Part shown: in pieces, positions 1-40,194 of the stretch
Layout: every line of letters starts with the position of its first letter
How positions within the stretch are numbered: the first letter of the stretch is position 1
NCBI GenBank assembly: GCA_017395245.1
Contig: JAFPVR010000127.1
Location: 1 to 40,194 of the forward strand
Length of the DNA: 40,194 nucleotides
Origin: Bacteroidales bacterium
Lineage (GTDB): Bacteria > Bacteroidota > Bacteroidia > Bacteroidales > WCHB1-69
Direction: 5' to 3'
Translations under genes and position numbers: made by a program
Notes under the pieces: generated by a model
Databases searched by the model: none
Seen by the model: the letters and a program-made list of their open reading frames with translations, nothing else
What the model was told of the DNA's origin: nothing

Positions 1-132
1 AACGAGTTTTGCTACAAGTTCAACCGAATGTATTTCGGAGACAGGCTGTTTGACAGGTTAATGCTTGCCTCTATTTCATACAAGCCAACGTTCACCCACC
101 GCAGGTATGGGGCTGGGGGTGAATGCGGATAA
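1..132 (+). CDS. IS1595-family (ISXO2-like) transposase, C-terminal end only
   Basis: An open frame runs in from the left edge and stops at TAA 130-132, giving 43 residues that begin NEFCYKFNRMYFGDRLFDRL. The block N-E-F-x-Y-x-F-N-R followed by LFDRL and a YKPTF tail resembles the C-terminus of ISXO2-like DDE transposases of the IS1595 family, which move insertion sequences by cut-and-paste. The catalytic residues would lie outside the window, so I cannot tell whether the element is intact. I saw no convincing terminal inverted repeat in the bases that follow. The assignment rests on recognising the tail motif only. Confidence 0.55.
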   Translation, partial: NEFCYKFNRMYFGDRLFDRLMLASISYKPTFTHRRYGAGGECG

Positions 133-146
133 TCATTTAAGATAAT

Positions 147-557
147 ATGATTAAACTCGAAAAAATCCTGACCCTTTTCATCGGCATCGGCGCAATTGGC
201 GGTGCCGTGATGATGTGGATTGACCCTACGGGCGTAACGTGGGGCGGCGAGCCACTGTTAGAGCTGCTGCGTGCGAAAATGCCCTGGCCGGACGTCTTCT
301 TCCGGAACTTCATCCCCTCGGGCTTCGTGCTGCTGCTCCTGAACGGTATTACCCAATTGGTGGCAGCGTATCTGCTCTTCAAGAAACACCCGCTCGCACA
401 GAAGGCGGTCCTCGTCTGCGGCATCATCCTGATGCTCTGGATTGTCCTCGAATGGTGGGTCTGGGGCTTCAACGCCATCAGCAACCTCTATTTCGTGCTC
501 GGTTTAGTGGAGGTCGCGGCGGCGGTTTATAGTATAAAAAAGAATGCTAAACAATGA
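147..557 (+). CDS. small four-helix membrane protein, unknown function
   Basis: The product has 136 residues and about four hydrophobic segments (roughly 8-26, 57-77, 85-105 and 113-131), with a basic C-terminus (SIKKNAKQ) that probably faces the cytoplasm. No catalytic motif is visible. It is probably an inner-membrane protein. The stop overlaps the start of the next gene (ATGATG at 554), which suggests translational coupling with the GNAT acetyltransferase. I do not recognise a named family. Confidence 0.75.
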   Translation: MIKLEKILTLFIGIGAIGGAVMMWIDPTGVTWGGEPLLELLRAKMPWPDVFFRNFIPSGFVLLLLNGITQLVAAYLLFKKHPLAQKAVLVCGIILMLWIVLEWWVWGFNAISNLYFVLGLVEVAAAVYSIKKNAKQ

Positions 558-1075
558 TGGAAACTGAACGAATCCTCCTGCGTCCCTGGCGCGATAGCGA
601 TGCGGAGTCGCTTTTCAAGTACGCCTCCGACCCCGACGTGGGTCCGCGTGCGGGATGGGCTCCACACCAAAGCGTGGAGAAGAGCCTGGAGATTATCCGC
701 ACTGTATTTAACGATGTACTGAACACGTGGGCCATTGAGTTAAAGGAGACCGGCGAGGCCATCGGCGCGATGGGCTACGGTCCTTCTTGCGACTGTAAAC
801 TGCCCGCCCGCGAGAACGAACCCATCTGCGGATACTGGGTGGCCAAGCCCTACTGGAATCAGGGCATCTGCACCGAAGCGTTGCGGCTGATGCTGGACCA
901 CATCCGCAAGACCACGGAGATCAAATCCCTCGTCAGCGGCCACTTTATCGATAACCCCGCCTCGGGCCGCGTGATGGAGAAATGCGGCTTTGTGCCCACC
1001 GGCGAAACCTGCACCGACGAGACGCAGTACCAGGGTGCGGGCAGACCGATTCGCGTCTTGCGACTGGAATTATGA
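554..1075 (+). CDS. GNAT-family N-acetyltransferase (RimJ/RimL-like)
   Basis: The 173-residue protein opens with ETERILLRPWRDSDAESLF, the usual beginning of RimJ/RimL-type GNAT enzymes. It carries the acetyl-CoA loop region GYWVAKPYWNQGICTEAL, whose pattern matches motif A (Q-x-x-G-x-A type), followed by NPASGRVMEKCGF, the typical helix and strand near the end of the fold. Such enzymes transfer an acetyl group from acetyl-CoA to an amine, often a protein N-terminus or a small molecule. The substrate cannot be read from the sequence. The start overlaps the preceding membrane-protein stop by four bases, so the two are probably co-transcribed. The length is normal for the family. Confidence 0.88.
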   Translation: MMETERILLRPWRDSDAESLFKYASDPDVGPRAGWAPHQSVEKSLEIIRTVFNDVLNTWAIELKETGEAIGAMGYGPSCDCKLPARENEPICGYWVAKPYWNQGICTEALRLMLDHIRKTTEIKSLVSGHFIDNPASGRVMEKCGFVPTGETCTDETQYQGAGRPIRVLRLEL

Positions 1076-1102
1076 CTTTATACGACCCCCCAACTTTTTG
1101 CG

Positions 1103-1110
1103 TATTTTTG
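1103..1110 (+). promoter_or_regulatory. Bacteroidota -7 element TATTTTTG
   Basis: TATTTTTG followed by CCG lies 24 bases before the ATG at 1134, matching the Bacteroidota TAnnTTTG element. It suggests the CAT-like gene has its own promoter. Confidence 0.55.
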
Positions 1111-1133
1111 CCGTCCCAATCTTAAAATGTAAA

Positions 1134-1754
1134 ATGAAACAGGAAATCAACCACAAAGAGACCAACCGGGCCTTCGCATTCGAGATGTGGATGAGCGCCC
1201 CCATGCCCATGGTGACGCTGGTGAAGACTATGAACGTCAACCACTTGCTGAAACTTAGCCGAAAGCACAACATCAAGTTCAACACGCTGATATGTTGGTG
1301 CATCGGCAAGACCGCCAACGAGACGAAGGAACTCCATCTGCTGCCGGAAAACGGAAAACTGTACCAATATGACCAGATTGCCGTCAACGTGGTGGTGCGA
1401 AATTGCAAGGGTGGCATCAACTCCTGCGACATTCCCTATTCCGAGGATCTGCAGCAGTTCAATCGTGAATACATGGAACTGACCACCAGAGTGGCCGAAG
1501 AATGCCAGAGCAGCTTTCTTGACGGTTACATGATTGTAGGCACGTCGGCCATGATCCAGACCGAACTCGACTGCATCGTCAACCAGTACACCGACAAGTT
1601 CCTCAATCCGATGGTAATGTGGGGCAAGTATCGCAAACAGTGGTTCAAAACCACGCTGCCGGTCTCGTTCCAGTTCCACCATGTTCAGATGGACGGCGGG
1701 GATGCAGCACGGTTCCTGGAGGCGTTACAACAAACGATTATAAATCACATATAG
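1134..1754 (+). CDS. chloramphenicol acetyltransferase-like O-acyltransferase
   Basis: From the ATG at 1134 the product is 206 residues, close to the usual length of trimeric CatA-type chloramphenicol acetyltransferases. Near the C-terminus it has FHHVQMDGGDAARFLEAL, matching the family signature HHxxxDG: His183 would be the general base and Asp187 the structural partner. The N-terminal KETNRAFAFE segment and a GYMIVGTSA-like segment before the active site also fit. The open frame extends upstream to 990, but the promoter at 1103-1110 and the normal protein length favour 1134. The family uses acetyl-CoA. Several Bacteroidota members are of unknown substrate, so actual chloramphenicol resistance is not implied. 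The lipoprotein gene starts 22 bases downstream and may share the transcript. Confidence 0.85.
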   Translation: MKQEINHKETNRAFAFEMWMSAPMPMVTLVKTMNVNHLLKLSRKHNIKFNTLICWCIGKTANETKELHLLPENGKLYQYDQIAVNVVVRNCKGGINSCDIPYSEDLQQFNREYMELTTRVAEECQSSFLDGYMIVGTSAMIQTELDCIVNQYTDKFLNPMVMWGKYRKQWFKTTLPVSFQFHHVQMDGGDAARFLEALQQTIINHI

Positions 1755-1776
1755 TCATAGAAACAAACACACAAAT

Positions 1777-2325
1777 ATGTTAAAACGATTATTTACAGCA
1801 ACTTTCGTGTTCGCGGCGCTTCTGCTTGTCGCAGCTTCATGTCGCACCACACGGAACACCTCCCCGCAGGTAGCGGGACACTACACCTACCAGCACGGGT
1901 GGAACTATGATGTCGCGGAGGGACACATCGATGTGCATGAGACTGGCACCATGGATTTCTATAAAGACGGCACCGCCCTCGATTCCGCCCGACAGGTCTA
2001 CAAAGTGATATTGAATGACGGCGGAACGGTGACGTGGGTGTTCAACTATGTCAGCCCCAGCAAGTGGCGCGTGGAGGGTGAGGACTTCTATTTCGCTGGC
2101 GAGGAGAAGACCTTCCGGATGGAGTTTTTGGAAACGATCCTCGACGACTGCGACGAGTCGCAGACTACCGACCTGGGAGAACGCATCCTCAGGAGCGTGC
2201 GCGGCAGCATCGGTCGGGAGACCAAATTCCATCTTGACGAACTGACAGACAAAGTGTTGATTTGGAGCTACACCTACCCCGACGGCCACTCCGACACGTG
2301 GGAATTTTATCGAGCTCGGCATTGA
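1777..2325 (+). CDS. lipoprotein of unknown function
   Basis: The 182-residue product starts with a basic residue and a hydrophobic stretch ending in LLVAASC, a lipobox with the lipidated cysteine at about residue 22. It is therefore probably a lipoprotein anchored in an outer or inner membrane. The remainder is rich in beta-like segments (GHYTYQHGW, GTMDFYKDGTA, DTWEFYRARH) and resembles a small lipocalin-like fold, but I recognise no named domain. It lies 22 bases after the CAT-like gene on the same strand. Confidence 0.75.
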   Translation: MLKRLFTATFVFAALLLVAASCRTTRNTSPQVAGHYTYQHGWNYDVAEGHIDVHETGTMDFYKDGTALDSARQVYKVILNDGGTVTWVFNYVSPSKWRVEGEDFYFAGEEKTFRMEFLETILDDCDESQTTDLGERILRSVRGSIGRETKFHLDELTDKVLIWSYTYPDGHSDTWEFYRARH

Positions 2326-2363
2326 TTATTCCGCCAAGTGAAAACACCTTTCCGCATTTTTAC

Positions 2364-2371
2364 TACTTTTG
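2364..2371 (+). promoter_or_regulatory. Bacteroidota -7 element TACTTTTG
   Basis: TACTTTTG followed by CCGCCGG ends 29 bases before the ATG of the GIN-domain lipoprotein gene and fits TAnnTTTG. Confidence 0.55.
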
Positions 2372-2400
2372 CCGCCGGAAAATTTTAAACAAATTCAGAT

Positions 2401-3162
2401 ATGAAAAAGACATTGATTATGCTGTCTTTGTGTGCTTTATTCTTCGGATGCACAAAGGATTGGGGTGCACCAACCACCCGAAACTATCCCGTCAACGCCG
2501 TCTACACCGGCCTTGAGGTGAGTGACGCTTTCCAAGTCACGGTGAGCGACCAAGTGACGGATGTCGTGGTCACGGTGGGCGACCTTGCCCATAAAAATGT
2601 TGAGGTGAAGGTTGTTAACGGCAAGTTGCACATCGGTTTCAAGCCTATGTCGTTTAACGGCTACAACGGCGTGGCTACCGCAGTCATCCCCGCCACTCTC
2701 CTTTACAATCTCGACCTCAGCGGTGCCTCATCGTTCACGGGGAACTTAGAAGGTTATAATGTGGAAATCGACCTCTCCGGTGCGTCTAGCTTCAAGGGCA
2801 ATGTCTCATCCGCTGACATTGATTTCGATCTCTCCGGTGCTTCCAGTTTTACAGGATCTGTCGAAACTGAAAAGCTCGAGTTCAACCTCTCGGGGGCTTC
2901 CACCGTCACGGTTGAAGGCAACAGCAACACCTATATGGAGATTGACCTCAGCGGCGCCAGCCAACTGCACGCAGCCAATCTCGAAACCCCAATGGTGTTT
3001 GGGAATATGAGCGGTGGAAGTTTTGCTGATGTCACTTGCTGCTCCAGCCTGAATGTGGAGCTCAGCGGCGGCAGTACGCTCACTTACGGCACCATTAACG
3101 ACGACTGCCATCCTGTGGTCAACTGCCCCTGTTCCGGCGGTTCGATGGTTAGACCGCGCTAA
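2401..3162 (+). CDS. GIN-domain (DUF2807) lipoprotein
   Basis: The 253-residue product has a short lipoprotein signal ending FFGC with the modified cysteine at residue 17. The body matches the head-GIN domain / DUF2807 family: a repetitive right-handed beta structure in which the segment DLSGASSF recurs about every 20 residues (for example NLDLSGASSFTGNL, EIDLSGASSFKGNV, DFDLSGASSFTGSV and EIDLSGASQLHAAN). Such proteins are common in Bacteroidota cell envelopes and their role is not established. The start follows its own promoter. The C-terminus is cysteine rich (CHPVVNCPCSGG), which is less usual. Confidence 0.85.
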   Translation: MKKTLIMLSLCALFFGCTKDWGAPTTRNYPVNAVYTGLEVSDAFQVTVSDQVTDVVVTVGDLAHKNVEVKVVNGKLHIGFKPMSFNGYNGVATAVIPATLLYNLDLSGASSFTGNLEGYNVEIDLSGASSFKGNVSSADIDFDLSGASSFTGSVETEKLEFNLSGASTVTVEGNSNTYMEIDLSGASQLHAANLETPMVFGNMSGGSFADVTCCSSLNVELSGGSTLTYGTINDDCHPVVNCPCSGGSMVRPR

Positions 3163-3173
3163 GAGAAATTGTG

Positions 3174-3181
3174 TACTTTTG
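3174..3181 (+). promoter_or_regulatory. Bacteroidota -7 element TACTTTTG
   Basis: TACTTTTG followed by CCGCCG lies 23 bases before the ATG at 3205. It supports that start over the earlier in-frame ATG at 3169. Confidence 0.55.
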
Positions 3182-3204
3182 CCGCCGTAATAAAACGTCA
3201 TTTT

Positions 3205-3963
3205 ATGGACTTCCACATTTACGGCGATTCCAACTCCCCCACCCTCCTGCTCTTACCCGGCTTGGGGGTGTCACATGAGATTTTTCTCCCCTTGGTAGAA
3301 CTGCTGAGGGGAGACTTTTATATCATCGCGGCGGACAACGACGGCTTCCTGCTCGGCAAAGCATCGCAATTCACCTCAGTGGATGATCAAGCGGTGCAGG
3401 CTATCCGCTATGTGCGCGAAAACCATGGCGGACGGTTGGATGTCGCCTACGGACTGTCGTTAGGCGGGAAAATCCTCTCGCGGATGCTGGAGCGCGACGA
3501 AATCACCATCGACCATGCGATTATGGACGCCGCCCCACTGCTGCCGCTGCCGAAATGGAGCGTGGGACCGCTGCGCTACTACCAAGCCCTCAACGTGTGG
3601 ACCTGCTATCACTGGACCGGCTTCTGGCGGTGGTTGTTCCACTCCCACTACTTCGACACGCTGTTAGACGAAGTCAAGAAGGTCTATCCGTCGGGAAAGA
3701 CCCGCGCTGTATTAGACGGCTACAAATCTGTATATACCAGCAAGTTAGAATCCATCCACGGTGCCGACATCCACTACTGGTACGGAACCAAGGAGGCCTT
3801 CGTCGCCAAACCGCAGGCCAAGCATCTGCTCACGCTCTGCCCCGATGCGCACGTGGAAATCTTCCCGAGGATGAACCACGGGCAAATGTTGGTGGACCAT
3901 CCGGAGGAGGTGGCGAAGCGGATAATCGCTATTGCAGAAATATTCACGGAAAATGCGGAATGA
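3205..3963 (+). CDS. alpha/beta hydrolase
   Basis: The product has 252 residues from the ATG at 3205. LLLLPGLGVSHEIFLPLV near the N-terminus is the usual oxyanion-hole region. YGLSLGGKI holds the nucleophile elbow GLSLG with Ser85, and RMNHGQM holds the likely catalytic His225. The acid is uncertain; Glu or Asp in the HYWYGTKEAF region is a candidate. Family members hydrolyse esters, amides or similar bonds; the substrate is unknown, and there is no signal peptide, so it is probably cytoplasmic. The last codons (ENAE then TGA) lie within a TGCGGAA repeat, so the C-terminus may have been remodelled by repeat insertion. Confidence 0.85.
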   Translation: MDFHIYGDSNSPTLLLLPGLGVSHEIFLPLVELLRGDFYIIAADNDGFLLGKASQFTSVDDQAVQAIRYVRENHGGRLDVAYGLSLGGKILSRMLERDEITIDHAIMDAAPLLPLPKWSVGPLRYYQALNVWTCYHWTGFWRWLFHSHYFDTLLDEVKKVYPSGKTRAVLDGYKSVYTSKLESIHGADIHYWYGTKEAFVAKPQAKHLLTLCPDAHVEIFPRMNHGQMLVDHPEEVAKRIIAIAEIFTENAE

Positions 3964-3975
3964 TGCGGAAAATTG
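3948..3975 (+). repeat. TGCGGAA short repeat spanning a stop codon
   Basis: Degenerate copies of GGAAAATGCGGAA and TGATGCGGAAAATTG span the hydrolase stop codon. The same family, in the opposite orientation, is at 19137-19190 (TTTCCGCA). Confidence 0.5.
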
Positions 3976-3983
3976 TATTTTTG
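3976..3983 (+). promoter_or_regulatory. Bacteroidota -7 element TATTTTTG
   Basis: TATTTTTG followed by CGCCG. Transcription would begin at about 3990, so the transcript of the Asp-box gene would start with the palindrome at 3991-4018. Confidence 0.5.
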
Positions 3984-3990
3984 CGCCGTC

Positions 3991-4018
3991 GTAGAGACGC
4001 AAAATTTTGCGTCTCTAC
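3991..4018. repeat. 28-bp palindromic repeat, core CAAAATTTTG
   Basis: A perfect palindrome with arms GTAGAGACG and CGTCTCTAC and core CAAAATTTTG. Identical copies lie at 8427-8454 and 37530-37557. Here it sits in the 5' leader of the next gene. Confidence 0.9.
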
Positions 4019-4036
4019 ATAGCCCGACCTATGTCA

Positions 4037-4065
4037 ACCCAGGGTGAGCGAAGTGAGCCCTGGGT
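4037..4065. repeat. ACCCAGGG / CCCTGGGT hairpin repeat
   Basis: Eight-base arms ACCCAGGG and CCCTGGGT enclose TGAGCGAAGTGAG. The same family recurs twice at 16927-16999. It forms a second hairpin in the leader of the gene at 4084. Confidence 0.8.
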
Positions 4066-4083
4066 ATAAAAAAACATATCAAT

Positions 4084-6135
4084 ATGAAAAAGCTCAACCT
4101 TATCATAGCGCTACTCTGCCTATCGTGCACGTTAACATGTATGGGACAGCAGCAGTATGATCGGGACTACCGTAACGAACTGAACCTCTTAGGAGGTTTT
4201 CCGGTCTTCACACTCGCACCGGATGGGACCTGCTGGTTGACCTCAGGGAGTGGACATGTTTATTATACAGAAAACATTCAGTCCGACTGGCATTGCGCTG
4301 CTCCGTTTTTCCATACGGATAATCATCGTGACTCATTACCAGCGTGGATAGATGTCAATCAGTTATCTTTTCTTGATTCGACCACTGCCATTGCGATTGC
4401 GTACGACCATTGGGATAAGCAGAGCTATTGCTACTACTCTGAGAATCGAGGCAAAAGCTGGTCTCAACATCCAATAGGTGAACGACTTACATTAGAACAG
4501 ATTTGCATGGATGCTCAAGGGCATACATGGCTGGCAGGGTCCGGATATAACCATATTCTCTTTTATTCCGACGACAAAGGCAAAACATTTTCTCCGTTAC
4601 AATTGCCTGTCGACACCCCTGATTGGGCGAAAGTCACCGCGCTGGACATGCGCGACGGTCAATACGGACTGGCTGGATTGAACATCAAATTGGATACTTT
4701 CCATCTTCTGCTGACAGAAGACAACTGGCACACTTCAAAGCAGATTCCCACGCCATTAGGAAACGGCAAGGAAATCGATAAAGTGCTGTTATGGAAAGAT
4801 TTATGGGTGATTAGACAAGGTAACGAGGTGTTTTATACCTCCTCTCAAAATCTGCAGTGGCAGCATTTTCCTATAAAAGTGATGGATTTTTATCCCGATC
4901 GGGAAAATGGCAGTCTGATTGCCATCACCGACAACAACGAAGTGATGGTTTTCACCTCTCCGACGAATTATCGTCCGTTCACCCCCGAACCGCTGCCTGC
5001 AAAACCAGCAACGGCTATCATGTATCACGGGACTCTGTATGCGTGGGCAGTAGGTCAAATCCTTTGCAAAGCGGATGAACGCGGGGTGATTTCTGCTTCA
5101 CATTTTTACACCACTGAAGAACAAATCAAAACACCCTACTTGGTAAGAGAAGGCGAACAGCAGCTTTGGGGTATCGACTTCCGAAACGTGCTTTACCTCG
5201 CCGACAAATCGGACGGCAGATGGTATCGTTGTCAACAAATGCCGTTGGATGTCAAAACGTTCCAGCTCTTAAATGACAGCACGGCCCTGTTTTGGGACGG
5301 CCAACGGCATTACACCTACTCCCTCGCCGACAAGCAACTGCGCGACTACGTATTGACTTCCCCGTTACAGGATTTTCTGACCGCTCCTGTCACCGAAGTT
5401 GTTCTTTGCGGCGGACACACGGACTTCCGCGAAGATACCATCCGTTACCTAATCAACTCTGACGAGGAGCTGCATACATCGTTTGCCACGCTGACTCACA
5501 TTAAGAAAGACCATTATTGCAGGGAATGTCCTGTTGAAATCACGCGAAAGAAAGTGAAATTCCGGCATGAGGCCTGTCGACAGGAATTAGACAGCATTCT
5601 CAGCGACATTAATCGGAATTATTCCAGAATTCCAACGGTTTCCGAACTGCAAATCACCGAAAAAGACGTACAAAATTACTATAAACTGTTGGAGAAAACC
5701 AACTTTATGAATCTGGGAGTTAAGATAAACCCCATGTCACGTTTCTACGATTTCGATTATATGGAGGATTTCTACCGAACGATGCCGGACCGAATAGACA
5801 CACTGAGTGCCAACACATTACGTAAAATTCTATACAAACACGAAAACTGGCATTGTTCCGGTGGCGCCCACTGGTTCACGATTCAGGTTATGAACAGCAA
5901 CAGCGATACGCTCCTATTCAGCCATTACAACATTGATCACGAATATGCATGGTACCTCCCGTGGCTGGTGGAATACAACGGGATGCCGTTCCGTTGTTAC
6001 AGCATTGCGCTATCACGCTGGGTGTCGGACTGTCTGCCCGGGAAATTTTACGGCAAGGAATGCTTCGACAACGCACATTTTCTCTTGCAGGTGGCCAACT
6101 ATTTGTGGTTGAAACATTCGAATGGCAATTTTTGA
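4084..6135 (+). CDS. secreted Asp-box (BNR-like) protein, unknown function
   Basis: The 683-residue product has an N-terminal signal (MKKLNLIIALLCLSC) and is probably exported. It contains at least two Asp-box motifs of the SxDxGxTW type: SENRGKSW at 119-126 and SDDKGKTF at 162-169. These mark beta-propeller blades as in sialidases and YCF48-like proteins. The first 450 residues or so are blade-like (strands with WLTSGSG and TWLAGSG turns). The last 200 or so residues form a separate region without a recognised domain. No sialidase catalytic arginine triad was identified, so I do not call an enzyme. It stands alone behind a leader with two hairpin repeats. Confidence 0.75.
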   Translation: MKKLNLIIALLCLSCTLTCMGQQQYDRDYRNELNLLGGFPVFTLAPDGTCWLTSGSGHVYYTENIQSDWHCAAPFFHTDNHRDSLPAWIDVNQLSFLDSTTAIAIAYDHWDKQSYCYYSENRGKSWSQHPIGERLTLEQICMDAQGHTWLAGSGYNHILFYSDDKGKTFSPLQLPVDTPDWAKVTALDMRDGQYGLAGLNIKLDTFHLLLTEDNWHTSKQIPTPLGNGKEIDKVLLWKDLWVIRQGNEVFYTSSQNLQWQHFPIKVMDFYPDRENGSLIAITDNNEVMVFTSPTNYRPFTPEPLPAKPATAIMYHGTLYAWAVGQILCKADERGVISASHFYTTEEQIKTPYLVREGEQQLWGIDFRNVLYLADKSDGRWYRCQQMPLDVKTFQLLNDSTALFWDGQRHYTYSLADKQLRDYVLTSPLQDFLTAPVTEVVLCGGHTDFREDTIRYLINSDEELHTSFATLTHIKKDHYCRECPVEITRKKVKFRHEACRQELDSILSDINRNYSRIPTVSELQITEKDVQNYYKLLEKTNFMNLGVKINPMSRFYDFDYMEDFYRTMPDRIDTLSANTLRKILYKHENWHCSGGAHWFTIQVMNSNSDTLLFSHYNIDHEYAWYLPWLVEYNGMPFRCYSIALSRWVSDCLPGKFYGKECFDNAHFLLQVANYLWLKHSNGNF

Positions 6136-6160
6136 AAAAAGCAGGCATTCTGATAAATTG

Positions 6161-6168
6161 TATCTTTG
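6161..6168 (+). promoter_or_regulatory. Bacteroidota -7 element TATCTTTG
   Basis: TATCTTTG followed by CCGC, 44 bases before the flavodoxin ATG. It fits TAnnTTTG. Confidence 0.55.
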
Positions 6169-6212
6169 CCGCTCAAAGAAAAGCAATGATTTTTATCTAA
6201 AAACGTAATAAA

Positions 6213-7058
6213 ATGAGAAACATCAACCTTTTGCTGGTCCTCGCGGCCGTGACGCTAACCGCCGTCTCCTGCGGTTCGAAAAAAGAAACCCCGAAAGAGG
6301 AAGCCCCCAAGATGCTCGTCCTCTATTACTCCCAAACCGGCAACACCAAGGCCGTGGCGGAGGAAATCGCCAACGAGCTCGGTGCCGATATCGAGGAAAT
6401 CACGATGGTGGATCCCTACGACCCCGATTTCCAGGCGACCATCAACCGCTGCATGAAAGAGCGGGAACAGGAAATCCTTCCGACCATCAATCCGGTGAAG
6501 GCCGACCTCGCCAACTATGACGTGATTTTCCTCGGCTACCCTGTGTGGTTCGGCACCTACGCGCCGCCCGTAATCACGTTCCTCAAAGATGCCGACCTCA
6601 GCGGCAAGAAGATTGTGCCGTTCTGCACGTTTGGCAGCGGCGGACTGGAATCCAGCGTGAAGGACTTGGTGGCGGCAGAGCCCCATGCGGAGGTGCTTCC
6701 CGGTTACGGAGTCCGTGCCGCCCGCCTGGAGGCAATGCCCAAGGAGGTGGACAATTTCTTGAAGACCAGCGGCTTCCTCGAAGGCGAATACACGAAGTTA
6801 GCGAAATTTCCCGAGCAACATGAGGTGAATGCAGACGAAGCGGCTATCTTCGATGCAGCTGTCGATGGTTACCCGATGATTCACGCCAAGGCCAAGACCG
6901 TCGCGGTGCGTACGATTCCCGACGGCACAGAGTACCTCTTCACCGCCGTTGACCTTCCCCGCGAGGACAACCCGAAGATGCCGCCCGCCGGCGAAATGCA
7001 GGTGTATGTGACCGTGGCGAATGGTGCCGCACCGGTGTTTACAAAGGTAATACGGTAA
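6213..7058 (+). CDS. flavodoxin-domain lipoprotein
   Basis: The 281-residue product has a lipobox ending TAVSC with Cys20, so it is anchored on the outer face of a membrane. A flavodoxin domain follows: LVLYYSQTGNTKAVAEEIA contains the FMN phosphate loop (S40-QTGNT45), and FLGYPVWFGTYAPP and FCTFGSGG are the later FMN-contacting loops. Flavodoxins carry electrons through bound FMN. Residues after about 200 form a C-terminal extension of unknown role. With the FMN reductase at 7867 and the regulator between them, it suggests a small redox cluster. Confidence 0.85.
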   Translation: MRNINLLLVLAAVTLTAVSCGSKKETPKEEAPKMLVLYYSQTGNTKAVAEEIANELGADIEEITMVDPYDPDFQATINRCMKEREQEILPTINPVKADLANYDVIFLGYPVWFGTYAPPVITFLKDADLSGKKIVPFCTFGSGGLESSVKDLVAAEPHAEVLPGYGVRAARLEAMPKEVDNFLKTSGFLEGEYTKLAKFPEQHEVNADEAAIFDAAVDGYPMIHAKAKTVAVRTIPDGTEYLFTAVDLPREDNPKMPPAGEMQVYVTVANGAAPVFTKVIR

Positions 7059-7171
7059 TTATATCCCGTAGATTTCGCTGATTTCAGAGTAGCCGTTCAC
7101 CGGTTTCTGAAAAATGTCTATCTTGGCGCACCGGCGACGTCTGCCTCTCGCTCTTTCCCGAGGAAGACTCC

Positions 7172-7822
7172 GTGGTGAATCACTGTGTGTGCGACGGATC
7201 GTTTGAGCTCTTCAACATCGTGCTGACCGAGCCGGTGGTGCGGCAGTTAGCCGAACGGCATCCCGATGCGTTGAATGTTTTCTGTCGCGATTTCGAGCGC
7301 AACGAGTCCATCGCCTACACGCCCGAAGGCACGCAGGCCGACCGCAAGCTGCTGAACCTCTTCCGCGCTGTGGAAGAGTGCAACGAAATGGGCAACTACG
7401 CAGCCAAGTATTTGGACACCATGATTTTGGACACGCTGTCGATGATGATCAACCGCGCCAGCGAATCGGACGAGCAGCACACGCCCGTCAATCTGGCATT
7501 GTCTGAAAAGGTGCACGCCGCCCGCGACATTATGACGACGCAGTATCAAGATCCGCCGTCATTGCACGCGCTGGCTTTGATGGTGGGCACCAACGAATGC
7601 ACGCTCAAGTCTGCCTTCAAGCAGGAGTTCGGCGAGACCGTCTTCCAGTGTCTTTTCGACCACCGCATGTCTTTGGCCACCAAGTATTTGCTGGAAACCT
7701 CATGGCCCATCGCCGAGGTCGGACTGCTCTTGGGTTACGAATACCAGAGCCACTTCTGCACCGCCTTCCGTCGGAAATACGGCATGTCGCCGACGGAGTT
7801 CCGGGATGGCAAACGGGCATAG
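7172..7822 (+). CDS. AraC-family regulator, truncated at the 5' end (possible pseudogene)
   Basis: The C-terminal two-helix-turn-helix DNA-binding domain is intact: SLHALALMVGTNECTLKSAFKQEFG, then IAEVGLLLGYEYQSHFCTAFRRKYGMSPTEFR, which ends with the classic AraC signature. The open frame continues upstream of the GTG at 7172 as RTGDVCLSLFPEED, which fits the N-terminal sensing domain of this family. Similarity then disappears at about 7125 with no ATG before the TGA at 7079. Roughly 60-70 N-terminal residues are missing compared with usual lengths near 280. It may be made from GTG as a short regulator or be dead. Its neighbours, flavodoxin and FMN reductase, are plausible targets. Confidence 0.7.
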   Translation: MVNHCVCDGSFELFNIVLTEPVVRQLAERHPDALNVFCRDFERNESIAYTPEGTQADRKLLNLFRAVEECNEMGNYAAKYLDTMILDTLSMMINRASESDEQHTPVNLALSEKVHAARDIMTTQYQDPPSLHALALMVGTNECTLKSAFKQEFGETVFQCLFDHRMSLATKYLLETSWPIAEVGLLLGYEYQSHFCTAFRRKYGMSPTEFRDGKRA

Positions 7823-7866
7823 TGGCGTAAACATAATGTCTTTGGAAATCAATTAACCCCATCAAT

Positions 7867-8418
7867 ATGAAAAACATCCTTTTCATCGTCGGTTCGCTGA
7901 GAAAAGACTCCTTCAACCGGCAGCTCGCCCAAGAGGCGGAAAAGAATCTGGCAGGCATTGCCGAAGTCTCCTATTTAGACTACACGGACGTGCCGTTTAT
8001 CAACCAGGACATCGAATATCCCGCGCCCGCAGCGGTGGCCAAACTGCGGGAAACGGTGGCCAATGCCGACGGCCTCTGGATCTTCACCCCCGAGTACAAC
8101 TTCAGCTATCCCGGACATCTGAAAAACGTGATTGACTGGCTATCCCGCCCCGTGGTGGCATACGATTTCGCCACACCGACGGTCATGAACGGCAAGAAGG
8201 TGGCGTTGAGCGGTGCCGGCGGACAGATGGCCACGGGCAAGTGCCGCGAGAAGCTCACCGAACTGCTCACCTTCATCAAAGCCGACGTGATGGCCGAGCC
8301 GCAGACGGGTGTCGTCCTCAACGCGGAAGCCTTGACAGAGGGCCGCATGATCCTCACCGACGAGCAGCGCGCCGCGCTGAAGACCCAGGCGGAGGCGTTC
8401 GTGAAATATTTAGGGTAA
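7867..8418 (+). CDS. NAD(P)H-dependent FMN reductase
   Basis: The 183-residue product is of family length. GSLRKDSFNRQLA at 9-21 is the FMN phosphate-binding loop, and TPEYNFSYPGHLKNVIDWLSRP from about 74 is the signature of the NADPH-dependent FMN reductase / ChrR-type quinone reductase family. The GAGGQMATGKCR segment is the second flavin loop. The enzyme transfers electrons from NAD(P)H through bound FMN to quinones, azo dyes, metals or free flavin; the true acceptor is unknown. It is cytoplasmic and lies 44 bases after the AraC-like gene on the same strand. It converges with the lipoprotein gene ending at 8451. Confidence 0.92.
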   Translation: MKNILFIVGSLRKDSFNRQLAQEAEKNLAGIAEVSYLDYTDVPFINQDIEYPAPAAVAKLRETVANADGLWIFTPEYNFSYPGHLKNVIDWLSRPVVAYDFATPTVMNGKKVALSGAGGQMATGKCREKLTELLTFIKADVMAEPQTGVVLNAEALTEGRMILTDEQRAALKTQAEAFVKYLG

Positions 8419-8426
8419 TGTACGTT

Positions 8427-8454
8427 GTAGAGACGCAAAATTTTGCGTCTCTAC
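8427..8454. repeat. 28-bp palindromic repeat, core CAAAATTTTG; supplies a stop codon
   Basis: A perfect palindrome identical to 3991-4018, between two convergent genes. On the minus strand its TAG (8453-8451) is the stop codon of the lipoprotein gene. The hairpin could act as a bidirectional transcript end. Confidence 0.9.
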
Positions 8455-9668
8455 TCCTTGTACATCTCTTTCTTCCACCAATCAAACGATTGATTCCATT
8501 CTTTCGACAACAGTTTGCGGTATTTGGCAAAAAGGGCAGGATGTTCTTTCTTCAAATCAATATAATCGTCAAAAAGCCCCTCTGATAATTCTCCGTCGGA
8601 AAACTCGCCCATGCGCATGTAGGCAAACATGATGCCCGCGCTGTCGGCGTGCGCATAGTCGCTCATCCGTGGCCAAAGATAGTTCAGTTGAGACTCAGCA
8701 GGTGAGTCAATGCTATACCACATCCACAATTCCTCTTCCGTTGATGGAATGACATCCAACACAACTTTGGCTGCAGGGTGGCAATCTTTGTGACCATATT
8801 CTTTCAGATACCGCTGCAACCGTCCAGAATAAGGGATGAGATAGTCCTCCTCATGCGTAAACCATTGTTCGTCAGCTTGATATAGAGCTCGTAGAGAATC
8901 ATAGTCCGACCAGCCATAAGTATATACTTGCCATCCGCGATCCGAGTACTCATCTACTGGGCTGAACTCGCCAACGCCAATGTCCAATCCTCGTGAATCG
9001 GGTATCCGGAAATCGCCCCAGTTGCATTTTTCCATGCGGGTGAGATCCTTCGAGGTCCATACACCCTCGTACTGACGGTTGTCGTAGCCGTCGGCACACT
9101 CAAGCATAACGGCATCGTAATAGAACCGTCCGTTAATCTTCGCGAATTCGACAGACATTTTGCCACTCAGGACCCCGCCGCCGGAAAACTCATCCTCGTC
9201 AAACTGGTAATGTCCGTACAGACTCCCGAATTCACCCGTTGACGGCTGGTGTTCCGCTTGGTACAAACGCATGGAGTCTAACGTGATCATTCCGGAGAAA
9301 AGCCGGATGGTGTCGCGGTAGCGGGTGCGTCCATACACGTCATAGACACCGTTGCCCTTGAAACGGACGCTGTCGTAATGGATGTAGAACCGCTGGAAGT
9401 CGCCGCCCCGATACCCAAACGGCTCGAACCAGCGCGGCTCAAAGGCCTTTTCGTTGAAAACATACTCCTCCGTTTGGGAATCGTAGTCGGGCTCAATCAG
9501 GATGGTGTCCGGCATAATCACCCGCGAGAGATCCGTGTCCCGAAGCTCCTCCATCGTGACAGCCGTCATCTTCCCCCCATCTTTGCAGGCGGTCAGGGTG
9601 AGCATTGCCGACAGCACCACCAACAGAATGCTGAAGATTCTCTTTGACATAGTGAGTCGTTTTTTCAT
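8451..9668 (-). CDS. lipoprotein of unknown function
   Basis: The product is 405 residues from the ATG at 9668, or 399 from a second ATG at 9650 just before the hydrophobic stretch; both keep the lipobox MLTLTAC. The mature part is acidic and rich in Tyr and Asp (EPDYDSQTEEYVF, HYDSVRFKGNGVYDVYGRTRYRD), with a helical C-terminus ending FDWWKKEMYKE. I recognise no family. The stop TAG is the TAG of the palindromic repeat at 8427-8454, so the native C-terminus may have been altered by repeat insertion. Confidence 0.75.
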   Translation of the reverse strand: MKKRLTMSKRIFSILLVVLSAMLTLTACKDGGKMTAVTMEELRDTDLSRVIMPDTILIEPDYDSQTEEYVFNEKAFEPRWFEPFGYRGGDFQRFYIHYDSVRFKGNGVYDVYGRTRYRDTIRLFSGMITLDSMRLYQAEHQPSTGEFGSLYGHYQFDEDEFSGGGVLSGKMSVEFAKINGRFYYDAVMLECADGYDNRQYEGVWTSKDLTRMEKCNWGDFRIPDSRGLDIGVGEFSPVDEYSDRGWQVYTYGWSDYDSLRALYQADEQWFTHEEDYLIPYSGRLQRYLKEYGHKDCHPAAKVVLDVIPSTEEELWMWYSIDSPAESQLNYLWPRMSDYAHADSAGIMFAYMRMGEFSDGELSEGLFDDYIDLKKEHPALFAKYRKLLSKEWNQSFDWWKKEMYKE

Positions 9669-9738
9669 TATTTAATATTATGATGCAAAAAAAACAAATG
9701 GTTGCAGTTTGTTCAAAAATATTTCATAAAATGCTGAA

Positions 9739-9765
9739 ATACGGACGTATGCAATACGTCCCTAC
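9739..9765. repeat. palindromic repeat variant (GGACG / CGTCC type)
   Basis: GGACG, the palindromic centre GTATGCAATAC and CGTCCCTAC resemble the GTAGAGACG family, with GGGACG/CGTCCC arms and a decayed left end. It lies between the lipoprotein and ferredoxin genes, upstream of the former. Confidence 0.65.
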
Positions 9766-9773
9766 AATGATTT

Positions 9774-9798
9774 ATTCATAATTCATAATTCATAATTC
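9774..9798. repeat. AATTCAT tandem repeat over a C-terminus
   Basis: About three and a half copies of a 9-base unit (CATAATTCATAATT) overlap the last codons of the ferredoxin gene. They encode its final residues IMNYEL and include its TGA stop (9778-9776). Confidence 0.7.
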
Positions 9799-10561
9799 TA
9801 CATTCTTCATTCGGGAAACGGTACTGCCCCTTCCCCTTCGTGGCCTTCCCGTACTGGATGGCATGTTTCGGGCAGTGGTGGTAGCAGGCGTCGCAGGTGG
9901 TGCAGTGGCCGTGCCATTTCGGGCGACCGTCCTCTAACGTGATGTTCTGCAACGGGCAGACTTTCACGCACTTGCCGCAGGAAATGCAGGCATCAGTGGT
10001 GAAGAATGGCTCGTCGGAGACCCACTTGTGGAAGCTCTTCCCGATGACGTTGGTCTTGAACCTCGGGAAGATGCCGCGCCGCATCTCTGAGGCACTTTTC
10101 CGTTCGGTAATGCTCTGGATGACAGCAGGAAGGTGCGCTTTGGCATTCTCGATTTTGCGGGCCGCCTTCTCGGGATTGTCGATGCTCATGCCCGCCATAT
10201 TGACATAGGTGTTCGGCATCTGGAAGCAGAAGTCGGCGTGCATCGGCAGACCGATTTCCTCCAACTGCTTCCGGAACACGCGGTCGGCATAACCGCCGTT
10301 GTCGCCGCAGGTCACCGCCATCCACACGTAGGAGGGCTGCCGGTCGAAGTGCAGCTTTTTCACGTAATCCAGCATCAACTGCGGCGGGCACCAGGAGTAA
10401 ATGGGGAAGACGAAACCGAGGCGTTCCCCGTCGCCCAGCTCATAGTCAAACTTGCCGTTGCGTTCCTCCTCCGGAACAAACAACAGTCTTTCATCCAATG
10501 CCTTAGCGATGCTTTCGGCGACAAACCGGCTGTTCCCGCAACCCGAAAAGTATAAAATCAT
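9776..10561 (-). CDS. EFR1-type flavodoxin/ferredoxin fusion
   Basis: From the ATG at 10561 the product is 261 residues. The N-terminus MILYFSGCGNSRFVAESIA is a flavodoxin-like FMN loop. About 190 residues in there are two [4Fe-4S] cluster motifs, CISCGKCVKVCP and CTTCDACYHHCP. This is the arrangement of the EFR1 family of flavodoxin-plus-ferredoxin proteins, which are soluble electron carriers with no settled partner. The start was chosen because the frame upstream of 10561 runs into an AATAGGCA repeat and the promoter at 10581-10588. The last six residues are encoded by an AATTCAT repeat and are probably not native. Confidence 0.85.
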   Translation of the reverse strand: MILYFSGCGNSRFVAESIAKALDERLLFVPEEERNGKFDYELGDGERLGFVFPIYSWCPPQLMLDYVKKLHFDRQPSYVWMAVTCGDNGGYADRVFRKQLEEIGLPMHADFCFQMPNTYVNMAGMSIDNPEKAARKIENAKAHLPAVIQSITERKSASEMRRGIFPRFKTNVIGKSFHKWVSDEPFFTTDACISCGKCVKVCPLQNITLEDGRPKWHGHCTTCDACYHHCPKHAIQYGKATKGKGQYRFPNEECRIMNYEL

Positions 10562-10580
10562 AGTGGTTCGTTTTTGGGGG

Positions 10581-10588
10581 CAAAAATA
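10581..10588 (-). promoter_or_regulatory. Bacteroidota -7 element TATTTTTG
   Basis: On the minus strand TATTTTTGC lies 19 bases before the ferredoxin ATG at 10561. It supports the shorter start. Confidence 0.55.
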
Positions 10589-10597
10589 TAATTTTTT

Positions 10598-10628
10598 AGG
10601 CAATAGGCAGAAGGCAACAGGCAATAGT
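10598..10628. repeat. GGCAATAGGCA short repeat
   Basis: Degenerate copies of GGCAATAGGCAGAAGGCAAC between two divergent genes. The same family is at 16843-16887. Confidence 0.6.
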
Positions 10629-10649
10629 GTTTGTATTCGAAAAAAGTAT

Positions 10650-10657
10650 TATCTTTG
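10650..10657 (+). promoter_or_regulatory. Bacteroidota -7 element TATCTTTG
   Basis: TATCTTTGC, 28 bases before the ATG at 10686, with a TTTG at 10630-10633 that may be the upstream element at short spacing. Confidence 0.55.
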
Positions 10658-10685
10658 CAGCCGAAAATATTTAATTGTATTACAA

Positions 10686-10922
10686 ATGGAAACTATTGTA
10701 AGAAAGAACACTTCGTTCCGTTTAAGGACAGACCTGTTGGAACGGCTGAAACAAAATGCCGCCAAGGTGAACAGAACACTCAACAACTATGTGGAGAGCG
10801 TTCTGCTTGACGTGGTTTATGATGAACCAAACGATGTGACTAAAGCGGCTATCGCTGAAGCCATGTCAGGTCGTAACCAAAATAAAGTTTATGATAGTGT
10901 GGACGATTTGTTTGATGAATAA
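10686..10922 (+). CDS. ribbon-helix-helix antitoxin-like protein (orphan)
   Basis: The 78-residue product begins METIVRKNTSFRLRTDLLERLKQNAAKVNRTLNNYVESVL. This is a beta strand plus two helices of the ribbon-helix-helix DNA-binding fold, as in RelB/DinJ- and CopG-like antitoxins. The acidic tail YDSVDDLFDE is what would wrap a toxin. A Bacteroidota antitoxin of this kind is normally followed at once by a RelE/YafQ-type toxin gene. The 172 bases after this stop hold no such frame, only a palindromic repeat. It is therefore a solitary antitoxin or free-standing repressor. The frame extends upstream to 10452, but this ATG follows the promoter and starts the domain. Confidence 0.75.
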   Translation: METIVRKNTSFRLRTDLLERLKQNAAKVNRTLNNYVESVLLDVVYDEPNDVTKAAIAEAMSGRNQNKVYDSVDDLFDE

Positions 10923-10975
10923 TATCAATAACTCGTCAGACTGAGAAGTCACACGGAGTTATTTAGGGAATAATT

Positions 10976-11029
10976 TCCCGCAGACTTGCGCAGAAAAAAG
11001 ATCTGCGTTAATCTGCGCGTTTTGCGGGA
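10976..11029. repeat. inverted repeat TCCCGCA ... TGCGGGA of the TCTGCG family
   Basis: Arms TCCCGCA and TGCGGGA flank repeated (A)TCTGCG units. A partial relative is at 12316-12345 (three ATTCTGCG-like units ending TTCTGCGGGA). Nothing else is seen in the 10923-11050 gap. Confidence 0.65.
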
Positions 11030-11050
11030 GAGTTATTTTTAAAATAATCG

Positions 11051-11058
11051 TACTTTTG
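11051..11058 (+). promoter_or_regulatory. Bacteroidota -7 element TACTTTTG
   Basis: TACTTTTGC, 36 bases before the ATG at 11095. Confidence 0.55.
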
Positions 11059-11094
11059 CGACAACATTTTTTGTTCGTAAAAGATTGAAAAACA

Positions 11095-12291
11095 ATGGCA
11101 ATCAAGCATAATCATAGTGTTGCTCTCCTGTCGTTTACGGCAATGATACTCCTGTCGTTTGCTGTCAAGACCGCAAATGCTAACGACGGCACCTATTATA
11201 CGAAAGGGAATCAATTGGTACCGCTGATGGAGACCGACATCAGTGTGCAAAAGGAAGTGCTTACTATCAGTCTGATGGACAACGGTTATGCCCGAGTGGA
11301 TGTCTATTACGAGTTTTGGAATCCGAGAAATGAAACGAAGCGACTTTTGATGGGTTTTGAGGCGGACCCTTCCTACAATGATGACTACAAATTTCACCCT
11401 GACGGAGTGCATCCAAACATCCACAACTTCACCGTTGAAATGAACGGCCGTACTATTAGTTACCAGAATGCCCCTTGTCTGGCTGGTGTGGTGCCCATCA
11501 ATCCTATTGACACCAACAAGCACCACTATATTTTCGACAACAACGAACTTTACGAGATAGGCAGCGGACCTGAGTATGAGGATTATTCTGGTGTTGACAA
11601 GGGCCTCTCATTCGCATATGTCTATTACTTCTACGCCGACTTTCAACCAGGGCTTAACCGCATTCACCACACCTATACCTATCGAATGTCTGTTGTGGTG
11701 GGAATCCCATACGTGCTGGATTACAAACTTACTCCTGCTACACGTTGGGCGAACAAGCAGATTGACGATTTTACGCTCGTCATCCGTGTTGATAGTACGG
11801 CTAAACATTTCTTTCTTTCCGAAGAACCCTTTCCTGGGGCAGAATTCACTGTGTTGGAGGGTGCCGGAAAAGTACGCCATAGCAAAGACTACCATACGCC
11901 TGTTTTCGAATGTTCGCTTCGCAATGGAGCTATTGCTCTCCATCTGAACAATTTCAAACCCCAGTCAGAGTTGAACATGAGGGCCGTCGGTGTATATGAC
12001 TGCCATGACTATGAAAACAATGTCTTTCATTTCGGAACCACCTACGACCGTACTCTTGATATCAGTCTGTGGTACGATGATTCGGTAGACAAAATCGAAC
12101 CTTCCGACAAGGCTTTCCGTCAGCATGTGGCACGCAACCTGCCATTCGCCCATCGCGGGCACGTGTTTCGGGATGCGGAATTGCGCCGCTTCTTCGAATC
12201 TCAATGGTGGTATATGCCCGACCCTAACTACAAAGACGACACTTCGGACTTCACTGAAGTGGATTGGACGTTCGTCAATGTGAAGTTGTAA
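11095..12291 (+). CDS. secreted YARHG-domain protein
   Basis: The 398-residue product has an N-terminal signal (VALLSFTAMILLSFAVKTANAN), with cleavage likely after ANA. The body is beta rich. The C-terminus (about 345-398) reads RNLPFAHRGHVFRDAELRRF followed by FFESQWWYMPDPNYKDDTSDF. This matches the YARHG extracellular domain, whose name comes from its Y-A-R-H-G core, here F-A-H-R-G. Such domains occur in secreted proteins of Bacteroidota and Firmicutes and their function is unknown. It has its own promoter and stands alone. Confidence 0.8.
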   Translation: MAIKHNHSVALLSFTAMILLSFAVKTANANDGTYYTKGNQLVPLMETDISVQKEVLTISLMDNGYARVDVYYEFWNPRNETKRLLMGFEADPSYNDDYKFHPDGVHPNIHNFTVEMNGRTISYQNAPCLAGVVPINPIDTNKHHYIFDNNELYEIGSGPEYEDYSGVDKGLSFAYVYYFYADFQPGLNRIHHTYTYRMSVVVGIPYVLDYKLTPATRWANKQIDDFTLVIRVDSTAKHFFLSEEPFPGAEFTVLEGAGKVRHSKDYHTPVFECSLRNGAIALHLNNFKPQSELNMRAVGVYDCHDYENNVFHFGTTYDRTLDISLWYDDSVDKIEPSDKAFRQHVARNLPFAHRGHVFRDAELRRFFESQWWYMPDPNYKDDTSDFTEVDWTFVNVKL

Positions 12292-12315
12292 TAGTAAAAA
12301 AATAGCACATAAATA

Positions 12316-12345
12316 TTCTGCGTCATTCTGCGAGTTCTGCGGGAT
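12316..12345. repeat. TCTGCG repeat, partial
   Basis: ATTCTGCGTCATTCTGCG continues to TTCTGCGGGA. It is the same family as the right half of 10976-11029 and lies after the YARHG gene. Confidence 0.6.
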
Positions 12346-12435
12346 GATCTCACACAAAAGGGTGACACCTCTTTCTGTTCATAAATCTGTTAATAAAAAT
12401 ATCCATCCGTATATTTATCATAATATACATTTGTG

Positions 12436-12443
12436 TATTTTTG
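12436..12443 (+). promoter_or_regulatory. Bacteroidota -7 element TATTTTTG
   Basis: TATTTTTGC, 25 bases before the hicA ATG. It probably drives hicA and hicB together. Confidence 0.6.
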
Positions 12444-12468
12444 CAATGTCGGATCAAGTAAAAGAACT

Positions 12469-12660
12469 ATGAAGATTACTGAACTAAAAAAGAAATTAAA
12501 ACTGGCTGGATGTTACTACGTTAGCGATGGAAAAAACCACGAATGGTGGTGGAGTCCGATAACGGAGCAGAAGTTCCAAATTCCACGCCACATGACAGCA
12601 GATGTGGGTGACAAATTGATGAAATATGTAAAAGAACAATCGGGAGTTAAATTCAAGTAA
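12469..12660 (+). CDS. hicA: HicA-family mRNA interferase toxin
   Basis: The 63-residue product MKITELKKKLKLAGCYYVSDGKNHEWWWSPIT and so on has the small dsRBD-like fold of HicA. The N-terminal helix is followed by G-x-x-x-x-x-x-G-K-N-H, in which the conserved histidine (about residue 24) is the catalytic residue of this RNase family. The basic C-terminus ends VKEQSGVKFK. HicA cleaves mRNA and is held inactive by HicB. The start at 12469 was chosen because it opens the conserved domain and follows the promoter. hicB begins 22 bases after the stop. Confidence 0.9.
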   Translation: MKITELKKKLKLAGCYYVSDGKNHEWWWSPITEQKFQIPRHMTADVGDKLMKYVKEQSGVKFK

Positions 12661-12682
12661 TCCGCAGAAAACCAACAAAAAA

Positions 12683-13072
12683 ATGGAAAATATCACCGTT
12701 ATTATAGAGAGAAACAACGATGGAACTTTCACCGCCGTTCCGCAACACAAGCATAAAATCGGATTCATAGGGATGGGGAAAACAGTGGAGGAAACGATGA
12801 CGGATCTTCAGAATTCATACAATGAAGCCAAGGAGATGCTCCCTTCATTACCAGAAATGATCTTTGAGTACAAGTTTGACACCGCCAGCTTTTTACAGTA
12901 CATCAACGGGAAACTAAACCTTGCTGACTTGCAGACCATCACTGGCATTAACCGTCACCAGCTCAGTCACTACGCCACTGGCAAAAGCCGTCCATCCGGC
13001 AAAACTGTACGGAAAATACAAGAGGGGATTATCCGATTCTCCGAAGAATTGCACCGTGTTTGTTTGGTCTGA
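12683..13072 (+). CDS. hicB: HicB-family antitoxin with C-terminal helix-turn-helix
   Basis: The 129-residue product has an N-terminal partial RNase H-like domain (ITVIIERNNDGTFTAVPQ, then GMGKTVEETMTDLQNSYNEA), which binds HicA. The C-terminal XRE-type helix-turn-helix (LADLQTITGINRHQLSHYATGKSRPSGKTVRKI) would bind the operon promoter. It forms a type II toxin-antitoxin operon with hicA, autoregulated in characterised systems. The order toxin then antitoxin is the normal HicAB layout. Confidence 0.92.
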   Translation: MENITVIIERNNDGTFTAVPQHKHKIGFIGMGKTVEETMTDLQNSYNEAKEMLPSLPEMIFEYKFDTASFLQYINGKLNLADLQTITGINRHQLSHYATGKSRPSGKTVRKIQEGIIRFSEELHRVCLV

Positions 13073-13117
13073 CGGTTCGTTACAGATAACCACAAACAAA
13101 CGAAGATCCCGCCTCAT

Positions 13118-13145
13118 GTAGAGACGCGCCATGGCACGTCTCTAC
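13118..13145. repeat. 28-bp palindromic repeat, core CGCCATGGCA
   Basis: Arms GTAGAGACG and CGTCTCTAC are exact; the core has one C/A mismatch at its ends. It lies between convergent hicB and the M28 peptidase gene, 11 bases beyond the peptidase stop. Confidence 0.88.
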
Positions 13146-13156
13146 GATACCGTCAA

Positions 13157-14422
13157 TCAATACTTTTCGACAAAATCCCTCACCAATTTGAACAGCGGCT
13201 CGTACGTGTCGAACACCGCATGTGCCCAGTCGTCGTTGACGGTGTGGTAGTACTGGAACGCGTCGCCGCTCTCGTTTTCGAAGAGGATGCTCGGCACGCC
13301 TTTTTCGGTGAAGGGATAGTGGTCGCTGTTGCCAGCCAACTCGCCGCGGTTCAGCCCTTTAAAGTAGTGCTGCTGTTCGTTGATTTTGTCGAACATTGCG
13401 AAACCACGGTCGGAGTTGGTTTCAACGTATTGCACCGGGTTGTTGTCGCCAATCATGTCGATATTGAAGAGGAACTTGATCTGCGACAACGGCACGACGG
13501 GGTGATCCACATACCACTCCGAACCACGGAGGTTAGCATCCTCGCCGGAGAAGGCGATGAAGTACATGTCGTACTCGGGACGGTTTTTCGCGTAGTAGGC
13601 GGCCAGCGTGACTATGGCGGCAGTGCCGGAGGCGTTGTCGTTGGCTCCCGCATAGAACACCTTCTTGCCAAGGTTGCCGAGGTGGTCGTAATGCGCCGTG
13701 AAGACGAAGCAGCTGTCGTGCCGCCTGCCCTCCACCTTGGCGATGACGTTGAAGAGCTCGTAATCCTTCAGAAACTTGTTCTCGATATCGACCGTGATGG
13801 TTTTGGCGTCCTTCGGGAAGTCGGAGGTGGCCCAGATGACGGGCTTGCCCATCACTTTCTCTCCGTATGCCTTGTAGAACTTCAGCAGCGGTTCCCACGT
13901 CTGGATCATGCCGGCGTTGGTGCAACCCTCTTTGCCCCAAATTTTCTGGAAATCTTGGTAATGACGATAGGAAAACCAGAAGTCGCAGACCACGAAGCAG
14001 TCCTTGTACTCGGGCTTTGCGAGGTCGGCGAACATCTTCTCGGCGTTGTAATTGTTCGTGTCAACATAGTAGAGTTTGTAGGTGCCGCGCACGCCCGGCG
14101 AGTACTCGCGCATGGAGAAATCGACGCCCGGGGTCAGTTTGCGACCATCCACAGACATTTCCATTTTGCTTGGAAACGTGTTGATATTGATGGTGAACGG
14201 CTGGCAGATAACCTCGTCGACGCCCGCCTTCTTGTATTCTTTCAGCAGGTATTTCCCCGCCTTGTTGGCCCCGCCGTAGGCATAGCCGCGACCCTGGTAC
14301 TTCGCAGAACTCAGCTCCTTCACAATCTGTTTGTAATGCGCAAGATCCTGCGCCTGTAGAGACGTAATGCATTGCGTCTCTACGAATATAAACGCTAATG
14401 CTACTAAAATCAGTTTTCTCAT
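13157..14422 (-). CDS. M28-family zinc peptidase with repeat-altered signal peptide
   Basis: The product is 421 residues from the ATG at 14422. The M28 metal site is present: TAHYDHLGN (His and Asp), AGANDNASGTAA (bridging Asp), FSGEDANLRGSEW (catalytic Glu, with Asp at the usual second-Glu ligand), FNIDMIGDN (Asp) and GNSDHYPF (His). These are co-catalytic zinc aminopeptidases. The N-terminus MRKLILVALAFIF is a signal-peptide core, but the next residues VETQCITSLQ are encoded by a palindromic repeat (14356-14383) before AQDLAHYK resumes. Export probably depends on cleavage near LQA-QD. The substrate is unknown. Confidence 0.9.
   Translation of the reverse strand: MRKLILVALAFIFVETQCITSLQAQDLAHYKQIVKELSSAKYQGRGYAYGGANKAGKYLLKEYKKAGVDEVICQPFTININTFPSKMEMSVDGRKLTPGVDFSMREYSPGVRGTYKLYYVDTNNYNAEKMFADLAKPEYKDCFVVCDFWFSYRHYQDFQKIWGKEGCTNAGMIQTWEPLLKFYKAYGEKVMGKPVIWATSDFPKDAKTITVDIENKFLKDYELFNVIAKVEGRRHDSCFVFTAHYDHLGNLGKKVFYAGANDNASGTAAIVTLAAYYAKNRPEYDMYFIAFSGEDANLRGSEWYVDHPVVPLSQIKFLFNIDMIGDNNPVQYVETNSDRGFAMFDKINEQQHYFKGLNRGELAGNSDHYPFTEKGVPSILFENESGDAFQYYHTVNDDWAHAVFDTYEPLFKLVRDFVEKY
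14356..14383. repeat. 28-bp palindromic repeat inside a coding sequence, core TAATGCATTG
   Basis: Arms GTAGAGACG and CGTCTCTAC are exact. It lies in frame within the signal-peptide codons of the M28 peptidase, where it encodes about VETQCITSL. It is the only copy inside a gene. Confidence 0.92.
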
Positions 14423-14446
14423 TGCTTTGGGTATTAAATTCGGGTG

Positions 14447-14454
14447 CAAAAATA
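14447..14454 (-). promoter_or_regulatory. Bacteroidota -7 element TATTTTTG
   Basis: On the minus strand TATTTTTGC lies 24 bases before the M28 ATG at 14422. Confidence 0.55.
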
Positions 14455-14494
14455 CAAATGTCCATGAAACGTGATTTTCATTTAAAGGAATTTT

Positions 14495-14588
14495 ATCTCC
14501 ACGTATCGCTCGTATCTACGCGTATTTATGTGAAGAAATTGACAAAAGTTGTTTGAAATACGTGAAGATTTGCGTGATACGTGGAGAT
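14495..14588. repeat. 94-bp imperfect inverted repeat (ATCTCCACGTATC arms)
   Basis: Terminal arms ATCTCCACGTATC (14495-14507) and GATACGTGGAGAT (14576-14588) match exactly. The interior also has degenerate CGTATC and GATACG/GTGAAGAT units, so it can fold as one long hairpin. It lies between the divergent M28 and acyltransferase genes. Confidence 0.75.
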
Positions 14589-14630
14589 TATTATTTTCCG
14601 CGAAATGAAAACGCATCCCCGCATTTTGCG

Positions 14631-14638
14631 TACTTTTG
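14631..14638 (+). promoter_or_regulatory. Bacteroidota -7 element TACTTTTG
   Basis: TACTTTTGCCGCC, 20 bases before the ATG of the acyltransferase pseudogene at 14659. Confidence 0.5.
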
Positions 14639-14658
14639 CCGCCTGAAAAAGGTGCCTT

Positions 14659-15317
14659 ATGAGAAAACATTGGATTGACAATCTGCGTTGGGTCACCGTG
14701 CTGTTAGTGCTGTTGTACCATGTCATCTACTTTTACAACAACAAGGGTGTCTTCGGCGGCGTGGGCGGTTTCGGCGACGGCCCGCAATACCAGGATGTGC
14801 TGATGTACATCCTCTATCCTTGGTTTATGCCGCTGCTGTTCATTCTGGCAGGCATCAGCGCAAAGTACGCGTTAGACAGGCATTCCGGCAAGGAGTGGTT
14901 CAAGTCCCGCACCCTGAAACTGCTGGTGCCCAGTACGATAGGTCTGTTTGTATTCCAATGGATGACGGGCTATTTCAACACCCTTGTAGCCCGACAAGAT
15001 GTGCTGGCTTCCCTAAAGCAGCCTGCTCTGTATTTCCTTTGGGTGATCAGTGGCACAGGACCATTGTGGTTCATCCAGGATTTGTGGTTGTTCTCGCTGA
15101 TTCTGCTGCTGGTTCGGAAATTGGATGCAAAAGGCAAGTTCTCGGCCTGGTGATTGTCAGTCTCGGCTATATGATGAAAGTCTATACTCCGTTACCGCCA
15201 ATGGCCATGTACCTTATTCTGACGGTAGCGGTTTTCACCCTGTCGCCACTGATTTACGAAACCGTCAGGCGGATACCGTTTGTGCGGTGGTGCGTGCTGG
15301 GAGATTCGAAAAAATGA
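14659..15317 (+). pseudogene. acyltransferase 3 family protein, internal deletion and frameshift
   Basis: The first 164 residues match the start of membrane acyltransferase family 3: HWIDNLRWVTVLLVLLYHVIYF with the conserved histidine, then LAGISAKYAL and a run of hydrophobic segments to LWFIQDLWLFSLILLLVRKL. The frame then stops after GKFSAW (15153). In another frame the C-terminal end of the same family follows: GLVIVSLGYMMKVYTPLPPM to YETVRRIPFVRWCVLG, ending at 15317. About 140-150 central residues are missing compared with usual lengths near 370. This points to an internal deletion near 15130-15150 that left the ends out of frame. Loss of function is likely. Confidence 0.8.
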
Positions 15318-15327
15318 GGGAACCAGG

Positions 15328-16461
15328 TCAAAACTTGTACGTAAACATGACCTTCACCTTCCAGTCGTGGAAAGAGCCGTAAAATTTGGAATTTCCCTCG
15401 AAGCCCGGAATGAGCAATTGCTCGGCTTTGACAGCGCGGGGAGTGTAAAAATAAAACAGATTGTAGGTAAATTGGGCGGAAAGGAAAAAGCGGTCCAAGG
15501 TCGTCCCAACAGCGGCGCTCCCGATGAAACTAGGCATGGGGTAGCAATACACTTTGGAAACTTTCTTTCCTACACATTCACCGGCATTGTTATATTCGAA
15601 TGAAATGGTTTTCAGATAGTTGAAGGCCGAAATAACCGGCATTGCCGTCAGGTTGAGGGTGACGTTGCGGAGGCCTTTGTCGCGAAGCTCCACCGGATCA
15701 CGATGCCAGCACACGATATTGGCCGAGTAACCGCCGCCGATGGCGACCTGCATGGTGGAAAAGCCGTCCAAGAGGTTGTAGGCATCGTATGACGATTTCG
15801 GGGAATTGTTGAGGTCCCCCTGCATGTACCGCGCGACAACCATCCAAGAACCGGCCGTGCGACGCTGCACCAACCCGGCCTTGTACACAGCCGGATAGGC
15901 GAAACGCTTGTGGTTGAAGACGTAATAGCCATCAATGGAGAGTTTTCTCAGCACGGAAGGTTCGGAGGCGACCACTTCATCGCACCAATAATCGGAATCT
16001 CCCTCCTCCCCTACCGAGACTATTGCGTGAAAGGGATTGGTAATCTTGAAAAAGTTGAAATGGGCACCCCAAGCTTTCCCCAGGATATTCAGCGCCAAAG
16101 AGCGTTTTTTGTACGCTTTCTTGGGCCCTATCTCAAAACCGTAGTCAAACACAAGCTTTCCGTAGCCCAACTCAAAACCGAGTTTCGTGCTTATCCCCCC
16201 TTTCAATGTGTACTTTGAGAGACCGGACATCGGCTTATCCGCGCTTGAGTTAAGATCGAACAGGATATTCACATCGACACCCGCACGCTGCACAGTGGTG
16301 AAAGTACCGAGTGTGAACCCTTGCTTGGGCTGGTAAACGTACGACGTGTCAATATTTTTATACGTGGTCAACCCCCTGTTGACCTTTTGCCAAAAGGTAA
16401 GTTCCTGCGCCCGCACGGACAACATTGACAACAAAAAAACCAAGATGAGCAACCGTTTCAT
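15328..16461 (-). CDS. DUF4421-family exported protein
   Basis: The 377-residue product has a signal peptide (MKRLLILVFLLSMLSVRAQE) with likely cleavage after RAQ. The body matches DUF4421 of Bacteroidota: DTSYVYQPKQGFTLGTFTTVQRAG, GFELGYGKLVFDYGFEIGPK, SLALNILGKAWG, YMQGDLNNSPKSSYDAYNLL and GSFHDWKVKVMFTYKF. Alternating hydrophobic strands and a C-terminal phenylalanine suggest an outer-membrane beta barrel. Its role is unknown. A second in-frame ATG at 16470 is possible. It converges with the acyltransferase pseudogene, leaving only 10 bases between them. Confidence 0.85.
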   Translation of the reverse strand: MKRLLILVFLLSMLSVRAQELTFWQKVNRGLTTYKNIDTSYVYQPKQGFTLGTFTTVQRAGVDVNILFDLNSSADKPMSGLSKYTLKGGISTKLGFELGYGKLVFDYGFEIGPKKAYKKRSLALNILGKAWGAHFNFFKITNPFHAIVSVGEEGDSDYWCDEVVASEPSVLRKLSIDGYYVFNHKRFAYPAVYKAGLVQRRTAGSWMVVARYMQGDLNNSPKSSYDAYNLLDGFSTMQVAIGGGYSANIVCWHRDPVELRDKGLRNVTLNLTAMPVISAFNYLKTISFEYNNAGECVGKKVSKVYCYPMPSFIGSAAVGTTLDRFFLSAQFTYNLFYFYTPRAVKAEQLLIPGFEGNSKFYGSFHDWKVKVMFTYKF

Positions 16462-16481
16462 ACCTGACATCTTTCAAAATG

Positions 16482-16489
16482 CAAAAATA
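16482..16489 (-). promoter_or_regulatory. Bacteroidota -7 element TATTTTTG
   Basis: On the minus strand TATTTTTGC lies 20 bases before the DUF4421 ATG at 16461. Confidence 0.55.
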
Positions 16490-16532
16490 CACAAATTATC
16501 GAAAACGCCTACCATTCATTCCGTAAAAAACG

Positions 16533-16540
16533 TATTTTTG
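16533..16540 (+). promoter_or_regulatory. Bacteroidota -7 element TATTTTTG
   Basis: TATTTTTGCGGG, 21 bases before the ATG at 16562. It supports that start over the upstream open frame. Confidence 0.55.
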
Positions 16541-16561
16541 CGGGTAAAAAAATCAGACTCT

Positions 16562-16858
16562 ATGATAGAATCTTTCAGCATTTGGGAAGTGTTATTTCTG
16601 CTCTGCTTTGCGGTGAGCTGGCCGGTATCCATCGCCAAGTCGCTCCGCACCAAGGTTGTCATCGGCAAAAGCCCGCTCTTCATGTCGCTGGTCATCCTCG
16701 GCTACATCTTCGGCATCATCCACAAAGTGCTGTACAGCCGGGATGTTGTCATCTTCCTTTACATGTTCAACGCCCTGCTGGTATCCACCGACCTGTTCCT
16801 CTACTTCCTCTACATCGGGAAAAACCGCAAGGAACTGCAGCAAGGCAACAAAGAATAG
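16562..16858 (+). CDS. small membrane protein, PQ-loop-like
   Basis: The 98-residue product has three hydrophobic segments (about 7-25, 36-55 and 63-84). The first ends in SWPVSIAKSLRTK, followed by GKSPLFMSLVILGYIFGIIHK. A W-P dipeptide at the end of a helix followed by a basic loop resembles PQ-loop/SemiSWEET-type half transporters, but the diagnostic P-Q is not present, so the family call is tentative. The last residues QGNKE and the TAG stop lie within a GGCAACA-type repeat, so the C-terminus is probably not native. The frame is open upstream to 16346, but that stretch overlaps the start of the divergent DUF4421 gene. Confidence 0.65.
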   Translation: MIESFSIWEVLFLLCFAVSWPVSIAKSLRTKVVIGKSPLFMSLVILGYIFGIIHKVLYSRDVVIFLYMFNALLVSTDLFLYFLYIGKNRKELQQGNKE

Positions 16859-16887
16859 GCAACAGGGAATAGGTAATAGGCAATAAC
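16843..16887. repeat. GGCAACAGGGAATAGG repeat spanning a stop codon
   Basis: Two unequal copies (GGCAACAAAGAATAGG and GGCAACAGGGAATAGG), then TAATAGGCAATAAC. The first copy contains the TAG stop of the small membrane protein. Related to 10598-10628. Confidence 0.7.
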
Positions 16888-16926
16888 AACACTTCCAAAG
16901 AGGGCTGCAAGCCCGAAACGTGTCAA

Positions 16927-16999
16927 CCCAGGGTGAAGCGTAGCGTAGCCCTGGGAGCTTGCAAACGAACAAAGGGTGAAGCGTAGCGTAGCCCTGGGA
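16927..16999. repeat. CCCAGGG ... CCCTGGG repeat, one full and one partial copy
   Basis: CCCAGGG, TGAAGCGTAGCGTAG, CCCTGGG at 16927-16955, then GGGTGAAGCGTAGCGTAG and CCCTGGG at 16974-16998 without the left CCCA. Same hairpin family as 4037-4065. It fills most of the 175-base gap before the dehydrogenase gene. Confidence 0.8.
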
Positions 17000-17033
17000 C
17001 TAACCGACGAACAAACGAATAAAAAATCATACA

Positions 17034-17789
17034 ATGAACAAAACCGTAATGATCACAGGCGCGACGAGCGGTATCGGGCTCGGATGCGCGAGGAAATTCG
17101 CCGAGAATGGCGACAGACTGATACTGACAGGGCGCAATGAGCAGCGTCTCGAAGAAATCCGCAGCGAACTGGCCGGCAAGGGAACGCAAGTGCTGACCTT
17201 AGCCTTCGACGTGCGCGACCGTGAAGCAGCCGCACGATGTGTCAATTCCTTGCCCGAAGAGTGGCGCGAAATCGATGTGCTGGTGAACAACGCCGGTCTG
17301 GCACTCGGTCTGGAACCCGAATATGAGGGCAGCTGGGAAGACTGGGAGACGATGATAGACACCAACATCAAGGGACTGCTGACCATGACGCGCCTCATCG
17401 TGCCCGGCATGGTGGCACGCGACCGCGGCCATGTCATCAACATCGGCTCGGTGGCCGGTGACGCCGCCTACCCCAACGGCAACGTCTATTGCGCCACCAA
17501 GTCGGCGGTGAAAACCCTCTCCGACGGACTGCGCCTCGACGTGGCCAGCTCTGCCGTCCGCGTGACGAACCTCAAGCCCGGCCTCGTGGAGACAAACTTC
17601 AGCAATGTGCGTTTTCACGGCGATAACGAACGCGCGGCCAACGTCTACAAAGGCATCACCCCGTTGACCGGCGACGATATCGCCGATGTTGCCGTCTATG
17701 CCGCCAACGCCCCCGCCCACGTGCAAATTGCCGAGGTGCTCATCCTCGCCACCCATCAGGGCAGCGGAAGCGTCATCGTCCGGAAATAA
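17034..17789 (+). CDS. short-chain dehydrogenase/reductase (YdfG-like)
   Basis: The 251-residue product is a classical SDR. TGATSGIG at 8-15 is the NAD(P) loop, NNAG at 85-88, the catalytic serine is in GSVAG (Ser139), and Tyr152 and Lys156 form YCATK. LKPGLVETNFSNVRF is the region after the active site. The order and spacing resemble YdfG-type 3-hydroxy acid dehydrogenases, which oxidise serine or related 3-hydroxy acids with NADP, but the true substrate is unknown. An Arg at position 34 (TGRN) favours NADP. It converges with the CBS-domain gene, 17 bases away. Confidence 0.92.
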   Translation: MNKTVMITGATSGIGLGCARKFAENGDRLILTGRNEQRLEEIRSELAGKGTQVLTLAFDVRDREAAARCVNSLPEEWREIDVLVNNAGLALGLEPEYEGSWEDWETMIDTNIKGLLTMTRLIVPGMVARDRGHVINIGSVAGDAAYPNGNVYCATKSAVKTLSDGLRLDVASSAVRVTNLKPGLVETNFSNVRFHGDNERAANVYKGITPLTGDDIADVAVYAANAPAHVQIAEVLILATHQGSGSVIVRK

Positions 17790-17806
17790 CAACTTTTCGG
17801 TAAAAA

Positions 17807-19084
17807 CTACAGCTTGACCACCCGCACCTCGTCGATGCGGTTGTGGTCCATACGCACTATCTCAACACGGTGGCCCATGAACTCGAAAGTGTCGCCCTCC
17901 TTGGGGATGGTCTCAAACTGCTCGAACACGAAGCCGGCCACCGTGGAGTAGTCGATTTCGTCGTAATCCACCTCGTAGCCGTCAATCACATCGGTGAGCA
18001 CGTCGATGGGGGCATCGCCCTTCACCAAGAAGGAATGGTCCTCGCACTCCGTCACATCGGGCTCCACAACCTCCTCTTCCTCAGGAACTTCGCCCACGAT
18101 GCTTTCAAGAATGTCGTGCAGGGTGACGATGCCTGCCAGGTCGCCGAACTCATCGACCACGATGCCGAAGTAGTACTGCGACTTGCGAAACTCCGTCAGA
18201 ATGTCCTGCGCATCCGTGTTTTCGGTGAAGACCAACGGCTCGTCCAGCATGGAGCGGACATCCACCTGGCCGTTCTTGCGCAGTTCCATGAAAAAGTCCT
18301 TGACGTTGAGCACGCCGAGATACTTGTCCACATGCTTGTCGCACACCAGAATGCGGCTGAACGAGAAGCCGTAGAGCTGGTTGATGAACTCCTCCTGCGT
18401 CAGGTTGATGTCGATCCATTCGATTTCGGAACGGTGGATCATGATATGAATGGCGCGTTTGTCGGAGAAGGAGAAGATGTTCTCGTGCAGTTCGCTCTGT
18501 TCCTCCTCGATGACATCCGTCTCGCCGGCCTCCTTGATGATGTCGAGCAGCTCATCTTCCGTAAGATGGTCGGGGTTCTCCTTGACTCCCAACATCTTGT
18601 CGATCAGCGATGTGGTGCCGGAGAGGGCGGCGACGGCGGGTTTGAAGAGCAGGCGGAAGAAGTTCATGGCAGGGGCGACGGCCACGGCCACGCGTTCCGG
18701 TTTGGAAAGCGCGATGGTCTTGGGAACCAGCTCTCCAATCACGATGGTCACGAAAGTGACAACGGTAAAGCTGATGAGCAGCGCGATAGAGGTCGCGAGG
18801 CCGGCAGAGGCTCCCATCCACAGAAACAGAGGCTCGAGATAGGGTGAGAGCGACGCACCACCGATGAAACCCGTCAGCAGGCTGATGAGCGTGATGCTGA
18901 CCTGGATGGCGGCCAAGAATTCCTCCTGATGGTCCTGCAGAAAGAGGGCCTTGCGGACGGCTTTCGGATGCTTGCCTGCATACTTGTCGATACGGATTTT
19001 CTTGAACGAGACAATCGCGATCTCGCTCATCGAGAAAAAGCCGTTGGCCAGTATCAGTAATAAGATGACAAGAAGTCGGACCAT
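17807..19084 (-). CDS. CNNM/CorC-like membrane protein with CBS domains
   Basis: The 425-residue product begins with a membrane region of the CNNM/DUF21 type (about 1-190: LLVILLLILANGFFSMSEIAIVSF, and IVIGELVPKTIALSKPERVAV, a conserved loop). A CBS-domain pair follows (about 200-325, with MIHRSEIEWIDINLTQEEF and YFGIVVDEFGDLAGIVTLHDILE). It ends with a CorC/HlyC C-terminal domain (about 345-425, YSTVAGFVFEQFETIPKEGD). Such proteins are often called hemolysins but act in magnesium or cobalt homeostasis, with CBS domains sensing nucleotides. The AATAACC repeat lies directly upstream of its start. Confidence 0.92.
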   Translation of the reverse strand: MVRLLVILLLILANGFFSMSEIAIVSFKKIRIDKYAGKHPKAVRKALFLQDHQEEFLAAIQVSITLISLLTGFIGGASLSPYLEPLFLWMGASAGLATSIALLISFTVVTFVTIVIGELVPKTIALSKPERVAVAVAPAMNFFRLLFKPAVAALSGTTSLIDKMLGVKENPDHLTEDELLDIIKEAGETDVIEEEQSELHENIFSFSDKRAIHIMIHRSEIEWIDINLTQEEFINQLYGFSFSRILVCDKHVDKYLGVLNVKDFFMELRKNGQVDVRSMLDEPLVFTENTDAQDILTEFRKSQYYFGIVVDEFGDLAGIVTLHDILESIVGEVPEEEEVVEPDVTECEDHSFLVKGDAPIDVLTDVIDGYEVDYDEIDYSTVAGFVFEQFETIPKEGDTFEFMGHRVEIVRMDHNRIDEVRVVKL

Positions 19085-19086
19085 TA

Positions 19087-19117
19087 ATGGTTATAGGTTA
19101 TTGGTTATGGGTTATTG
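19087..19117. repeat. GGTTATTGGTTATGG repeat directly upstream of a start codon
   Basis: On the minus strand degenerate AATAACC units end three bases before the ATG at 19084. Similar tracts precede tatA (38531-38556) and the glycosyltransferase gene (37487-37516). Confidence 0.65.
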
Positions 19118-19136
19118 AAGCGAATAAATCGAGTTG

Positions 19137-19190
19137 TTTAATAAATTTCCGCAATTTTCTGCATTTTCCGCATCAATTTCCGCAATAAAT
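19137..19190. repeat. TTTCCGCA repeat
   Basis: Four degenerate copies of TTTCCGCAATTT-like units in the gap between the tRNA terminator and the CBS-domain gene. Confidence 0.6.
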
Positions 19191-19193
19191 ACG

Positions 19194-19223
19194 AAAAAAA
19201 CGGACTGCAGAAAACGCAATCCG
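19194..19223 (-). terminator. intrinsic terminator after tRNA-Ala
   Basis: On the minus strand CGGATTGC, loop GTTTTCT and GCAGTCCG form an 8-bp stem (one G-U), followed by seven T. It begins four bases after the tRNA end and would end the str operon transcript. Confidence 0.88.
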
Positions 19224-19227
19224 TGAG

Positions 19228-19301
19228 TGGAGCGTATGAGAATCGAACTCACGACCTCTTGACTGCCAGTCAAACGCTCTAGCCAACTGAGCTAACGCCC
19301 C
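19228..19301 (-). tRNA. tRNA-Ala (anticodon GGC)
   Basis: The 74-base cloverleaf starts GGGGCGT and pairs with ACGCTCC. Position 3 is G and position 70 is U, the G3-U70 wobble that marks alanine tRNAs. The D arm is GCTC...GAGC, the anticodon loop CTGGCAG gives anticodon GGC (reads GCC), and the T loop is TTCGATTC. CCA is not encoded. It is between rpsJ and a terminator, so it may be processed from the str operon transcript. Confidence 0.95.
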
Positions 19302-19335
19302 AAAATAAGCCTGATTGTCAGGCTGTGTGTCCACT

Positions 19336-19650
19336 TCAGACTTTGATTTCAACATCAACGCCGCTGGGAAGTTCCAGTTTCATCAGCGCATCGATGGTCT
19401 GGGTGGTGGTACCGTAAATGTCCAGAATTCTCTTGTAAGTAGAGAGTTGGAACTGCTCTCTTGACTTCTTGTTGACGAAGGTGGAGCGGTTTACGGTGAA
19501 GATTTTCTTGTGGGTCGGAAGCGGAATGGGGCCTACGAGCACCACCTTGTCGTCCTTCACGCTGTTCACCGTCTTGACGATTTTCTCGGCAGACTTGTCA
19601 ACCAGCGTGTGGTCGAACGATTTCAGTTTGATTCTAATTCTATGAGCCAT
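19336..19650 (-). CDS. rpsJ: 30S ribosomal protein S10
   Basis: The 104-residue product [27 protein letters not shown] with [26 protein letters not shown] matches S10 throughout and has normal length. S10 is part of the 30S head and, as NusE, joins antitermination complexes. It is the last gene of the cluster rpsL-rpsG-fusA-rpsJ. In most Bacteroidota rplC and the rest of the S10 operon follow immediately. Here a tRNA-Ala and a terminator follow instead, so the ribosomal cluster is split. Confidence 0.98.
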
Positions 19651-19683
19651 TATCGTTTATTGTTTATTGTTTTTTTTTCTTTG

Positions 19684-19747
19684 TGATCAGTGATCAGCGA
19701 CCAGTGATCTGAATTTCTAAAGTCTTAAGTCTCACGTCTTACGTCTA
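19684..19747. repeat. TGATCAGTGATCAG and AAGTCTTAAGTCTCACGTCTT repeats
   Basis: Two repeat families fill the rpsJ-fusA gap: GATCAGTGATCAG (19684-19711, as at 24487-24570) and AAGTCTTAAG/ACGTCTTACGTCT (19719-19747, as at 27425 and 27528). The fusA stop TAG (19747-19745) is the first three bases of the second family on the minus strand. Confidence 0.7.
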
Positions 19748-21838
19748 TAAAATAAACCGTCCGACGTTCATGATGTAGTCTTTGATCTCAGGGGTAACCT
19801 CCGCGTATTTCAGGAATTCCATACTGAAGGTCGCGCGTCCTGAGGTGATGGAGCGTAACGTAGTCACATAGCCGAACATTTCAGCCAAGGGCACTTGCGC
19901 CGTGATAATCTGGAAACCGACTTTCGCATCGATGCCTTCCAGCACGGAGCGTCTGCGGTTAAGGTCGCCGGTGACGTTGCCGATGAACTCGTCCGGGGTG
20001 GTGATTTCCACCTTCATAATCGGTTCGAGAATGGCGGTGTCGATCTCCTTCAGCGCCTCGCGGAAACCGATCTTCGCACAGACCTCGAAGGAGAGGGCAT
20101 CGGAATCGGTCGGGTGAGACTCGCCGTCGGTGACGGTTACCTTGAGGGCTTCAAGCGGGAACCCGTACTTGCCGTTCATCATGGCAATCTGGAATCCCTT
20201 TTCCGCACCGAGGATGTAGTTCTTCGGCACAGCGTCGCCCTTGATCTCGCTGCTGAACTGCAGACCTTTGGCATCCAACGGCAGCGGGTCGATGCGGAAG
20301 TCCATCACCGCGAAAGAACCGCGGCCGCCATTCTGGCGCTTGTAGGCCTCATGATGCTGCACCGGCACAAGAACTGCCTCCTTGTAGGCCACTCTCGGTT
20401 TGCCGTGGTTGCAATCGACGTTGAACTCGCGTTTCAGGCGGTCCAGTAGGATTTCCAAATGCAACTCGCCCATGCCGCTGATCAGCGTCTGTCCGGATTC
20501 GGAATCCTCCTTCACTTGGAAGGTGGGGTCTTCGTCGGCCAGCTTGTTGAGTGCCGTCATCAGCTTTTCCTCGTCATCCTTGGTTTTGGGCTCGATGGCG
20601 ATTTGGATCACCGGTTCGGGGAACACGATGTTCTCCAAAATCACGGGATGCCGATCGTCCGTCAGGCTGTCGCCGGTGTGAATATCCTTCATACCGACCA
20701 GAGCGACGATATTGCCTGCGGTGGCACTATCCAACGGCTGTTGCTTGTTGGAGTGCATCTGCAGGATTTTGGCTGCGCGTTCCTTTTTGCCGGAGGTGAC
20801 GTTATAGACACTCTCGCCAGCCTTGAGTTCGCCGGAATAAACCTTGATGAAGGTCAGCTTCCCGATATACGGGTCGGTAGCGATTTTGAAGGCTAACGCC
20901 GCAAAGGGCTCATTGATGTCGGCCTTGCGAGTCTCCTTTTCCTCACTTTTCGGGTTCACGCCTTCGATGGCGGGAATGTCGAGCGGTGAGGGAAGGTACT
21001 TCACGATGGCGTCGATGACACGCTGCACGCCCTTGTTCTTGAAAGAGGAACCGCAAAGTACGGGTTCTATCTTGCGGGCAAGGGTGGCCTCGCGAATGGT
21101 CTCCTCCATCTCCTCCATGGTAATGCTGTCGGGATCCTCAAAGTATTTCTCCATGATGGTCTCGTTCAGCTCCGAGAGGGTCTCGAGGAGTTTTTCGCGA
21201 TATTCCGCGACATCCTCTTTCATGTCGGCGGGAATGGGCACTTCGTGATAAGTGCTTCCGAGGTCTTCCTCTTCCCATTCGTAAGCCTTCATTTCGAGGA
21301 GGTCAACGATGCCTGTGAAACTGTCTTCGCTGCCGATGGGCAGTTGGAGGACCAGCGGGGAGGCTTTCAGCTTTTCGCGAATCTGGTTCACGACAGCGTA
21401 GAAGTTGGCGCCGGAGCGGTCCATCTTGTTAACGTAGCATATACGCGCCACGTTGTACTTGTTGGCCTGTCTCCAGACGGTTTCCGACTGTGCCTCCACG
21501 CCTCCGACGGCGCAGAATATGGCTACAGCTCCATCCAATATTCTCAAAGAACGTTCGACTTCGACGGTAAAATCAACGTGACCCGGAGTGTCAATGATGT
21601 TGATTTTATAGTCTTGGCCGTTGTATTTCCACATCACTGTGGTTGCCGCGCTGGTGATGGTGATTCCGCGTTCCTGCTCCTGCACCATCCAGTCCATCGT
21701 GGCGGTTCCCTCATCCACCTCGCCGATCTTGTAGCTTTTACCGGTGTAGTACAGAATCCGCTCCGTGGTGGTGGTCTTGCCGGCGTCAATATGGGCCATA
21801 ATGCCTATATTGCGTATCTGTTTCAACTCCTCTGCCAT
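19745..21838 (-). CDS. fusA: elongation factor G
   Basis: The 697-residue GTPase has [14 protein letters not shown] (P loop, 15-28), the DTPGHVDF switch II (83-90) and NKMD (137-140), followed by the translation-factor domains II-V. The C-terminus [18 protein letters not shown] has the domain V fold end. EF-G drives tRNA and mRNA translocation and, with RRF, ribosome recycling. It is between rpsG and rpsJ, without a tuf gene, as in other Bacteroidota. The TAG stop coincides with the start of a TAGACGTAAGACG repeat. Confidence 0.98.
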
Positions 21839-21889
21839 GATGCCGGATACTGTAAGGTTAGACGTATTAGGGATTGCGCGGGTGCGCGA

Positions 21890-22357
21890 CTACATACGCA
21901 TATGGGCGAAAGCCTTGTTGGCCTCGGCCATACGGTGAATTTCCTCTTTCTTCTTGAAAGCGGCACCCTCGCTCTTGTATGCGGCCATGATCTCCTGGGC
22001 GAGCTTGTCGGCCATCGTTTTCTCGTGGCGTTTGCGCGCGAAGGCGATCAGGTTCTTCATACCGACGGATTGCTTTCTGCCGGGCTTGATCTCCTCAGGG
22101 ACGGGGAGGGTGGTACCACCCACGCGGCGGCTCTTCACCTCCACGCTCGGGGTGACGTTTTCCAAGGCCTTCTTCCACACTTCAAGACCGTTCTCCTTGG
22201 TCTTCTCGCTCACGATGTCGATAGCACCGTAGAAGATTTCGAAAGCAAGGTTCTTTTTGCCTTTCAACATGATGTTATTGACGAATTTCGTTACCTGTTC
22301 GTCATTGTACTTCGGATCCGGAAGGATGATCCTCTTCTTTGCATGTGAATTTCTCAT
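21890..22357 (-). CDS. rpsG: 30S ribosomal protein S7
   Basis: From the ATG at 22357 the product is 155 residues, [20 protein letters not shown], then [19 protein letters not shown] and [41 protein letters not shown]. This matches S7, which initiates assembly of the 30S head. The frame runs 18 codons further upstream, but the conserved N-terminus of S7 begins at this ATG. It is between rpsL and fusA. Confidence 0.97.
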
Positions 22358-22435
22358 TGTATCTTCAATAATTTGGTTATTTACTCTTGAATCGCCAATC
22401 GCGGCGTTCAATTTACATTTTCTCGGGAATTAAGA

Positions 22436-22822
22436 TTACTTACCCGTAGCTTTTTTGGGACGTTTGGCACCATATTTGGAACGGCCCTGCAGACGACCGT
22501 CAACGCCGGCGGAGTCAAGCGCACCGCGGACGATGTGGTATCTGACACCGGGGAGGTCCTTGACACGGCCTCCGCGAACCAGCACGATGCTGTGTTCCTG
22601 AAGGTTGTGGCCTTCACCGGGGATGTAGGCGTTCACTTCCTTGCCGTTGGTCATCCTGACTCTGGCCACCTTACGCATGGCGGAGTTCGGCTTTTTCGGC
22701 GTGGTGGTGTAAACTCTCAGGCAGACGCCGCGTCTCTGCGGACATGAATCCAGCGCCTTCGACTTGCTCTGAGCGGTAAGTTTCTTTCTTCCCTTCCTTA
22801 CTAATTGTTGAATGGTAGGCAT
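22436..22822 (-). CDS. rpsL: 30S ribosomal protein S12
   Basis: The 128-residue product [24 protein letters not shown], with [23 protein letters not shown] and [17 protein letters not shown], is S12. The lysines equivalent to E. coli K42 and K87 (in PKKPN and VKDLPG) are present, the form usually sensitive to streptomycin. S12 lies at the decoding centre. It is the first gene of the operon, with a promoter at 22882-22889. Confidence 0.98.
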
Positions 22823-22881
22823 AAATTCTTTCTCCTTTTTAATTGATTATTAGTCTTTTTTGCTCTAAAATTTTGCGGCTG

Positions 22882-22889
22882 CAAAAATA
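22882..22889 (-). promoter_or_regulatory. Bacteroidota -7 element TATTTTTG (str operon)
   Basis: On the minus strand TATTTTTGC lies 59 bases before the rpsL ATG, leaving a leader of roughly 50 bases. It is the likely promoter of rpsL-rpsG-fusA-rpsJ. Confidence 0.65.
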
Positions 22890-22990
22890 CACTTTTTTCT
22901 AATTCCAACATCCTGATGTGAATAATTTTTTTTGAACCGTTTCCCGGACATAAAAACACCGCCCGTATGGCGACGGAGCAACACCCCGTT

Positions 22991-24469
22991 CTACATACGG
23001 ATGTCTTTCATCTCCCGCACCCGCAGCAGCCCCGTGGCGAACGCGAGCGCGACGGCGAAAACCGTCAGAATGGCCAGCTGCCACAACATATTGATATGCA
23101 GGATACTCGGGGCAAACCACGCGACAGGAACCAGCACCAAGAGGAAAAGCGCGCACTGCAGCCACGGCAACGACCGCAGCGGAATACCGATGATGCGCAT
23201 CGCAAGCACAAACTGCAGCACGGAAACGGTGAACTGCGTGCAGAAACTGGCCACGGCGGATCCGCATGCCTGCATCCTCGGAATCAGCAACAGATTGACA
23301 ACCACATTGATGACGATACCCACCGCCGCCGTGATGTTCAGCACCTTCATGCTGCCGTTGGCCGTGAGGAGCGTGCCGAAAAGATAGTTCATGGAGATTG
23401 GAATCAGCCCGAAAAGGATGAGACGGAAGACCGCCACACTGCTCTCCATGGTCTCCGGATAGAAGAACTGTATCAAAGGCTCGCGATAGACATACAGAAT
23501 TACGACAGCAGAAACCGAATACAGGAACAGGAGCGAAAAACTGGTGCGTACGACCGGAACCACGTTCTCTTTCTGTTTCAGCATCTTGGAGAAAAGCGGC
23601 AACAGGATGACCGAGAAGAGGTAGGCAATCATGACCAGCGTATCTAAAAGACGGAAGGCGGTGGCGTAAATGCCGGCCTGGGTCGCCGCAATGTCGCGGG
23701 GTAGCAAGCGTTCCAACAACACCGAATCAATGCGGTAATAACTGGCCATCAACAGCGTGATGAGCGCGTAAGGGAAACTTTTCTTGATAATGAGCCAAAA
23801 GAACGGCCCATCCCACATCAGCCGACGCAACTTCGCTTTACGCAACACGATGGTGAGCGCCACCGCAATGGTGATGAGATACGCCAACGTCTGGCACCAT
23901 ACAAACCACTCAATCCGGAACGGTTCATCGGTAACGTTGCCCCATAGCAGCATACCGCAAAACAGAATCATCAACAGCTTGTCTGTCACGGAGATAACGC
24001 TGTCTGTTTTGAACATCAGTAGCGCAGAGATGTTGGATCGCACGTAAAGCAGGAACGCATTCAGGAACTGGTTGAGGCCTATCCAAAAGAGGAGCTCGAG
24101 TTGGAACCCCCTATAGCCGATGAGCAGCGCTGCGGCAAAAATTACCACAAAATAGGCCACCGCAAGCAATAAACGCAAGGCGATATAACCAGACAAGTGC
24201 TTATCTAACAGATTGTTGTTTCGTGCAATAGTCCGGTTGTTGAAATTGGTGGTGCCCATGTCCAACACCATACTGAACAGCATGGTGAAGTTGAAGATGG
24301 AAAAGTAGATTCCGTAACTCGCCGCACCCACACTGTTCTGCACCCCCACATCGATGCCAAGCATCCAAAACGGCTTGACCAAGAGGTTCAGAAAGATGAG
24401 AAGGCAGAGGTTGAATACGAAATCCTTTTGTCTCAAAACTACGTACAATTTACAATGTACGATGTACAA
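22991..24469 (-). CDS. Wzx-like polysaccharide flippase (no ATG start)
   Basis: The product has about 490 residues and a dozen or more hydrophobic segments over its whole length, as in MATE/Wzx-type lipid-linked sugar flippases. KPFWMLGIDVGVQNSVGAASYGIYF near the start and YFSIFNFTMLFSMVLDMGTTNFNNR are typical of the Bacteroidota family. It would move undecaprenyl-linked units across the inner membrane. The frame has no ATG before residue 36, inside the first helix, so translation must begin at a TTG (24469 or 24436). The stretch before FVFNLCL is a GTACAATTTACAATGTAC repeat, so the native start may have been lost. leuS lies upstream on the same strand. Confidence 0.82.
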   Translation of the reverse strand: MYIVHCKLYVVLRQKDFVFNLCLLIFLNLLVKPFWMLGIDVGVQNSVGAASYGIYFSIFNFTMLFSMVLDMGTTNFNNRTIARNNNLLDKHLSGYIALRLLLAVAYFVVIFAAALLIGYRGFQLELLFWIGLNQFLNAFLLYVRSNISALLMFKTDSVISVTDKLLMILFCGMLLWGNVTDEPFRIEWFVWCQTLAYLITIAVALTIVLRKAKLRRLMWDGPFFWLIIKKSFPYALITLLMASYYRIDSVLLERLLPRDIAATQAGIYATAFRLLDTLVMIAYLFSVILLPLFSKMLKQKENVVPVVRTSFSLLFLYSVSAVVILYVYREPLIQFFYPETMESSVAVFRLILFGLIPISMNYLFGTLLTANGSMKVLNITAAVGIVINVVVNLLLIPRMQACGSAVASFCTQFTVSVLQFVLAMRIIGIPLRSLPWLQCALFLLVLVPVAWFAPSILHINMLWQLAILTVFAVALAFATGLLRVREMKDIRM

Positions 24470-24486
24470 TTAACCATGTACATCAC
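24440..24486. repeat. GTACAATTTACAATGTAC short repeat
   Basis: Degenerate copies of (A)CAATTTACAATGTACGATG at the 5' end of the flippase gene. They cover the codons before its conserved domain. Confidence 0.55.
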
Positions 24487-24570
24487 TGTTCACTGATCAC
24501 TGTTCACTGATCACTGTTCACTGATCACTGTTCACTGATCACTGTTCACTGATCACTGTTCACTGATCAC
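24487..24570. repeat. 14-bp tandem repeat, six exact copies (TGTTCACTGATCAC)
   Basis: Six perfect copies of TGTTCACTGATCAC in 84 bases. Each holds TGATCA, so every unit is partly self-complementary. The last base is also the first base of the leuS stop codon read on the minus strand. Confidence 0.95.
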
Positions 24571-27407
24571 TAAAAAACAATATTCACAATCTTCTTCGGA
24601 ACGATAATGAGTTTCTTCGGCGTTTTGCCGTCGAGCCACTTCTGCACATCGGGGTTGCCGAGAATCAACGGCTCAATGTCCTTGGGCGTGTAATTGGCCG
24701 GGAACGACATCTTCAACCGCATCTTGCCGTTGAAGGAGACTGGGTAGAGGTACTCATCCTCCACCATATATTGCTCATTATAAACCGGATAGGTAGCTTT
24801 CAAAACAGATTCCTCGTGACCGAGCAGCGACCAAAGCTCCTCAGTAATGTGCGGTGCATAGGCTGACATCAAGATGCAGAGCGGTTCCAGAACGGCGCGC
24901 TTGGCACACTTGGCATCGCCCAACTCGTTGACGCAAATCATGAACGCACTGACGGCCGTGTTGAATGAGAAACGCTCGTTGTCCTCCTCGATTTTCTTGA
25001 TGGTCTTGTGCAACGACTTCCACTCGCCCTTGGTCGGCTCCTCGTCGGTGACACGGAAGTTACCCTCCGCGTCAAAGTAGAGCTTCCAGAACTTGCGGAT
25101 GAAACGGGATACGCCCTCGATGCCGTTCGTGTCCCAAGGCTTGGCCATCTCCACCGGACCCAGGAACATCTCATACATACGCAGCGTATCCGCACCGTAC
25201 TTCTCCACCAAGTCGTCGGGGTTCTGTACGTTGTATTTCGATTTCGACATCTTCTCGATTTCCCAACCGCAGACGTACTGCCCATCCTCCAGAATGAACT
25301 CCGCATCCTTGAAGTCGGGCATCCAGTTGCGGAAGGCCTCGATGTCGAGAATGTCGTTGCGCACGATGTTGACATCCACATGGATACGAGTGGTCTCGTA
25401 CTCTTTGCGCAAGTTGAACGACACGAACTTGTTAGTGCCGACAATACGATAGACGAAGTTGGAGCGGCCCTGAATCATGCCCTGGTTGATGAGTTTCTGG
25501 AAAGGTTCGTCCTCGCAACTCACGCCAGTGTCGAAGAGGAATTTGTTCCAGAAGCGGGCGTAGATGAGGTGGCCGGTGCCGTGTTCCGCACCGCCGACGT
25601 AAAGATCGACGTTCCGCCAGTACTCGTCAGCCTCCTTGGAGACCAGCGCCTCATCATTCTTCGGGTCCATATAGCGGAGGTAGTAGGCACTGGAACCGGC
25701 GAATCCGGGCATGGTGCTGTATTCACGCGGATAACCGTTCCACGTCCAATCCTTGGCACGAGCCAACGGCGGCTCACCGGTTTCGGTGGGGAGGAACTGG
25801 TCGACTTCGGGCAACACAACGGGCAACTCATTTTCGGGAACCGTATAGGGCATACCATCCTTATAATATATAGGAAAGGGCTCGCCCCAGTAGCGCTGGC
25901 GGCTGAAGATGGCGTCGCGCAAGCGGTAGTTCACCGTGCCGTAACCAATGCCCATGTCGTTGATTTTCGCAATCACCGCCTTGCCAGCCTCTTTGACAGG
26001 CATTCCGGTGATGAAGCCGGAGTTGACGCAGACACCGGTCTTGCTGTCCATGGATTCCTCCCAGGTGTCGGGGTTGCTGGTCTCATCAATAGCGGGCGCA
26101 ACCACCTGACGAATCGGCAGGTTGAAGTGTCTTGCAAAAGCGAAGTCGCGGCTGTCGTGGGCGGGCACGGCCATGATGGCGCCGGTGCCGTAGTCACTCA
26201 GCACGTAGTCACTAATCCAGATGGGAATACGCTCCTCGGTGATGGGGTTGATGGCGAATGCGCCGGTGAAAACGCCGCTCACCTTCTTGACCTCAGCCTG
26301 CCGCTCGCGCTCGGAACGGTTCTTGGCCCAGGTGACGTAGGCTTCCACCTCAGCCTTTTGCTCGGGCGTGGTGATGCTCTCAATCATCTCATGTTCAGGA
26401 CACAAGACCATGAAGGTGACACCGAAAATCGTGTCAGGGCGAGTGGTGAAAATCTCGAAAGCAGTCTCACTCTCCACACCATCGACATTGCCGCCCATGT
26501 AAATCTTCTTCCAATCCAGCTGGCCTTCCTTGGCCAACGGGAACCAAACGGCGGCACCTTCGCTGCGACCAATCCAGTTGCGCTGGATTTCCTTCAGCGA
26601 GTCGGTCCATTCGACCTTTTCAAGCCCCTGAAGCAGGCGTTCGGCATACGCGGATACGCGCAAAATCCACTGTTTCATCTGCTTGCGCTCCACAGGGAAA
26701 CCGCCACGCACGGAAAGACCGTTCACCACCTCATCGTTGGCAAGCACGGTGCCGAGTTTCGGGCACCAGTTCACCCATGTGTCGGCGAGATAGGCCAGCC
26801 GATAGTTCATCAGGATTTCCTGCTGCTCCTTCTCGGAAGCGGCATTCCACTCTTCAGCGGTGAACTCTATCGGCTTGGTCTGCGCCACATCCAACCCCTC
26901 CGTGCCGTTGGCCGCAAATGCCTCCATCAGCTCGGAAATCGGGCGGGCTTGGTTGGCTTGGTTGCAGTAGTAGCTGTTAAAGAGCTGGATGAACGTCCAT
27001 TGCGTCCACTTGTAGTAGTCGGGGTCGCAGGTCTTGAACGAGCGGTCCCAGTCGAACGAGAAACCGAGTTTGTCGAGCTGCTCACGATAGCGGTTGACGT
27101 TCTTCTCGGTGGTCACCGCCGGGTGCTGGCCCGTCTGGATGGCATACTGCTCCGCCGGCAATCCGAAGGCGTCGTAGCCCATCGGGTGCAGCACGTTGAA
27201 GCCCTTCTGCCGTTTGTAGCGGGCGTAAATGTCGGAGGCGATATAGCCCAGCGGATGCCCCACATGCAGGCCCGCGCCCGACGGGTAAGGGAACATGTCC
27301 AGCACGTAGAATTTCGGTCTGTCGTTAACAATCTCCGTTTTATACAGGCCGGTTTCTTTCCACTTTGCCTGCCATTTCTTTTCGATTTCTCTGAAATTGT
27401 ATTCCAT
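24570..27407 (-). CDS. leuS: leucyl-tRNA synthetase
   Basis: The 945-residue class I synthetase has the HIGH motif as HVGH at 48-51 ([16 protein letters not shown]) and the KMSKS motif at 719-723 (EKMSKSKYN). An editing domain lies between ([15 protein letters not shown] and [15 protein letters not shown]). It charges tRNA-Leu and hydrolyses mischarged products. The anticodon-binding domain and C-terminal domain follow KMSKS. The length is slightly above the usual 860-940. The TAG stop runs straight into the 14-bp tandem repeat. The flippase gene is next on the same strand. Confidence 0.97.
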
Positions 27408-27424
27408 TTTGGTTTGTTATTTTT

Positions 27425-27471
27425 AGACTTAAGACGTAAGACTTAAGACTTTGTGGTCTTACGTCAAGTCC
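27425..27471. repeat. AGACTTAAGACGTAAGACTT repeat upstream of leuS
   Basis: AGACTTAAGACGTAAGACTT followed by AAGACTTTGTGGTCTTACG, 18 bases before the leuS ATG on the minus strand. Same family as 19719-19747 and 27528-27570. Confidence 0.6.
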
Positions 27472-27527
27472 TGATTACTTATCAGGTAGCTTCTATGTTT
27501 CTTAATTTCTTTATTTATCTTAATTTC

Positions 27528-27570
27528 GAGTCCCAAGTCTCAAGTCTTAAGTCTCAAGTCTCAAGTCTTA
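27528..27570. repeat. AAGTCTCAAGTCTTAAGTCTC repeat over a stop codon
   Basis: Five to six copies of a CAAGTCT/TAAGTCT unit. Read on the minus strand it starts TAAGACTTGAGAC, and that TAA is the stop codon of the giant surface protein. Confidence 0.75.
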
Positions 27571-30500
27571 CCTATTATTCACCACAATCTTCCGCGTTTC
27601 CACCTTGCGTCCCTTCTCGTCGAGGAACTGCACGGTGTAGTGGCCATTGGCAAACTGGGTGCAGTTGATTTCGAGGTGCGTGTCGTCGCAACGGGTCTGG
27701 TAGACCAAGCGGCCGGCCTCGTCATAGAGACGGACAGCGTTCACCTCGGGGGCATTCTCAATATTGATGTAGAGCGACTGATGCACGGGGTTCGGATAGA
27801 GCGTGACCGTGGCCTGCGTCTCGTAATCCTCAATTCCGACGTTACAGTAAAGCTCCAACGAAGTCTCCGTATAGCCGCAGTTGTTGATGCCGCGGGCGGT
27901 GAGCGTGCCGTAACCGTTAACCGGCACATACAACGTCACATTGCTGAACGTGGAATTGGAGAGTGTCCAGTTCGTATTGGAGATAAGCCACTCATAACTG
28001 CTGACATACAGCGGGTTATTGATGGAGAAATAGACGTTGCCATGCTGGGTGATGTGCGGGTTACCATTGATGGTGTCGAGACGCGGCAGCGGGTTCACGG
28101 TCAGCAACAGGTTGATGATGCTGTCGCAACCGGAGACGGTCTGCAGTTCGCGCGTGTACGTGAAGACACCGAAAGTATCCAACGGAGCAATGTCGAAGCC
28201 GTACTGCGTGAACGGCTGACCCTCGCAAATCGTACCCGTGACAGTCTGGTTGTAAGCAGGCAGCGTGGTGACATGGTGATCTGCAGAGGACGAACAGCCG
28301 TTGGCACCCGTGACCGTGACACCGTAGGTCGTATTGGCCGGAACCACCTCCACCGACTGTGTGGTCTCGCCGGTGCTCCACAAAAATTCGACGGCATCGG
28401 AGGATGCAACCAATATCGTGGTGTCACCCTGGCAGAGTTCCGCCACGCCAATGATGTCGAGCGTCGGGGCGGCAAGCTGCTCCACATAGACGCTGGACGA
28501 CTGCTGGCAACCGTAACTGTTGGTGGCGGTCACCGAGTAGATACCACCCTCGGAGATAGTCGTCTGCGCGATGGTATCGCCAGTGCTCCAGACATAGCTG
28601 TTATCGCCCGTCACGGAAAGCACCTCGGTGGTGTTTTCGCAAATCGAGCTGACAGCGTTCAAGGTGAAATAGGGCACCGGGTTGTCAACAACGGTCACGG
28701 AAGCGAGGCCCTGGCAACCGTTCACCGAACTGGCGGTGACGGTGTAGGCACCCTGCGCAGAAACCGTGATGGAAGCCGTGGTATCGCCCGTGCTCCACAC
28801 GTATGCAGACGCTTCGGAGGCAGTCAGTGTTGTGGATTCGCCGTGACAGATAGAGAGGTTGCCTGAGATGTAAACATCCGGGGCCGCCTCCACGTTCACC
28901 ACCTTGTTGACGGTGGAACTGCAGCCGTGCTCGTCGTAGCCGATGACGCTGTAGGTTGTGGTCTCCGACGGCATCACCAGAATGCTTGTGCCGCCCTCGC
29001 CCGTGCTCCAGACGTAGGAGTTGGCACCGGCAGCTGTCAAAACCGCCGTCGAACCCTGACAAATCAGGCCCTCACCGGTCACGCTGACAATCGGGTTGTC
29101 CCAAACCACAACAGTGACAGAATCCGTGCGCATACAGTTCAGCGAGTTTGTGGCATTCACCTTGTAAACACCCGGCGTAGAAACCGTGATGGAGTTGCCG
29201 GTGGCCCCCGTGCTCCAAACATAGCTGGTACCACCTGTTACCGAGATAGTCGAGCTCTGTCCCTGACAGATGTTGGTGCTGCCGTTGAAAATAATGGCCG
29301 GCAGCACATTGACCGTAACCACCGCCGTGGAAATGTTGGAACATCCAAAGTCGTTGTAAGCCGTCACCGTATAGGAAGAACTCATATTGGGGAAGACTGC
29401 GATATCCTGCGTGTTGCTGCCATTACTCCACATATACGAGGAACCGCCGATAGCGGTCAGCACGGTGGACTGACCCTGACAGATCGTGCGTTCGCCGAGA
29501 ATCTGCACCACCGGAAGGTCCTCCACATTCACCACCTTTTGCACCGTGGTATAACAACCATTGGTATCGAAACCTGTGACGGTGTACGTGGTGTTGGACA
29601 CCGGGGCAATGGAGATCTCCGCAGAAACCTCGCCGGTGTTCCAGGAATAGCTGTTGGCACCCGAGGCAGTCAGTGTGGCGGCAGTGCCGGCGCAGACGTG
29701 GTTGCTTCCGGCAATCGTAACGACAGGTCTTGGATTCACCTGAACATAGACAGAATCGACCCTTGAACAGTTCTGAACATTGGTGGCCGTCACATAGTAG
29801 GTGCCCGTGTTGGAAATATTGACATTGGCCGTCTGTGCACCGGTGCTCCAACTGTAGGAGCTGGCACCAACAGCGGTTATAGTCGTCGTACTGCCGGCAC
29901 AAATCGTGGTATTGCCGTTGAAGACGACATTCGGCAGCGCATTGACCGTGACGCTGACAGCGGAGCTGGCCATACAGCCGAAGGCATTGGTCACCGTCAC
30001 CACGTATGACTGGCTGGTTGCGGGAGACACCACAATACTACTGATGGTGTCGCCTGTGTTCCAGTGATACGTTGTACCACCTGTGGCGGTTAGTGTTGTG
30101 GACTGGCCGGCGCAGAGGGTCCTCGTACCGAGAATTTGAATCACCGGCAAAGCCTCCACATTCACCACACGACTGACCGTGGCACTGCAACCATTTGTGT
30201 CATAACCCGTGACCGAATAGGTGGTGGCTGTGACAGGCGTGACCGATATAGTGGGGGTAACCTCCTCTGTGTTCCAAAGATACGTAGCGGCACCCGAAGC
30301 AGTCAAGGTGGCGATACCGCCGGTACAGACATACGTATTGCCCGTAATAAGCACCTGCGGGTTGGCATTCACCGTCACATAGATGGAATCCTTGGCGGAG
30401 CAATTCAAGGTATTCGTGGCCGTCACTGTGTAGTAACCCGGAACCGTCACGCTGATGGCCGCCGTGTGGCTGCCGTTGGACCACTCGTAGGAGCTGGCAC

Positions 30501-33500
30501 CGGAAGCTGTCACCGTGGCCGTCGTACCGGCACAGACGGTGTTGTTGCCGGAGAAGGATATCTCAGGCAGCGGGTTGACCGTCACATTGGTCACCAAACT
30601 GGATGAGCAACCCATCGCGTTGGTCACCGTCACCACATACGACTGCGTCGCGGCAGGCGTCACCGTAATGCTGTTGCCGGTTTGACCGTTCTCCCACAGA
30701 TAGGAGGTACCGCCCGAAGCGGTCAAGGTGGTGGACTGTCCAGCGCAGAGGGTCTTGACACCGGAAACGGTAATCGTCGGCAAAGCCTCGACATTCAGCG
30801 TTTTGGAAATCGTCGTATGACAACCTTTTGCGTCATAACCCGTCACCGTGTAGGTCGTGGTGGCCGTCGGCGCAACCGAGATGGTAGAAGACGATTCGCC
30901 CGTGTTCCACTGATAGGTGCTCGCACCGGAAGCAATCAGCGTGGCCACATTGCCGTTGCAGATATAGGCAGGCCCCGTAACCTGAACCTCCGGATTCGGG
31001 TTTACATTTATATATATAGAATCTGTAGACGCACAGTTGTTCTCATTGGAAACAGTCACTTTATAGTAGCCGGCCGTACCGACGGTAATGGCGGGCGTGT
31101 GCGCACCCGTGGACCAAGTGTAACCCGTACCGCCACCAGCGGTGATGGTCACGCTGCTACCGTCGCACATCGCCGTGTCGCCGCTGAAGGTAATCACTGG
31201 CAAGGCGTTCACCGTCACCAACGTCTCCTTCGATGCAACACAGCCGAGAGCGTTGGTCACCGTCACCACATACGTATGCGACGCGGCGGGAGTCACCGTG
31301 ATGGCGCTGCCAGTCTCGCCGTTACTCCATTGGTAGGAGACACCGCCCGTAGCCGTCAGTGTCGTGGACTGGCCGGCACAGATGGTCTTGGCTCCGGAAA
31401 CGCTGATTACAGGAAGACTTTCCACATTCACGACCTTGGAAGAGGTGGTGTGGCAGCCGTTCGTGTCGTAACCCGTCACGGAATAGGTGGAGGTGGTGAG
31501 CGGCGAGACGGAGATGCTCGTTGTGGTCTCGTCGGTATTCCAAACGTAAGTCTCCGCACCCGAAGCCGTCAGGTTGGCCACATTGCCGACACAGACGTAG
31601 TCGGGACCAGAAATCTGGACATTGGGATTCGTATTCACGGTAATCGTCACCGTGGCGGTATTGCTGCAGTTCTGCAAGTCAGTAGCCGTGACCGTATAGG
31701 TACCGGCATTGCTGAGGGTAACGGTAGCGGTCTGGGCGCTGGTGGACCACGCATACGTGTTCGCACCCGAGGCGGTGACGTTAGTGGACTCGCCCGCGCA
31801 GATGGTCGTGGCACCGCTGAATGTGACAACGGGCAATTCATTCACCGTGACCGTCGCGGAAGTACTGGCCATACAACCGTAAGCGTTGCTGGCTGTCACC
31901 GTGTAGGACTGACTGGCCGACGGGGCCACGGCAATATTCGAGCCCGTGTTGCCAGTGTTCCAGATATAAGACACACCGCCGGTAGCCGACAGCGTCGTGC
32001 TCTTGCCCTTACAAATGGTCAAGTTGCCGCTGATCTGCGGTGTGGGAAGGTCATGGACAACCACGCCGCGGGAGGCGGTGGAGACACAACCATAGTTGCT
32101 TGTCATCGTCACGAAATACTGTCCGGCCGCGTTGACTGACGTGCTCGGGTTGTGGTCGCCATTGCTCCAAGCGTATTGGACAATGTCTTCACCCTGAGCC
32201 GTCAATGCGGTGGACTGCCCGTCGCAAATCTCGCTGTTACCGACAATGCTGACTTGCGGCAGCTCATGCACCACCACCGTGGCGTGATAGACTTGCGAAC
32301 AGAGATTGGCGTTGGTAATCGTCACCTGGTAGCTGCCCGCCTCGCTCACGCTCACGCGGCTCTGGTGACTTCCCGTGGACCACAGGTATGTGCATCCCGC
32401 AGGAGCATCGGTAGTAAGCAGCGCCTGCTGGCCGCGGCAGATGTCCGCCGATTCCGTCACCGTGGCCACCGGCAGCGCATTCACCGACACAGTCTTTTGC
32501 ACCACGACTTCACAAGCGTTGGCACCCGTCACAGTCACAATATAATTTCCTGACGAAGTGACGGTTATATGATCATCATATTGACCGGTACTCCAGTGAT
32601 ACGCCGCACCTCCGGTAGCCGTAAGCACAGTCGTGTCGCCTTGGCAGATGGAGGTGGGGCCGCTGACGTAAGCAGAAGGCAGCTGGTTCACTGTAATCTG
32701 GGTGGAGGCCGTGGCTGTACAGCCGTTCTCGTCGGTCACCAACACCGTGTAATTGGATGTCACGGCAGGCGACACGGTAATCACGGACGTGTTCTGTCCG
32801 GAATTCCAATGGAAGGTATTGGCCGTTGTGATGGCTGTCAACGTGACATCCTCACCCCGGCAGATGGCATTCTGTCCCAAAATATTGACCACAGGGGCGG
32901 GGTTCACCAAAACCGTGGCAGAGGCTGTAGCCGTACAACCGTAGGTGTTAGTGGCCGTCACCGTATACGTACCCGTAGCATTCACCGTAATCATGGCGGA
33001 GGCACTTCCGTCGTCCCATTCATAGCTGGTGCCGCCGGTGGCGCGAAGCGTGGTAGTTTGTCCCTCGCAGATGGTCAGGTTGCCGCTGATGGCCGGCGTA
33101 CTCATGGCATACTCGCTCACCACGGCCGTCAACGTGCTCTGGCAGCCGCTGGTGTTCGTTGCCGTCACGGTATACTGGCCCGGCGAGGAGATGGTGACCT
33201 CGCTCGACGTACTGCCGTCGAACCAACGATATGTGTTCGTGGCATCGCCTTCCACGGAGAGCGTAGTGCTCTGCCCATGGCAGAAATAGCGGTTGCCGAC
33301 GATGGTGGCATTCACCGTCGCCTGCGAGATGCTCACGCTCTTGGTGGCCGAACAGCCGTACTGGTCCGTTCCTGTCACCGTATAAGTACCTGCGTATGAA
33401 GCCGTCACCGATTGGGCAACCTCTCCGGAACTCCACTCGTAGGTGGAGGCTCCTGTAGCGGTGATGGTGGTGTTGCCGCCCTGACAGAACGTCGTTCTGC

Positions 33501-36165
33501 CGTTTATCTTGACGTTGGGCAGCTCATGCACAGACAGCTCAACGGAAGCCGTATTCGTACAGCCGTTACCGTCCGTACCTGTCACCGTATACGTACCTTG
33601 GGTGTTGACCGTGATGCGATCCGTGCGGGAACCCGTGGTCCATCTGTAACTTGTGGCACCGAAGGCGATAAACGTGGTGGACGCCCCCTGGCAGATGCTG
33701 TTGTTGCCTGTAATCGTAATCTCAGGCAGGGCGTTCACCGTCACGGTGATGCTCTTCGCTTTGGAACAGCCATACAGGGTTGTTACCGTCACCGTGTAAG
33801 TGGTCGTTTCCGTCGGGGCGACCGTGCGGGCGTTGGTGGTTGTACCATCCTCCCACACAAAATCCGAACCGCCGATAGCCTGCAAAAAGACGCTGTTGCC
33901 ATAACAGACATGGTCGTAACCCACAATCTCTACGTCGGGCAGGGCCGCCGGATCCACACGCACCGTGTCCGAAGCGGAACACCCGAAAGCGTTGGAAACC
34001 GTCACTGAGTAGAAACCGGTCAGGCTGACCGTAATCGAAGACTCCGTAGCACCGTTGTTCCACAAATAGACACTTCCGGTGGACTGCGCGGTCAATGTCA
34101 CCGTGCTGCCCGCACACAGATATGCCACCTCTGGCAAGACCAGTGTGGGAGACTCCTTCACCGTTAAATTCACGTAGAAAATGGAATCGTATCCTGCATC
34201 CGTGTGCACCCGGTAGAGGTAAACACCGGACTGCGTCAGCACGCTGTCGAACAATGTCAGCGGCAGCTCGTTGGAACAGACCTCTCGGTTGATGGTATCA
34301 CTGTTGACAACGGCAGGTACGATGGTCAAAAAGACTGAAACCACGCTGTCGCAACCGTTCACCGTGGCAAGCGTCTGCTCATGATAACCGGGCGTAGTAT
34401 AGGAACTGTCCACAAAAGTGTAAGGCAGGTCGTATTCGCCTACCTCGGCGTAAACGGTCTCGGCCACATACGTCGGGTTATGATATACATTCAGCGTAAC
34501 CACGCTGTCGTAGCCGTTCAGGTGATAGGTATACGAATGCGCACCGGCAGTCGTGATGCTGTCGCCAAGGAAGACCACCGTCGTGTTGGCGCAGACCGTC
34601 GTGTCTAAAACCGTGTTATAGACTTGAATCACCGTTAGGTACAGCGTATGGATGGTATCGCACTCCTCTTGGGTGGCAGCTTGCGCAATTTGCTGATAAA
34701 CACCACTTTGTGTATAAGACTCACCCCGATAGACATACGGAAGTTCGTTGCGGGTCACCGTAACCGTCTTCGTGACGTGCACATTCTGTGTAATGGTCAA
34801 ATGCAGGGTAAGATTCACGCTGTCACAGCCATATTGGTTCTTCAGCATTTTGGTGTAATAACCTGAAGCGTAACAGGCTATGCCATAAAACTCATACGGC
34901 CGCTGCAGCTCGCAAATGGTCACATCCACCGTGTCATTGGCAGGCTGCACGTTGAGCATCACGCGCAAGGTGTGATAGTCCAGACAGCCGCTGCCGTTCG
35001 GCTGGGTGTACGTGTACACCGTAGAAGCCGTGAATGTGGTATCCCCGTAAGTGTAGGAGCTGTCTGCCGTGCAGATGTTCACTGTATCCCGAACCGCTGC
35101 ATACGCATTGAGTACCAGCATGGTATAGTCGCTGCAGGCCGTATCCGGTTCGTTGTCGATGTAATAGATGCCGGGGGCCGCGAATGTGTGCAGCGAATCG
35201 TAGATGTAGGGGAAAGAGTCGGGACAGAGGGTCACGGTCATCGTGTCCGTATACGGGTTTGTGACCGTAAGATTCAGTGTCACAAGCAGACTGTCGCAAC
35301 CGTAGGCGTTGTATTTCTGGATGTTGTAAGTTCCCGCTGTATTGTAGGTCCTGTTCTCATATTCGTAAGGCAGGTCCGTGCGGCAGACAACGGCGTTGAC
35401 CGTGTCGGTCTGATTAGACGAAGGGCGCACCGTCAGCACCAGCACCTTGACGGCGCTGCATCCGGATGGTGCCGTATAGATTACACTGTAAGTGCCCGCC
35501 GTCGAATAGCTGTTGCCCATAAAGCTGAACGGCAGCTCGTTCTGGCAAACCTCCTCGTAAACCGTGTCAATTTGCAGCGGATATTGCGTCACCACGTATG
35601 TTTTCACAATCGGGCAGCCGTCCGCGTCCACCCCCTGGGGGCGGTTGTACGTACCGGCAGTCGTGAACGGGATGCCGTCATACGTCACCGAAGACTGGTT
35701 GTAGCAGAGGCTCAGGTTAACGGTATCCCGCTGACCCTCAAGCACCTGCAATTTCAAAAGCGTCATCGCGCTGTCGCAACCCGTCACCGTTTTGGCGGGA
35801 ATCCAATAGTCGCCCGTCTCGTAATAGAAGTTCTGGCTGAAGACGTAAGGCAGGTTGTTGCGGCATACCCGCGCCGCCACCGTGTCTTTCACGTCATAGC
35901 TCCGGCCAATGGTGATGGTGTAGATGTCCAACACATCCGTCACAATCATGCCCCCGACCGGCACAAGGTTGGGGATCTCCACCGTCGTGTCACTGTGGTA
36001 AACAGTATTGTTCGCGGTCAGCAGGAAGCTGTCGCACCCAAACACCGAATGGTAAACCGTATCGGTCGGATAGTCGTTGTTTTGCGCAGCCACCTTCCCG
36101 CAAACGGAGAGGAGCATCGCGATTACAACAACTCTTAACTGCTTGAAAATCATAGATTTATTCAT
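27568..36165 (-). CDS. giant repetitive surface protein with type IX secretion signal
   Basis: The product is 2865 residues from the ATG at 36165 (the frame is open 20 codons further). A signal peptide (IFKQLRVVVIAMLLSVCGKVAAQN) is followed by about eleven 60-70-residue repeats of the form DTV...C.NELPY.Y...Y..AGTY......GCDS...L.LTV (34150-35900). Next come about 28 Ig-like repeats of about 70 residues, ICAGQSTTLTATGG..Y.WSTG......Y.VTVTN..GC....VTVNALP (28390-34150). The last 80 residues (27568-27820: VTLYPNPVHQSLYINIE, then GRLVYQTRCDD, RKIVVNNR) are a type A C-terminal signal of the type IX system, so it is exported and attached to the surface, probably as an adhesin or filament. Fifteen repeats form a five-fold triplet (see findings). 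Confidence 0.93.
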   Translation of the reverse strand: MNKSMIFKQLRVVVIAMLLSVCGKVAAQNNDYPTDTVYHSVFGCDSFLLTANNTVYHSDTTVEIPNLVPVGGMIVTDVLDIYTITIGRSYDVKDTVAARVCRNNLPYVFSQNFYYETGDYWIPAKTVTGCDSAMTLLKLQVLEGQRDTVNLSLCYNQSSVTYDGIPFTTAGTYNRPQGVDADGCPIVKTYVVTQYPLQIDTVYEEVCQNELPFSFMGNSYSTAGTYSVIYTAPSGCSAVKVLVLTVRPSSNQTDTVNAVVCRTDLPYEYENRTYNTAGTYNIQKYNAYGCDSLLVTLNLTVTNPYTDTMTVTLCPDSFPYIYDSLHTFAAPGIYYIDNEPDTACSDYTMLVLNAYAAVRDTVNICTADSSYTYGDTTFTASTVYTYTQPNGSGCLDYHTLRVMLNVQPANDTVDVTICELQRPYEFYGIACYASGYYTKMLKNQYGCDSVNLTLHLTITQNVHVTKTVTVTRNELPYVYRGESYTQSGVYQQIAQAATQEECDTIHTLYLTVIQVYNTVLDTTVCANTTVVFLGDSITTAGAHSYTYHLNGYDSVVTLNVYHNPTYVAETVYAEVGEYDLPYTFVDSSYTTPGYHEQTLATVNGCDSVVSVFLTIVPAVVNSDTINREVCSNELPLTLFDSVLTQSGVYLYRVHTDAGYDSIFYVNLTVKESPTLVLPEVAYLCAGSTVTLTAQSTGSVYLWNNGATESSITVSLTGFYSVTVSNAFGCSASDTVRVDPAALPDVEIVGYDHVCYGNSVFLQAIGGSDFVWEDGTTTNARTVAPTETTTYTVTVTTLYGCSKAKSITVTVNALPEITITGNNSICQGASTTFIAFGATSYRWTTGSRTDRITVNTQGTYTVTGTDGNGCTNTASVELSVHELPNVKINGRTTFCQGGNTTITATGASTYEWSSGEVAQSVTASYAGTYTVTGTDQYGCSATKSVSISQATVNATIVGNRYFCHGQSTTLSVEGDATNTYRWFDGSTSSEVTISSPGQYTVTATNTSGCQSTLTAVVSEYAMSTPAISGNLTICEGQTTTLRATGGTSYEWDDGSASAMITVNATGTYTVTATNTYGCTATASATVLVNPAPVVNILGQNAICRGEDVTLTAITTANTFHWNSGQNTSVITVSPAVTSNYTVLVTDENGCTATASTQITVNQLPSAYVSGPTSICQGDTTVLTATGGAAYHWSTGQYDDHITVTSSGNYIVTVTGANACEVVVQKTVSVNALPVATVTESADICRGQQALLTTDAPAGCTYLWSTGSHQSRVSVSEAGSYQVTITNANLCSQVYHATVVVHELPQVSIVGNSEICDGQSTALTAQGEDIVQYAWSNGDHNPSTSVNAAGQYFVTMTSNYGCVSTASRGVVVHDLPTPQISGNLTICKGKSTTLSATGGVSYIWNTGNTGSNIAVAPSASQSYTVTASNAYGCMASTSATVTVNELPVVTFSGATTICAGESTNVTASGANTYAWSTSAQTATVTLSNAGTYTVTATDLQNCSNTATVTITVNTNPNVQISGPDYVCVGNVANLTASGAETYVWNTDETTTSISVSPLTTSTYSVTGYDTNGCHTTSSKVVNVESLPVISVSGAKTICAGQSTTLTATGGVSYQWSNGETGSAITVTPAASHTYVVTVTNALGCVASKETLVTVNALPVITFSGDTAMCDGSSVTITAGGGTGYTWSTGAHTPAITVGTAGYYKVTVSNENNCASTDSIYINVNPNPEVQVTGPAYICNGNVATLIASGASTYQWNTGESSSTISVAPTATTTYTVTGYDAKGCHTTISKTLNVEALPTITVSGVKTLCAGQSTTLTASGGTSYLWENGQTGNSITVTPAATQSYVVTVTNAMGCSSSLVTNVTVNPLPEISFSGNNTVCAGTTATVTASGASSYEWSNGSHTAAISVTVPGYYTVTATNTLNCSAKDSIYVTVNANPQVLITGNTYVCTGGIATLTASGAATYLWNTEEVTPTISVTPVTATTYSVTGYDTNGCSATVSRVVNVEALPVIQILGTRTLCAGQSTTLTATGGTTYHWNTGDTISSIVVSPATSQSYVVTVTNAFGCMASSAVSVTVNALPNVVFNGNTTICAGSTTTITAVGASSYSWSTGAQTANVNISNTGTYYVTATNVQNCSRVDSVYVQVNPRPVVTIAGSNHVCAGTAATLTASGANSYSWNTGEVSAEISIAPVSNTTYTVTGFDTNGCYTTVQKVVNVEDLPVVQILGERTICQGQSTVLTAIGGSSYMWSNGSNTQDIAVFPNMSSSYTVTAYNDFGCSNISTAVVTVNVLPAIIFNGSTNICQGQSSTISVTGGTSYVWSTGATGNSITVSTPGVYKVNATNSLNCMRTDSVTVVVWDNPIVSVTGEGLICQGSTAVLTAAGANSYVWSTGEGGTSILVMPSETTTYSVIGYDEHGCSSTVNKVVNVEAAPDVYISGNLSICHGESTTLTASEASAYVWSTGDTTASITVSAQGAYTVTASSVNGCQGLASVTVVDNPVPYFTLNAVSSICENTTEVLSVTGDNSYVWSTGDTIAQTTISEGGIYSVTATNSYGCQQSSSVYVEQLAAPTLDIIGVAELCQGDTTILVASSDAVEFLWSTGETTQSVEVVPANTTYGVTVTGANGCSSSADHHVTTLPAYNQTVTGTICEGQPFTQYGFDIAPLDTFGVFTYTRELQTVSGCDSIINLLLTVNPLPRLDTINGNPHITQHGNVYFSINNPLYVSSYEWLISNTNWTLSNSTFSNVTLYVPVNGYGTLTARGINNCGYTETSLELYCNVGIEDYETQATVTLYPNPVHQSLYINIENAPEVNAVRLYDEAGRLVYQTRCDDTHLEINCTQFANGHYTVQFLDEKGRKVETRKIVVNNR

Positions 36166-36214
36166 TGTTTTTAATTTATAATATTCTACTATATAAAAAG
36201 GCCAAAAAAGGGTG

Positions 36215-36222
36215 CAAAAATA
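36215..36222 (-). promoter_or_regulatory. Bacteroidota -7 element TATTTTTG
   Basis: On the minus strand TATTTTTGC lies 49 bases before the giant surface protein ATG. Confidence 0.6.
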
Positions 36223-36253
36223 CACTTTTTTTGGGGAAAGGCAATGAATAAAT

Positions 36254-36714
36254 TAGGAGGGTCGGCATAGGAGGGTCGGCATTCCTGCCGACCGCCGTAA
36301 AACACGACATAATAGGAGGGTCGGCATCCTTGCCGACCGCCGTAAAACACGACATATTAGGAGGGTCGGCATCCTTGCCGACCGCAGTAAAACGCGACAT
36401 ACTAGGAGGGTCGGCATCCTTGCCGACCGCCGTAAAACGCGACATACTAGGAGGGTCGGCATCCTTGCCGACCGCCGTAAAACACGACATATTAGGAGGG
36501 TCGGCATCCTTGCCGACCGCCGTAAAACACGACATATTAGGAGGGTCGGCATCCTTGCCGACCGCAGTAAACGCGACTTACTAGGAGGGTCGGCATCCTT
36601 GCCGACCGCAGTAAAACGCGACATAATAGGAGGGTCGGCATTCCTGCCGACCACCATAATAACACGACACATTAGGAGGGTCGGCATCCTTGCCGACCAC
36701 CGTAATAACACGCC
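36254..36714. repeat. 45-bp tandem array with hairpin in each unit (about 10.3 copies)
   Basis: Ten full units start at 36268, 36313, 36358, 36403, 36448, 36493, 36538, 36582, 36627 and 36673; a 14-base partial unit is at 36254. Each has GGTCGGCA-TCCT-TGCCGACC (an 8-bp hairpin; TTCC loop in units 1 and 9) and a near-constant CGTAAAACACGACAT linker. Two units differ in length by one base. The array fills most of the 36166-36738 gap between the glycosyltransferase and the giant gene. Confidence 0.97.
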
Positions 36715-36742
36715 ACGGAGACGCACGTCCGTGCGTCTCTAC
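36715..36742. repeat. 28-bp palindromic repeat, core CACGTCCGTG; supplies a stop codon
   Basis: The right arm CGTCTCTAC is exact and the left arm has decayed to ACGGAGACG. On the minus strand the TAG of GTAGAGACG (36741-36739) is the stop of the glycosyltransferase gene. It abuts the 45-bp array. Confidence 0.85.
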
Positions 36743-37482
36743 AGGTCGAAAATGTCAAACCGGCCGAGGTGCCATTTCTGGAGCCGGAACTGCAAGGAGG
36801 TTCGCAGCACGCCGAACCCGTAGCGGCAGCTGCGCCGGAAGTTGATGGAGGAGGCCTCCGGGAAATATTTCGTCGGGCAGGTGATCTCCCCGATGTCGTA
36901 GTCGGCGTAGATAATCTGCGCCAGCATCTGGTTGTCGAACACGAAATCGTCGGAGTTGCGCATGAACGGCACGGTTTCGAGCACTTCGCGGGTGAAGGCG
37001 CGGTAGCCCGTATGATACTCCGAGAGCTTCTGGCCGGTCATCACGTTCTGGAACCAGGTCAGACAGCGGTTGAAAATGTACTTGTAACGCGGCATTCCGC
37101 CCTTGAGCGCCCCGTTGCCGAGAATACGCGAAGCCAGCACCACGGGATAAAGCCCGTTAGCCATCATGTACGCGATGGACTCGATGAGCTGCGGGGTGTA
37201 TTGGTAGTCGGGATGCAGCATGATGACGATGTCGGCGCCAAGCTGCAGGGCCTTGCCGTAACAGGTTTTCTGATTGCCGCCATAACCCTTGTTGACATCA
37301 TGGCGCAACACATGCTGGATGCCCAACGAACGGGCCACCTCCACGGTGTCGTCCGACGAACAGTCATCCACCAAAATGACCTCATCCACAATCTCGGCGG
37401 GAATCTCCCGATAGGTTTTTTCCAAGGTCTGCGCGGCATTGTAGGCCGGCATCACAACTACGATTTTCTTTCCTTTTAACAT
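36739..37482 (-). CDS. DPM1-like family 2 glycosyltransferase
   Basis: The 247-residue GT-A enzyme begins [33 protein letters not shown] (Asp39-Asp40) binds the nucleotide, and [10 protein letters not shown] (Asp92) carries the metal-binding acidic position. [14 protein letters not shown] and [14 protein letters not shown] fit dolichol-phosphate mannosyltransferase-like members. There is no strong C-terminal membrane segment, so it is probably cytoplasmic and membrane associated. It would use a nucleotide-sugar donor and a polyprenyl-phosphate or similar acceptor; neither is certain. The stop TAG is supplied by a palindromic repeat. Confidence 0.9.
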
Positions 37483-37486
37483 GGGT

Positions 37487-37516
37487 TTTAGGGTTACAAG
37501 ATTATGAGGTTATGGG
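37487..37516. repeat. GGTTATGGGG-type repeat upstream of a start codon
   Basis: On the minus strand degenerate ATAACC/AACCC units run up to the glycosyltransferase ATG. Same family as 19087-19117 and 38531-38556. Confidence 0.5.
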
Positions 37517-37529
37517 GTTGCGGGGTGTT

Positions 37530-37557
37530 GTAGAGACGCAAAATTTTGCGTCTCTAC
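37530..37557. repeat. 28-bp palindromic repeat, core CAAAATTTTG; supplies a stop codon
   Basis: A perfect palindrome identical to 3991-4018 and 8427-8454. On the minus strand its TAG (37556-37554) is the stop of tatC. Confidence 0.92.
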
Positions 37558-38324
37558 CCCTGCGCAATCCGATTTTTACATGTGCGCCGGACCACCACGA
37601 CGCTCAATTCGTACAACAGCCATATCGGCAACGATACGATGAGCAGGGTGAAGGCATCGGCGGTGGGAGTGACGATGGCCGCGAGAACAAGGATGGCCAC
37701 GATGGCGTGCCGCCGGTACTGGGTCATCCATTCCGCCTTCAGCAGCCCGAAACGCGCCAACAACCAACTGATTACGGGTATCTCAAAGATAATGCCGAAT
37801 ACAAGACTCATCAGCAGCAGCGTGTCCATGTACGACTGCAAGGTCAGCATATTGCGAACTTCACCGCTCACCTGGTAGGTACCGAGGAAACGCACCGTCA
37901 GTGGGAAAACGACCAGGTAGTTCACCGCCACGCCAATGAGGAACATCAGGTAGGCGGCCAGCACAAGGCTCACCGAGTGCTTTCGCTCGTTCTCGTACAG
38001 CGCCGGTCGCACGAAGGCGAACAACACGTAGAGAATGTAGGGCGAGGCTAACAGGAAGCCCACCGCGACAGCCGTCTTCAAGTGAATCATGAACTGTTCC
38101 GTGAGGCCGGTGTTCATCAGTTGGATGGAAAAGTCGCCGCCGCCGAACAGCCGGTACATGAAGAACGTGGAGTCCTTCGGGGCCAGCATCACCTTGAACA
38201 GCAGGTCTTTGAAGCAAAAGGCCAACACGGAGAAAAGCAGCGCGGCCACCAGAATCCGGATCAGGCTGCCCCGCAAATCCTCCAGGTGATCCCAAAAAGA
38301 CTTGGTTTCCGCCGTCTCGGACAT
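37554..38324 (-). CDS. tatC: Sec-independent protein translocase TatC
   Basis: The 256-residue protein has the TatC opening KSFWDHLEDLRGSLIRILV and then six hydrophobic helices (about 22-40, 80-100, 115-140, 165-190, 200-220 and 222-240). The loop FAFVRPALYENERK holds the conserved F-x-x-P-x-L-x-x-x-E-R/E-K pattern. TatC binds twin-arginine signal peptides and recruits TatA. It starts three bases after the tatA stop, so they form one operon. The TAG stop lies in a palindromic repeat. Confidence 0.96.
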   Translation of the reverse strand: MSETAETKSFWDHLEDLRGSLIRILVAALLFSVLAFCFKDLLFKVMLAPKDSTFFMYRLFGGGDFSIQLMNTGLTEQFMIHLKTAVAVGFLLASPYILYVLFAFVRPALYENERKHSVSLVLAAYLMFLIGVAVNYLVVFPLTVRFLGTYQVSGEVRNMLTLQSYMDTLLLMSLVFGIIFEIPVISWLLARFGLLKAEWMTQYRRHAIVAILVLAAIVTPTADAFTLLIVSLPIWLLYELSVVVVRRTCKNRIAQG

Positions 38325-38327
38325 TGG

Positions 38328-38525
38328 CTATTCAGGCTTGTTTTCCGTCCCTTTCGTTTCCGGCTCGTCCTTGGCGTCCGGGGATCCGTCCTTGCCGTTC
38401 ATGCCGTCCTTGAAGGAGCGCACGCCCTTGCCGAGCCCGCTCATCAGTTCGGGGATCTTCTTCCCGCCGAACAGCAGCAGCACCACCAAGGCGATGATAA
38501 TGATTTCTGTCATTCCGATTCTCAT
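38328..38525 (-). CDS. tatA: Sec-independent protein translocase TatA
   Basis: The 65-residue protein has a single N-terminal helix ([35 protein letters not shown]). The FGGKKIPE hinge and amphipathic helix are typical of TatA, with a charged tail of Asp, Glu and Lys. TatA polymerises into the twin-arginine pore. A second start four codons later (38513) is as plausible and would begin directly at the transmembrane helix. AATAACC repeats lie about six bases before the start. Confidence 0.95.
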
Positions 38526-38530
38526 ATCTT

Positions 38531-38556
38531 TTAGGTTATGGGTTATTGGTTATTGA
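38531..38556. repeat. GGTTATGGGTTATTGGTTATTG repeat upstream of tatA
   Basis: On the minus strand CAATAACCAATAACCCATAACC ends a few bases before the tatA ATG. Same family as 19087-19117. Confidence 0.65.
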
Positions 38557-38640
38557 CGCCCCACATTGCGGCTTCGCCTTATGTGGAGTTAATTGCGCTT
38601 CGCGCGTTTTGCCTCTTCGAGGCTGTTTAAGGTATATTCT

Positions 38641-38679
38641 TTATTCTACATTCTACATTCTGCATTCTTCATTGTCTTA
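38641..38679. repeat. ATTCTACATTCTACATTC repeat over a stop codon
   Basis: Four degenerate ATTCTACATTC-type units. On the minus strand the tract starts TAAGACAATGAAGAATG, and that TAA is the stop codon of the DUF721 gene. Confidence 0.65.
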
Positions 38680-38970
38680 CGTTCGGAACATAATGTCCTT
38701 GACCATCGGCCCGAAATCCGCCTCTATCTTCTTCAGAATCTGCAATTTGTGCCCGAAGAGTTCGAATTTGAGGGCGGCGTTCTGCACCTGCACGTAGAGG
38801 ATGCCGTTGCGCAGGTCCACGCATTTGGAGAACTGGGCGCACATCGGCCCGACGTACTCCGGCCAGCGCTCGAAAAGCATCTGCCTGTCCATCAGGTGCT
38901 GCTTCCCCGACTGGCTGACAAAACGCCCGACCAGCTCCTTGAGGTTCATTTCGTGGTTGTCTCTTTCCAT
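38677..38970 (-). CDS. DciA-like DUF721 protein
   Basis: The 97-residue product has the DUF721 layout: ELVGRFVSQSGKQHLMDRQMLFERWPEYVGP, then ILYVQVQNAALKFELFGHKLQILKKI and a short end. The W-P-x-x-V/Y-G-P and VQV-x-x-x-x-x-x-x-E-L patterns match DciA relatives, which in other bacteria load the replicative helicase. The Bacteroidota version is a short single-domain form. A start seven codons later (38949) is possible. The promoter is at 39051-39058. Confidence 0.85.
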   Translation of the reverse strand: MERDNHEMNLKELVGRFVSQSGKQHLMDRQMLFERWPEYVGPMCAQFSKCVDLRNGILYVQVQNAALKFELFGHKLQILKKIEADFGPMVKDIMFRT

Positions 38971-39050
38971 TTTGGTACTATTATAAGTCGTCCCACACGG
39001 CCGCTATCGCCTTGTGGCTCAGTTCCGAATATGCCTCGGCATATCGGTGG

Positions 39051-39058
39051 CAAAAATA
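39051..39058 (-). promoter_or_regulatory. Bacteroidota -7 element TATTTTTG
   Basis: On the minus strand TATTTTTGC lies 80 bases before the DUF721 ATG. A small hairpin ATATGCC-TC-GGCATAT follows in the leader (39029-39044). Confidence 0.5.
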
Positions 39059-39148
39059 TGTTTTTTTTCAATACGGCAGCCCTATCCCGCCAGACAAGGT
39101 GACCATTATGGATTCTTTTCGGGTGGCAAGGATCGGATTAAATATAAG

Positions 39149-39176
39149 GTAGAGACGCGGCGCGCCGCGTCTCCAC
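39149..39176. repeat. 28-bp palindromic repeat, core CGGCGCGCCG
   Basis: Left arm GTAGAGACG is exact; right arm CGTCTCCAC has one change. Two copies lie close together downstream of the gene ending at 39244. Confidence 0.88.
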
Positions 39177-39202
39177 CTGTCTTGAAAGGAATCGTTCACG
39201 TC

Positions 39203-39230
39203 ATAGAGACGCACGGCCGTGCGTCTCTAC
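39203..39230. repeat. 28-bp palindromic repeat, core CACGGCCGTG
   Basis: Left arm ATAGAGACG has one change; right arm CGTCTCTAC is exact. It lies 13 bases beyond the stop of the gene ending at 39244. Confidence 0.88.
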
Positions 39231-39243
39231 ATTAACGTAGACC

Positions 39244-39975
39244 TTAACCGAGTTCGAGCGTGGTCAGATATTGCGACCGACCGTACCGGTAACTCCCTTC
39301 ATCCGAACGCATCATCATCGTGTACGTGAAATCGTCGTCAGACGAGCGTTCCGCCCCATCGGAACCGCCGGTAAGGCTGAGTCCCGTTGACGTGAGCGAC
39401 ATGGGCACGGCGTAGATGTGCGCCACATTGCCGCTCTCGGTTGTCTGCGTGTCGAGGCTGATGGCGGTCTCCCCGGCAGGCACCACCTCGTAAACAGTGC
39501 GCGTGTAGAGACCCGCCGTATTGTCGTAAACCACCGCGATCATCATCACGGCGTCCACTTTATCAGGAAGGGCACCCAACGTTCCGCCTACCAAGCCGTC
39601 CGTGACGGCCATCCCGTTCACCGTGACCGGTGCAGCCACACCTTGCGAGAACACCAAGTCGTTGGCATTGAGTGTAGCCTTGATCTCCCCACTGGCAATG
39701 CTCACATTCGCATGGCGGATGATATTGCTGGTGAAGAGCGGACGGCGGCTCCGGTGATCAGGGCTCATGCCCACCAGCACCTCCTTGGGCACGATCTTGT
39801 TGATCATGCTCGCCAGGGCGAATTTGGCACGGTTCGACATCTGCGCCTCGGTGCGGGGGTTGAACACTTCTTTTTTGTACGGCATGATAACTTGCTTGCC
39901 GTTCACAACTTTGAAAACTAAACCGCCAATGCGGCCGGTCCATTGACTGAGACCATTAAAATCTGTTTTTCCCAT
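39244..39975 (-). CDS. protein of unknown function with NPRTEAQ N-terminal block
   Basis: The 243-residue product starts MGKTDFNGLSQWTGRIGGLVF and has NPRTEAQMSNRAKFALASM at about 39-57. The pattern of a G-rich start, then N-P-R-T-x-x-Q-x-x-x-R-x-x-F resembles a group of Bacteroidota proteins of unknown role (the DUF6266-like N-terminal block, from memory). The rest is beta rich, without signal peptide or membrane segment. The C-terminus ends SQYLTTLELG. I infer no function. A TATCTTTG element is 136 bases upstream, a long leader. Confidence 0.7.
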   Translation of the reverse strand: MGKTDFNGLSQWTGRIGGLVFKVVNGKQVIMPYKKEVFNPRTEAQMSNRAKFALASMINKIVPKEVLVGMSPDHRSRRPLFTSNIIRHANVSIASGEIKATLNANDLVFSQGVAAPVTVNGMAVTDGLVGGTLGALPDKVDAVMMIAVVYDNTAGLYTRTVYEVVPAGETAISLDTQTTESGNVAHIYAVPMSLTSTGLSLTGGSDGAERSSDDDFTYTMMMRSDEGSYRYGRSQYLTTLELG

Positions 39976-40009
39976 AATGTTAAAAATTTAAGGTTAATAA
40001 AAAAGGTTA

Positions 40010-40063
40010 ATTAAAACTTTAAACTTGAAACTTGAATCCTGAAACTTGAATCCTGAAACTTCC
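40010..40063. repeat. AAACTTGAATCCTGAAACTT repeat
   Basis: Degenerate copies of AAACTTGAATCCTG in the 39976-40194 gap upstream of the minus-strand gene. Otherwise only the possible promoter and an open frame from 40069 are seen there. Confidence 0.65.
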
Positions 40064-40110
40064 AACATGTCAAAGAACGTCCGAAACAGTTCGCGAACTG
40101 ATTTCGACGG

Positions 40111-40118
40111 CAAAGATA
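40111..40118 (-). promoter_or_regulatory. possible Bacteroidota -7 element TATCTTTG
   Basis: On the minus strand TATCTTTGCCG fits TAnnTTTG, 136 bases before the ATG at 39975. The distance is long, so the link to that gene is uncertain. Confidence 0.4.
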
Positions 40119-40194
40119 CAACCATGGAAATGGTGCAGGGTTTGCTGATGAGTATCACGAACCCATCATGCACAATGCACCCTATGAATCAATC

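Follow-up and report, generated by a model that had tools for sequence, protein, structure and literature searches.

Introduction

GTAG REPs are short, high-copy palindromes with a GTAG end that are mostly intergenic, with some copies inside genes (PMC3733652). They sit near the 3' ends of convergent and tandem genes, and their termini "often provide" the TAG stop codon to the flanking ORFs (PMC3733652). In E. coli, REPs located within 15 nt of a stop codon can lower translation (PMC12306157). TAACTGA arrays, in turn, are built of intergenic tandem units of 7 nt. Thirteen sets of these arrays overlap the stop of the upstream gene; they hold stops in all three frames, and the source stresses sites just upstream of start codons (PMC4679880). 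The supply of stop codons by repeats is therefore a phenomenon of a known kind.

In this study, we analysed a window of 40,194 nt from a Bacteroidales bacterium (contig JAFPVR010000127.1, assembly GCA_017395245.1). An earlier note on this DNA had listed ten genes whose stop codon belongs to a short repeat and had assigned these repeats to several families. We found that the repeats at these stops are of two kinds, a palindrome and heptad arrays, which behave differently.

Materials and Methods

The genome carrying the window (G000, 3.78 Mb) was sampled over 0.97 Mb (26%) in 60 records, four overlapping loci being left out. Parts of two congeneric genomes were sampled as well (G016, 0.79 Mb; G026, 0.31 Mb); placement in tandem gene pairs and counts of periodic arrays refer only to the first 0.40 Mb of G016. 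Genes were called with a hexamer script of our own, and the calls were checked by eye in the window only. The G000 sample comprised 764 genes and 104-105 palindromes with up to 3 arm mismatches. Offsets are given as stop position minus palindrome position, +1 being the TAG of GTAG. Orthologue lengths were taken from tblastn: 37 genes with a palindrome stop were queried, and usable orthologues were obtained for 15 queries, which represent 13 genes. Orthologous palindrome sites were placed by their flanks and form a non-exhaustive set.

Results

Palindromes and heptad arrays in the window

The full unit of the palindrome, GTAGAGACG-N10-CGTCTCTAC, spans 28 bp. Three of its copies provide the stop codon of a gene: the copy at 8427-8454 for the lipoprotein gene at 8451-9668 (stop 8451-8453, minus strand), the copy at 36715-36742, which has two arm mismatches, for the glycosyltransferase gene at 36739-37482, and the copy at 37530-37557 for tatC (37554-38324). 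In all three, as had been proposed, the stop is the TAG of GTAGAGACG in one common register. Two further copies are intergenic (3991-4018 and 13118-13145), and one lies in frame 0 within a called gene (14356-14383 in 13157-14422). The last two, at 39149-39176 (one arm mismatch, T-rich tail) and 39203-39230, form a pair whose members start 54 nt apart. Four other pairs in the sample show exactly this start-to-start spacing, and any other spacing below 200 nt occurs once.

Heptad arrays account for most of the remaining listed stops. An ATTCATA array at 9774-9798 lies over the ferredoxin stop (9776-9778), so that the last ferredoxin codons are also array sequence, and an AGTCTCA array at 27529-27570 covers the stop of the giant surface protein gene (27568). 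The heptad-type AGGCAAC array at 16843-16885, over the stop of the small membrane protein (16858), is called by TRF and not by our stricter array rule. The TRF array of ATCACTG/TTCACTG units at 24482-24571 holds two of the three bases of the leuS stop (24570-24572). Neither TRF nor the stricter rule calls the heptad-like stretch at 19719-19751, which spans the fusA stop (19745-19747). Direct reading of the sequence against the repeat and palindrome maps thus bears out eight of the ten listed stops, and the other two are weak: the ATTCTAC array at 38643-38673 ends 3 nt short of the DciA (DUF721) stop (38677-38679), and the TGA of the hydrolase at 3963 stands between two TGCGGAA words, a two-copy repeat without a TRF call. 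Pfam backs the names hydrolase, ferredoxin, fusA, leuS, glycosyltransferase, tatC and DciA. The Pfam scan gave no match for the lipoprotein and the small membrane protein, which are named from the first sequence reading, as is the giant surface protein, which lay outside that scan. An Rfam search of the window returned one tRNA and nothing else.

Under the stricter array rule, 6 of the 33 stops of the window fall in a palindrome or heptad array, compared with 48 of 693 (6.9%) elsewhere in the sampled genome; the window is therefore above average in repeat-borne stops. A further repeat occupies 36268-36712, separating the giant surface protein gene from the glycosyltransferase gene. It consists of about ten 45-nt units, each made of TAGGAG, the hairpin GTCGGCATCCTTGCCGAC and a spacer, and its tag resembles that of the repeats around a RAYT-like gene in L022.

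Abundance and spread of the palindrome

A search with exact arms (TAGAGACG-N4..14-CGTCTCTA) returned 257 copies in the whole 3.78 Mb of G000 and 0 with the reversed-pattern control. GTAG stands at both ends in 67 of 69 exact copies, and the hairpins reach -18 to -21 kcal/mol. The palindrome was present in 43 of 60 genomes, G000 included. Among congeners it was found in 34 of 35 genomes, with 2 to 205 copies each, and in other families of the order in 8 of 24, with 1 to 22 copies. A scan of one genome per species yielded at least 117 stretches with the palindrome; the 80 stretches among the matches listed, sorted by title, comprise 46 from Bacteroidota, 22 from cyanobacteria and 12 others.

Placement behind genes

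Palindromes build up just downstream of genes. In G000, their density per kb of spacer is 1.85 between convergent genes and falls to 0.81 for tandem and 0.25 for divergent pairs. In tandem pairs, the palindrome lies on the upstream stop or within 6 nt of it in 19/58 cases in G000, 11/30 in G016 and 5/10 in G026, compared with 5.7, 3.0 and 1.7 expected if placement in the free space were uniform. Moreover, the 19 copies on the stop side in G000 compare with 2 of 58 within 6 nt on the start side. Heptad arrays behave likewise, reaching the upstream stop or coming within 6 nt of it in 43/90, 12/25 and 27/47 tandem pairs of the three genomes, against predictions of 12.1, 5.1 and 5.8. Hence, when distances to stops are compared with random placement, as the earlier note had advised, both kinds of repeat exceed the uniform expectation in the samples of all three genomes.

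Stop register of the palindrome

The TAG of the palindrome can be read in only one of the three frames; in the common cores, the two other frames are open through the palindrome, as read from the sequence. We found that this TAG is the stop of a gene (offset +1) for 17 of 104 palindromes in G000, 15 of 83 in G016 and 5 of 24 in G026. The 61 offsets from -60 to 0, pooled, hold 56, 47 and 10 stops in these genomes, about one per nt in G000. Against the 37 genes that end in the TAG register, genes that pass through a palindrome to a stop no more than 134, 208 or 330 nt away come to 3, 12 and 13, although random frames predict 74 read-throughs, twice the number of TAG-register stops. With one third expected, the binomial p is 7e-15 (134 nt), 2e-9 (208 nt) and 5e-9 (330 nt), 208 nt being the fairer limit because that of 134 nt was set after the list had been seen. 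At least four of the 12 read-throughs (L038, L049, L062 and L234) show a mutual alignment that extends past the palindrome and therefore represent insertions within genes, not run-on ends. These related genes carry two or three in-frame palindromes each in their C-terminal parts (L038:4971-5178, L062:10601-10805, L049:13344-13488, L234:5724-5844), which are read as VETxxxxSLQ-like peptides. Read-through does occur: the C-terminal tail of tatC in G012 is encoded by a decayed palindrome that the gene crosses in another frame.

In the 80 listed stretches from other genomes, where no coding test was applied, 4 of 84 palindromes end a frame of at least 100 codons at the TAG, and 6 frames of that length cross a palindrome and stop no more than 134 nt away. 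Closures compare with near read-throughs as 2 vs 4 in Bacteroidota, 1 vs 2 in other phyla and 1 vs 0 in cyanobacteria. We therefore regard the register effect as established in this genus alone; elsewhere it may be weak.

Protein length at palindrome stops

Comparison of C-termini with repeat-free orthologues, the other check that had been advised, revealed no truncation. For the 13 genes, the difference from the first-listed palindrome-free orthologue was +1, +1, -5, +6, -5, +2, 0, 0, -2, +5, -2, +1 and -5 residues (mean -0.2). Of 9 scanned proteins with a palindrome stop, 6 have a last Pfam domain that reaches to 0 to 12 residues from the C-terminus, and three were uninformative. Among loci of the genus, own genome included, a palindrome or half-site stands at the stop of nfo in 4 of 30 and of trmO in 3 of 30, and loci with the element are nearly as long as those without it.

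Insertion units, half-sites and transposase genes

A clean presence/absence of an in-frame palindrome was found once, with a difference of 30 nt (L034:7695-7772 vs L034:11435-11542 and L227:3953-4060); the gene copy that lacks the palindrome has no GTAG. An insertion unit of 24 nt (28 minus GTAG) was dropped, the sole clean site giving 30 nt. Length differences of 24 nt did turn up, but one was split over two gaps, one lay in poorly aligned sequence, and in a third the supposed empty copy seems to hold a decayed palindrome. We also discarded an apparent excess of half-sites at stops (7/20 vs 16/131 words, p 0.016), in which intergenic palindromes had been counted from both ends; with palindromes counted once, p rises to 0.25. 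The own genome has three Y1_Tnp matches, one of them with a palindrome about 0.27 kb upstream. Two are RAYT-like and fall below the NCBIfam cut-off (REP_Tyr_transpos). These two genes (L022:967-1827 and L023:1438-2130) each lie in an array of another hairpin repeat, and the reading frame in L022 includes repeat units at each end.

Arms and cores at orthologous sites

At eight orthologous sites the core of the palindrome differs strongly, namely L013/L223, a tRNA-side copy (L150/L169), nfo, L034/L227, L038/L185, L049/L234 and two sites in the L228 gene. At four others (trmO, L062/L233, L042/L231 and L009/L228) it is identical or one base off. Conserved arms around a core that differs between species can be seen at L228:17471-17498 with its orthologues L356-L370, and at L013:3022-3049 compared with L223; reading frames, too, contain such sites. 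Of 15 congener species, 10 have the palindrome at one codon of the L228 gene (site A). The arms there differ by 0.044 per base and the core by 0.61, with 0.42 and 0.27 for the flanks. The cores of this site show 11 mispairs of 50, whereas re-dealt halves give a mean of 29, and the lowest of 2000 deals is also 11. The commonest cores form a small set common to the genomes.

Heptad arrays as a property of spacers

Heptad repeats also occur as the STRR of cyanobacteria. In G000 we counted 134 arrays of period 7, against 0, 2, 0, 9 and 0 for periods 5, 6, 8, 9 and 10; the two congener samples gave 42 and 59, with 0-9 for other periods. Stops within a heptad array amount to 34/726 in G000 and to 28/631 and 24/236 in the congeners. 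A 7-nt periodicity is general in the non-coding DNA of all three samples and absent well inside genes: matching at lag 7 is 0.29-0.40 in spacers, where neighbouring lags give 0.25-0.31, and 0.24-0.26 deep within genes. It is raised across the whole spacer, most of all in the 25 nt that follow a stop and, to a lesser degree, beside starts. The fusA protein has 697 residues in 30 of 30 loci, and the species of one subclade carry differing heptads directly behind its stop; in more distant species, no heptads were seen there by eye. The lag-7 pattern and fusA therefore identify the stop as the starting point of non-coding DNA and, with it, of the process that makes repeats. Heptad arrays at stops are thus largely a boundary effect, although at the stop edge they exceed uniform placement two- to fivefold, more than such an effect alone would give. 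The idea that heptads serve as three-frame stop signals was rejected: stop triplets recur at +7, +14 and +21, and this is uninformative because any array touching a stop gives the same pattern.

Discussion

Our results lead us to favour, as moderately probable, a reading in which a REP-like palindrome settles at the 3' ends of genes and takes over the stop codon when it lies in register, the heptad arrays being a separate matter. Copies of the palindrome accumulate just behind genes, as the placement counts show. Where one comes to lie only a few codons from the native stop, selection would keep the lineage mainly if the frame of the gene coincides with that of the TAG, because genes in the other frames would gain nine or more codons and run on. 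The TAG of the palindrome would then act as the stop with little alteration of protein length, as was seen in 13 genes. Tandem 7-mers, a thing apart from the palindrome, fill non-coding space, with replication slippage as their probable source, and the stop is often the first triplet of an array because the coding sequence sets the array edge.

One feature fits the selection account poorly. A purine precedes GTAG in 8 of 24 palindromes at stops and in 2 of 70 nearby intergenic copies (p 2e-4), and this excess may reflect a greater age of the copies at stops or another way of landing. It would also suit an alternative that we regard as unlikely, in which a GTAG-recognising (RAYT-like) transposase inserts the palindrome behind a pre-existing GTAG, so that a gene ending in G-TAG offers a site where insertion spares the protein. 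Such targeting would explain the exact register without frame selection. In line with it, the glycosyltransferase gene of G012, which has no palindrome, ends in G-TAG, and Y1_Tnp is absent from 7 of 60 genomes, which hold 0-5 palindromes and include small genomes. The palindromic share of GTAG, 23-26% at stops in the three genomes and 16-42% just behind genes, has been counted on the same side, although this comparison is circular because the palindrome itself brings GTAG. However, the first-listed palindrome-free orthologues end in TAG in only 3 of 13 cases and in G-TAG in 1 of 13, TAG accounting for 175 of the 726 stops of the sample. Moreover, no GTAG is present at the sole clean empty site, where the length difference is 30 nt and not 24, and the two RAYT-like genes sit within arrays of other repeats.

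A role of the palindrome at the stop would offer another way to account for its retention. Stalling of ribosomes and protection of mRNA 3' ends have been proposed for the REPs of E. coli, and a hairpin that stalls the terminating ribosome or protects the 3' end of the mRNA could be kept by selection. The stability of the hairpins agrees with this proposal, as do the many copies that lie on a stop or a few nt from it and the report that REPs up to 15 nt from a stop can lower translation (PMC12306157). Nevertheless, T-runs follow the hairpin on 16/166, 17/136 and 1/36 sides in the three genomes, compared with about 14% of random intergenic places. A hairpin followed by a T-run, the mark of an intrinsic terminator, is accordingly not a property of the family, and single copies, such as that at 39149, have a T-run. 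Terminator-like sites number 6 against 4.8 in shuffles, and two of the 6 are palindrome copies. Versions with G-U or C-A core pairs show no clear strand bias, 21 vs 15 behind genes, and asymmetric cores inside genes amount to 4 vs 10. The element, finally, stands at the stop in only the few nfo and trmO loci given above (4/30 and 3/30). The role in mRNA 3' ends or translation that the earlier note had suggested thus finds no support in T-runs, strand bias or presence at orthologues, and we consider functional selection quite unlikely, while single genes may experience a regulatory effect. The opposite proposal, that stop-bearing repeats cut genes wherever they are inserted, can point to the stop triplets in palindromes and forward heptads and to the heptad sequence of the last ferredoxin codons. 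For palindromes it fails, because only one frame is stopped, near read-throughs are scarce and orthologues are not longer; for heptad arrays it comes closer. As a general cause, truncation is disfavoured by the C-terminal lengths, the complete C-terminal domains, the constant length of fusA and the scarcity of out-of-register ends, and it appears highly improbable.

Besides the settling of palindromes at stops, the contrast between arms and cores calls for its own explanation. We tentatively suggest that the arms GTAGAGACG and CGTCTCTAC might serve as fixed docking sites, between which the 10-nt core would be swapped in place as a cassette, even within reading frames. The swap could possibly be effected by a recombination or conversion process, with the role as a stop helping to anchor the arms. 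Drift under a repair that restores the palindrome could have produced the same core pattern; the small set of cores common to the genomes favours exchange over drift. Conversion among REPs is an old proposal. In open-licence papers, consulted mostly at the level of title and abstract, no title or abstract on core exchange was found. If true, core exchange would make conversion among REP-like elements testable in one gene across species.

Altogether, the counts in three genomes and the comparison with orthologues show that a gene can come to end at the stop codon of a repeat with no shortening of its protein, and that an apparent single phenomenon is in fact two. For annotation, it is relevant that roughly 7 to 12% of the sampled genes have their stop within one of these repeats.

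The likeness to REPs that had been pointed out holds for GTAG ends, high copy number, a strong 3'-end bias and TAG stops (PMC3733652). With 28 bp, the palindrome is within the 20-40 bp range of GTAG REPs, and it is likewise found mainly in convergent and tandem spacers, near 3' ends. It differs from the one-ended tag described there in having GTAG at both ends and a near-perfect symmetry; in addition, its 10-nt core is of a few exchangeable types, and it comes without an identified partner transposase. With the REPs of E. coli, the palindrome shares a hairpin close behind the stop (PMC12306157), but in our case the repeat itself can contain the stop. The heptad arrays resemble the TAACTGA arrays in being intergenic tandem units of length 7. 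Unlike those (PMC4679880), they comprise many different units, which change between species at one site, and they belong to a general 7-nt periodicity of non-coding DNA. What is added here to these systems is a symmetric, core-exchanging member, with counts in three genomes and an orthologue test.
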